Translations under genes and position numbers: made by a program
The notes under the pieces: generated by a model
Told to the model about the DNA's origin: nothing
What the model saw: only the letters and a program-made list of their open reading frames with translations
The model's database searches: none
In this document: positions 1 through 64,000 of the stretch, in pieces
Position numbering within the stretch: the first letter of the stretch is position 1
How the letters are laid out: each line of letters opens with the position of its first letter
DNA from: Loxodes magnus
Taxonomy: Eukaryota; Ciliophora; Karyorelictea; Loxodida; Loxodidae
DNA: 64,000 nt
NCBI GenBank assembly: GCA_946699065.1
Contig: CAMPDV010002018.1
Coordinates: 24,487 to 88,486, forward strand
Reading direction: 5' to 3'

Positions 1-2304
1 TATCATTACTTGGTTATTTATTCCATCAATTAATAGTCAAGCTTAAAGATATTAAAAACAGCAAGAAAAACAGTTGAAGAAATAAAAAATTACTACGATT
101 TAAATTAAATAAATAATAAATATCTACTTTTAATTTTACTTGTTAAAAATGAAAATAGTTGGAACTAAGAAATGTTTATCGGATATGCTCCTTTTAAAAA
201 TTGTTTAGCAGTTGATTAAAAAAAAATGTTCGTTTAATTGTTTATATTTAACGTTGCTTGTTTTTCATTAAGCAAAATAAGCCCTTATATAAAACTTACT
301 TTTAGAGAAAAAGTTATATAAAAATGTTTTAAAAATGAAATATATTTTATAAAATAAAGATTTAGAAATAAAAATTAAATAATTAATTAATTATTTTAAA
401 TTTATTTTAGAAGCTTCATTAAAGCATATTTACATATATATTTAGTAATTTCTTTTATTTTTCAAAAGAATCATTAAGATATTAGATTTTTTATCTTAAA
501 AGTATAAAAGAATTTAAGGAGATTTCGATTAAATTATTTTCATTTAAATTATTAAAAAATAAGCAAAAATCTTTAGAATAAACTGAAACAATAAAAAAAT
601 TCTAAATGTTTTGCTATTACTATTTTTAGAATGATAGAAGAAATTAATTCTAAGACATTTTTGAAGAGAACTAAGGAAGTTAAAGGCGAGATGAAAGAAA
701 AAGAATGAAAGTTAGAATTTTGTAAAAGAGATATTAAACAGAGAGTATAAAGTAGCGAAGAATTAATGAAATAATTAAAATGTTTAATACTTAAATACAA
801 AAGATGAAATAAGCCTATTTAAAGTTAGATAAATAGATTTTTAAGTTTAATTGTATGAAATTTAATTTCTCTATTTTTATTGCTTGCTGATATATTCTAA
901 AAAAGTTTTCAAATTTTTTCACTTTCTTCTTTTTTGATTTTACTATAAATTAATTTGATTTTAAATCACTTTGATTTATTTAAAGCAAGTTTTTCCTTAT
1001 TTCTTCTTTTTAAAATTTTGTAAATTTTTAAAATAAATAATCTTTTAAATTTTTGATTTTTGACTGACATATATATTCTTTTATTTTTAATTTTTTAATA
1101 TTTTTATTTCTATGATTTAATTTTAAAATTTTTAAAATTTTTAAAATTTTTCATAAAATGTATTATTTTTAATTTATTCTTTTATATATTTATTTTTTTA
1201 ATTTTTACAGACTTATTTTTAATTTAATTTAATTTTTTATCTTCTTTTTTAAATTAATTATCTATAAGATTTTATTTTATATTTTATTATAATTATTTAA
1301 TACTTTCAATATGCTTTTAAAATTCCTATATATATTTTTAATTAATTTTATTTGTTTAATTTCAATTCATTAAGTTTTTTTTAGATTAATTATGTAATTT
1401 AAAATTTATTTAAGATTTATTTCATACTTTGTTAAAATGAATTATTTTTTTCATATATTATAAAGTAGAATTAGATATATATTTTTATAATCTTAAATAA
1501 TTTAAATTTTAAGATATTTATTCTGATTATTATCATTGTTAACCTTTTTCTTTTTTATGATTGAAGAATTTATTTATGAATATTCATTATATATAACTAT
1601 AGTAATAAATTATTCTAATTTTAAATAGTTTATGCAAGTTTTTTTTATTTAAAGATATTATTTTATTTTTATGTTCTATTTTTTTTAATTTTACCTAAAG
1701 ACTAGCAAGTAGTTTAATGAATGTTTGGTCGAATTTTTATAAATTTAGAAAATTATTAGATTAAAAAAAAAAATTAGATTTATCATTTAAATAGTTAGTA
1801 ATAAAATACAAATACTATATAAACCATTCATTTTAAAGAATATAAACCTGAAAAAATTTGTTTAATATTTCAAATCTTGCAAAGCTAAAAAACTATATTC
1901 AGTTATTTAATTATGCCAAAAGACTTATTTTCTAAGTATAACAACAAATAATTTTAAAATTAATAAAAATAAGTATATAAAAAATATTTTATATAAGTTC
2001 CTAAGTTTAATATTTTAAAATGCTTTAATTTTAAGAAAACATTTCTAAAATTTAAGGAAATAAATATAAAATTTATTTCACTCTTTATCATTTATAGTTT
2101 TTTTATATATCTCGTGATATTTAAATGATTAATAGAAAAATAAAATATAACAATCTTAAATTTTAATTGCAAGAAAAGTTTTAAAATAAAGAAAAATCCT
2201 TTAAAAAAATGAAAATGCTTAAAAAATCTTAGAATATTTATCATAAATTAAAGATATTTAAGCATCTCGAACTATTTTAAATTAAGAATTTTTGTTAATT
2301 CTCT
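1..2304. other. AT-rich intergenic DNA
   Basis: Long A and T runs on both strands with no protein motif, RNA gene or repeat that I can recognise. Reading frames are open only because TAA and TAG are sense codons in this genome. The stretch near 1000-1700 is especially T-rich and simple in sequence. Confidence 0.6.
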
Positions 2305-3160
2305 AAATATTTTTCATTAAAATTAAATTAAATTAAATTAAAAATTTTATGGATAATGGAATGGTTCCTTAATAGATCCATAACTCCCTGCATTACCTTT
2401 TACAGGGTCTCAGACTCGCCGGTGTCTCCACCCAAGTTCACTTCCGAGCTTTCCGAATGGTCTTGGAGTTATCTTTTTTCTTCAAAGCTAACCATCCGAA
2501 GAAGGATAAAAATTTTTAAGTTCTTTCCAAATATTTTTCTTTATTTACAATTCCTCCTACACTTTTTTCATAAGTGGAATAAACTACCGCATATATAACA
2601 TTTTTTCTTGAAAATTTTTTCTGTCCTCATAGGTTATTCTTCTATTACCATTGGATCATTATTTCTTTTTAGTATTATTCCTCTAATTTTCCTAGTCTTT
2701 TTTATGTCCGTTATTTATTAAAATGCGTTTTCATACTTTAAGAAATCTGTTCCCATTTATTCATAAATTCTTACTATGTCTCATTTTATTTCTTAATATC
2801 TGTTGTTAATGTCCTCTTTGGTCACAAATTCATTATGCGGTCTCTCATCCTCGACATGGTCTTATAAGTCTTATTGTAAACTCATGACGTAATGTTCGAG
2901 GTTCTCTACCTTATCAATGTAATCAAAAATGATTTAAACAGGAGACTTTTTATCTAAGTTCATAAGTTGTTCGAAGGTGTAACTTTTTTTTGAAATCTTG
3001 GAAGGAAATTATTTTTCTTCTGAGATTTTACAATATTATTTCTTTTTTGTCTTTGTAGGAGTTTGTTAGAGCTGGAAAGATTGATCTAAGGAGCTACGAG
3101 AAGCCTTTTAGTCGAGAAAGCCTTTGTTCCATCCCGCAATCTTTTTTTTTAAATATTTTT
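2305..3160 (-). mobile_element. Zinc-knuckle ORF1-only retroelement, copy A, with target-site duplication
   Basis: A block of clearly higher GC content sits in AT-rich DNA and is bounded by the direct repeat AAATATTTTT at 2305-2314 and 3151-3160, a likely target-site duplication. On the minus strand it begins near GCGGGATGG, encodes one zinc-knuckle protein, and ends in a simple AATTT-type repeat at 2320-2345, which is where a LINE-like 3' tail is expected. No reverse transcriptase or endonuclease is present, so it would depend on another element to move. It resembles the copies at 11959, 51111 and 52710 in layout and in the zinc knuckle, but is too diverged to belong to the same subfamily as the 51-53 kb pair. 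Confidence 0.8.
2343..3131 (-). pseudogene. ORF1-like protein with coiled coil and CCHC zinc knuckle (retroelement A)
   Basis: The minus-strand frame reads a hydrophilic, heptad-like N-terminal part (TFEQLMNLDKK, DYIDKVENLEHYVMSLQQD). A motif NNDPMVIEEQP follows, and then the zinc knuckle CYICGSLFHLWKKC at 2559-2600, which is CX2CX4HX4C. The Trp after the His is an in-frame TGA (2568-2570). Zinc knuckles of this kind bind nucleic acid in Gag-like and LINE ORF1 proteins. The obvious ATG (3130-3132) is one base out of phase with the knuckle frame, and no TGA stop precedes the 3' tail, so I treat this copy as damaged. The DPM-IEE motif recurs in the 51 kb copy, which supports the frame. Confidence 0.75.
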
Positions 3161-4180
3161 AATATATTAAAATTAAAAAATAAGCTTAAGAATATTATAG
3201 AAAAGAGTAAACTATATAGATCTATCTCGAAAAGGAAACATCTGCTATAAAAGATTTTAGTTTAAATAAAATAAGAGCCTTATAAATTGGTTTCGTATAA
3301 TTATTAATCTCTAATATAAACATTATAAATTCTTGCTAATATACCTATTTGAAAGGATATTTTTAATTATTTCATAAAAATGCTTTATTGTTATAAATTA
3401 AAGATTTTAAAAGATATCTATCTTAATTAAATATTTATAGAGAATTAATATTAATATAATAAATAAAAAGTATTAAGAACCTTTCTTTACAATAAGACAG
3501 CATTTTAAAGCATTTTTAATAAATCCCAATTATGTTTCATTAAAAGATAGTTAATTATATGAGAATTGCATTAGCTGAGAAAAATTTTGTATTGCTTCTA
3601 ATTTATTTATTACTATCTATAACTTTCATGTTTCACTAATTAATAAAAGTTTAGATTAAAAAATGCATAAACATATCTATTTTTAAAAACATATAAATTA
3701 ATTATCTATTAGAAAAACTTAATTTTTAACCATATTATATTTAAAAAAAATTTATTTAAGAATAAAAAACAACGAACTAAGAGTTTATTATACTTTATTT
3801 TAAACGGAACAATAAATGAAAAATTATAATTCATTTCAAAAAAATATAAATCTAAAAGATTATAAAAGTTCTTAAATTTTATTTAAAATAAATTTAAAAT
3901 AAAATAATATATCAAACTAAAAAAAACAAGAAAAATTTAATAGCACTGAAGTAAAAGATTCTCTTTGATTGTAAAAATTTCTATCTAAAACAATGAAAAC
4001 TGGAAAATTATCACTAAAATACATTAAGTAAGAAGAGAAAATATTAATTAAAAAATTTTAAGAAAAAGGATAAAAATTATAAATCTATATAAAAAGGAAC
4101 AAATTTTTTGAAAAAAAATTGAAAAAAATGTTAAAGAAAAATTCTTTGAAAAAAGAAGAAGTGAAATGAATTATTATTAT
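3161..4180. other. AT-rich intergenic DNA
   Basis: I see no gene, RNA or repeat here. It lies between retroelement A and the outer edge of the left inverted-repeat arm. Confidence 0.6.
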
Positions 4181-5960
4181 TTGATAAGTCATATACTAGA
4201 TACTCTTGAATAATAGACATATATTTTTTTTATAGTATCAAGGTTTACTTTTATGATTCATATAATTATACATATATATCATCATTTTCTCCTAGGGAAG
4301 ATATTTACATGACTTGTTTAAAAGTCTTAATTGATATACTATATGATTTATAAAGAGAAAATTTAACCTTCGGATAGTTTACTTATACTTATTTAACTTA
4401 GGATCATTCATCTTAATAAATCTATTTCTATATCAACTTAAAACCTTCTAAAATAATATATAAGACTTATTACATTCTTAATACTTTGATTATAATAAAT
4501 ATAATCTTATCCTTTTAGCTTTATTCAAATAATGTTAAAAACTATTATCTACATTCAAATTAAAAAAATTATATTAAGCTATAACCTTAGAATGTCATAA
4601 ATATTAAGAAGCACTAGAGTAAAGAGTAAAATAAGTACAATAGAACTATCAAATAGTTTTAATTAAGCTAAAAAGAACTAGGCTATCTATTTATAATATT
4701 ATAAGACAAATTTAATTATTAAACTTAGTTATGGTATAACTATCATAGGGTATTTATTTAAATTTGTTAGATTTAAAACTTTTTTTGCTTAGCCTCAATT
4801 GTTTAGTACATACTAAACATTCTTTTGATGCAAAATTTATAGCACATCTTCTTAATAGACTTAGGTGTTCAACTAAAACTCATGGTATTAAGATACTTTA
4901 ACAGAGAGCAGTTGATTTAAAGCATTCTTGTAATGATGTAGTTATTACTTTAATTGATAGTATGTAATAAGAATATTTACTTTTATAACAATATTAAGAT
5001 TAAGTTTCATACCTTAAACCTTAATAGAGTCAATATCTCATAATATATGAAAATTATTATTAAGTTAGACTGGAAAAAATCCAAAATTTCTTTTATCGCT
5101 ATAACCAAATATATTCTAGTAGAAACATACTTAGATTTATTTAGTTCACTTAAAGCATATTGATAAATAAATGATTAGGTATATAATCAATTACTCAGCA
5201 TTAGCAGGATAGTGCTATTCTTATAATTAAAAAAGATTAAAGAAAGCTACTATTTTATTTTATAAACATACCAAAGTTAATTAAATTATATTAAATCTCT
5301 TTAAATACTCACATATTTAAAGGCTAAGGCCATATTTATTTTATAAATTATGCCTACTTGAATATCTATTTTGTATTATCTAAAATAGATTAAATTAAAG
5401 AAGCAGAAAGAGAATTTCGAAGATCTCTAAAATAAATATTTTATACTTAGAAAAATCTAATTTTTATTACTATTTATAAGAAGCTTCACAACTATTAAAG
5501 ATAAAATGATTTATTTCTCTACTAATTTAAATCTAAAGAAGAACAATAAGGTTATAATTTAGCTGATTAACTTTTGTCTAATTTATATAATAACTTCAAA
5601 GATGTAATATTTTAATTAAATACACTTCTTTTAGATATTTAGATTTAGTGTCTAAAATAAATTAAAATGAATATTAATTTTTTAAATTTTATCCTTTCTG
5701 ATGCTTTTTATATACTTGCTAAGAAATTTAATTAATAATGGAGATAAATTTTAACTACTTTATATATTAGTCCCTATAAAAAAAATATAATATAACTCTT
5801 TAGGTAAAAACTTGCTATAATTAAAAATTTATTAGCATCCTTCAAATTTAAATTGGAGTGATATTTTAATGTCATCAAGCAACCTCAATCACTTTTAATT
5901 TAAATTCCCGTTAGTTTAATTTAATAAAGCTTTTAAAGTTATTAATCTAATTTTATAATA

Positions 5961-6754
5961 ATGAAGTTGCTAAGCTTATAAAATCACTTGATAGAAACTA
6001 TTCAAGTCACTAACGATTACTAAGATCAAAGTCTTCAGTAAGGTAATCTAATACCCGGCACCCTTTATCAGAACTTTAGTCCAAGCGCTCTTACTTCTTC
6101 GTAGAAGGAAGAGTTGTCTCAAATGTGTACCTCTTAAATAAAAGCTCCTCAAATGAGAAAAAGAAGCTTCAAAGGATACAACTCTAGGAATCGTAACAGA
6201 GCTAGTTGGAGTCTCTAAGAAGACTAAATTTTATTTAGACTTAAAATAGAAAAATAATCTTGGAGTTAGATAGCAAAACAAATTAACTTCTAACTTTATG
6301 AAAATAGATAAGTAAAAGATGCGAAGCAAGTAAGAGAAAGATGGACTAATTACTTAAATCCTTATTTAAAAAGTAAGTTTTAAGATTTAGAAGGAGAATG
6401 AACGGAATAAGAAAACGAAGTTCTAGTGAACTTATATTTAAAGTTAGGACCTAAATGGTCATAAATATCTAAATGTTAGAAACAAGAAATGAAAACTAGA
6501 TAAAGAGTCACACTTTAACTTTAATAAGCAAGCTGCGTAAAAGTGGATAGTTATAAGAGATAGAGAAGAAAGAGTAGTGTAAAAGCCAATAAATTTAATA
6601 GAGTTAATAGAGTTAATAGAGTGAGTAGGGTAAAAAGGAAAGTATTGTGTAAGAGGTTTATAGATCTGATGTAGAGATATAAGAAAACAAGTGGTTAAGT
6701 AATATGAAAATAAAAGATAGTGGTAGTTACGAAGTAGTTCTAATTGCGGAATGA
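5961..6754 (+). pseudogene. Two-repeat Myb protein, copy 1 (frameshifted)
   Basis: It begins ATGAAGTTGCTAAGC and can be read as the same protein as the intact copies at 23135 and 31087, through Myb repeat 1 (ASWSLQED, KQSWSQIA, RERWTNYLNP) into repeat 2 (GEWTEQENEVL, PKWSQIS). The Trp of GEW is a TGA codon. Around 6470 one A is missing from the run that reads TCTAAAATG in the other copies. This throws the recognition-helix part and the C-terminus out of frame. A 9-base unit (TTAATAGAG) is also present three times instead of twice near 6600. The normal C-terminus (YEVVLIAE then TGA at 6752-6754) survives in another frame. It is a recent pseudogene. Confidence 0.85.
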
Positions 6755-9700
6755 TTATTTATTTATATTAATTTCAAATTATGAATGCATATCTAGTAAA
6801 TGAATCTTGTCTCATTTAAAAAATTAAATTGCTAATGTTTTTCTTCTTTATAAATCTTATGTTTTATTTCATTTTTCTACTTTTTATCTTTCCGAATTTT
6901 TCTAAGTATAATTACTTTTATACATGAGTCATATCTTAGATGCTAAAGAAAATATAAAGAACTATTATATCATGTGTAAGAAAGTAGTAGGGAATGAGAA
7001 AAGCATACACAAATATGATTTAGAAAATTGATGTCTAAAGCATTCCAGTAAATACCGAACTAAAGTTAATTAAAAATAAAAAATATGAGCAACGAAGAAA
7101 AATATCAACAATTATAGAAGTATTTAACTATTGCTTATGATGAACTTTAAAACTTTTTAAAAGATATCATTTAAATGACTTGAAGTGGTATTTATGATAG
7201 AGTTATTTAGTCACATTGAGAGTATACATGATTAAAATAAAATAAAAACTCATTAAGTAGTTTTAGCAACATTTCAACTTAAGATAATTTATGAAATAGA
7301 AAATAATTATTTGTTAATTTAGATGATTAAATTAAAGTTTTGCACAAAAGTATTTGCATTAATACAATCAAAGAGTAAAAACTAGGAATAAGTTTCTTAT
7401 TTAATCGAAACATAAATTTATAATAAATGGAGAGAAAGAGATATAAATTACTAAAAAGCATATTAAGAATATCATAATTAAGTAGCAAAAATAAATTTTG
7501 AGTCTAAAAGATTTATAGAAATTCCTCATAAATATTAATAAATAAACATTCGCTTATAATATTAAATTTTATTTTTGACGAAGTGCTTAAATAAAGTTAT
7601 TATTATCCGTCTATATTTATTATTAATATCTATCAACATTATTAATTCCTCACTGACTATTTGAAATTTAAGTTTGAAAGATATAAAAATAAGTAATTTA
7701 AATAATAAAATGATTAGATTGTAAATTTAATTTAGTTGTATATAATTTATTATTTTACTCTTAGCTTAGATTTTATATTTTTAATTTAAGAAGCTTTTAT
7801 TATTCATTCACTATTATAAATCAAATTCCTATTGAGATCATATTCAATTTAAGAACTAATTTATTATATATCTGGGGTGGAAAAAATACTTTTGCTTCAA
7901 TTGCTAAGATTAAATCTATAAATGGAGCTAAAAAAGGTTAATTGGCTAAATACAAGTAAAATCTTTATTCTCTTTGATTTCTATTATCGAAAGCGTATCT
8001 TCATTTTGTTTTTTAAGAAATAAGTTTTTAGATAAATATTAAAAAAGTTATATTCAATTATTAATAATTAGTCTATTTCTATCTACTTATAAAGGAAGTG
8101 CTTCTATATCACAAGTTAATAAATGAATCTAGCTAAATTTTATGATTTAATTTAAGTTCTTAAAATAAAAATTGTAGTCTAAGTTATATAAGCTTATGAT
8201 CTAATATTTCAAGAACATAATTATCTTACTAAAATTAAAGGAGAACAATTTATAATTCAGACTTAAAAGGATAAATTACAATTATTTTAGATGATAAAAA
8301 ACCTAAAACTATTTTTAAATCTTGGGAAGCAAAATTTTCCTCTTGTTTTATACCATTAAATTAATATTTCAGAATAAATCTAAAAAATGTGCAGGCAGCT
8401 CATAAATATATTGCTAATAAGTTAAAAGTTGATTCATAACGACTAAAAGGATATAATTATAAAGATTTAATTTTTATCTCAAAAAATTTATTTGTGATTT
8501 ATAAAAAATTAATGAAAACACCAATATAATTAAAAGAAGCCATAAATGAAAATTACAAAACATTCATAAATCTAAATATGCTAAAGATAAATTAATTTAA
8601 AATAGTATTTTATTTAGCAATGCTTTAATTTAAATTCAATACAGAACCTTTTAGTATTTTTTGTTGAAAAATTGAATAGAGAACAAAATTTAGGTATGCA
8701 AAATGAATATTTGTTTCATCAAAATGTAAAAATGAAAGGCCTTACTATTACTTCTAGATACTTCAAATGAAAATGATTTTTAAAATGAGCAAGATATTAT
8801 AGCTCTATTTAAAAGAAAATATACAAAAATTAAAATTATAAAATAAGCTTAATTAAGCTAGGGTTATAGTAGCTTTGGTATAAACTTCTTATAACTTACT
8901 TGATGATATTATAATTCAAATAGTTTTGATTACTCACAACATCATAATTATAAATAATGAATAAAACTCAATCATCCAATAAAGAAAATAATAAAATAGT
9001 TAAGGATATTAATAAATAGACTTAAGATAGATCTTCAAGTGTACTTAGTTATTATTTTAGTATATTTATTTGACTAATAAATAATAAACCTTAAGAATGA
9101 GAGAGATAAAGCATAATTATAAGAATATTCTTAAAGGAAAAAATTAATTTAAAAACTTTATCCCAAATCAAAATTAGAAGCTTTTTACTTTCGCCCGAAA
9201 ATTAATCATCTACTAGAAGATTAGAATCTCTAAATTATTTAGCACAAATCTAAAAATTTCGGAGCAAAATTAAAACAGTTTAAACTACCTGTGAAATAAA
9301 AGAATGAGATTTAAAAAAATATAATGAGAAAAACTAAAATTATAGTTAATAAATATTTTATTAGAGCTATAAAGCTTAGCTACATAAATCTAGTTGTTTA
9401 TTATATTTTTTTCTATTTTTTAATTGTTTTAAATTACCTTAAAGAAATTTTAATAATTAACAATAAAACTTCATTGCTTTATCAATTCTAAACCTCCAAA
9501 TTATTTAAAGCAAAAGTTTAAAACTAAGTCTGCTAAAGTTATTTACAAAGATATAAGAAATTATTTAATCTTTAGTATTTCAATTATTATCTTTGCTAAC
9601 TTGCTTTTAAAAAGTTAATCAGAGTAGATTTAATATCATATATGCAAAATCTTTTATTCTTTCATATTTTTACCTAATATATATAATTCTTTCTTTAAAG

Positions 9701-11949
9701 TCTACAGTTGTACTTATAACAAATAAAATATGCTTTAGTTAATTTTTTAAAGCTTTGCACTAATAAATTAGTGATTCTGGATGAAAATAGCAATAAATTT
9801 GCTTCAAAATCTTGAAAATGTAAGTTAGAGTAACTTATTGCTAACTTTTGATAAATAACTATCAATTTTTAGGAATTTATTCCTATTTCATATTTATGGA
9901 TCTTCGAAATAAATCTCACTGAGCTATAAGGTAGATCATACAATTAAAAAAAAGTTACTATATAATAAAAATAAATAAAGAAAAGCATAAAAAGCAAAAT
10001 AAACAAAATCGTATAAATGATATCAAATACTTATGATTTAAAGCAAATTAACTAATATTAGAATAAAAGCCAAATAGTTTTAAGAAATAAATTGAATAGA
10101 TTTTAAGTACTTAAATAGAGAAACTTAAAAATAATCTCCTAAATCATCACTTTATAAATTATATTTGATTCTTAATATAAAAATGTTTTATTTCTTTTTC
10201 ATTCCAAATTATATACTATTTAGAGCTTAAAAAAAAGAGTGACTCGCAAGCAAACCATCATATTAAACCACTTTAAGATACTATTATTTAAAGATTTTAA
10301 TTTGATTCCTAAAAAAAAAACTTAATTAATAAGGATTTGAGTAAATCAATTATACCACATAAAAATGTATTTAAAATGATAGTCAAAAAGCTTAATTATT
10401 AGTGAAAAGTAAACTAAATAAAGAATAAGTTTATTAACTTTAATTATCTTAATTATAATATAGTAGCTAATATTTTATGCTTAAACACTAATTTATAAAC
10501 TTATATATCCATGATTAAAATAAATTTATTCTACCTTTATTTTTATTTTTAGGAGACTCATACCTTAGTAATTTAAAATTCTCTCTTTAATCAATTTTTT
10601 CAACATTTGAAATTAAATATAATATTTGGGTCATTTTTATAAAACTTAAAATAAATTTTTTGTTAAACAAATATAATTTTTATCATCGCTAAAACCAAGA
10701 AGAACTAGTTACTATGACAGGATTTATTAAAATTATGTTCTTTCTTAGGTTTTTTTAAGTGAAGAAATGAAAATAGTTTTTGGCAGAACAATAATAGTAA
10801 CAAATACTTCTATAATTGATGCTATGAGTCTAAATTTATCAATTAAGCTTAAAATTTTTTGTTTAAGATAAAATAATTTTATCTTTTGTCTTTAATATTT
10901 TTTAATTTGTTAGTATATGAAGATAAAAATAGTTAATGAGCTATGCTAAGATAGGGAATGAAATTAAAATTACAAAGACATTAATATTTAACCTGATAGA
11001 ATTATTATCACTCTAATGATTTAGTTTATACATTTTCTTGATTAGCTTATTATAGATAATCTTTTTCCTTGGATCTTAGAAATGATTTGTTATAATCTAA
11101 ATGATTCCTTTCATTTAATGTTTAGATTTTTAATGCTAATGATTTAGTTATAACTTGAAATATTCTTCAATAGGATTGAATTTTAATTTACTCAATAAAT
11201 TTGCCTACACTTAACCATTATAGATAGATGTAATTAAAAGGCTTTCTTTATATACTATTTTTATAGAGTTCTAAATTTAGATTTTGACTTATAAGATTAA
11301 GAATTAATTTGTCCTTTTATCTTTATAAGAATAGCAAAGTATTTGAAAGCTTAAAGTAGTTTATGAAGAGAAAATTTAATGAAGCTAAATCTATCTTATA
11401 TTTTTTAAATTCTTAAGTAATATAAAAAACCTAAATCTATACCTCATTCTAAATTATCTATTATTAAAATTTTAACTTTCCTCTGCTATATCATCTATGC
11501 ACTAAATTTATCTAGACATACTAGCAAATCTACTGAGATTAAAAAATGAGAGAATTTAGATTAAGCTATTTGAATATTCTTCTACTAAAGAATATAACTA
11601 TTAATTATATTATTAAGATATATCAATTTGAAACTAGAAAGTTATTGATATAATTAAAATCTCATTTTTGTTGCTTCAGTTATAAGAAAGTTTATCTTAT
11701 AATTATAAAAAGTGAATACTAAATAATTTTATTTTAGAAGTATAAGTCAAACAATAATAAGCTTTACTCTAACCAATAACTATAAGTTTAATCTAACTTT
11801 ATAGTAAGGAAAATTCATTTTCCAACTAACTTCATATATAAGTTTCATCTTATTTATTTGCATGCTTAACAATTAAATTTGGTCTGTTTAAGTTATTTTA
11901 TACACTTTTCTAGTTTAAATCATTTTAAGTGTACTAGCTTGCTTATAAC

Positions 11950-12804
11950 TTGTATATAAAAAATGGAACAATCTATTCGCCTTTCCAAAAACTTAACTAG
12001 AAACGAAAAAAGGAAAGCGACGAAACAATTACTTAAATAACAAAAACTAGAAGAGAAATCGAACTCCTCATCAGAAGGTAAAATTATAATAGCAACAGCT
12101 CAGAAGAATCCAGGTAAGATTGGAGAGAATTCAGAATTTTTTTTATAGCTCGACTAAATTAAAAATAAAATTTCTGAGTATCAAGAAATAATTTACAACC
12201 AAGGAGAAAAAATCAGAGAATTAATGAACTTCATAGATGATCAAAATAATGAATTGTTAATAATTAGACGTCAGTTAATCAAGAATAATTTAGTAACGGA
12301 ATAATAATTATACTAATAGTCTCAAACGAACCTTAAACAAAATCAAGGCATGATTATTGAAAAGGAATTAATTTAAAAAGATGTTGCAGAAAAACAGAAA
12401 GATGAAAATATTGAATAAGATTTAATAAAACGAATAAATCAGCTTGAAAAAAAGTATTTTAGAAAAAACCTTTGAAAAGATAAACCAAACAATGTTGGTA
12501 TTGCAAGTCAATATGACATTTATTGAAAAATTGTGGTGGCTGAAAATAAATATAAATAAAAGAACAAATAAGAACGTGAAAGACTCTTAATAGGCTATGA
12601 ATTACTGAAACCGGAGTCTATAAAAGAAAAATATTTACTGGAAAATCGGAAGATTTTTAGTGGTTACCTCCCATGTAAAAAACTCGGTCGTGGTATCCAT
12701 CCACGTTAAAAAAATGGCAGCAAGAAACTGGTTGAGATTCCAGGTATTGCAAGACTTTTAAACTTTAAGTTCATTATTATTATTATTATTATAATTTGTA
12801 TATA
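11950..12804 (+). mobile_element. Zinc-knuckle ORF1-only retroelement, copy B, with TSD and (ATT)n tail
   Basis: The left arm carries 11959-12795 as extra sequence relative to the right arm. There (around 25.9 kb, reverse complement) the uninterrupted site reads ACTTGTATATATTTTAG. The insertion is flanked by TTGTATATA at 11950-11958 and 12796-12804, and it ends in an ATT repeat (about 12772-12791). These are the hallmarks of target-primed retrotransposition of a LINE-type element in plus orientation. The insertion came after the two arms were made, so it is younger than the inverted duplication. It has no reverse transcriptase of its own. Confidence 0.9.
11963..12795 (+). pseudogene. ORF1-like coiled-coil/CCHC protein (retroelement B), frameshifted
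   Basis: From ATGGAACAATCTATTCGC the frame reads a basic N-terminus, then a long charged region with coiled-coil character (KISEYQEIIYNQGEKIREL, EKELIQKDVAEKQKDEN) up to about 12447. The zinc knuckle CWYCKSIWHLLKNC (12493-12534, CX2CX4HX4C, Trp before the His encoded by TGA at 12514-12516) is one base out of phase with that frame. The likely slip is at the A-run near 12446-12453. Either this copy is damaged or the element uses a frameshift at the A-run. The other copies do not need one, so damage is more likely. The C-terminus runs into the ATT tail. Confidence 0.75.
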
Positions 12805-14075
12805 TTTTAGAATAAACTTCCTAATTATAACCAATAAAGCAGTTTTTTCTATGAAAATAATTAAATCTTAATACTTCAAAAACAATTAAAAGGCTATTTT
12901 AACATAAATTTCGATAATAATTGAAAAGATGGTGGGAACTGAGAATAACTTTCGTGACTAAACTTTCTGGTATTATGGGTAGGAACAAGTTCCTTTCCTG
13001 TCACTGAGAAAGTTCCTGGTTAGAGTCATTTTCTGAAGGGAACGCTGTCTTTGAGATTATCCGCTCTTGGTAGGGGCTTGAAGCCTGGCTGCTCATAGCG
13101 ATGGAGTTCCCTAGCTGCTGTGCCTGGAGCACAACAGGATATCCCCGTTATTCCATACAAAGAGAGCGTCAAGTCGTGCAATCGGAAAAGAATTTCCGAT
13201 AAAAAAAATTTTTAGTTGAAATTAATTAAAATATCTTTCAATAATTTAAAATCCAATAAGCAGATTAAAGGCTAAGCCTTATTAGACTATTATTATCATC
13301 CTGGTACTTTGTAATAGAATAAATAAAATTACTTAAGATAAAATAACTTAATCATTTTATATCTAAAATTAAACATTCTTTATATTCTAACGCATAAGCA
13401 TATTCTTTAAATAACTATAAGAACTTTTTTAGAATATATTTAAATTTGCTTTTCTAAGCTGGCTCTAGGTTTTAAAAATTAATAAATAGAAATAAAGATA
13501 TGTTTTTCTTTAAGTATGGACTATTTGAAATTAAATTGAATCATGCTTCAAATAAAGTATGAACTAATAAATTTAATTTTAATTGTATTTATTTTATATA
13601 AGTTCATTAAGATTTAATTTCTTTCCTTAAATGATAAAGTTATTTTTTTAATTTAAATAAGATATTAAATGATATACTAAATCTAAGTTTGTCTCCCCTT
13701 ATCTATCTTTATCATGTCATTTAATAGTTTTTTAAGATGAATATTTATCTATATTGGAAGATTTATTTTTAGTTTTAGTCTTTACTAATTTATCTAAAAT
13801 ATAATTATTTAGCTTAAAGGCTATTTTTTCATTTACATTTTATGCTTTATTTAGCTTGACTTATTAACTTGAGAAATCTATAATATTTCTAGCTTAATAG
13901 TCACATTAATATTTTCTATTATTTCCAATTATAAAAATATACCTTTGAAGTATATTACCTATTATCTAAAACTGCAACATTTGTTATCGTTTTTTAAGGA
14001 TAAATCATAAATCTATGAATGTAAATGCCTTAGCTGGATCCAAAAGTAAATAACTAGCAATAGATTCTTCTACTA
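12805..14075 (-). pseudogene. Possible degraded reverse transcriptase, left-arm copy
   Basis: This is the mirror image of the better-read region at 24951-26000. On the minus strand it contains the same LLLDPAKAF-like segment (about 14010-14060), the Y-x-D-D-like segment (about 13290-13310) and the downstream EGLRFN-like segment (about 12810-12900). The 318 bp insertion at 12923-13240 splits the last two. See the right-arm entry for the case for and against. Confidence 0.3.
12916..13247. mobile_element. 318 bp GC-richer insertion with short inverted ends
   Basis: This sequence is absent from the corresponding place in the right arm (near 25.79 kb, which reads CGATAGTTTAAAATCC on the reverse strand). 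It is flanked by AATAATT (12916-12922 and 13241-13247). Its ends are GAAAAGAT and ATCTTTC, a 7-8 base imperfect inverted repeat. The core is far richer in GC than its surroundings and contains a perfect hairpin, ATCGGAAA-AGAA-TTTCCGAT (13181-13200). Both strands are open under this code, so coding cannot be judged. It may be a MITE-like DNA element or a SINE; the short inverted ends favour the former. The empty site is not exactly one copy of the flanking repeat, so the duplication is tentative. Confidence 0.65.
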
Positions 14076-15116
14076 ACTAACTATAACTATTGTTGGGACA
14101 ATAAAAATATTAATTTAGTAGACAATAAATTGTAATACACTATCATATTTTCTTATTATCTAATTTCCTTCCTATTATGCTTTTTTTAACTGTCTAACTT
14201 TGTTATATGTTTCAAGCGTAGATAAGCACTTTTTCTTTATTTAATTTACTTATAATTATATTCCTTGTTATTAAATCACTTAGAATTATTTTATTTAGCC
14301 CATTAGAGATTTTCAAATTTACTAAAGTTCCTAAGCAAAAAATTAAAAAACAAAAATTAAATTAAATTTTTAAATAAATTTAACTTAAAAACTATGAAAT
14401 AACAACAATTACCATTAGCGTTTTACGAAAAATTAACATTATCCCATAATCTAAAATATTATAATAGAGCCACTAAATAATAGATATTATATAAAAAATT
14501 AGAATTTTGCTCCAAATTTCCGTAGAGTTATCATTAAAATTTAAAAGAGTTAAAATTTAATTGTTATTGCGCTCAAAAGCTTTAAGTATTTATTTTAGTT
14601 TTTCTTTTTAATAATTTTTATCAAGCCATGCTATATTTAAGTATCATTTAAAATAATCCATCAATTTTTTTTAATTAAATACCTTTAAACAAGTATTTGA
14701 ATCTATCACTTTATCAACTATTATTACTCTATTAGTTGGTATTTTATACTTTATTTCAATTTATTTTTATCAATTTTATTGTTAACTTTACATAGATAGT
14801 TATTTATTGGAATGCACTGAATCCTTAATTTGCTTGGTTATAATTCATTTTTCTATGAAATTCTTACATCTCTAGAATGGCGTCTTAATGTTTATCTTTC
14901 TCTTTGTTATTCCAAAAAATATTTAAATCTTTATAAGTCTCAGCTATAAATTCATTAACTAATAACTTTATGTTTATAGATATTTTTAGTTTAAAAATGA
15001 AAAATTCTTTAAAAAAACAAATCTTAATTTTCTTCTTTTCCTCACTAAAATATTTTTGTAGAGATATATAGATATTAACTATATTAAGATTATAATTGAA
15101 TAAGTTAAATAAGTAT

Positions 15117-15735
15117 TCATTCCGCTATCAAAATTACATCGTAATTCCTACTTGCTTTGATTTTCATATTGCTTAACCACTTGTTTTCTTATATCTCTAC
15201 ATCAGATCTATAAACCTCGTACACAATACTTTCCTTTTTATCCTACTCACTCTATTAAATTTCTTGGCTTTTAATCTACTCTTTCCTCTCTATCTCTTAT
15301 AACTATCCACTTTTACGTAGCTTGTTTATTAAAGTTAAAGTATGACTCTTTACCTAGTTTTCGTTTCTTGTTCCTAAAATTTTAGATATTTATGACCATT
15401 TAAGTTAATTTGTTTTGCTATCTAACTCCAAGATTATTTTTCTATTTTAAGTCTAAATAAAATTTAGTCTTCTTAGAGACTCCAACTAGCTCTGTTACGA
15501 TTCCTAGAGTTATATCCTTTAAAGCTTCTTTTTCTCATTTGAGGAGCTTTTATTTAAGAGGTACACATTTGAGACAACTCTTCCTTCTGCAAAGAAGTAA
15601 GAGCGCTTGGACTAAAACTCTGACAAAGGGTACTGGGTATTAGATTATTTTACTGAAGACTTTGGTCTTAGTTATCTTTACTGATTTGAATAGAAAAAAA
15701 ATCAAGTGATTTTATAAGCTTATTATCTATTTCAT
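15117..15735 (-). pseudogene. Two-repeat Myb protein, copy 2 (deleted)
   Basis: It is read on the minus strand from the ATG at 15733-15735 to the conserved end TGA (15117-15119). It shares the leader, MRKRSFKGYN-like segment and first half of Myb repeat 1 with the intact copies. It lacks roughly 0.17 kb, from just after the segment AKQINF to the middle of repeat 2 (TGGTCATAAATATCT), which removes the third helix of repeat 1 and most of repeat 2. Small indels near the start also disturb the frame. It is nonfunctional. Confidence 0.85.
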
Positions 15736-15820
15736 GATTATAAAAGATGATTAATAGCCTTTTAAAGGATTACTGATCTAAACTAAAGGTAATTTAAATT
15801 AGAGATAATGATTAAAAGAA

Positions 15821-17735
15821 TGGTATTTTAGATAAACTGACTTAAGAAGGTTTTTAATAGTACCAGGATATAAATCTTAAGAGTAAATGATTAGAGACTG
15901 ATTAAATGATTAAATTGTATGGTAAATAAAATAGTTGATTGCTGTTTTTCTATCAGGTTGAAATATGATTTGAATGAAGGTATTTTCTATAATTAAATAG
16001 AATAACTTGTACTATAGAAAAGGTAGATACAAATGTTTAATAATAAAGTATTTATTTAATTTTTAGTTTAAAATACTTTTAATAAAAGATATACTTAAAA
16101 CTTTATTATAAATAAAGGCTAATATAATAACTTTCCACTTATTTATAGAAGTGCTCCATAGCTACTTTATTTATTTCTTAAGTTTTAATTTAATTATATT
16201 AAACTAAAATTTTAATTAAATCCTCATTTAGTTTAGCATTAATAAGGAAAAGTAGAATAAATAAAATATAATAAAGTATTTAAAAGTGATTCTAAAGAAT
16301 AAAAATGTATTAATAATAGAATAAATTTAGAAATACAATTTACTTATTTTAGAAAATTAACAATCAAGCCTCTTTTAAATTATACTTAAATAAAGTCAAA
16401 TCTATTATCAAATTATTATAAACTTTATTGAAAATGCTCGAATGCTAGTTAATATTAAGAAAATAGTTAAAAATAATTATTATAGCAAACTGTTGCTGCT
16501 AAATGACTAAATATTAATAAATAAGCTTGTATTTAAGCGATTGGCTAGAGAATTATTATTTTATTTTGGTTTTAAAATTATATATTTAGAAAGAGATTTT
16601 TAAATACATTTAAATTATTTTATAAATCATATAAGTAAAAGCGTATGTAGCTTAGAAATCTAAAATAATAAAAGAGCTGAAGCATAAAAGACAATTTATA
16701 AAATATTTTTAAGTATAAAAGATAAAAATTATTATTTTTTGGGAGCAAGTTAGATAAAAATGTTCTAGTAAATCAAAATAATTTTATGAAATAGTAGGGA
16801 AAACTCATAAAACAATTTATTGATATATATGTAAATAAATGATAAATGTTCCTAAGTTGCTTTACAGTTTAAAGGTTGCTATTTTAAATCTTTTTATTGT
16901 ATTGTCCATTTAGTGATAGAAATTAATTTACAAAAGTAGATTTTATTAATAGTTTAGGTCTATTATAATTTATTTTATATATCGAGCTATTTAAAAATTA
17001 AGTTAGTTTTATAAATATTAGACATTTTATAATGTTGTAGTTAAAGAAGCTCTTATAGATTAAAAGCTTATTTAATTTTATTGCTTTGAACTTATGATTT
17101 TAATTATTTAGTTGTTTGGTATTTCTTTAAAAATAGACTAATACCATAAAAACATATTAACCTTTCATTTAATTTTATACAAGTTACTATATTCCATTCA
17201 TTTCTTATTCACATCTTAACAAAATAATTAAAGATATACCAAGTTAATAGTAAATGAAACTAACACTCTATTAGTTTGATAATTAAAAATAAGATAAACT
17301 AATATTAATTAAAATTGACTTTCTAATATAAATAGATTCTTAACTTTCTAGTAAATAAAAGCAAACAGCAAACTAGTAATAAATATTTTATTATATATCC
17401 TGCTTTTAAGAAAGAATGGCTTATTCTAGTTGTAATGGTTTTCTTTATTTACTATTATATTTCCTTTTATTATTTACCTATTCTTCATAATTTAACTCTA
17501 ATAAGGTTTTGCTTTATGTATGTAATTAATATAAGAATGCTAATAGTTAATTATCAAGATATTTAAGACTTACACTAAGTAGATTTATAAGTAATAATCC
17601 TTTAATTATTTTATTCACTAGTTAGTAGAAAGCCACTATAGTTTAATAGTAAACTGGAAGGAATTCTTATGAAGTTATCTTATTTAACTATATTTATATA
17701 AACGGAGGCTTTAATTATTACTTTACAATTTTAGA
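15821..17735. other. AT-rich DNA between the inverted arms
   Basis: I recognise no gene or RNA here. It could contain upstream parts of the LINE whose 3' end follows, but no endonuclease or reverse-transcriptase motif could be read. Confidence 0.5.
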
Positions 17736-18578
17736 TTAAAAGCTTAGTATAAACTTGGGATTAAAAAGCAATCTTTGCTAGGAGTAGCTTAGACATTGAA
17801 GGAAAGACACTTAATAGGTAGCTCAATTTGTTAACTATGCAAAAATGGCAAAGAAGATGAGGACCATATAAGAAATAATTGTATTGTATACTAAGAAGAA
17901 AAATAATTATTCATATCGAAGATATAAAAATAGTATTCAAGAATAATATAGTCAGAGAAAGTTTTTTACGTTTGGACTTAATAGAAATTGTTTGAGGAAA
18001 TAATAAATCATTAAAATCTTATAAGATCATTGCAAATATAACTTAGAATTGAAAAAGATGCAGCCATTAAAGACTATGAAAAAGGTCTAATGGAGAAAAG
18101 AAAAGAAGGATATATAAAAAAACTTTACCATTTTTTTAAAACAAAGGGAAATATTATAGTGCTGGAACAATTAAACACACATGAATTTTCATCTAGCTCT
18201 CGAAAGAGAAAAAAAACTAGATTAATAAGCATTGTATTAATTTTAGGCTAATATCGAATCAAAATTAAAAAACAGTTAAAAAAGATTTACTGATTAATTG
18301 AGGATGGAGAAAATGGATAAACAATATAGGAAAAAAATATATAGAAAAGCGAATATTCATGCTTTAGAATTAATTTTCAGGAAATAGATTCAAATCTTTA
18401 TAGCGAAATGATGGGCCTAATTGAAGAAGAGTTAGAACAAGAAGAATAACAATAAAAAGAGCTTATAAAGGCGGAAAATATGTAATATTAACATATAACA
18501 TATACAATTTAATTGTGGATAACCAAACAAAAGTGGCTCCACATTAATCTAATATTATTATTATTATTATATAAATGA
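17736..18578 (+). mobile_element. 3' end of a LINE-like retrotransposon (ORF2 C-terminus)
   Basis: In the frame ending at TGA 18576-18578, about 270 codons contain one internal TGA (read as Trp). The frame includes QSLLGVAQTLKERHLIGSS followed by CQLCKNGKEDEDHIRNNC (17829-17882), a CX2CX8HX4C finger. This matches the C-terminal zinc finger that follows the reverse transcriptase in many LINE ORF2 proteins (C-P-x-C...E-D/T...H-x4-C). Charged helices follow (AIKDYEKGLMEKRKEGY, EEELEQEE). The sequence ends in an ATT repeat (18553-18570), the same tail as retroelements B and C. Upstream reverse transcriptase was not found, so the copy looks 5'-truncated; its left edge is a guess. Confidence 0.65.
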
Positions 18579-18890
18579 GGAGGAGCATTCCTCCTACTGA
18601 AACTGACTTAAACTCTGGTACTAGGAAGTACCCCATAAATGAAAAACCAGCCAAAAGAAGAGAAGACAAGATCGAAGAGACATTAAGTAGCATTAATGAT
18701 GAAAGATGCCAGATACTAAGATCTCTTAGGGTAGCATTCCAACCGCTGCCCTTTATAAGACAAAACTCACAAGGGAGTACTAGCACTGTGGAAGACTTCA
18801 ACAAGGAATTTTTTAACTTTAAAAATCTTTATTAAAGAGTTGCACACCGTTGAGGTGCTACGCGCTCTATAATCTCATTTATTATTTACT
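18571..18890 (+). mobile_element. SINE-like element F
   Basis: A GC-richer block starts directly after the LINE ATT tail. It contains two perfect hairpins near its start (GGAGGAG..CTCCT-type at 18579-18595 and GGTACT-AGGA-AGTACC at 18617-18632). It ends with GAGGTGCTACGCGCTCTATA (from 18852) followed by an ATT/ATTT-rich tail. The same 23-base end, with one mismatch, closes the element at 49986-50412, so it is a shared 3' module, as SINEs often borrow from their partner LINE. The plus frame is free of all three stop triplets for about 86 codons, but no protein family is recognisable and I do not call a gene. Confidence 0.6.
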
Positions 18891-21027
18891 ATTATTTATA
18901 TCTAACTAAAATCTCTATGAAGAATTTGCTATTATAACAATTAATAATAGAATATATTAAACTTATATGTGATTTGATAATTTTTGTGCAAGATAGTTAA
19001 AGAAATAGGATATAAACTGCATAAAAGATATTGAAGTATTTATTAAGATTATATTGCGTTATTTTGGTAGATCTAGCTTAATCATCATTAATCTTCTTAT
19101 TTCTATCTTAAATAGGGTTAGCTAGGCTAATCATCAAAGCACTTTAGAATGCTAAATAAAATATTAATAATAATGGTATTTATATAACTAGCCTTATTTG
19201 ATATCATTTACAGTATGCTATCTAATATTATTAGTAATAGTCACATATCAATTAAGATAATAAAAAACAATGTTTAATAGAATATTTATATACTTATAAT
19301 TATAAAAGTTAAGCAGCCTATTTTATTTAATAACTAAAAAGGAAAGCTAATTAAATATTTTTATAGTAGCTCATCAACCTAGAAATTACTTAATTATACT
19401 CAAATTATTTAAAGAAGATAAAAAATTCTAATTTTTAAATTTAAGATAAATAAACATTAGTGGAATAGTAAGGATGCTCAAATAATAGAAAGCAATGCTT
19501 CTAATAGTTATAAACTAATTTCAGTCACTGCTTTGGTCAATCTTAAGTTAGATTTATAATATTGCCTTTGAATATTTTATTGCAATTATATTAAATATAT
19601 TTGACTGCATTTGAAAGGCAATAAATATAATAAATTTTAAGCTCTTTAATCATATATTTAATATTGCTTTATATTTCATTCAATTTTAAAAAGTTATATT
19701 ATAATATTTTTAAACTTTATGCTTGTGTTTAATAATAACCTGATAAATAAAATTTAGGTTTATATATTTAAAACTAAGTTAAGAATATCATATTGCCTAT
19801 AGTAATAGTCTTTTACCTTCATTTTTTATTTTTGTTTATTTTAAGAAAGCCTTTCTTCTTATCTACAATTTAGTTTATTCTTATACTTTAGATTCAAAAT
19901 ATTTAGATAAATTAGTATTTACATTCTAAAACATTTTTGATAGATTTTCTTTTATTTTCTTAGGACTTTTAATTATTTTTATCATTATTGTAATTTAAAT
20001 AATTTAATCCTTTTACTAATAAAAAGAAACTTGTAATCAGATCAAAGAGGTATTTTAGATATTCTTGCTTTTTGCACTAATTATACACAGTTATTCTAAT
20101 TTTGTATCTAGATAATTATTTTATCTTTTACTAAAAACTTTATTTCCTATTTATTATTTAAGCATGAATTAAGGCAAACAGCCAAGCTATTGATAAGATA
20201 TTCAATTTGTAAGCTTATACACATTTTTTTATAATTCTTAAGGTGTTTATCAACCATCAAATTGGTTAAGTTTTATAAAATGTTATCATGCTTTTCTAAA
20301 CACTATTGATTATGCTTATATAAGAAATATAATTTATATCTTAAACTAAGTTAATTTAATTATAATTACCTTAATTTAATTAAGTTCTTTATTAATAATT
20401 CATTTTAGAAGAGAAATAACTTTAATGCAAATGCTAATTAATTTAAGTAATTTATATAGACACTTCATTTTAAATATGCTTATAGAGTTCAACCATCGAT
20501 TCTTTTTCTTCCTTCATTTCACCCTTGCTTCTTGTTCTTTCTTGATTTTCTTCTTTAGACTCTAAATAATTCTTTCTATCATGCCCTTAATCTTCGTATT
20601 TTAGTTTTTAAAAAAGCAACTTAAAAGCTAAAATATGAAAAGTTATTTTATTTAAGTTTTAAACAGAAATTTAATAAATGTTAGCTATTAGATTTACAAA
20701 AGAAAAAAGAATAAAATTCTAAGATAAAAAAGTAAATTTGTTCTAAACTATTTCTTAATTAAGTGATTTACATAAAAGACTTTTATAGCTTCTTAACAAA
20801 ACGATATTTACTTTAAATTATTTTTATATATTATAAAAGACTCTTATACTAATAGTTATATAATTGCTTAACACTTATATCTTCTAAACATTTTAGTAAA
20901 ATGTTAAATTTAATTAGCAAAACATATTAAATAAAGCATTTACATTTCAACAGGAGTTTTAATAAATTCATTTTAATAGTTTACACTAAATAATTAAAAT
21001 ATATTATTATATATTATATTTTTTTTA
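18891..21027. other. AT-rich DNA between the inverted arms
   Basis: I see no gene, RNA or clear repeat here. Confidence 0.55.
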
Positions 21028-21576
21028 ATGGATCCTCGATTCTAGTCAACAAAGTAGGTAATCTGGTGCAGTCATGTCTGCATTGCAAGTACTCTTGCAA
21101 TAGGCACCTCCATAAACATGGAAAGACGTGCCCATTGTGTGAAAAACCTTACTTATTTAAGTTTTTCCTTATCGGTAGGAGAATCTGACTAGTAGCACTG
21201 ATGTCCAGATCTCAGAGTTATCCTGATCCACATGTCACTAATCTGATCAGAAATTGGAAAGCATCAAAGATATGACTGAGACAATTATAACTTTTATCTA
21301 AGATAATTTATTTCGATTACTGCATTTAAAGGAAATTCGAAATATTCTCTTATCCCTCCCAACTCAAACCTTCAGAAAGGATTGAAAAATTTTGAGAATG
21401 AAGTCAATCAATTTTGATTTTAAAGAAGGAGTGAAGAAGATGATAATCGAAGAGACAAGGTGAAACAAAAAATTTTACAGGACTAATACTGATAGTAAAT
21501 ATGGTTTTCTTTATTAATCATGGTGATCCAAATAATAGCAATATCACTCTAATTTATTTATTTATTTATAAGGTAA
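21028..21576 (+). mobile_element. SINE-like element G
   Basis: A GC-richer insert begins at ATGGATCCTCGATTC and ends in an ATTT repeat (about 21553-21574). Its first 45 bases share the pattern GTCA..AA..AGTAGG..ATCTGGTGCAGT with the start of element H (49986-50032), after which the two diverge. That makes a common 5' head likely, possibly an internal RNA polymerase III promoter. I could not fit convincing A and B boxes, so the promoter role is a guess. Coding cannot be tested under this code. Confidence 0.6.
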
Positions 21577-23025
21577 AAATACTTAAATAAAAATTTGTTA
21601 ATAATATAGAGAAAAGTAAAATAGATTTGCATAAAATATTTCTTATAAATAAAAATTATTTAATTATAAAATACCTTATAGTTTTAATTTAATTGCAAAA
21701 GAATAAAAAACAATTCAAATAATAAGAAATTAGCTATATATTTGCAAGCTTATACTTAGTTTAAAAAAGAATATATTTATAAATATTATAAAATATAAAA
21801 GATGAATTAATATAAACAATAATTTAAGTGTATATTAGAAAAAGATAATCCATATATAAAATAAGGAATACATGTTTATCCAAGGATGATTCATTGTCAA
21901 AATTAAATCAATCTAATCATAAAAAACATTTTAGTTGTATCTTAAAAATTATATTAAGTATTAATGTAGCAAAATATATAAACTTCTTTTATAGCTTAAA
22001 CTAAATAACACATCACTTCTTCTCCTACTAATATGTATTAAAAAAGTAATTATACTTAGACTACCTTATATATTTTATTAACCCTAGTAGCTTTATAAAT
22101 TCATTTAGAAAAAAATAATAATTAAAATCCTTATTTAATACCTTTTATTTAAGTTATTGTTAGTTATTAAGATACTTACTTAAATTTTTATCTTTCAAAT
22201 TCTCTTATAAAAGATATAAGCTTTCATAATTAATTTTTAAAACAAAGTAGCAAGTTAATTGGAATATTTAAACTAAAGCTATAAAAATCTTATAATTTAA
22301 ATTTTTCAAAGGTTTTTATTAATTTAATCTTTCTAATATTTTAATATAGCAAGGCGTTTATAAACTAATTTGAAATCTACTTCTTTTGTAAATAAACAAG
22401 TTTTAAAATAGACCCGTTCATATATAGCTTAGGCTTTTAAAGAATAAAATAATATAAAGTATTAAATTAATATAAAAGAAGCTTTAATACACTTATAAGG
22501 AGACAAAGTTAAATTATTAAAAGTTATACCCAAATGTTTAAATACCCTAATATTATATTGCTTATTTGCAAGTTTTCTTTATTTTAAAACATGAAAAATG
22601 TATTAAAATACATTATAATTAATAAAGAACAAAATAAATAAACTCTAAAATGATTTCTAATTATTGGCAAATATATTTATCTCTCTTAAGAAGAATGTTT
22701 TTTTACTTTATTAGGTAAATTCAATTTTGGTGTAAGATAACTGCTATATAATTGTAAAACTAAAAATATCTGATTAGCCTTCTTTATGATAAATATTTCA
22801 TTAAAATAAGCAAAATGATAAATATAATTATTAATAACTCTAGTTAAATTATTTATTTTTTAATTAAATTAATATTTTTCAATTTTAGAATCATTTCCTT
22901 AACTGATAATCTTATTTCTTTTATAATATCTTTCATCTTAATCGATATTTTTATCTGATATAACTAAAGGAATGAAATAAATAGCCTAATATTTATATAC
23001 TTCATGCACTTTAATTATTTTTATT
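21577..23025. other. AT-rich DNA between the inverted arms
   Basis: I recognise nothing here. The right arm of the inverted repeat begins at its end. Confidence 0.55.
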
Positions 23026-23134
23026 TAGATTAATTATTATATCACTTTCTCTTCATCTTTATTCTAATATTTATTTACAATTTTTTATTTAAATCAGAAT
23101 ACCTTTTTAAAGCCATTCATCTCATTTTATAAAA

Positions 23135-23920
23135 ATGAAGTTGCTTAGCTTATAAAATTACTTAGTTGAGACTATTCAAGTCAGTTACGATTAATAAGAT
23201 CAAAGTCTTCAGTAAGGTAGTCTAATACCCAGTACCCTTTGTCAGAGTTTTAGTCCAAGCGCTCTTACTTCTTAGCAGAAGGAAGAGTTGCATCAAATAT
23301 GTAACTCTTAAATAAAAATTCCTCAAATGAGAAAAAGAAGCTTCAAAGGATACAACTCTAAGAATCGCAACAGAGCTAGTTGGAGTCTCTAAGAAGATTA
23401 AATTTTATTTAGACTTAAAATAGAAAAATAATCTTGGAGTTAGATAGCAAAACAAATTAACTTCTAACTTTATGAAAATAGATAAGTAAAAGATGCGAAG
23501 CAAGTAAGAGAAAGATGGACTAATTACTTAAATCCTTATTTAAAAAGTAAGTTTTAAGATTTAGAAGGAGAATGAACGGAATAAGAAAACGAAGTTCTAG
23601 TGAACTTATATTTAAAGTTAGGACCTAAATGGAGTTAAATATCTAAAATGTTAGGAACAAGAAATGAAAACTAGATAAAGAGTCACACTTTAACTTTAAT
23701 AAGCAAGTTGAGTAAAAGTGGATAGTTATAAGAGATTGAGAAGAAAGAGTAGAGTAAAAGCCAAGAAATTTAATAGAGTTAATAGAGTGAGTAGGGTAAA
23801 AAGGAAAGTATTGTGTACGAGGTTTAAAGATTTGATGGTGAAGTGTAAGAAATAAAGTGGTTAAGTAATATAAAAATCAAAGAAAGTGGGAATTACGAAG
23901 TAATTTTGATAGCGGAATGA
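23135..23920 (+). CDS. Two-repeat Myb DNA-binding protein, copy 3 (intact)
   Basis: This gene encodes 261 residues, from ATGAAGTTGCTTAGC to TGA. Residues 1-78 are a Gln/Ser-rich leader. Myb repeat 1 (about 80-132) has its three Trp in ASWSLQED, KQSWSQIA and RERWTNYLNP. Repeat 2 (about 145-192) has GEWTEQENEVL, GPKWSQISKML and the recognition helix TRNENQIKSHTLTLI. The first Trp of repeat 2 is TGA (23573-23575). The tail ends YEVILIAE. R2R3-type Myb pairs bind DNA, so a nuclear role is expected. Length and frame match copy 4 exactly, and many differences between the two are silent or conservative, which suggests both were under selection. The gene sits at the edge of the repeat arm, with its partner copy inverted 8 kb away. 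It may be a transposon-borne regulator or a host gene caught in the duplication. Confidence 0.9.
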
Positions 23921-24950
23921 ATACTTATTTAACTTATTCAATTATAATCTTAATATAGTTAATATCTATATATCTCTACAAAAATATTTTAGCGAGGAAA
24001 AGAAGAAAATTAAGATTTATTTTCTTTTATGAATTTTTCATTTTTAAACTAAAAATATCTATAAACATAAAGTTATTAGTTAATGAATTTATAGCTGAGA
24101 TTTATAAAGATTTAAATATTTTTTGGAATAACAAAGAGAAAGATAAACATTAAGACGCCATTCTAGAGATGTAAGAATTTCATAGAAAAATGAATTATAA
24201 CCAAGCGAATTAAGGATTCAGTGCATTCCAATAAATAACTAGCTATTTAAAGTTAACAATAAAATTGATAAAAATAAATTGAAATAAAGTATAAAATACC
24301 AACTAATAGAGTAATAATAGTTGATAAAGTGATAGATTCAAATACTTGTTTAAAGGTATTTAATTAAAAAAAATTGATGGATTATTTTAAATGATACTTA
24401 AATTTAGCATGGCTTGATAAAAAATATTAAAAAGAAAAACTAAAATAAATACTTAAAGCTTTTGAGCGCAATAACAATTAAATTTTAACTCTTTTAAATT
24501 TTAATGATAACTCGACGGAAATTTGGAGCAAAATTCTAATTTTTTATGTAATATCTATTATTTAGTGGCTCTATTATAATATTTTAGATTATGGGATAAT
24601 GTTAATTTTTCGTAAAACGCTAATGGTAATTGTTGTTATTTCATAGTTTTTAAGTTAAATTTATTTAAAAATTTAATTTTTGTTTTTTAATTTTTTGCTT
24701 AGGAACTTTAGTAAATTTGAAAATCTCTAATGGGCTAAATAAAATAATTCTAAGTGATTTAATAACAAGGAATATAATTATAAGTAAATTAAATAAAGAA
24801 AAAGTGCTTATCTACGCTTGAAACATATAACAAAGTTAGACAGTTAAAAAAAGCATAATAGGAAGGAAATTAGATAATAAGAAAATATGATAGTGTATTA
24901 CAATTTATTGTCTACTAAATTAATATTTTTATTGTCCCAACAATAGTTAT

Positions 24951-26000
24951 AGTTAGTTAGTAGAAGAATCTATTGCTAGTTATTTACTTTTGGATCCAGC
25001 TAAGGCATTTACATTCATAGATTTATGATTTATCCTTAAAAAACGATAACAAATGTTGCAGTTTTAGATAATAGGTAATATACTTCAAAGGTATATTTTT
25101 ATAATTGGAAATAATAGAAAATATTAATGTGACTATTAAGCTAGAAATATTATAGATTTCTCAAGTTAATAAGTCAAGCTAAATAAAGCATAAAATGTAA
25201 ATGAAAAAATAGCCTTTAAGCTAAATAATTATATTTTAGATAAATTAGTAAAGACTAAAACTAAAAATAAATCTTCCAATATAGATAAATATTCATCTTA
25301 AAAAACTATTAAATGACATGATAAAGATAGATAAGGGGAGACAAACTTAGATTTAGTATATCATTTAATATCCTATTTAAATTAAAAAAATAACTTTATC
25401 ATTTAAGGAAAGAAATTAAATCTTAATGAACTTATATAAAATAAATACAATTAAAATTAAATTTATTAGTTCATACTTTATTTGAAGCATGATTCAATTT
25501 AATTTCAAATAGTCCATACTTAAAGAAAAACATATCTTTATTTCTATTTATTAATTTTTAAAACCTAGAGCCAGCTTAGAAAAGCAAATTTAAATATATT
25601 CTAAAAAAGTTCTTATAGTTATTTAAAGAATATGCTTATGCGTTAGAATATAAAGAATGTTTAATTTTAGATATAAAATGATTAAGTTATTTTATCTTAA
25701 GTAATTTTATTTATTCTATTACAAAGTACCAGGATGATAATAATAGTCTAATAAGGCTTAGCCTTTAATCTGCTTATTGGATTTTAAACTATCGAAATTT
25801 ATGTTAAAATAGCCTTTTAATTGTTTTTGAAGGATTAAGATTTAATTATTTTCATAGAAAAAATTGCTTTATTGGTTATAATTAGGAAGTTTATTCTAAA
25901 ATATATACAAGTTATAAGCAAGCTAGTACACTTAAAATGATTTAAACTAGAAAAGTGTATAAAATAACTTAAACAGACCAAATTTAATTGTTAAGCATGC
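24951..26000 (+). pseudogene. Possible degraded LINE-type reverse transcriptase, right-arm copy
   Basis: One plus frame reads SIASYLLLDPAKAFTFIDLW (about 24969-25028), which resembles reverse-transcriptase motif A (LxLDxxKAFDxID). About 100 codons on, the same frame has DRQGETNLDL (25326-25355), resembling motif B (RQGxPLSP). In another frame, KYQDDNNSLIRL (25724-25759) resembles the YxDD box, and 36 residues later comes EGLRFNYFHRK, like the SGLKIN..K segment that follows YADD in LINEs. Against it, the spacing A-B and B-C is wider than usual, the frames differ, and the key residues of motif B are mostly missing. I hold it as a hint only. Confidence 0.35.
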
Positions 26001-29000
26001 AAATAAATAAGATGAAACTTATATATGAAGTTAGTTGGAAAATGAATTTTCCTTACTATAAAGTTAGATTAAACTTATAGTTATTGGTTAGAGTAAAGCT
26101 TATTATTGTTTGACTTATACTTCTAAAATAAAATTATTTAGTATTCACTTTTTATAATTATAAGATAAACTTTCTTATAACTGAAGCAACAAAAATGAGA
26201 TTTTAATTATATCAATAACTTTCTAGTTTCAAATTGATATATCTTAATAATATAATTAATAGTTATATTCTTTAGTAGAAGAATATTCAAATAGCTTAAT
26301 CTAAATTCTCTCATTTTTTAATCTCAGTAGATTTGCTAGTATGTCTAGATAAATTTAGTGCATAGATGATATAGCAGAGGAAAGTTAAAATTTTAATAAT
26401 AGATAATTTAGAATGAGGTATAGATTTAGGTTTTTTATATTACTTAAGAATTTAAAAAATATAAGATAGACTTAACTTCATTAAGTTTTCCCTTCATAAA
26501 CTACTTTAAGCTTTCAAATACTTTGCTATTCTTATAAAGATAAAAGGGCAAATTAATTCTTAATCTTATAAGTCAAAATCTAAATTTAGAACTCTATAAA
26601 AATAGTATATAAAGAAAGCCTTTTAATTACATCTATCTATAATGGTTAAGTGTAGGCAAATTTATTGAGTAAATTAAAATTCAATCCTATTGAAGAATAT
26701 TTCAAGTTATAACTAAATCATTAGCATTAAAAATCTAAACATTAAATGAAAGGAATAATTTAGATTATAACAAATCATTTCTAAGATCCAAGGAAAAAGA
26801 TTATCTATAATAGACTAAGCAACAATATGTATAAACTAAATCATTAGAGCGATAATAATTCTATCAGGTTAAATATTAATGTCTTTGTAATTTTAATTTC
26901 ATTCACTATCTTAGCATAGCTCATTAACTATTTTTATCTTCATATACTAACAAATTAAAAAATATTAAAGACAAAAGATAAAATTATTTTATCTTAAACA
27001 AAAAATTTGAAGCTTAATTGATAAATTTAGTCTCATAGCATCAATTATAGAAGTATTTGTTACTATTATTGTTCTGCCAAAAACTATTTTCATTTCTTCA
27101 TTTTAAAAAACATAAGAAAGAACATAATTTTAATAAATCCTGCTATAGCAACTAGTTCTTCTTAGTTTTAGCGATGATAGAAATTTATTTTAAGTTTTAT
27201 AAAAATGGCCCAAAGATTATATTTAATTTCAAATGTTGAAAAAATTGATTAAAGAGAGAATTTTAAATTACTAAGGTATGAGTCTCCTAAAAATAAAAAT
27301 AAAGGTAGAATAGATTTATTTTAATCATGGATATATAAGTTTATAAATTAGTGTTTAAGCATAAAATATTAGCTACTATATTATAATTAAGATAATTAAA
27401 GTTAATAAACTTATTCTTTATTTAGTTTACTTTTCACTAATAATTAAGCTTTTTGACTATCATTTTAGCTACATTTTTATGTGGTATAATTGATTTACAT
27501 AAATCCTTTACTAAATTAGGGTATATTTTAATTTAAGGAATAAAATTAAAATCTTTAAATAATAGTATCTTAAAGTGGTTTAATATGATGGTTTGCTTGC
27601 GAGTCACTCTTTTTTTTTAAGCTCTATATAGTATATAATTTGGAATGAAAAAGAAATAAAACATTTTTTATATTAAGAATCAAATATAATTTATAAAGTG
27701 ATGATTTAGGAGATTATTTTTAAGTTTCTCTATTTAAGTACTTAAAATCTATTCAATTTATTTCTTAAAGCTATTTGGCTTTTATTCTAATATTAGTTAA
27801 TTTGCTTTAAATCATAAGTATTTGATATCATTTATACGATTTTGTTTATTTTGCTTTTTATGCTTTTCTTTATTTATTTTTATTATATAGTAACTTTTTT
27901 TTAATTGTATGATCAACCTTATAGCTCAGTGAGATTTATTTCGAAGATCCATAAATATGAAATAGGAATAAATTCCTAAAAATTGATAGTTATTTATCAA
28001 AAGTTAGCAATAAGTTACTCTAACTTACATTTTCAAGATTTTGAAGCAAATTTATTGCTATTTTCATCCAGAATCACTAATTTATTAGTGCAAAGCTTTA
28101 AAAAATTAACTAAAGCATATTTTATTTGTTATAAGTACAACTGTAGACTTTAAAGAAATAATTATATATTAGGTCAAATGTAAGAAAGAATAAAAGATTT
28201 TGCATATATGATATTAAATCTACTCTGATTAACTTTTTAAAAGCAAGTTAGCAAAGATAATAATTGAAATACTAAAGATTGAATAATTTCTTATATCTTT
28301 GTAAATAACTTTTGCAGACTAAGTTTTAAACTTTTGCTTTAAATAAGTTGGTGATTTAGAATTGATAAAGCAAGGAAGTTTTATTGTTAATTATTAAAAT
28401 TTCTTTAAGGTAATTAAAACAATTAAAAAATAGAAAAAATATAATAAACAACTAGATTTATGTAGCTAAGTTTTATAGCTCTAATAAAATCAATTATTAA
28501 CTATAATTTTAGTTTGCATCATTATATTTTTTTAAATCTCATTCTTTTATTTCACAGGTAGTTTAAACTGTTTTAACTTTGCTCCTAAATTTTTAGATTT
28601 GTGCTAAATAATTTAGAGATTCTAATCTTCTAGTAGATGATTAATTTTTAGGTGAAAGTAAAAAGCTTCTAATTTTGATTTGGGATAAAGTTTTTAAATT
28701 AATTTTTTTCCTTTAAGATTATTCTTATAATTATGCTTTATCTCTCTCATTCTTAAGGTTTATTATTTATTAGTCAAATAAATATATTAAAATAATAACT
28801 AAGTACACTTGTAGATCTATCTTAAGGCTATTTAATATCCTTAACTATTTTATTATTTTCTTTATTGGATGATTGAGTTTTATTCATTATTTATAATTAT
28901 GATGTTGTGAGTAATCAAAACTATTTGAATTATATATCATCAAGTAAGTTATAAGAAGTTTATACCAAAGCTACTATAACCCTAGCTTAATTAAGCTTAT

Positions 29001-31086
29001 TTTATAATTTTAATTTTTGTATATTTTCTTTTAAATAAAGCTATAATATCTTGCTCATTTTAAAAATCATTTTCATTTGAAGTATCTAGAAGTAATAGTA
29101 AGGCCTTTCATTTTTACATTTTGATGAAACAAATATTTATTTTGCATACCTAAATTTTGTTCTCTATTCAATTTTTCAATAAAAATTACTAAAAGGTTCT
29201 GTATTGAATTTAAATTAAAGCATTGCTAAATAAAATACTATTTTAAATTAATTTATCTTTAGCATATTTAGATTTATGAATGTTTTGTAATTTTCATTTA
29301 TGGCTTCTTTTAATTATATTGGTGTTTCCATTAATTTTTTATAAATCACAAATAAATTTTTTGAGATAAAAATTAAATCTTTATAATTATATCCTTTTAG
29401 TCATTATGAATCAACTTTTAACTTATTAGCAATATATTTATGAGCTGCCTGCACATTTTTTAGATTTATTCTAAAATATTAATTTAATGGTATAAAACAA
29501 GAGGAAAACTTTGCTTCCCAAGATTTAAAAATAGTTTTAGGTTTTTTATCATCTAAAATAATTGTAATTTATCCTTTTAAGTCTGAATTATAAATTGTTC
29601 TCCTTTAATTTTAGTAAGATAATTATGTTCTTGAAATATTAGATCATAAGCTTATATAACTTAGACTACAATTTTTATTTTAAGAACTTAAATTAAATCA
29701 TAAAATTTAGCTAGATTCATTTATTAACTTGTGATATAGAAGCACTTCCTTTATAAGTAGATAGAAATAGACTAATTATTAATAATTGAATATAACTTTT
29801 TTAATATTTATCTAAAAACTTATTTCTTAAAAAACAAAATGAAGATACGCTTTCGATAATAGAAATCAAAGAGAATAAAGATTTTACTTGTATTTAGCCA
29901 ATTAACCTTTTTTAGCTCCATTTATAGATTTAATCTTAGCAATTGAAGCAAAAGTATTTTTTCCACCCCAGATATATAATAAATTAGTTCTTAAATTGAA
30001 TATGATCTCAATAGGAATTTGATTTATAATAGTGAATGAATAATAAAAGCTTCTTAAATTAAAAATATAAAATCTAAGCTAAGAGTAAAATAATAAATTA
30101 TATACAACTAAATTAAATTTACAATCTAATCATTTTATTATTTAAATTACTTATTTTTATATCTTTCAAACTTAAATTTCAAATAGTCAGTGAGGAATTA
30201 ATAATGTTGATAGATATTAATAATAAATATAGACGGATAATAATAACTTTATTTAAGCACTTCGTCAAAAATAAAATTTAATATTATAAGCGAATGTTTA
30301 TTTATTAATATTTATGAGGAATTTCTATAAATCTTTTAGACTCAAAATTTATTTTTGCTACTTAATTATGATATTCTTAATATGCTTTTTAGTAATTTAT
30401 ATCTCTTTCTCTCCATTTATTATAAATTTATGTTTCGATTAAATAAGAAACTTATTCCTAATTTTTACTCTTTGATTGTATTAATGCAAATACTTTTGTG
30501 CAAAACTTTAATTTAATCATCTAAATTAACAAATAATTATTTTCTATTTCATAAATTATCTTAAGTTGAAATGTTGCTAAAACTACTTAATGAGTTTTTA
30601 TTTTATTTTAATCATGTATACTCTCAATGTGACTAAATAACTCTATCATAAATACCACTTCAAGTCATTTAAATGATATCTTTTAAAAAGTTTTAAAGTT
30701 CATCATAAGCAATAGTTAAATACTTCTATAATTGTTTATATTTTTCTTCGTTGCTCATATTTTTTATTTTTAATTAACTTTAGTTCGGTATTTACTGGAA
30801 TGCTTTAGACATCAATTTTCTAAATCATATTTGTCTATGCTTTTCTCATTCCCTACTACTTTCTTACACATGATATAATAGTTCTTTATATTTTCTTTAG
30901 CATCTAAGATATGACTCATGTATAAAAGTAATTATGCTTAGAAAAATTCGGAAAGATAAAAAGTAGAAAAATTAAAAAAACATACAATTTATAAAGAATA
31001 AAAACATTAGCAATTTAATTTTTCAAATAGGCAAGATTCATTTAATAGATATGCATTCATAATTTGAAATTAATATAAATAAATAA

Positions 31087-31872
31087 TCATTCCGCAATTA
31101 GAACTACTTCGTAACTACCACTATCTTTGATTTTCATATTGCTTAACCACTTGTTTTCTTATATCTCTACATCAGATCTATAAACCTCGTACACAATACT
31201 TTCCTTTTTACCCTACTCACTCTATTAACTCTATTAAATTTCTTGGCTTTTAATCTACTCTTTCTTCTCTATCTCTTATAACTATCCACTTTTACGTAGC
31301 TTGTTTATTAAAGTTAAAGTGTGACTCTTTACCTAGTTTTCATTTCTTGTTCCTAACATTTTAGATATTTATGACCATTTAGGTCCTAACTTTAAATATA
31401 AGTTCACTAGAACTTCGTTTTCTTTCTCCGTTCATTCTCCTTCTAAATCTTAAAACTTACTTTTTAAATAAGGATTTAAGTAATTAGTCCATCTTTCTCT
31501 TACTTGCTTTGAATCTTTTACTTATCTATTTTCATAAAGTTAGAAGTTAATTTATTTTGCTATCTAACTCCAAGATTATTTTTCTATTTTAAGTCTAAAT
31601 AAAATTTAATCTTCTTAGAGACTCCAACTAGCTCTGTTACGATTCTTAGAGTTGTATCCTTTGAAGCTTCTTTTTCTCATTTGAGGAATTTTTATTTAAG
31701 AGTTACATATTTGATGCAACTCTTCCTTCTGCAAAGAAGTAAGAGCGCTTGGACTAAAACTCTGACAAAGGGTGTCGGGTATTAGATTACTTTACTGAAG
31801 ACTTTAGTCTTAGTAATCGTTAGTGACCTGAATAGTTTCTATCAAGTGATTTTATAAGCTTAGCTGTTTCAT
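31087..31872 (-). CDS. Two-repeat Myb DNA-binding protein, copy 4 (intact)
   Basis: This minus-strand gene encodes 261 residues and has the same length and domain order as copy 3: Gln/Ser-rich leader, Myb repeat 1 (ASWSLQED, QSWSQIA, RERWTNYLNP), Myb repeat 2 (GEWTEKENEVL, PKWSQISKML, TRNENQVKSHTLTLI), and an acidic end YEVVLIAE. TGA serves both as Trp in GEW and as the stop (31087-31089). Differences from copy 3 cluster in the tail (EVYRSDVEIQENK against EVQRFDGEVQEIK) and leave the Myb core nearly unchanged. It lies in inverted orientation to copy 3 at the other end of the roughly 8.7 kb unit, and so forms a gene-bearing terminal inverted repeat with it. Confidence 0.9.
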
Positions 31873-33659
31873 TTTTATAAAATTAGATTAATGACTTTAA
31901 AAGCTTTACTGATTTAAACTAACGGGAATTTAAATTAAAAGTGATTGGATGTTGCTTGATGAAATTAAAATTTCACTCCAATTAAATTTTGAAGGATGCT
32001 AGAAAGTTTTCAATTATAACAAGTTTCTACCCCAAGAGTTATATTGTTATATTATTGTATTATAGGAACTAATTTATAAAACAGTTAAAATTTATCTCAA
32101 TTATTAGTTTAATCTCTTAACGAACATAAAAATACATCAGAATGGATAACATTTTCAAAAATTAATATTAATTTTAATTTATTTTAAACACTAAATCTAA
32201 ATATCTAAAATGAGTCTATCTAATTAAAATATCACATCTTTGAAGTTATTATCTAAATTAGGCAAAAGTTAAGCAGTTAAATTATAACCTTATTGTTCTT
32301 CTTTAGATTTAAATTAATAGAGAAATTAAATTATTTTATCTTCTAAAGTAAGTGAAGCTTCTTATAAATAGGAATAAAAATTAAATTTTTCTAAGTATAA
32401 AATATTTATTTTAGAGATCTTCGAAATTCTCTTTTTGCTTCTTTAATTTAATCTATCCTAGATATTATAAATAGATATTCAAGTAGGCATAATTTATAAA
32501 ATAAATATAGCCTTAGCCTTTAAAGATGTGAGTATTTAAAGGGATTTAATACAATTTAATTAACTTTAGCATGTTTATAAAATAAATGGTAGCTTTCTTT
32601 AATCTTTTTTAATTATAAGAATAGCACTATCCTGCTAATGCTGAGTAATTGATTATATACCTATTTGTTTATTTATCAATATGCTTTAATTGAACTAAAT
32701 AAACTAAGTATGCTTTCACTAAAATATATTTGGTTAGGGCGATAAAAGCAATTTTGAATTTTTTCCAGTCAAAATTAATAAAGATTTTCATATATTATGA
32801 GATATTGACTCTATTAAGGTTTAAGGTATGAAACTTAATCTTAATATTGTTATAAAAGTAAATATTCTTATTACATACTATCAATTAAAGTAATAACTAC
32901 ATCATTACTAAAATGCTTTAAATCGCCTGCTCTCTTCATGTAAAGTATCTTAATACCATGAATTTAGTTGAACACCTAAGTCTATTAAGAATATGTGCTA
33001 TTAATTTTGCAGCAAAAGAATGCTTAGTATGCATTAAATAATTGAGGCTAAGTAAAAAAGTTTTAAAATCTAATTAATTTAAATAAATACCCTATGATAG
33101 TTATACCATAACTAAGTTTAATAATTAAATTTGTCTTATAATACTATAAATAGATAGCCTAGTTCTTTAAGCTTAATTAAAACTGTTTAATAGTTCTATT
33201 GTACTTATTTTACTCTGTACTCTAGTGCTTCTTAATATTTATGACATTCTAAGGTTATAGCTTAATATAATTTTTTTAATTTTAATGTAGATAATAGCTT
33301 TTAACATTATTTGAATAAAGCTAAAAGGATAAGATTATATTTATTATAATCAAAGTATTGAGAATGTAATAAGTCTTATATTACTTTAGAAGGTTTTAAG
33401 TTGATATAGAAATAGATTTATTAAGATGAATGAACCTAAGTTAAATAAATATAATTAAACTATCCAAAGGTTAAATTTTCTCTTTATAAATCATATAGTA
33501 TATCAATTAAGACTTTTAAGCAAACATGTAAATATCTTCTTTAGGAGAAAAATGATGATATATATGTATAATTATATAAATCATAAAAGTAAACCTTGAT
33601 ACTAATTAAAAATATATATATGTCTATTATTTAAGAGTATATTGCATATGACTTATCAA

Positions 33660-34392
33660 CAATACTAGGTTTTTTAAAGCTATATCCTTCTTTTAATTAA
33701 TCACAGCTATTTAAATAAAATCTTTATGATTGTGCCATACTAACTTTATAATATACGCATAGTACTATCTTTATATTATAAAATTTAATTATTCTACCCC
33801 AAATAATACTTAAGAAGATCTAACTATAGCAGCAATTTATACAGATATAACTATGCAAAATGTGAATGTAGCTATATAACCTCATAGCAGCTTTTAATAA
33901 AATATATGAATATTGATATTAAATACCTCTTTCTAAGTTCACTAATAGCTTTTATTAGTTCTTTACTAATTCTTATCTAAATATAGATTAAATATCCTAA
34001 GAAATAAGCTTACTATCTATTACATTTAAACAGTATAAAAGCTTTATAAAATGTATACAGAATAATTACTAGCAACTACTATTTTCTATAGATAAATCGT
34101 TTTATTTTTAAGCTATTAGCAATCAAGTTTTTCAGCTATATATTAAAAAAGAGGTTGGGAGGAAGATAAGATAGTATTTCAATTTTTATAATTAAAATTA
34201 GGGTGAACGATGAGGTAAGATTAATTGAAGGAGGTAATTAAGATATAAAAAGATATGATTATGTTAAAGATTAATAGAATAGCTTAAAAGGTTCATAACA
34301 CAAAGTAATTATACAGTAGTGAAATATGCATATGATTCTTACTGGTATTTTAAAAATTAAATTATATTATATTATACTTCTAATCTGATAAA
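33660..34392. other. AT-rich intergenic DNA upstream of the CCCH gene
   Basis: Unique AT-rich DNA follows the end of the right arm. I see no gene or RNA. It should contain the promoter of the next gene, but I recognise no signal. Confidence 0.5.
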
Positions 34393-35214
34393 ATGAATAA
34401 CTTAGGAGAAGAAAGTAGAAAATAACTGGAGTAGACTTAAAAAAGAGTAAGAAAAGACTCTGAGTTTCAAGAAAAATTTAAGACAGAGATTTGTAAGAAC
34501 TGGGAACTTGAGAATTGCTAATTCGGTGATAAATGTGCTTTTGCACATGGATATGATGAGGTTAGAAAGGTAAAGCACCATAAAAATTATAAAACGAAGA
34601 AATGTACTCATTTTCATGAAAAAGGCTGATGTCCTTATGGTAAGAGGTGCTAGTTTGCCCATTATAAGTACACAAATCCTTCATCAAAGATAGTTCTTTA
34701 AAATGAACCAGAAGGACCTGCTAACGATTCTTAGGTTGCTACTACTGAAGTAAAGCAATAAATAATAGCATCCGAAAGCAAGATCTCACCTAATCTTTTC
34801 AATTCATTCTGTTATAGGAAATTTTTAGATTCCCCTGAAAGCTTCCAGAAAAGTGGGCAAAGACTTAATGTATTTATTTAAATATAAAAGCTTGGAGAAA
34901 ATCAAGACGAAAACTAGGGAGAAGAAAGTAGAGTATCTAATTAGATAAATTAAAGAACAAATTGCTAATTTGAATAAAATTCATTTTCTGAAACGATCAA
35001 ATACTTTCTCTATTTATTGTTTGAAAAAGGGAAATTAAACTAATTAAGCTTTTCCTTTAAACTTAATTTTAATTATGTTCTATTCAAACTTAATTACCTT
35101 ATTTATACTTTGAGTAAATTGAAACTATTTTCGAACATTTAGTCTTAAAGAAACAACTAAACCACTCTTAATTTTCAAGCCGGCTTCTTATTTTTATCTT
35201 ATGTATCCCGCTGA
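34393..35214 (+). CDS. Tandem CCCH zinc-finger RNA-binding protein (TTP/TIS11-like)
   Basis: From ATG 34393, two CCCH fingers appear early: CKNWELENCQFGDKCAFAH (CX7CX5CX3H) and CTHFHEKGWCPYGKRCQFAH (CX8CX5CX3H), with KTEIC and KTKKC lead-ins typical of the tristetraprolin family. Members bind AU-rich RNA and control mRNA stability, in cytoplasm or nucleus. The Trp in KGWCPYG is TGA (34626-34628), where the family has an aromatic residue. A later Ser/Gln-rich stretch includes RKFLDSPESFQKSGQRLNVF, like the C-terminal tails of ciliate relatives. The first in-frame TGA that could be the stop is 35212-35214 (273 residues). The last 60-70 residues are AT-driven and hydrophobic, so the true end may be nearer 35.0 kb through an unseen intron or a sequence error. 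Confidence 0.85.
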
Positions 35215-36997
35215 ATTTGTAGTTAATAACAGCGAATTCAAAAATTTGCTAATGTTAATAATTTTCAGTCAATGCTTTTAATAATTTAGACCTTAAACTT
35301 ATAATGAATGCTTCCTTTATTAGATTGATTAAAAATTACAAAATTTTAGGTATAAACTTGCTTTTTCAAGGTATTTCTAATTAGTTATTTAAGAGAAAGA
35401 TTAAATTCTAAGCACATTTCAGTATTTTTACCTTTATAGTTTTGGGTGAAAGAGTGACAGAGGTAAAATATAAAGTCTCATGTAATAAAGTAATCTCTGA
35501 ATTATTTACTATGGATCTTTTACCTAAAGCTGAGTTCTCTTCCAATCTATTAAAAAAACTCTCTATCAAGCTTATATGAACCTCCTGATTTTTTATCTGT
35601 TTTCAACTAAAATGAATAGTAAACTGAAATCTCATTAAAAGTAGAAAATGAAGAAGTTAAATGCAAAATTAATTGACTTATATATACATCAAATCTTTAC
35701 CCTTATATCCTAATTATAAAATAAATATTAATTTGCACATTAGAATAAATGACTAGATTTAAAATAGTTAAGAAATATAATGGCTTAAGCTTTATAAATT
35801 GCAAGAATCAACATTTAGAAAGAAATAGTAAATAAGCTTAAGGAAATTGAGTAAATAACTCACTATCATTTAATTACTAAAAAATATATCAAAATACCAG
35901 TTAAATAAATGTCGCCTTAGTAATTTAACTTAAACCTCTTGATTAAATAAATATCAATCAGTATCTTAAAAATTACCATTTGAAAGTACTAAAAAAATAT
36001 AAATAAAAAGCTGGAGTAACTATAACAAAAAATGCTTGATGGTTTTTAAAAGAAAAAATAAAATATTTTCCTTTTGGGTATCCTTGCTCAACTCTTCTCT
36101 GCTTTTATTCTATAAATTTAATTATAAAATAATTTTTATTAGCTTGCTTAATTACTCTTTAAATAAGTTCATATTAATCTGTGATTACTCTTAATTAAAA
36201 TTAAAATGCTTAATTAGCTCTTATTATCTATTTAATTCTAATCTACCTGGTTTACTCTATTTCTAGCTAAAAAGATAGATATTTGTGCAAGCTTTGTTTA
36301 AAGTATTAGATTAAGGTACTAATTCTCTAACTGTATTGATAATCATAAAATATCAAATTTTTCTTTAATTGTGATTGATTTTCATTTTTATTTTTCTAAG
36401 GTTTTTCGAATTTCTTTCTTATTGATTTTTAGTCAAAAAGATATTTAATCATTCCACTAGCAAGGTTGATTATTTAGCTAAAATCCTTATTGTAAACCTT
36501 CATAAGCATACTTATTTTTATGCTCATCTATTGCTAATTAGTTCACACAATTACTATATCTTAATTCTATTAAAGTGGAAGGATTAATTTATAACAAAAT
36601 TATGAAGCTTTGAAATCAAATTTATAAAAGCTGGATTACAATCTTTCATGGTCTTAGATAATCTATTAATTTCCACTTAAAAGAGATAAATCTTAATCCA
36701 TAGAAATGAAAAAATAAAAGCATAAGGTAATATAGTGATATAAGGTAAAATAGGTATATCATAAATTGAAATAAGAGGGATAGAGTATTAGTTAATAGCT
36801 TCTATAGTAATAATATTTAAATGATAAGGCTAATGAAGATGGTTAAGGCTCAATAGAATTTTTAGATTCTAATGTAAATAGTAAAAAGTTTTATTGTAAG
36901 TTCAAAACTTGGAATTATACAGAAACACTCTGAAAGAAAGAAAAAATTGATCATAAATTAATTTCAATAGATAAAATAGAATTATTCAGGAATAAAT
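35215..36997. other. AT-rich intergenic DNA
   Basis: No gene, RNA or repeat is recognised. It separates the CCCH gene from the kinase, both on the plus strand, and is too long for an operon-like arrangement. Confidence 0.55.
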
Positions 36998-38482
36998 ATG
37001 TCAATTGAAATTATAGGGTAGTTTAGAATCATTTAAAAACTTGGAGGAGGAGGTTAAGGGTAGGTTTTTTTAGCAGTGGAAAGGGAATTTCCTATTGGGT
37101 TTGAAAAAAAATGACCTCCGAATGTATTTCCTCAGTAATATAGAGCTTTGAAAATAATTACTAATGATTGCGTTCCTAAGAATGTACCTAATAGATAACA
37201 AATAACTGAACTTTTAACTAGAAGAGAAATACAGAACACAACAACGGTTAATTCTGAAAACATAGTCAAAATTTACTATTATTTCATGGATGAATAAGAC
37301 AAAGTTTGAACTGTTTCTGAGTATGTTTCAGGAGGATCACTTAAGCAGTATATGTTATAAAAAAAAAAGCTTAATGAAGTATAAGCTAAGAGTTTATTTA
37401 AAGATTTATGCAAAGCTTTAAAATGCTTAAGTGACAAGAATATTGTACACAGAGACATAAAGCCTGAAAACCTTCTACTAACTGATACGTCTGATTAACC
37501 TACCTTAAAAGTAGCTGATCTTGGCTTATCGAAAAATTTGTCTTATTAAAACAATCAAGATACGGTCGTTGGAACAAGATCTTACTAAGCACCAGAAGTT
37601 TATAATAAAAAGCATAAATAAAGCTTAAAAATTGATATTTGAAGCGCAGGATGCGTGCTTTACTACATGCTCTCAGGTGAAAAATTAATTTAATATGACA
37701 CTTAAGGATTTATGAGATCATTTGGACTATCAGGTTAGATTAAAGGCTACTTTTCTAAGCTTCAATGTAGTGACCAATGTAAACATTTATTAGAATTTAT
37801 GTTACAACATGACCCAAATAAGCGTTTCAGTATCTAGCAAGTTATGGAACATTAATGGTTTAAAGAGCAATAAAAAATATACTATTAGACTTTACCAACC
37901 AATATGATGATAATGCAAAAGAACTCAATAGAACAATTTAAATAAATGGGAATAGGGTGACTTAATGCTTACTATTCTAGCAACGATATATACGATATTA
38001 AAATGGCTTTTCTAAAAATAGCCAATTTCATTCTTTTTTAAATAACTTCAACGGTAGACTCCAGCTAAATATCTTAATAGCAAAATAAAGAAATCATTGA
38101 GTATATTGATTATATTGGCTAGCAAATAGAAAGTTTGAATAATTAAATACCTTTAAATTACTAGAGAATGTCTATTGAAATCATTTTAATTAAAATAAAA
38201 TAGCATCCTCTGTATAACGAGATATACCTCAATGAAAAGACACTAAGATCATTTCTGAGTATTTAAGATACAAATTATTTAGATGAGAAAGAAGATCAAG
38301 AGATTTAGTAATGAAATAGTGAGGAGGACAAAGATCAATAATTTTTCGAAGATATGAAAAACTAGATAAAAACTAACCCAAACCTTTTACTAAATCAAAA
38401 TCAATAAATAGCTTAAAATATACAGCAAACTTTCCAAAACTATTAAGCCCCTCAAATCGAAGAAGTAGAAGAATGGGACTGA
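36998..38482 (+). CDS. Serine/threonine protein kinase
   Basis: The gene encodes 494 residues. The kinase domain runs from about residue 8 to 288: glycine loop LGGGGQGQVFLAVE, Lys52 in YRALKII, helix-C Glu77 in RREIQ, catalytic loop HRDIKPENLLL (Asp153), metal-binding DLG (Asp174, where most kinases have DFG), GTRSYQAPE, and IDIWSAGCVLYYMLSG. It ends with HDPNKRFSIQQVMEHQWF. Five in-frame TGA codons read as Trp (residues 39, 104, 215, 321 and 439). That at 215 is the nearly invariant Trp of subdomain IX, which strongly supports the code. There is a short insert between the glycine loop and Lys52 (around 30-48). The 200-residue Gln/Glu-rich C-terminus has no recognised domain. It is an active-looking Ser/Thr kinase; I cannot place its subfamily. 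The gene ends TGA, followed by A/T-rich DNA. Confidence 0.96.
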
Positions 38483-40253
38483 AAATAAAATATTATAACT
38501 AAAAAATTTTATACTTAATTTCACTTAAAAGCTTTAACTAAATTTCTACCTTTTGGATTGTAATCTAGAGCTGTTCTCTTTTTCTTATTAGTCTTCTTTA
38601 TACATTAAAAAGATTGAGTTGTATACTAAACTAATATTAGAAATAAGATCTTTTCAATCTGCTGTATTACAAAGTCCTTTAATTATTAAATAAAAAATAA
38701 TTTGGCATATGAAAAAGTCTAATAGACTTTCATAACAAATTAATATAAGATTAGCTATATTATGAGAATATCTTTAGAAAAATATCAGTGGGATATGATA
38801 AAAAATTTTATCAAATTAACTAGAAATCTAAGAAATTTCTCCCAACTAAGTTCTAGTTATTAATATACCTTCCATTCATTATCTCATTAATACATAAAAC
38901 TATTTGCACATACTCTTTATTCCTTCATCTAATTTAGCAAGTAGTTATTAACATGAGATAAGTGGAAAAGATTTGTATGAACTGAATAGTTATTTTAGCT
39001 TAATCTCTTCATTCTTAAATCATATAATTAACCTAAAATATGTCCATACCTTGTAACTAACCCTATATTATAAAACTTCGTTAAATCTTCCTATTCTTTA
39101 AATTAAACGTTTTTTAAATTTAAGTAGTTTGACTCTAGATTAAATTATTGATTATTAATAAGTTAATTGATAAATCAAGTATCTATTCATAAAAAAGGGG
39201 CTTAAAAGGCTTATAAGAAGTTTAATACCAAATAAGAGGGATTTAATAGCTATCTACATATACTTAGTAGCTAATATTTGGGAAAGTTATAATAAGCTAA
39301 TGAGCTCAGTAATAGGTAGTGAAACTAACAAAGCATAAGAGGAAGAATATCCCTCAAATTTGAAGCTAGTTTAAATCCACTTTGCATAAATTCCGTCAGT
39401 ATATCTTCTCTTATTCTACTTATGCAACTAATAGCATAATTATTATTTTATTACTCTAATATTATAAAAATTTAAAGTTACTTAAACTTCTATTTCTATA
39501 TACTCCTAGCTATCTAGTTTCTTAATTCAACTATAAAATTTGTTTCTTCATTTCAGGGAAATCGGTATAACTTGTTTACTTTATTTAGAAAATAAAGCAT
39601 AAAAGCTTTATCTTAAAGCTTATAAATTCTTCATTTTAATCTAAAATTTTATTTCTTTCCTGATATTTAATTTTAAAATTATATCCAGAATAATAAGCTA
39701 AGAGCTTTATACACCTCTATAATTTTATCCTATTTATCAAGAATATTATTAGTTGCATTGCGCATTTGAGCTTATACTTAAACTGATTGGATTCTTCTAT
39801 AACTAAGCTATATAAATAAGCATCCCTAAATATACTTATCATTAGGTACATTTACATAGTATTTGTATTAGTTTATAAAAGCCCTTTGTTTAATAAACCT
39901 TTAAGAAGCTTTAAAGATAATTAATTTTGTGATACTTGCTATTGAATTTAGCTATATTCTAGGAATATATACTCGTATATATTTAAACCCTTATCTTTAT
40001 CAAGTTACCTAAAATTCTGGTTTTTCCCTCTATTTAAATTTAGATCATATAGTGAAATTTTACTCGACAGCATTAATGATATAAGGAATAGTAAGAAATC
40101 TACTTATACAGCTTTAGATAGCTGATATTTACTTCAAAGTAAGTCTATAATTGTAGATTAGTGTTAGAGTGAAAAGAGTGCATCGCGACTGAAAATTAAT
40201 ATGCTTTAATTTATATTCCTGCATTTTGTTTCCCTATTTTTATTATTATATTT
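38483..40253. other. AT-rich intergenic DNA
   Basis: I see no gene, RNA or repeat here. Confidence 0.55.
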
Positions 40254-41522
40254 ATGGATATTGCTAAGAAAAAGAAAGAAGCTGAAGATCATATTGCAAA
40301 GTCTTAGTTGAAGAGATAAGTCAAAAGAGGAAATTAATCAAAAAGAGAATCTTCAAGTTATAGCGAAACTAAAATTCCTTCTCCCATAAGAAGAGATAAT
40401 AAATTTGAGGCTAGTAAAAAGCAAATCGCTTAGATAGTCTCTCTACTATCAGAAGAGAGATAGCAGAATGAATTAAAAAAGGAATCTTATGTGAAGGAAA
40501 AAGTCTAAGTTCTACCTCTGTTTGAAGCAAAGCTATAATCTCAAAAGTCTTAATTAACTACTCTAATTGAGCAGTAGTATTAGCAAAACGTAACCGCTTA
40601 CTCTAAGGATTAAGAGACTTTAGTTGAAGTCCTTAAACAGATCCAATTACTATCTGAATTGCTAAATTCAATAAATAACTAATGCGAACTAGCATCTAAG
40701 AATTTAGAAGTTTAGGTAAAGACTAATAAAAAGCTATAAAATTAGCTTACGGTTTTATAAAAGTAAATTAATTAGAACCAACTTTAAGATAGTGTCAACT
40801 CTGATAAACAACATTCCAACTCTTAGTCGAGAAAAAGTAAGAAGAGTACTTAGAATACTTAGCAATAAAAAGATTAGTAAAAAATCTAAGGATATCAAAG
40901 CTTGAAAATATAGATTTCTGAATAATCTAATAAGAGCAAGAAAAATGATGTTAACTCTGTTTAAGATCCTGAAGAAGATAGAGAAGATTATAATCTCAAA
41001 AGTAAATATAATGAAAACGAGTAGCTTTAAGAATTCTTCAAAGGAGTATAAGAAATTCTAGGAATTCAAGAAGTATCAGATAAAGAAGATTTGTATAAGC
41101 AAATCGTTAAATAAACTAGATAAAAAGTCATGGACCTTGAACTCAATATCTAATAGATTTCAGACCAGAATTAAAAGATTGCGTAAGAAAAATAAGAAGT
41201 TTAAGGTACTCAAGATTAAGAGATTATAGAGTAAAATGAGTATAAAAATAAGTTCGAGCAAGTTTCTTAACTTTATAATAACTGTAAAACGGAGTTAGAT
41301 TAGACATATAGTCAGCTAAAAAGCCTTTAAGGAGTTTTTGACCAAAACAACTTAGAAGAAAATAATAATTTGCAAATTGAAGAAGATCAAACCTAAGAAA
41401 TTGATAAAAACATAAGTGAGACCAAAAAAGTCAAAGCTAAAAAGAAAAAAGTAGCAAAGAAACAGATAATACAGTCAGTACTTCAAAAGAAGAATGTGAA
41501 AAACGCTTTAAAGTTGACCTGA
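40254..41522 (+). CDS. Gln/Lys/Glu-rich coiled-coil protein, function unknown
   Basis: The gene encodes 422 residues, from ATGGATATTGCTAAG to TGA, with no internal TGA. It starts with a basic N-terminus (MDIAKKKKEAEDHIAK), then a Ser-rich patch (KRESSSYSETKIPSPIRRD). Long heptad-like stretches follow (EVLKQIQLLSELLNSINNQ; DQNQKIAQEKQEVQGTQDQ; EYKNKFEQVSQLYNNCKTEL), broken by a Ser/Gln-rich linker (about residues 175-225), and the protein ends with a very basic tail (KKVKAKKKKVAKKQ). TAA/TAG-encoded Gln is abundant. The absence of TGA over 420 codons, together with charge-rich heptads, supports a real gene. The pattern fits a cytoskeletal or basal-body structural protein, but that is a guess. 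It lies alone, with 1.7 kb on either side to the neighbouring genes. Confidence 0.85.
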
Positions 41523-43072
41523 GTAAGCAAACTTAAATTTCAAATAATTTCAAATTTAGTTCTTACTTACTAAATAAATAAATTTATTATCTATTTATAT
41601 AAAATATTTGTCTTCTCTAAATAAAATCTTAAGCTAGTTAATAATACAAAAATTATTATAAAGGCTTAATATTAAAAACGAGAGATACATAACTTAAGAA
41701 CTTATATTATCTAATTAATTTTTATAATGATATAGAGAAATTTAGGCTATTAGATACATAGAAATTTAATTAAATATATCTAAAAGAATTTTTTAATCTT
41801 AGAATAAAATAACTTTATTAGTTAATAGGCTTTACTGACTGAAAATAAATAAGTAATTAGAACTATTTTTCATAATAATAAATTTTAAGTGATGCTATTT
41901 TAGATTATCTTAACTATAATTAAAATTAATATATTCATATCACCTAAATTTGATTATAGTTTCGAAAAATTTCATATATGAGCTATATCTTCAAAATTAG
42001 AAAATCTTTATAGTACTTAAAGAGAAAAATCAAATTTTTGCAAGACCAAAATTTCAGAATCTAATTAACTTAAAGTTTCAACAAAAAAGAATTGCTTAAT
42101 TATTGCTCATGGATATATGGTATATGTGTTGAACTAAATATTAGCTTTAACTTGATATATTTCTATCTATTAATTACTAAAAAGCGTTCAATTTTCAATT
42201 TAATATATGAATATAGTACTATAATACTTTATGTCTTATAAACAAATACTTCATGCTGTATTTTTAATTAGAACTTAAAGCAGAAATAATAAAATAAAGA
42301 GTTTCTTAGATTGTTAGGTTTACTACTTAGGGATTTTATCTTAATAATATAGATTTTATTGGAGCCTATATTGATATGCTAATATCTAAACAAATAAATT
42401 TATATATAGCTAATATGACTTAAATAATACTTAAATTTCTCTTTTATTATTGATAATTATAGATAACAAACTTCTTAAGCTGTATTTTATACAAGCTAGT
42501 ACGCTTTTTACTATTTTCTTTATAATGTAGCTTTTTTATTAAGATATAATAAAACTGATTAAAGTTGTTTTTTACATACATGTGAGAGATGAATAAATTA
42601 TTAGGATATGCTTGTATTTTTAATTATATATAATCTTAATTATTTACAATACTAAATAGCATTGTAGCTAATATACCCTATAGCTTTTATTAAATAATCC
42701 CTAATAAATTATTAAGAATATAAATAGTTTTAGTAATAAATCTAAAATCCCCGGTATTTATTCAGGAGAAGTTAAAATTATCACTAGCCTAGTTACATTG
42801 TAGTTATGTACTATGAAACAAATTTAGTAGCAAAGCAGATAATTTAGAATTTAAACCAGGTGAAAATTACAATATATACATTAGTTAAGATAAGAGTTAA
42901 TAATAAACATACTGCAAGGACTCAAAGTTAAATATAAGTAAGAGAATGTAAACCTTAAAATTGTTTATTGAGTTCAACTATGTATTTAGTATGAAAAAAG
43001 ATAAAAGAGTATTTAATGTATTTATTTAGTATTAGATGCTTTAAAAGTTTTTTATAAAATGAGATTTATGTT
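41523..43072. other. AT-rich intergenic DNA
   Basis: The 3' ends of the coiled-coil gene (plus) and the dimethylargininase gene (minus) face each other across this stretch. I recognise nothing in it. Confidence 0.55.
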
Positions 43073-43858
43073 TCAGATTCTCAAAGAAAGACATGTTAGC
43101 GACCCATCTACTTTGTTAAATTCAGAATTATCAAGTTCAATTATTGGCATGTTTAGTTTCTAAATTTCAAGTTTCACATTAGGAAATCCTTATGCCATTA
43201 TTACTGTCCCATTAATAGATAGTAAGTTGCAAACTAGTCAATCTTCATCCTTGACTTCTATCCTTTCGTATTTTTAAAAATGTTCCATGTTTACAATATC
43301 AGAAAGTCCTATTAATACCTGATTCGTTAGATAACTTATTCCACATTTTAAATGAAGTAATTTTTTTTGCTCAACAATTGTTCCATCCATTCCAAACTCT
43401 TACAAAAAGCTTATCAGTTATTTAGCTCCTTCGTAGTTTGTTCGATTTGAAATTCCGATAAAAAAATGACTATCTACTTGCATAATATCTCCTCCATCAA
43501 GAGTTCCTGGTGCTTATATTTACCTCATCTTTTCTTGAGGATAAATATTGCTTAAGAGCTATTTAACCTCCTAAACTTCTCCTTTTCTACTTTCAGCTCC
43601 AGGGTTAGAAATGATAGCGAAATTTTTGGTAACAACAGCAGTATCTTCAATAAAAACCGAATCAGGAAATTCCTCATTAGGAGGCAGAGTAGTAACTTCA
43701 ACGCCACAACTTTCTAAAGCTTTCACATATTAAGCAAATTATTATAAAGCCTTTTCATAATCAGGTAGTCCTAAATTTTAACTTGCTATGCCATTTATTA
43801 TATTTTAGCAAGGAGTGCGAACAATTGCTTTACTAAAAGTTTTATTCTAAGCCTCCAT
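43073..43858 (-). CDS. N(G),N(G)-dimethylarginine dimethylaminohydrolase (dimethylargininase)
   Basis: This minus-strand gene encodes 261 residues, the usual size for the family. It hydrolyses mono- or dimethylarginine to citrulline and methylamines in the cytosol. Family landmarks in order are KAIVRTP (11-16), NEEFPDSVFIEDTAVV (61-76), SRKGEV (90-95), TLDGGD (119-124), FIGISNRTN (133-141), LHLKCGISYL (168-177) and NKVDGSLTCLSLR (248-260). Likely catalytic residues are Asp121 or its neighbours in LDGGD, His169 and the nucleophile Cys256. One in-frame TGA gives Trp in DEDWLVC (about 207); the stop is TGA, four codons after the Cys-containing block. The gene looks complete and intron-free. The related arginine deiminase is longer and lacks this spacing. 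Confidence 0.95.
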
Positions 43859-44392
43859 TTTTTATTATACAATAGATAAAGCTAATATATCCTTTATGCC
43901 ACTCCTCAACAACTCCAGAATTACATATAACTAAAAATAATAATGAAAGAGCTTTCTTCTTATCATCTATCTTCATTCTTTCTATTTCTATATTATACTT
44001 CTATTTTAAAGCCTTCTTATTTCTCTTTGCTTCATAATACTAATTTAATATTCACTTGTTTAAATCTAATTAAATACTAATAAGCAAGTATTATAAAAGG
44101 ATTAAAGTAGATAGAAGGAAGGAGATCATTAAATTCGAGTTAACCAGAAAACTGCTAAACAAAAATACGAAACTTATCTTAAATCATTAACTCTGCTAAT
44201 TATTAGAAGCAAAAACATTAAAAACCCATTTAGACATTAAAAGATTATCATTTAAAATACTCATTAATAGAATAAAAATTATCAAGCTGGAAATCTAGAT
44301 TGCTTGCTCTACTTATAATTGATAGCTTTATATTAATTTAATAAATTAAACTAAAAATAAGGGAAGAGCACTTTGAGATAATTGCTCTATTT
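43859..44392. other. AT-rich DNA upstream of the dimethylargininase gene
   Basis: No signal is recognised here. The candidate plus-strand frame that follows stays free of in-frame TGA into this stretch but has no ATG in it. Confidence 0.4.
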
Positions 44393-45793
44393 ATGTAAAT
44401 GAGGAAATAATCTAATGATAAAGAGCTAAAGCCTGAGCTTAACCGATATATGTATATTAGTCTGATTTTTGAAGAAGATATATCAAAATACAAATCAAAT
44501 TTTAAAAAATTAAGAACTTTTTAGATGAAAGAAGCTTAAGCAAAACTTAAAAAGATTGTAATAAATACCTTAATAGAATTATCATCTTCCCCATTTGGTA
44601 ATTTTTAATAAGAATTTTATTAACAAAAATTAAAAAGGCCTTTAGTTATGAAATTTGAAGTTAGTCACTCTTTATTTTATTCATTTCAATTAAGATAAAT
44701 AAGAATCATTTAAAGAAGCAGTGAATCATAAAAAATTAATTATAAATAATTGATTTTCATTTAACAAGTTTATGATAGCTTTACTATTAATTCTGCATAT
44801 ATAGCCTTAGGTTAATAATTTTGAAAATAAGCATCGAAACATTTTATTCTGCTATTTGAACAGAATCATCAGAACGTTTTTTAACTAATCAATGAATATA
44901 ACCACTTCTGCTTATACAGCTTATATACAATAAATTTGTATTATTATAACAATTTCTAAGTCTCTTTAACTAGTTCTATGGTTATAATTAAGAGCCTAGG
45001 TATGTATTAATAAATTTTATATTTTAATATAAGATAAAAGAATATAGTTAAAATCTAGAATGCACAAGTGTGTTGCAAGTAGATAAGCACTATTTATTCA
45101 TTTTATTTAATGATATTAATAGTCATTTTTATATTTGGGTACATTAGAGATCAAACTGAGCTTGAGAAAAAGTTAACTAAATTTATCAAAATTAATAATA
45201 AATCTATAAGAACTAATACCTTAAACAATATCTTTGGATTATATTACTAATTAATAAGAAAGGGATTGAAAGTATATTACTCAGATTTTAAGATGAAATA
45301 AACCTTCTTAAAAGCTAAAAAAAGTATGCGCTAAGGAAATAAAAGAATATTTTAAATGATTATTAATTAAACTAGGATTTTAAAAAGCATATTAAAATTA
45401 AGGGAAAGAGAAAAATAGAAATTAGAGGAAATAAATATAAAGATAACTTCATTTTATTTATTTTAAATAAGCAAAAAACTATTAAAGAATAAGTTCTGCT
45501 ACTTATATTGCTATTACTCTCCCTTTTTAGATATAAGTATATAAGAATATAAACTTAAAGGAAAATAGTAAGGAGAAGGAAAAAAATATTCAGTCTAGTT
45601 ATCTCCTATATAAAATTTCCTATTTTCCAAGGAATAATAAACAAAGAGGTTAGCACTTTTAACTTTTATCCTATTTAAAAATATTGAAATATATAGTTAA
45701 GCTTAAGATCTTAAAACTAGGAAAGAGAAATTCAATTTAATGAATGCAAATATTCGCCCTCTTTCCTTTATTTCTATATTTTGGTTCTAATGA
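44393..45793 (+). CDS. Weak candidate ORF, 466 residues, unknown
   Basis: From ATG 44393 to TGA 45791-45793 there is only one internal in-frame TGA. About twenty TGA triplets fall on this strand in the interval, nearly all in the other two frames. That bias is what coding would give in this genome, but with many frames and windows to choose from it could arise by chance. The product is Lys/Ile/Leu/Gln-rich (EEDISKYKSNFKKLRTFQ; LEKKLTKFIKINNKS; RKEKFNLMNANIRPL), with a possible single hydrophobic stretch (MILIVIFIFGYI) in the middle. I recognise no family. It sits between the minus-strand dimethylargininase gene and the plus-strand carboxypeptidase gene. Confidence 0.25.
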
Positions 45794-46351
45794 CATCAAT
45801 TTAATTTAAAGACATACTTAACTAGACATTCTGAAATAAAATTTTCAGTGATACAAAAAATAAAAATCATATATAAAATTCATTTCACTAGCTTAAAATA
45901 TTTTCATCACCTATAAAAGTAATCAAAGTTAAAGGGTATATTCAAATTATATTTAATCAATATCTAGTAAATAACTTAAATTAGTTAATTACGAATTTCT
46001 AAGAAGTAGCTGCTAGTAGTAATCAAAAGCAGCTAAATTAGAAAATTATTTTATGTGAAATAACTTAAGCATTATTACTTATATTCCTACCTTTGATATT
46101 TTTATACTCTACATTATATTTCATTTCAACAGTAATATTTTATTAGTAATCTAAAAACGCAAATTGAAAAAATCGAAATTTAGAAATTAGATTTCTAATC
46201 CTGAAATTTTAAGTTCGTAATATTCTATTGGATATGCATATATAATTTTGGATAGTCCTGCTAAAATTAAATATACTGATTAAACGTTTGGGAGAGATAG
46301 ATAATAGTAATTATTTTTAAAGGTAGATTTGAGTGAATTGTAAAATTTAAA

Positions 46352-49066
46352 ATGTCAAGAATGTTAAATTTAAGTTCTAAGAAAGTATCGGAGTTTTAGA
46401 ATTAACTAGAAAATCAGAAGGGAAATAAGTCCAAATTTGTATTTGATTACTTAAAGCATATAAGCCCTCCTTTACCTCTTGTTGAAGGTTGTATTGAACC
46501 AGAATGACCTAGATGTGGAACTAATTTAAGGATATTTCCTTCAATACGTTTTTAAGGAATTGAACCCGTTCAACCAATTGGAGAAATTGAATCTAATTTT
46601 GATCCTATGAGAATGTTTAAAGGTTTAATAAAAGAATAGGAGTTGTTATTGGCAGTAGCTGGTGCTACTTAATGTAATGTGGTTTATAAAAGAATGGAAA
46701 ATTAGAAGGATTATCTATGCAATATACGTGAGCTTATTACAAAGGATTATAAACAAAAGCCTGATTTCTCAAAGCTACCTCCATATTATCGTCTTAAAGG
46801 CCCCACAGATAGAACTTTGATATTTGAATCTAGATTTGAAAGTGGAAACTTAGATACAGCAGTAAAAGTTAAATAATATGAATACAACTTACTCTTACAA
46901 GTAGATATAAACACAAAAGGTTATACCCAATGATTTTACTTCTCAATCTAAAATGCCAGAAAGGGAGAATCAATCAAATTCAATATAATGAACTTCTAAA
47001 AGCCAAATTCTTTATTCAATGAAGGGATGAAAATACTAGTTCATAGCGAAATAGAACATAAGAGATCGAATTAAGGATGGTTTAGAGCTGGAAGAAAGAT
47101 AAAGTATTTTTGTAATGGGTATAGAAGAGGGAATAGGATTGATAATTTTTATTATACTCTTACTTTTGTAATTGACATCCTATACGATAATGACACTCTA
47201 CACTTAGCCTATTGCTATCCATATACTTACTCCGATCTTATTAACGATCTGCAAAATATAGAAAATGACTACATTAAAAGGACTTTTGTTGCTAGAACTG
47301 TTTTATGTAGAACTCTAGCAGGAAATCGATTTGACTATTTGACTATTACTAATCCTATTATGTAAAGGGAAAAAAGAAAGATGAAAGCTGGTGTGTTTAT
47401 GTAAAGTAGAGCTCATCCCGGTGAATCTAATAGTAGCTGAATGATGAAAGGAGTGATTGATTTCTTAACAGGAAACTCAAGTGAAGCTTAGATACTCAGA
47501 GACAGATTTGTATTCAAAGTAATTCCAATGATTAACATTGATGGAGTCATTAACGGAAATTATCGTTGCTCTCTAGCAGGTGCAGATTTAAACAGAAGGT
47601 GAAAAAACCCATCTAAAGTATTGCATCCTGAAGTTTACTATGCTAAAAGGCTTTGTAAGAACTTCGCAAAGGAATATCATTTAGAGTTAATTATAGATTT
47701 CCACGGACATTCCAGGAAGAAAAATGTATTTGGCTATGGAAACAATATAAAAGATAACCCCTAAGCAACTAGATATTTTCCCTTTCTACTCAGCAAAATA
47801 TCTCCTTTTTTCAGTTTTCAGAACTCTAGATTTAGTATGCAAAAGAGTAAAGAATCAACATTGAGAATGACTCTGTTTTAGGAACTCCAATGTAATAACA
47901 CTTTTACAATAGAATCTTCATTTTGTGGCTCAGATTACGGAAATTTCAAGAATCTGCATATTAATAGTGATCAATTGCAAGAAGTAGGGAAGTCCATTTG
48001 CTTGACTCTTCTTATAATATCAGAGTAAAAAAGACAAATACCACCTGAGCTAGAACTTAATTAAAAACCTATGATTAAAGAATAATCTCAGCAAACTTCA
48101 GAAGCTACTGTAGAAGGTAACTCTGAAGTATTTACATATATAGATGGCAAGTAAATTGCACAGCAGTTAATAAAGAAATTTAATTTACCTAGTTAAAGAG
48201 AACTAATGTAAGAACTACTTATGAGCTAAGAAGATAGTTAAGATTCCTGTGAATCAGAAAGTGATGGATCAGATTCTTGTCCTTCTGACGACAACCTCAG
48301 TCAAAAATAGCTGGAAAGACTTTTGCCAATAAAAAATGGAAGTAAAAGAGCTAAAAAGCCTAAAAGTTAAGAACATAAATTGATTACTTAAAAGCTTTTT
48401 AAAAAGAAGCAAGAAAATGATCTCAAAATCTCAATAAGTAAGAAAATAAAGGAGCAACTAAAAGAAACAACCAAAGAGTAGACCTAAGAAATGACAAAAG
48501 AACAATGCACAAACTGCGGAGAAGATTTGGAAACTGAACATAAATGTAAGCGAATAACTCCAAAGCTTAAATCTCCTATGAAGTAAAGATCATTGATCAC
48601 TTAAAAAGCTTAATAAAAATATTCTTATATAAACTATAAGGGAATTTAAGTAACAGAATCAAGTACTTAGACTTCTGGTCTTCCTTTATCTCACTTTATA
48701 AGAGCAATAAGAAGACTCTCGATATCGAAAAATCCCTAAAATAATGCGTTGAACTAATAAAGTTATAGAAGATCTGATCAATAATCAGGTTTTAGAAGAA
48801 ATCCAAGCTTAGAAAAACTGAAGTAAGCTCGCTTTAACAGTAGTTAATAACCTTTATCAAGTAGAAATGATTAAGCAAGTACTTAAAATAGCACAATATA
48901 AAATAGCATGAACTTGACAGGACGAGTCCTGAGATAAAGCTGGAATTTTATGTCTAAAGCATCAACTCAGAGAATGGACACTCCTTACTTCCATCAATCA
49001 AGAAAACTACTAGAAAAATCAGAAATTGGTATGCGACATTTGTCATTTATCAGAAAAAACCCTTGA
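46352..49066 (+). CDS. Cytosolic carboxypeptidase, M14 family (tubulin deglutamylase type)
   Basis: The gene encodes 904 residues. It would remove glutamates from tubulin tails or other proteins, in cytosol or cilia. The N-terminal cytosolic-carboxypeptidase domain has [12 protein letters not shown] and TQWFYFSI (Trp194 = TGA). The M14 domain has HPGES (zinc ligands His355 and Glu358), SSWMMKG (Trp363 = TGA), [23 protein letters not shown] (Trp417 = TGA), [16 protein letters not shown] (third zinc ligand His451) and the catalytic Glu521 in [14 protein letters not shown] fourth TGA gives Trp52 in EPEWPRCG. The last 350 residues are Ser/Gln/Lys-rich with an acidic patch and a small cysteine motif, [14 protein letters not shown] (from about 719). 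No TAA or TAG ends it; TGA does. It is a complete, intron-free gene, and the four TGA positions are tryptophans of the family or fit the context. Confidence 0.96.
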
Positions 49067-49985
49067 ACTACTTTCTAATTTTATAATGTAAGCATAAAAA
49101 TTCAAAACTTTTCATATTTGAATCTTCATTTGAGAAAAGGCAAATATCTAATAAGCTATTTCAATTACTTAAAACCATTTAATATAATAATAAAGATAAT
49201 TTAATTGATTTAAGGAATTTCAAGCAAGATTAAATAAAATGAATATTCTTCAATAGTAATTTCACATTATTTAATTAATAATGGTTATTTATTCTATATC
49301 ATGTAAATCTCAGTTAATCATTTCAATAGGAGTTATTAGGAGTAAGCTTTATTTCATAATAGGAACTTATAAATGTTCCATAGAAAGCTCGAGGCGAGAG
49401 TGGAGCTTGAATTAAAAAGGAAATTTAAGTAATTAAAACTAAACTTATGCTAGATTTAATTAAAGGCTTATTTAAAAAAACAATATTAAAAGTTAAATTC
49501 CTAATGTATAAAAGTGAAAGATTAAGACTTACATAGATGTAATTTAATTATATAAAGCCTATGAAACTAAGCAGACGAATCAATAAAATTTAGCAAAGTA
49601 TTGGATACATATACTAGCAAATTATTTTCTTAATCTAGCTTCAGATTTTTAGAGATAAAATAATGACTAACTAAAATAAAGGAAGATATTATTAATAATT
49701 ATAAATAATAAAATTCCTTAATAACTTTAAATTACAAAATTATAGAAGCCAAGTTATCGAGATATAAAAGAATAAGCTATTAAAGCGAATCTTCTAAACA
49801 CATTTAGTGAGTTATTTAAGTAAAATAGTCTTTTCATCTAAAGCATCTTTTTTATGAAGCTAGGAAGAAATTTCATAATTTTATTTATTTACAGATTATA
49901 AATTGAAGTCAAACAATTTCTTTATTAATTCCTTTTATTCCTTAAAGGAAAGAGATAGCTTATTAATTTTATTATAATATATAAA
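49067..49985. other. AT-rich intergenic DNA
   Basis: No feature is recognised between the carboxypeptidase gene and SINE-like element H. Confidence 0.55.
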
Positions 49986-50412
49986 ATGGATGTCGGCCGC
50001 GTCAGCCAAACTAGTAGGCTATCTGGTGCAGTGTATACTACATTTCGAGTAATCTCACACTAGATGCCACCACGGGAAAGGGTGGATAAGCTCCGTTGAG
50101 ACATAACTAACTTACCCTGAAGGTTCTCTCTAGCAGTATGAAAGTTTGACTGACGGACCTTCTAATTACTGACTTAATAACTATCTCTTATTTGGACCTT
50201 ATTCAAGAAAACTGAGCATTTGAATCAAGATTTTAGAATAATTTTTAATAAGAAGATTCCCCATTTGGAGAAGCTGACATGACTCATCTGACCTCTAGAA
50301 TTTTAACAAGAAACATGAGAACATTTTCTTAATATTAAATATTAATATTAAAATAACTGCGCGCCAATGAGGTTCTACGCGCTCTATAATCATTTTTATT
50401 TATTTATTTATT
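49986..50412 (+). mobile_element. SINE-like element H (shares 5' head with G, 3' end with F)
   Basis: A GC-richer insert starts at ATGGATGTCGGCC. Its head shares GTCA..AA..AGTAGG..ATCTGGTGCAGT with element G. The tail has GAGGTTCTACGCGCTCTATA (from 50369), one mismatch from element F, followed by an ATTT repeat. The tail can fold, with GCGCG pairing to CGCGC around a short loop (50360-50380). It therefore links two otherwise unlike elements into one modular family. A weak B-box-like string, TTTCGAGTAATC, lies 30 bases after the shared head, but I would not call a promoter from it. Target-site duplication is unclear in the AT-rich flanks. Confidence 0.65.
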
Positions 50413-51095
50413 ATATAGAAACCTCGATAGAAAAGTTTAACTTTAAGTAAAAAGATTTTCTAAAAGAGAAAGCTTTTATAGTTGGTATATTAATTTAAAT
50501 ATCTATGCATAGGCTCTTAGTTTAATATGACATTTTTTTAATTCAAACCTTAAAACTAAATTTTTCCTTATTGCATTCATTAAAATTCAACTTATTTAGT
50601 TGGCTATTTAAAGGATAAGCTATGCTTATAGCTTCCAAAATATAAAATGCTACATTCTCTTATAATTTATACTTAAATCTTTTTAAAATACTAGGATTAT
50701 AATTTAAGATTGAAGGTTAGATCTTAAAGAATCTTGCCAATTATTACAAAGGGATTTTAGTATGAAATTGTAGTATCACAGCATATACTTCACTAGTCAA
50801 AATTACTCAAGATATAATTTTATAATTCAGCTTAAGCTTTTTCCTCTATTAAATGTAAATTTTCATTTATGATACAAATATAACTTTTTTCTTAACTAAT
50901 AATCTAGTCTTTCAGCAAGGCCAGACTATCAATAAATAAACTCATAAGGTAAGCAGCTGATACTTAAACTCTTGGTATCTTTTAATTTAAATGCTTCTTT
51001 ATGAATGATATAGCGGAATAAATGATTTAAAAGTAGTTTTAATGGAATATCTTCCAATATCATATTAAATAAGTAGATTTATATATAGCTATTAT

Positions 51096-52025
51096 CATAA
51101 GATAAAAATAGATTATAGATTAATATTAAGTTAGGCGATCTTTGAAGAATTTCACCTCTTCCCGCCAATCACCGGATTGCTCCGGGATTAAATCAAAAAG
51201 TTTAAAAGTTTTTCCTCTCACATCCACTTGATCTTGTTATGACAAGTTCCATCATGCTTTCCGCGAAAATTTCTTCTTATAAATGGTTCCAATTTCCGTC
51301 ATTCATAGCCTTTCTTTTCTGTGCTTATTGCTTTCTCTATTTTTCCCAGTATTGGTTCTTGAAGCTCAGGAATTCCTTGCATTTTCTTCACAAGTGTCTC
51401 TCTGAATTGCAATAATAGCATCTTTTTACAATCTTGATTGGTTTGATCTTCTTCAAGTTCTTGTCAATTTCTTCAATCAGCATTGGGTCGCCTTTCTGAA
51501 TCATTTAGTTTCTCTTTTAGTCTCTCAAGTCTGTTGTCAAATTCAGTCTGATTTTAATGCTAATTCTGGGATTAGCTAGTTAATCCTACGATATGTTCCA
51601 GAAAGCATTCAGTTCTCGTTCTTAAGACATAAATCTTGACTCTATTCCTTCAGCTAGGTCAAGCTTTTCCATTAATTTGTCATTGTCTAACCTCTTCCTG
51701 GAGGTTTAGCACTACTCTGATGAGCTATTCCATGCTCATTTGGCCAGAAGGTTTGTACTCTGATACTTCTGGTGGAGAACGGACCTCATCTGTTTCCTCG
51801 GTTTCTCAGCTGAGATTGGAGTATCTATATGGGCTTTCTTCAATGCTTGCTTCCGCTCTTCTTGCTAAATTCCAGGTTGCTAGTTCAATATAGATTAGGT
51901 TTAAGACAGAGAAGATTATTAAGTCTTGGCTTCCTGCTTCCTCCCTTCCTTTTTGGCTTAGGAAGAGTTGGTATAGAAGCCTGATTTGAAACCTTCCACC
52001 ATTTTATTTCCATAAGATAAAAATA
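51096..52025 (-). mobile_element. Zinc-knuckle ORF1-only retroelement, copy D, with 15 bp TSD
   Basis: The insertion (51111-52010) interrupts the segmental repeat. The flanking CATAAGATAAAAATA occurs at 51096-51110 and 52011-52025, and once at the uninterrupted place in the second repeat copy (about 59820). The element is oriented on the minus strand and starts at ATGGTGGAAGG, as copy C does (ATGGTTGAAGG). C and D are clearly the same subfamily. Its 3' end is AT-rich but lacks a clean ATT array. Confidence 0.92.
51193..52002 (-). CDS. ORF1-like coiled-coil/CCHC zinc-knuckle protein (retroelement D)
   Basis: This frame of 269 codons starts MVEGFKSGFYTNSSQ, has a Gln/Lys-rich region, then LDLAEGIESRFMSQERELNAFWN (nearly the same in copy C). 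GDPMLIEEIDKNLKKIK follows, then the zinc knuckle CYYCNSERHLWRKC (51379-51420, CX2CX4HX4C) with Trp from TGA. It ends GCERKNFQTF followed by TGA. It is nucleic-acid-binding by family knowledge, and probably the RNP protein of the element. Between about codons 85 and 110 the sequence departs from copy C in a way that suggests paired indels. The frame still opens and closes correctly, so this copy may have been made recently. Confidence 0.75.
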
Positions 52026-52693
52026 TAAAAATATAAAATTAATTTTTGTTTTTGTATTAAATTAACTTCTCCGAATTAAAAATCACTTAGACTAAATAAT
52101 TTCAGAATAAAAACTAATTAATTAATTTTATAGCAATGTTTTTCAATAGCTTATTACATGAAAATAATTATTATATACAGATAGAATTATCAATCATTTA
52201 TATTGATTTTATTTAATATCATTAAGGTTAGAATCTTCTATCCCTTCTTGTTAATGTATAATAAATTTGAATCTAAGCTGTATTATTATATTTATGGTTT
52301 TAATATTCTAATAACTTTCTATTTATTTAATTTATTATTATATACTTAAAAAATTGCTTAATAACCTCACTTCCCTTACTTTATTTAATTATTTATACTT
52401 TAATTGATTGCCTTTATCTAAGCATCTTTTTAGAGTAAAACAAAGCTAATTAACTAGGCATTCTATTAATTCCTTATTTTTAGAGAAAAAAGTTTATATT
52501 AAATCATTCTATTGACTATTTAAATATATTGTCTCCACTCTTTTCTGTGAACATTTTATTAATTTATGTCTATATTAGTTATAAATAACTAAATAATTAA
52601 ATTTCCTATCTAGAAGAATTTAAATTGATATTAATAGACCAACAAGTGTTTAGAACCATTTAGATATAGCTTAAATAATGAGTATAGTAACTG

Positions 52694-53697
52694 TATAGCA
52701 TATTAATAATAATAATAATAATATTAATTTTGAGTTTTCCGTTTTAGGGATTTCCAACCCCGTCAGGAGGACAGCAGTTCGAGCTCCCTGCTGTTAAAAA
52801 TAAATGTTTGGGACGTCCAATTTTAGCGAGATTAGGAAACTCGGGTTTCTCCAGGTTTTCCTTCCTTTTACTTGATATGGTTCCATCTTGATCTTGTATA
52901 TTGAACCATCTGGGTTGCAATACATTCTTTTCATTATTGCTTCTTCTTTTTTCTTCTTTTTTTGTTCTTTTATCCAATAGTTTCTTTATTTCTATTAGAA
53001 TTTCTAACACTTCCAATAAAAATGTCATACGCTTCCACAGCAGAAACATTTCTTTTTTATTTTAAATTATTTTCCTTGATCTGTTTGCTCTTTCTAGGCT
53101 TCAATTTCCATTTGTATAGCACCAGTTTCACTTTACTCTTTCTTAAAAGTTTACAATTTCTCTTCTACTTTTCCAAGTCTGTTATCCAGTTCAGTCTGTT
53201 TCTAAAGCTAATTTTAGGATTCACTAATCTGACTTTGTGAGAAATTCCAAAAGGCGTTAAGATCTCTTTCCTAGGACATAAGTCTTGACTCAATTCCTTC
53301 TGCTAGGTCTAGCTTTGCCATCAGCATATTATTGTCCTTCTTCAATCTCTTGACCTCTTCCAGGAGGTTCAGTACCACTTTGATGAGCTACTCCATGCTC
53401 ATCTGGCCAGAAGGTTTGTACTTTGATACCTCCTGGTGGAGAACAGAATTCATCTGTTTCCTCGGTTTCTCGCTTGAGGTTGGAGTTTCCGTGTGTATAT
53501 TCTTCAAGGATGGCTTTCGTTCGTTTTGTTAGATTCCAAGTTGTTAGTTCAGTATTGGTTAAGGTTGTGATAGAGAAGATTGTTAAGATTATTAAGATTT
53601 TGTTTCTTGCTTCCTCCCTTCCTTTTAGGTTTAGGAAGAGGAGATATAGAAACCTGACTTGAAACCTTCAACCATTTTTTTTATAGCATATTAATAA
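52694..53697 (-). mobile_element. Zinc-knuckle ORF1-only retroelement, copy C, with 16 bp TSD and (ATT)n tail
   Basis: The insertion (52710-53681) is flanked by TATAGCATATTAATAA at 52694-52709 and 53682-53697. The second segmental-repeat copy has this once (about 60504-60519), giving a precise empty site. On the minus strand the element runs from ATGGTTGAAGG to an ATT array (52705-52722). With copy D it is the second independent insertion in the same 1.35 kb repeat copy. Confidence 0.93.
52710..53675 (-). CDS. ORF1-like coiled-coil/CCHC zinc-knuckle protein (retroelement C)
   Basis: From ATG 53675 the frame stays in phase through a Gln/Ser/Lys N-terminus (MVEGFKSGFYISSSQTQ), a long coiled-coil region (NLLEEVKRLKKDNNMLMAKL; IESRLMSQERDLNAFWN; QTELDNRLGKVEEKLQTF) and the zinc knuckle CFCCGSVWHFYWKC (53007-53048, CX2CX4HX4C, Trp before the His = TGA at 53025-53027). 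This is the best-preserved copy of the family. After the knuckle come basic residues (KEQKKKKKEE), and the frame runs on into the ATT tail without a TGA, so the exact C-terminus is not settled. A shift of frame after the knuckle would also give a plausible tail ending near 52744. Confidence 0.75.
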
Positions 53698-53707
53698 AAG
53701 TAGATCA

Positions 53708-56700
53708 TTATAATTCCTTTTTATAGATTGACTTTAACCTATTTGATTTTTAACTCTATTTTGAATTTGCTTTTTTACTGAAAGGGTAACTATTAAGTTT
53801 TTTCAATAAATTAAAGTAATTAATTATACAGTCCTAATTTAAATTTTGCTTAGAAAAAGTTCTAATATGGATATTTAAGCCTTCTGATTTAATTTTTGCG
53901 TATTTAAATATGAAAATTTTGATTAAAGCTAATTATGAATCTTTATAAACTTTACTGAATAATGATTTCCATATATTTTCCTCATATTTAAGAATTTAAA
54001 TTACATAATATGAAAATCAATATTCTAAAAATTTAGGCGAAGAGTATTATTAAACTATTTAAGGGAAAATTTACCATCTCATTTAACTCTTACAAGATAC
54101 AGGGATAGAGATCTACATAAAGTATCTTAAGAGCATAGTTTTTAATAATATTTGATGCTATACTCAAGATAAAGTACCTTAATCTATTAGCAATTTAACT
54201 TATTTATGATTAAGTCTAGATGAACCTTCTATGACTTAATCATAACTAAAGCAGTAGAATATCAGATAACTTTTTATGAAAATAGATTCTGTCTTAACTT
54301 TTTTCAGGGAAGCTGCCACTTTTGATATCTATCTTACTTATTTTTTATCAGCAGTGAATTAAATTAGGAATTAAGTGAAATTTTACTTAGATTACTAAGA
54401 TAATTTTCATTAAAGTAAATAGGAGTAAAAATAAAGTTGCTATATTGTGATTAATAGAGTATGTACTTTAATTCTAAGTAATTCTGAGATTATAGAGAAA
54501 TTAAGCAAAAGAGCTAACTATGACGAAAAGAAAAATAGAATAAATGCTGTGGTTATCTATTACTAGCTAATCATAAATCATCTAAGCATGCTTTATTTAT
54601 AATTAGCATAGTATTATGGCTACCTATAAAAATTCAGCAGCTTTGCTTAGAAAATATAATCAATGTATTACATTAAATTCTTAGCAAAATTTAATCTTAA
54701 GAATATACTAGTACAAAAGAATGACTAGATCTATATTTATTAAAATTAATAATGAAAACCATTAAGGTTAAAGATGTATAGGATAGAAAAGAGATTTAAA
54801 TATAATTAAAAATCTGAAAACTTTAAAATGATAAAGGTATTTTAGTAATTAATTTAGATAAGCATTTAATAAATGAATAGAGCATGCTTTTTCTGATGTA
54901 AATATACAATAAAAAAAATTAAATTTATTTATTTTCAATGTAATGAGCATAAATAAACTATTAAGTGCATAAAGCAGATGCTTCTGTAAGATAAAAGTGA
55001 AAACGTTTTATTATAATTTAATACTTTAATTAGAAAAAGAAGAGCAAAGATTGCTTATATATTTTACTTTTATGATAAACATATTTGTCATAATAAAAGA
55101 AATATAAAGGCTTTAGGAACTTAAGTCATAATAGATATCACTTATCTGTTTTATAATTATTTTTTAACATGCTATATAACTAAGTTTAGAGTTCTGATTA
55201 TCTTTTTTATTAAATCAAATAAAAAATTATTGCAGAAGGGAAAAAATCCAATTAAATAAAAAAGGCTTATATATAATTCATATACTTAAAGTGCCTGATT
55301 ATAGAAAATGATCAATCTTGATTGAAATCAATCTATTTTTTATTTTTAAAACTCTTATTGAATTAAAATAATTTTTAGAACCCTTAGTTCACTTTATTTT
55401 AAATTAGATCTCTATATTTTAGGTTTGATTTATTTATCAAGAATGATATTATGTTTGCAATAATTTTTCATAATGATTTTTTTCGCCTAAGATAAATGTT
55501 CAATCTATTTTTAAATTAATATTACTATTTAGCTTATTTTATCTAAAATAGAGCTTCATATTAGTTTGATACTTTTCTTATATTTGTTTTTATGCTTACC
55601 CTAAATGACTGCGTAATGTTCTTGTCTAGATTACAATTGTTTCAGATATATGATGAGGTTGCCTAAAAAATTTAAAGGAGATTGCGATGCTTTGCAATCC
55701 TTCTAAGTGTTTCTTTACGTTAAAAAGAAAAAACATAATTTAAATTAACACATTCTCTTGATAGTAATCAGTCAATTTCAAATATAGGAATCCTGATATT
55801 TATAAAGAATCATTTGCATGTCATAGTTCCATTATTATAAAACAGTTAATTAAACTCAAAACATAATCAACTTCATATTTGGGAAGATCTGAAAAGATCT
55901 AAATTGCAAAACTAAATTAGAAATTAAAGAAGAAAATTTGCAAAAAAAAGCAAGAAAGTTCAGATAATGATTTTAATTATTATAAAGCTTTTAGAGTATG
56001 AATGATTTACTTGAGACAAATCATTTTAAAGAAGGTAAAACTAATTTTTAGAATAGCCTGATTTATATCTATTTTCTCTTAAATTTTAAAGGAAATATTA
56101 TAATAAAGCAATCATTTAAATTGTGTATCATAACCATAAGCCTAAAAAATATTTTAAGCATGTGACTAAATCCTAAAATAATAATTCTACTCATAAACCG
56201 CGAAGTTAGATTAAAGCTATAATCAAATTAATAAACTATTTAATTTCCTTCCTTTTTATAATACAAATTAAAAGCATCACTTTAAATTTAAAATCTGATA
56301 GATAGGAGAAAAAAATTTAAACTCAGACTTTAATAAGAGAGATTGAATAATGAAGAGGATTATTATATCATGTTATAATAAGGAAACTAACCTTTTTATT
56401 AGTATTTCATTTAAATTATTTTAATTAGCACTAAAAATAAAATGGTCACTATAACTTTTAATTTACTTTGAAAGCAAAAGGTATAAAAGCTGATTTAATT
56501 GAATAAAATAAAGAAATTTAAGTTAAGAGAATAGAATAATGATATTGTAAGATTCTAGTAGATTATCTTAGTCAATAATATGTTTTAGCTTTATAAGTAT
56601 GATAATTATTAAAATAAATATCTAATGCCAGATTTTTAGAGTATCTAGTCTTCATCTTATAATAGAAGAAATTAACTTAAACTATTCTCCTAACCAAAAC

Positions 56701-57499
56701 TAAAATGCTAGTATTATTAATTTATTTTATCTAAACAATATTTGCTTTATTATAAATGCCTTTATGGATCTAAAATAACTTTAAGATATAATGAGATTAT
56801 CAATTTAAGTTAAATGAGAAAATGCTTCTTTAAGATTTAATTATTAATAAAGAGTTAGAATTAGAAGAACGAGCAAAGAACTTTCAAAATAATCTAAACT
56901 AGATTCAAAGAAAATCAAAACCTTTTTAAATATTTTAAACCTATAATTCAAGGAATTTTTCCTTTATCACATATAAAAACAAAGCTTTTAAATAAAAAGC
57001 AATCCAGAACAATTTCCATTATTATAAGATTTATAAAAAATGTTAAATAACTTTATAAAATAATACTTGTGAATAATAAATATTTAAAGGAAAATCTTTG
57101 CTTACTTGAAAATAATAATTACTTAGCTTTTATCTAGCTATAAAATAAGTTTTTCATTTTTAACGTCTTGATTTAATAAATAATTTTACTTTTTAAATAA
57201 CAATCTTCATATGAAAAAAGTTATTTTTATTTAGTTTAGCTTTCTTAATTAAAAAAAATTCACTTCATGATAAACAAAAAATGATCATCAGATTTATCTT
57301 ATTTATTTTAATTTTCTATGGAAATACGCTGAAAAAAGGTTTTTATATTATGTTAATTAATTAGGTAGAAGTTAAAAGAAGCATTATACCTAGCTAAAAG
57401 AATTAAATTTATAACTTTTAGATGCAAACATTTATAAAAACAATGTAAGTAAAGAAAATAAATAATTAAGAAACAAAAACATAATTATTAAAATAAACT
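53708..57499. other. AT-rich intergenic DNA with diverged repeat traces
   Basis: I recognise no gene. 53830-53912 resembles 60645-60728. Parts of 53990-54470 (CTATTTAAG, CTATATTGTG and surrounding strings in the same order) resemble 63720-63900. An older repeat family therefore seems to extend beyond the 1.35 kb unit. Confidence 0.5.
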
Positions 57500-58549
57500 T
57501 CAAACGTTTGTTTTTTACTAGTCAGCTTGGCCCTTTAATATCCAGTATAAATAGGCAAACAGTAAAATGAAAACACTTAAGAATAGTAATATCATCTATT
57601 CCTAAATCTAGCTGTTTTCTTTCTAACCGGGATTTTCTTCATTTTCACTCTCGCCTAAATTTGTGAATAACGATATTTCACTGCTAATATCAGATAATTT
57701 TTAATTTGTTTACTCATTAGATGTACTCTCTTCCTCACTTATAATTTCTAACTGTGTTGAAATGAACTAGTTTAAACTAGAAGGAACACTTAAGTTTACT
57801 TTTTTGAAATTTGTTTCTTATTGAAAAGAATTATTTTCTATTTCATATTTTTCATCTTCCATTGATTTGCTTTATTTTAGAATATGCTTTTAATTATTTT
57901 CATCCATTAAACCAGACTTACATTTTAATACAGGAACTTTTCGCCCTCGATAAGGTTTTATCAGGGTTAAATCTTTTAGAAGAGATTTTTCTGAATTTTA
58001 GCTTTGCTACTTTTATTAATTTTAGCCCTTCTAATATTTGCTTAGAGTTTAAGAAGGCTTTTTTATTTCTTTAATATTGGTCAAATTTTTCTTCTTTTGA
58101 GCTGGAGTTTGACCTTATAAAACTTAATTGGATTAAAGGTTTTCTTGAGACAAACTTGTTTAGAGATTTTTAGTCTGATTTTATTTAATTTTTTTATTAG
58201 AATGATACTTTTTAATTTCTTGCAGAGAACCCCAGTTAGGCTACTAAATATCTTTAGACTCTACTATAAAATTATGTTGAGTGATTTATTTTCATTAATT
58301 TATCACTTTTTGAACTTTCAAATGCTTCAAAGTCTAAAATTTCTCAGATTTTAGACCTTAAAGTATATTAATTTATTTAAACTTGAAATTCCTTGAGATA
58401 TCCTGGTCATTGCTGGTTATATTTGGGAAGAGTTACTTATGAAGTGCAGAAATATCTGATAGATCCTTACCAACTACTTTGCTTAGCTTCGATTTCAATT
58501 TTGGAATGGTTTATACGCTTGTTGAGGTATTATATTAACTTCTGCTCAT
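57500..58549 (-). CDS. Unknown protein with single C-terminal membrane segment
   Basis: This minus-strand gene encodes 349 residues, from ATGAGCAGAAGT to TGA. One in-frame TGA reads as Trp (VINQWKQITQ, about residue 99). The first 200 residues are Lys/Gln/Ser-rich with no fold I recognise (STSVQTIPKLKSKLSKVVG; NWGSLQEIKKYHSNKK). A short basic motif KPYRGRKVPVLKCKS follows. Next comes an acidic Ser/Glu/Asn-rich stretch (IISEEESTSNEQ; NLGESENEENPG), then a 20-residue hydrophobic helix (MILLFLSVFILLFAYLYW, about 319-338) and a short polar end. This is the layout of a tail-anchored membrane protein with its bulk in the cytosol. TGA depletion, amino-acid makeup and the clean helix support a gene; the function is unknown. 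Confidence 0.75.
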
Positions 58550-59187
58550 TTTATAACGGGAAGCTTGAATTTAACTAATTAAAGAGTAAATACATCTAAT
58601 TTAAAATGTCAGCTTAAATAAATAAAATAGAAGTAGAGTATTAAAGGAATAGCTTATTACAAAAATTGGAGATAGAAACTGGGAATTATGGAATTAGCAG
58701 ACAAGAAATTTAGATTCTTATTGATTAAATAATTCTTTTAATTAGCTTGATTAGCGTTTTAGCTTAAGTTTAGCTTTTAGTATTATCGATGTAAGCTATA
58801 AACATTTAAATTTATACTTTAATTAAAATTAAAGAAGAGTTATTAAATACATTTTCATAAAGTACTAAATTAAATTAGATTTTTATACCAATGCATGTTG
58901 AAATAAAAAAGAGAATATTCAGCTAAAAATTTAAACTGTACAGCAAAAGATAACTGCGAGGCTTTTATTAAAGCAATAGAAAGTCCAATTAATTAAGACT
59001 ACGATTACTCTTTTAATGCTCCAAATTGAATAATAAAAGAATTATTAATTAATAATCAAAGTTCAGACTATAATCTGAATGTAATTTAAATATAATATTA
59101 ATATAATTAGCAAATGTATATCAGTCTCAAATTTATCCTTACAGCAATTTAAATTAATTTAAATTTGATTGTATCTTAATATAAAAT
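58550..59187. other. AT-rich intergenic DNA
   Basis: Nothing is recognised between the membrane-protein gene (its 5' side) and segmental repeat copy 2. Confidence 0.5.
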
Positions 59188-60529
59188 TTTTATAGTTGGT
59201 ATATTAATTCAAATATCTATGCATTGTCTCATGCATAGGCTCTTAGTTTAATATGACATTTTTTTAATTCAAACCTTAAAATTAAATTTTTCCTTATTGC
59301 ATTCATTAAAATTCAACTTATTTAGTTAGCTATTTAAAGGATAAGCAATGCTTATAGCTTCCAAAATATAAAATGCTACATTCTCTTATAATTTATACTT
59401 AAATCTTTTTAAAATATTAGGATTATAATTTAAGATTGAAGGTTAGATCTTAAAGAATCTTGCCAATTATTACAAAGGGATTTTAGTATGAAATTGTAGT
59501 ATCACAGCATATACTTCACTAGTCAAAATACTCAAGATATAATTTTATAATTCAGCTTAAGCTTTTTCCTCTATTAAATGTAAATTTTCATTTATGATAC
59601 AAATATAACTTTTTTCTTAGATAATAATCTAGTCTTTCAGCAAGGCCAGACTATCAATAAATAAACTCATAAGGTAAGCAGCTGATACTTAAACTCTTGG
59701 TATCTTTTAATTTAAATGCTTCTTTATGAATGATATAGCGGAATAAATGATTTAAAAGTAGTTTTAATGGAATATCTTCCAATATCATATTAAATAAGTA
59801 GATTTATATATAGCTATTATCATAAGATAAAAATATAAAAATATAAAATTAATTTTTGTTTTTGTATTAGATTAACTTCTCCGAATTAAAAATCACTTAG
59901 ACTAAATAATTTCAGCATAAAAACTAATTAATTAATTTTATAGCAATGTTTTTCAATAGCTTATTACATGAAAATAATTATTATATACAGATAGAATTAT
60001 CAATCATTTATATTGATTTTATTTAATATCATTAAGGTTAGAATCTTCTATCCCTTCTTGTTAATGTATAATAAATTTGAATCTAAGCTGTATTATTATA
60101 TTTATGGTTTTAATATTCTAATAACTTTCTATTTATTTAATTTATTATTATATACTTAAAAAATTGCTTAATAACCTCACTTCCCTTACTTTATTTAATT
60201 ATTTATACTTTAATTGATTGCCTTTATCTAGGCATCTTTTTAGAGTAAAACAAAGCTAATTAACTAGGCATTCTATTAATCCCTTATTTTTAGAGGAACA
60301 AGTTTATATTAAATCATTCTATTGACTATTTAAATATATTGTCTCCACTCTTTTCTGTGAACATTTTATTAATTTATGTCTATATTAGTTATAAATAACT
60401 AAATAATTAAATTTCCTATCTAGAAGAATTTAAATTGATATTAATAGACCAACAAGTGTTTAGAACCATTTAGATATAGCTTAAATAATGAGTATAGTAA
60501 CTGTATAGCATATTAATAAAAGTAGATCA
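59188..60529 (+). repeat. Segmental repeat, copy 2 (uninterrupted)
   Basis: This is a 1.34 kb direct copy of 50474-53707 without the two retroelements, so it preserves both empty insertion sites (about 59820 and 60504). It differs from copy 1 by few substitutions and by a 12-base extra unit, TGTCTCATGCAT, near 59228 that duplicates the adjacent ATGCAT context. It has no coding motif. Confidence 0.92.
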
Positions 60530-63500
60530 AATTAGCCCTTTTTTAAGTTAGCTCTTTTAATCTATAATTCTAATATTTTTTAATTTAACTTTGCTTAATA
60601 CGTAGATTTAATACCTTCATCAAAGCTAAGCAAATAGATATTATTATCCTAATTTAAATTTTACTTAGAAATAGTTCTAATATAGCTGTATTAAGCTACC
60701 CTATTTAATTTTTCCAGATTTTAAATATGAAAGAAATAGTTAAAGCTTAGTAGTTTAAAAAATTATAGAGTGTTGAATGTATTTGTTACAATATCTAAAA
60801 TATTCTTAAGAAAAGAAAACTAAGAATTAAAACTCTTTTATACAAGCCTGATTTAGAGCTTGCGTAATAGTTTTTTTAATTGAGCAGTGTCTATTATAAG
60901 TTCGTATTATATAAGATTATAATTTTAAAATGCTGCTATAAGTATATTCAATTTTGATTGAAATATTTGAATATTCAGAAGAATTAAAGTGGAGGGTTAG
61001 ATAAAAATTTTAAATTATACCTAATTAATATGACAAAATCATTCAGATTTATTCTTTTTGAAAGACTTTAAAAGTAAAATTTAATGAAACATACTAAAAG
61101 CAGATTGTATTGTAATTAAATCTAATTTTTTAACTTTTAAAAATCTATTTATTAGTTAATCTCAAAAGTGAGATTCTAATGATATCACTCTAATTAGAAG
61201 CAAATATCTCATAATGAGCAGAAATAATTTTTAGAAAAATTGGAAGAAAGAAATTTAGCCTAATTAAAGTTAAATTAAGCAAAATTTAGATTTTTTAAAT
61301 TAAAAGGATTCAATCAAGCATTTTTTAATTATTCCTTGAACATTCGACTTTTTTTAAGAACAAAGGTTAGTATGCAAAGAATTTTGTTTTATAAAGAATT
61401 TTTCGAGTATAATATTTTAAGATAGAGTATTGATGAAATTTTATTTTAGGACGTATTTTAAAATTTTAGCCATCTATCGTATGCTTAATTTTTATTTATA
61501 TTTCTTCAATTATCGAATGCTTTTCGCTAGAAGTCTGTTTTTCTTTCTTTATCCCAGTATTCAAAAGTAAATTGAAAACACCTAAAAGATTTAAGTTATT
61601 TATTGATTTATTTTAAGTTTAAATAAGGTCTGAAAATAATCTAAAAAGAACTTTCTAACTTATACTTAAGAAACAAAAAAGAATAAATAAATCCTAGAAG
61701 ATATTTATCTTAAGATTAAAAAAACATGGTCTAGCATAAAGCAAAAACATTAATAAATAACTTGATTTTAAGAATGATTGAGGGAAAAATAAATCCATCA
61801 GTAATATTTGAATAAAGAGGACTTAAAAAATAATTATTTTTAGAATGAACAAAGATAAAAGAAGAAGAGAAACTAAACTAAAAAAAATCAAATAAAAACA
61901 ATAATGAAGACCTAAGAGTTTCAGAATGAGAGTGATATCATAAAAATTATTTTATTAAGCTGAAAGGCGAATATTATTTAATTTAATTTAATTTAATTCT
62001 AACTTATACTATTTTTACGTTTTTATCACTAAGATGCTGCAACTAATTATTTATATTATTGAGAATATTAATTGGAAACTTTTTTAATCCTTGACTAATG
62101 ACTTTTCTAATAAGATAATATATTCATCTTCAAGTCTAGTTGCTTTACAGTTATGCAAGCATATAAATTTTTGAATTTGGTTTTGAACAAAATTCAAAGA
62201 AGATATCATTCGAAATTTCCTGCTTGCTGATTTGGTGAAATTTATTTAGATTAGTTCTCAATTTTAGTTGTAAAAAAGGAATTTTGCTGTCAAACTACTA
62301 CCAGATTCATCTTTGATAGTTTAAGTTATCTATGCTCGAGATTTCTTTCGAGAGTGTATTTTAAATAAACAATAAATCTTGCCTGAGATGATATAACTTT
62401 TCCGATATATCTTAGACAAATAATCCTTTATTATCATTAGTATTCTAACATCCTGTATATATGTTTGGATTCAACTTAACTCATCTCTTATTATTTTTTA
62501 AGCTTTACACTCTAATCATTGCTTTTTTAGCCTTTTAAGGGTTTATACTCACTAATTCTGATTAATAACTTCAAATTATTCCAATTTTTATATAAACCGA
62601 AGGAAAACTTATTAGTAAAACAATCTGCAAAGTTAAAGAATCTGCTTAAAAGAGCAATTTGCATAGATATTCACTAAAAGCATAAAAAATATTTAATTTT
62701 AATAACAAAGGCAATTTATTTAACTAATATAGCATACGTATAATCAGAAGTAGTCCTTTACAATAACAATTAAGGCCCTAGTAATTTAAAGATAATTCAT
62801 TATCTTAATATTTTCTTATATCCAAGTGATAGAAATCTAATTTAAAACAATACATAATCATTTGTATTACTAGAGAATAAAAAGCTTATTTGATATAAAT
62901 AAAAAATCCTACTTATAAATATTTGAAGACCCAAATATGTATTTATTTATACACTATAGACAGGTAGAAGTTTATAATAAATTAAATTTTAGCTTAGCTA
63001 TATAGTATTAGCTATCTAAAATTATGTGTATTTATATTCCTATTATGATCAATGCTAGCAATCATGCGTTTATCTATGCAAGTACAAAATTTACGAAGAA
63101 AGAATAAAGGTATATAAGTAATTTTAGAATAAAACTAAAGAAAGATAAATTCAGACTGGTTTATTATATTCTTTTAGGTTTTAATTAGCAAGGGTTACAG
63201 CGTTTGCTACAAATGTAAAATATCTATTTTAATTTTATAGCTTTTGATATATATTCTTAGCAATATAATAATTTAGTTAACTAAAGTTAAGATCTCTAGC
63301 AATCAAAGTTAAGAACTGTATTTAATATAGCATTTTCATTATAAATGGAATCCTTTTATAATATCCCTATTTATATCTCTATTAGTGCTTTTTATTAAAT
63401 CTACTTCTATAGGTAAATCCTCTTATTTATAAAAAGAATATAGCGCAATGTCATCTAAAAGTAACTTAATAGTTTAAATATTATTACTTAAATTTAAAAA

Positions 63501-64000
63501 TTAACTAAAGAATCGCTGGTATAAATTTAGTTAATAGAGCTAAGATGTTTTAAGTGTTCTATTTCTTTCTCATTTGCTCAAACTTTATTTAGTTTTAAAG
63601 AGCATTTTTCTATAAGAATATCTAGAAAATGTAATTAAAAGTATTTTAATCCTTTTATTTGTTTAGATTCATAAATAATAAGATAGTATATTAAGATCCT
63701 TTATAAACTCTAAGTAATAATAGTTTCCATACATCTTCCTCATAATAAAGAACCTAAGCTAAATAAGATGATTATCACTGATCTAACCTTTAGAATAAGA
63801 GTAGTATTAAACTATTTAAGAGCGAATTCTGCTTAGATTGGGAAGATAAAATAATATAAAGGAAAAGGAATAAAAATAGAGTTACTATATTGTTTCTAGA
63901 GTATAGCGAAATAAATAAAAAGAACCAATTATTGTGATTTGAAAAATAGGAAAAATAGCATAAATTTTGGGATTTTTTTAGTTTAATTTAAATAATTACA
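60530..64000. other. AT-rich intergenic DNA to the window end
   Basis: I see no gene or RNA. Parts of 63720-63900 look like a diverged relative of 53990-54470. A small inverted string, CTCGA..TCGAG, at about 62334-62351 is the only sharp structure noted. Confidence 0.5.

Follow-up and report, generated by a model that had tools for sequence, protein, structure and literature searches.

Short retroelements of the ciliate Loxodes magnus encoding a single CCHC protein and no reverse transcriptase: probable Gag-only partners of LINEs

How can an element that encodes one small zinc-knuckle protein, and no reverse transcriptase (RT), be inserted again and again into a genome? The question is raised by four short elements, here called c1 to c4, in a stretch of 64,000 nucleotides of Loxodes magnus (hereafter the window). 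A preliminary description had taken them for a single new family of ORF1-only, non-autonomous LINEs.

The four copies are discrete insertions, situated where they had been proposed, and each is bounded by an exact target-site duplication (TSD) whose length falls within the announced 9-16 bp (Table 1). Among 1500 random 30x30 window pairs, the chance of an exact match was 0.33% for at least 11 bp and 1.6% for at least 9 bp. Three of the four copies have an empty site in the window; for c1 none is found within these 64 kb. The left flank of c4 is 98.9% identical to its empty copy, the right flank just 71% over 239 bp. Among the repeat families listed for the window, no direct repeat of at least 40 bp bounds any of the copies: their end repeats are the TSDs. 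The A/T-rich tandem tail, said to be frequent, is indeed present as a microsatellite in c1, c2 and c4, while the end of the c3 family is fixed, A/T-rich and without clear repeat unit.

Table 1. Features of the window, in positions of the 64,000-nucleotide stretch
Feature	Positions	Strand	Observation
c1 short retroelement	2315..3149	-	11-bp TSD TAAATATTTTT (2304-2314 / 3150-3160); (TTTAA)n-type 3' tail
c1 zinc knuckle	2559..2600	-	CYICGSLFHL(TGA)KKC; six-frame scan
c2 short retroelement	11959..12795	+	9-bp TSD TTGTATATA (11950-11958 / 12796-12804); (ATT)n tail; empty site
c2 zinc knuckle	12493..12534	+	CWYCKSI(TGA)HLLKNC; six-frame scan
LINE-B-type autonomous LINE, 3' fragment	17782..18571 (left end approximate)	+	zf-RVT-like finger; (ATT)n tail
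c2 empty target site	25902..25917	-	other arm of large inverted duplication
c3 short retroelement	51111..52010	-	15-bp TSD CATAAGATAAAAATA (51096-51110 / 52011-52025); empty site ~59822
c3 zinc knuckle	51379..51420	-	CYYCNSERHL(TGA)RKC; six-frame scan
c4 short retroelement	52710..53681	-	16-bp TSD TATAGCATATTAATAA (52694-52709 / 53682-53697); empty site 60504; (ATT)n tail
c4 zinc knuckle	53007..53048	-	CFCCGSV(TGA)HFYWKC; six-frame scan
c3 empty target site	59815..59835	+	paralogous copy within window
c4 empty target site	60504..60519	+	paralogous copy within window

Read in six frames with all three stops read through, the window contains exactly four CX2CX4HX4C motifs, one per element as first noticed, and the motif is missing from 60 dinucleotide shuffles of the window and from 500 shuffles of each element. 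The TGA-encoded tryptophan had been placed next to the histidine of the knuckle. This is true of c2 and c4 (position -1), whereas in c1 and c3 the TGA stands at +2; besides, the site is not invariant, since in the c3 family it is occupied by Arg in 4 of 30 rows and by TAA in one. The reading of TGA as Trp and of TAA/TAG as Gln is supported by a host gene. The open reading frame spans the short element, and c4 does start at ATGG: it is the only window copy open from there to its tail (325 aa, a single TGA). For c1 the assignment has to be moved, the 5' end of the family, ATGGCGGAATGG, placing the start 8 nt upstream of the ATGG of the window copy; there (3140-3138) the window copy reads ATT, so that its start codon is lost, and its frame differs behind the knuckle. 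Both c2 and c3 carry frame-shifts in their window copies.

Searches of the 705.7 Mb assembly gave high-copy elements of 0.8-0.97 kb with near-constant ends, but not the single family initially described: there are at least four (c1, c2 with its sister subfamily c2b, c3 and c4), and each window copy belongs to a different one. First-look candidates number 646 for c1, 3431 for c2, 4244 for c3 and 3900 for c4; in each case 40 were scored, the window copy and 39 others, these others standing at 94-96%, 95-97%, 87-92% and 94-95% respectively. The 5'-end words (24-29 nt, at most one mismatch) occur 808 times for c3/c4 and 675 times for c2/c2b, and the reversed-word controls 0 times. An estimate of c2 5' truncation from end counts (675 5' versus 120 3' words) was discarded as unusable, because the 5' word also picks up c2b. 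Of 34 independent sites of c3/c4, 26 have a TSD of at least 9 bp and the remaining eight one of 6-8 bp; among 546 mismatched flank pairs, 8.6% reach 9 bp. Between the families c3 and c4 a relation is visible over the 5' half, at 77% across 527 bp. The ties of c1 and c2 to them consist mainly of the common layout and of weak protein matches around the knuckle (E 0.001-0.005 for c1 against c3 and c4, E 0.2 for c2); at the DNA level c2b shares with c3 one match of 43 bp (81%, E 6e-7).

Are these reading frames of any use to the elements, or merely incidental to ordinary SINEs or non-coding LINE debris? The ORF or its start is damaged in many copies, three of the four in the window among them, as debris would have it. 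On the other hand, dN/dS between c3 and c4 is 0.12-0.15 (four chosen pairs of intact family copies, 169 codons), against 0.83-1.06 in the frame-shifted controls of two of these pairs. A copy of c2b (L084) compared with two c2 copies likewise gives 0.12-0.15, with controls at 0.55-1.05 and a dS above 1.4, thus near saturation. Between c2 and c2b (L077), 14 of the 27 Gln-Gln pairs use differing CAA/CAG/TAA/TAG codons, and TGA is retained at three sites. The ORF thus appears, from these codon comparisons, to be under purifying selection between families. Such codon-level selection with clean frame-shift controls, together with the absence of the knuckle from all shuffles, makes an incidental ORF hardly credible. 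Nor was a SINE head found within the window, i.e. no tRNA and no Rfam match at the gathering score. Within families dN/dS is 0.45-1.20 (12 pairs); since these values are mostly below 1, more than one source lineage may be mixed within some of the families.

The predicted protein comprises an N-terminal Gln-rich arm, a helix of about 100 residues and one CCHC zinc knuckle. In the AlphaFold model of c4 the helix covers residues 94-195, with a block confidence of 86-97 over residues 91-180 and poor values outside the helix; it likely forms a coiled coil. The model is one long helix with no confident RRM, its quality being poor beyond the helix, and no RRM match appears in Pfam at E<=1. Searched against Pfam, the ORFs of the four families approach the cut-off of no entry, not even that of zf-CCHC. 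The sole knuckle-type match is a weak one of the window c2 with Lin-28A-like_zf-CCHC_2 (E 0.077). The fold search of the ORF gave no match at E <= 0.001, and the search of PDB sequences nothing reliable, its five matches (E 0.25-0.68) being Bud site selection protein 20 and retroviral nucleocapsid proteins. Among viral contigs, 136 pattern matches were obtained and 0 confirmed as relatives.

As the preliminary description had it, no RT lies in the short elements, which stop at their TSDs. Longer copies continuing into an RT were looked for behind the 5' ends: on the same strand and within 8 kb, an RT was found for none of 20 c3/c4 and none of 15 c2/c2b ends (0/35 in all), while the positive control, LINE-A, has one behind 22 of 32. 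These counts hold for contigs common to two listings, one giving the best 150 of the 3403 RT candidates, the other the first 100 places per 5'-end word; the test could miss RTs of a different clade lying behind some of the copies. The flanks were also compared. Among 60 c3/c4 loci, 43 pairs have common flanking sequence: 38 on both sides, as duplicated loci, 4 on the 5' side alone and 1 on the 3' side alone. A longer element would give 3'-only pairs in equal number; just one is seen, for which a deletion separating c3 from c4 accounts, and a longer element is thus not supported. The idea that all copies are fragments of one long RT-bearing element is therefore not supported, on three grounds: TSD-bounded ends, flanks and RT proximity on the contigs common to both listings.

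An RT must then be sought among autonomous LINEs. The genome holds 3403 RVT_1 candidates, of which the best 150 were scored, all above the cut-off; a LINE-A copy (L061) carries Exo_endo_phos_2 (3.7e-11) and RVT_1 (2.2e-35). In the window itself, the LINE-B-type fragment, with a zf-RVT match (E=0.0036) below the Pfam cut-off, resembles LINE-B at 67% over 323 bp and has 83 candidates; this type is a possible kind of helper for the short elements.

A homologous 5'-terminal block links c3 and c4 to LINE-A (z 7.9 for c3, 9.5 for c4 and 21.3 for the element n76). The latter is a chimera, LINE-A-like over its 5' 71 bp (79%, E 7e-12) and then c4-like over 778 bp (83%). No significant 5' similarity to LINE-A is seen for c1 and c2. 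This block would fit with a SIDE- or HAL1-like origin by internal deletion, in which each family, starting from some unsampled LINE with a coiled-coil-CCHC ORF1, lost ORF2 and kept both ends and ORF1; HAL1 has had repeated origins among mammals (PMC5753468), and the loci read fully around the RT are four out of 3403 candidates. The coding part argues otherwise. The ORF1s of LINE-A, -B and -C are mutually alignable but constitute a different protein from that of the short elements: hhalign of the short ORFs against these three families gives a probability of 0.2% with only the knuckle aligned (owing to upstream frame-shifts in the copies used, the LINE-A and -C profile rows start within ORF1), and of the protein a short N-terminus alone is common to c3/c4 and LINE-A. 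Nor does any of the 35 short-family 5' ends on contigs common to both listings have an RT behind it. As to the 3' ends of c1-c4, only microsatellite and short chance-level pieces match the four sampled LINE loci, and no significant 3' hairpin is detected in c1-c4 (z +0.3 to -0.9), the values being -1.7 for c2b and about -2 for LINE-A and -C. We regard descent by deletion as unlikely.

Still less probable are processed pseudogenes of a host CCHC multigene family, retroposed by LINEs while selection acts on the source genes. Low dN/dS between families and higher values within them would equally be expected in that case. However, pseudogenes fit badly with hundreds of 5' ends, with matching full-length ends, with tails made of A/T microsatellites ((ATT)n, (TTTAA)n) and not of poly(A), and with a 5' end common to a LINE and even joined, LINE-A-like, to a c4 body in the chimera.

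The reading that we favour, and hold to be quite probable, is that the short elements are Gag-only non-autonomous non-LTR retroelements, for whose insertion a LINE would supply endonuclease and RT in trans. The earlier formula of an ORF1-only, non-autonomous LINE keeps its value for elements that are short, TSD-flanked, A/T-tailed, RT-less and limited to a coiled-coil-CCHC protein; what must be given up is the single family. The formula describes a working mode, not a proven origin, since no ORF1 homology appears in three LINE families. In such a cycle a promoter within the 5' block would drive transcription of the element RNA, which would be translated and then bound by its own CCHC protein. 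This protein presumably packages or chaperones the RNA of its own element—selection would otherwise not retain the reading frame—and would thereby give it access to the LINE machinery, insertion occurring by target-primed reverse transcription. For c3/c4 the best partner would be LINE-A, as a candidate only, because the 3' ends have neither a match in sampled LINEs nor a significant hairpin.

A bolder extension, which we find rather doubtful, would make of these elements Gag-only satellites of LINEs: several lineages, with a coding part independent of LINE descent and a long-selected coiled-coil-CCHC protein of their own, that captured 5' LINE ends by template switching, as in n76, and hijack the LINE ribonucleoprotein or compete with it. 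If so, a two-component retrotransposition economy would exist in a ciliate; its short members would be to non-LTR elements what Gag-only LTR elements are to LTR elements, and might be regulators of LINE activity.

The design itself has known parallels. HAL1 was put forward as the nearest, and the design is indeed HAL1-like, Drosophila HeT-A being at least equally close. The Gag of HeT-A carries CCHC knuckles; here there is likewise one CCHC knuckle per Gag-like protein and no RT found. HeT-A is a non-LTR element without RT of its own, and depends for transposition on one encoded elsewhere (PMC5537684). It differs in being telomere-specific, inserting onto chromosome ends, whereas our copies are interspersed, with TSDs, inside contigs. 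HAL1 is a non-autonomous derivative coding for ORF1p alone (PMC5753468), comparable in having an ORF1-type protein without endonuclease or RT, the RT being supplied by a LINE. But HAL1 derives from L1, whose ORF1p is of type II, with coiled coil, RRM and CTD (PMC4120745); here a coiled-coil-type helix is followed by a CCHC knuckle, with no RRM detected and no homology detected to the ORF1s of three sampled LINE families. SIDEs (Persaeus/Zenon, Ag-Sponge, TbRIME) are short derivatives with LINE ends that borrow the machinery of a partner (PMC6740152). In the present elements a 5' end is common to c3/c4 and LINE-A; they differ from SIDEs by 3' ends unlike those of the four sampled LINE loci, by a selected reading frame and by an ORF body that corresponds to no piece of a sampled LINE. 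We place the elements beside HAL1 and HeT-A, as a new form of Gag-only non-autonomous non-LTR element.

For Loxodes magnus, a MAC assembly of 706 Mbp has been reported with the LINEs rnd-1_family-27 and -19 and with interspersed repeats mostly called unclassified (PMC11441545); in the main text of that paper the terms 'zinc', 'ORF1' and 'non-autonomous' are absent. Nor did the listed titles and abstract starts of the open-licence PMC literature yield a prior description of such elements in ciliates. The short elements may explain part of this large unclassified fraction. They also give a case of UGA, decoded as Trp in karyorelicts, within a zinc knuckle of mobile elements. To our knowledge, elements without RT rarely retain an ORF1-like gene under selection, and those that do therefore isolate the role of ORF1/Gag when the RT comes from elsewhere. 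With several families, hundreds of copies, intact frames and, in the same genome, abundant autonomous LINEs whose sequence is known, cis/trans preference and end recognition become directly comparable.

Four LINE copies, identified by eye, have a c2 3' end on the other strand about 2.1 kb downstream. A composite element made of LINE-A and c2 was considered and rejected. Two of the four were read in sequence; they agree at 98.9% across 3.8 kb and thus look like segmental duplicates, in which about 700 bp of other sequence lies between the LINE and c2.

The four short elements announced in the preliminary description, c1 to c4, were each read at their positions and found bounded by an exact duplication (table below), and for c2, c3 and c4 the insertion is directly demonstrated by empty paralogous sites. 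c2 is confined to one arm of a large inverted duplication (4181-15405 and 23623-33659), the other arm presenting an unbroken site in which the 9-bp repeat occurs once; c3 and c4, which lie in a direct duplication (50474-53915 and 59188-60732), are missing at the paralogous positions, where the 15- and 16-bp repeats are single, the right flank of c4 resembling its paralog at just 71% past the first bases. c1 has no paralog within the window, and its insertion rests on the 11-bp duplication and on its family. Each copy carries the CCHC knuckle claimed for it: a six-frame scan of the 64 kb, reading through TAA, TAG and TGA, found exactly four CX2CX4HX4C motifs, one per element, and neither 60 dinucleotide shuffles of the whole window nor 500 of each element produced one.

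Short elements, and genes serving as anchors for the genetic code, in the window
Feature	Position	Strand	Remark
c1	2315-3150	minus	exact 11 bp duplication at bounds
c2	11959-12795	plus	exact 9 bp duplication at bounds
c3	51111-52010	minus	exact 15 bp duplication at bounds
c4	52710-53681	minus	exact 16 bp duplication at bounds
DDAH-like gene	43241-43972	minus	DDAH_eukar 7.4e-12; code anchor
Cytosolic carboxypeptidase gene	46508-48000	plus	code anchor

A genome search with each copy returned 646 (c1), 3431 (c2), 4244 (c3) and 3900 (c4) first-look candidates; the c3 and c4 sets overlap, so that these counts are not additive. Forty candidates per family were scored, window copy included: almost all matches are full length (3/40 for c3 end at query position 752), the others being 94-96% (c1), 95-97% (c2), 87-92% (c3) and 94-95% (c4) identical to the window copy. 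Words of the 5' end, counted over the whole genome with at most one mismatch, occur 808 times for c3/c4 and 675 times for c2 with its sister c2b, the reversed words never. At different sites both ends of the c3 copies hardly vary, the 5' end reading AAATAAAATGG in all but a few mutated ones; this holds also for c1 and c2, of which eight and six copies were read. Once all pairs with shared flanks were joined, 60 c3/c4 loci formed 34 clusters, 26 of which have a target-site duplication (TSD) of at least 9 bp, a length attained by 8.6% of the 546 mismatched flank pairs used as control; in the remaining eight it is just 6-8 bp, close to the control mean of 6.5.

Copies that were pieces of a longer element with its own reverse transcriptase (RT) should, at different sites, have a common 3' flank and differing 5' flanks. 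Among the fetched loci, the top-scoring ones against the window copies, 43 pairs share a flank (80 bp or more of the 400-bp flanks, E at most 1e-15): 38 share both, as duplicated loci, four the 5' flank only and one the 3' flank only. This last pair joins the window locus to its paralog L002 (compared with L001 and L031), where a single element stands between the c4 5' flank and the c3 3' flank; the two elements have apparently recombined there, deleting what lay between them. The locus L058, which has the 5' flank only in common with L011, L013 and L014, possibly underwent the same kind of event. Besides, no same-strand RT was found within 8 kb for 20 c3/c4 and 15 c2/c2b 5' ends, on contigs represented both among the best 150 of 3403 RT candidates and among the first 100 occurrences of each 5'-end word; by this comparison LINE-A, an autonomous LINE of the same genome, has one in 22 of 32 5' ends, at 3.3-3.7 kb. 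A longer RT element is not supported by these comparisons, and the absence of RT first proposed from the sequence stands for these 35 ends.

Loxodes magnus, with a 706-Mbp macronuclear assembly, is described as using translation table 27, UGA serving as Trp and stop (PMC11441545). TGA, TAG and TAA are all found in frame among the genome's RT genes. Under table 27 the carboxypeptidase gene unites two Pfam domains in one frame, Pepdidase_M14_N (1.8e-9, residues 106-175) and Peptidase_M14 (4.9e-12, residues 263-368), each match spanning an in-frame TGA (following GYTQ in one and HPGESNSS in the other) where the family has conserved Trp. Under table 27 the ORF of the short elements extends from the 5'-terminal ATGG to the 3' tail. 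Start and knuckle stand in one frame in 13/30 c3 and 14/30 c4 rows, though this may also come about through indels that compensate each other, as they do in the window copy of c3, and the knuckle motif is intact in 22/30 and 21/30, these rows taking in duplicated loci and the window copies.

Four pairs of intact copies, chosen between the c3 and c4 families and covering 169 codons, have a dN/dS of 0.12-0.15, against 0.83-1.06 in a wrong-frame control on two of these alignments; c2b compared with two c2 copies also gives 0.12-0.15 (controls 0.55-1.05), at a dS of 1.5-1.9, near saturation. In the latter comparison CAA, CAG, TAA and TAG are interchanged in 14 of 27 Gln-Gln pairs, and three sites retain TGA, which at another gives way to a Leu codon. 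Within families dN/dS is higher, 0.45-1.20 (12 pairs). Selection thus acted on the protein during the divergence of the source elements, the constraint among copies of one family being much weaker. A Pfam search of the short ORFs brought no family near its cut-off. From the single c4 sequence AlphaFold predicts one helix at residues 94-195 and little beyond it (mean pLDDT 57), the confident stretch being 91-180, with block means of 86-97; this long predicted helix supports the coiled coil announced for the protein, short of proving it.

Four RT loci were read. LINE-A (5.5 kb; L061 and L062, mutually 96% identical) displays in order an A-run and ATGG, an ORF1 region ending CCLCKVKGHTDQQC, endonuclease (EN), RT, a C-terminal finger and a hairpin with an (ATTT)n tail; LINE-B (L063) and LINE-C (L064) are related. 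The LINE-A 3'-end word occurs 1407 times and the 5'-end word 377 times, an excess expected from 5' truncation, the 1407 being inflated by other elements sharing this 3' end. At 18571-18890 of the window a GC-rich SINE-like short element with a short open frame (MRRSIPPTETD...) terminates in about 60 bp of the LINE-A 3' hairpin end (87%). LINE pieces also form a tandem array at C5131:5395-26349 and C20:2028-7877 of the assembly G000, with RVT_1 matches every 2532 bp (partly about 2500) and, on C20, the LINE-A 3'-end word at the same spacing.

The ORF1s of the three LINEs are mutually alignable; the short ORFs gave no alignment with them (hhalign 0.2%), the LINE-A and LINE-C rows coming from frame-shifted copies and lacking the N-terminus. 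Nor do the 3' ends of c1-c4 have anything in common with the sampled LINEs (four loci) beyond microsatellite. At the 5' end, the first residues of LINE-A (MVSFKKGFYTTSS) and c3 (MVEGFKSGFYTTSS) are alike, and the LINE-A DNA (positions 5-60, one copy each) matches c3, c4 and n76, a further short element, at z = 7.9, 9.5 and 21.3, scores reached by 0/500 shuffles; none of the other LINE/short-element 5' pairs compared reached p = 0.01. n76 (L075/L063, C76 about 834.9-835.9 kb, start MEDFKKGFYITSSKKERKP) represents a short-element subfamily with a LINE-A-like 5' end (71 bp, 79%, E 7e-12) and, further in, a c4-like body (778 bp, 83%), the copy read being frame-shifted. We interpret these alignments as a LINE 5' end, probably with its internal promoter, having been exchanged or captured.

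The elements are RT-less, ORF-bearing non-LTR elements, a known kind, here in a ciliate and in several families; the observation and the main interpretation of the preliminary description are upheld with corrections. HAL1, of repeated origin from L1, encodes ORF1p only (PMC5753468), and SIDEs are short LINEs with an internal deletion (PMC6740152). LINE ORF1 types I-V have been summarised (PMC4120745); a coiled coil and knuckle would fit none of the types I-IV named there if the RRM, undetected here, is truly missing. Their protein has no detectable relation to the sampled LINE ORF1s, and c3 and c4 have their 5' end in common with an autonomous LINE. LINEs 5-6 kb long are described for L. magnus, next to many repeats left unclassified, in a paper whose main text contains neither 'zinc' nor 'ORF1' nor 'non-autonomous' (PMC11441545).

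With TSD insertion, an ORF under selection, no RT found, helper LINEs and a 5' block common to c3/c4 and LINE-A established, we propose that transcription would proceed from the 5' block, that the element RNA would be bound by the coiled-coil CCHC protein, and that the EN/RT of a LINE would insert it in trans. c3 was inserted after a duplication that left flanks now 97-99% identical, unless gene conversion homogenised these flanks. Such an insertion, by a copy that differs by 8-13% from the other scored copies and is frame-shifted, suggests that a damaged RNA moved in trans.

Directly behind c2, a 300-bp insertion (12917-13225) with an imperfect TSD of about 10 bp (TTTCGATAAT/TTTCAATAAT), an A-rich and ATGG start and no long ORF is a probable further short element; it is missing from the other arm (25790-25807), the two arms being 96-97% identical. 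A GC-richer repeat of about 900 bp accompanies this inverted duplication in four copies, at 5.9-6.8, 15.1-15.8, 23.1-23.9 and 31.1-31.9 kb.
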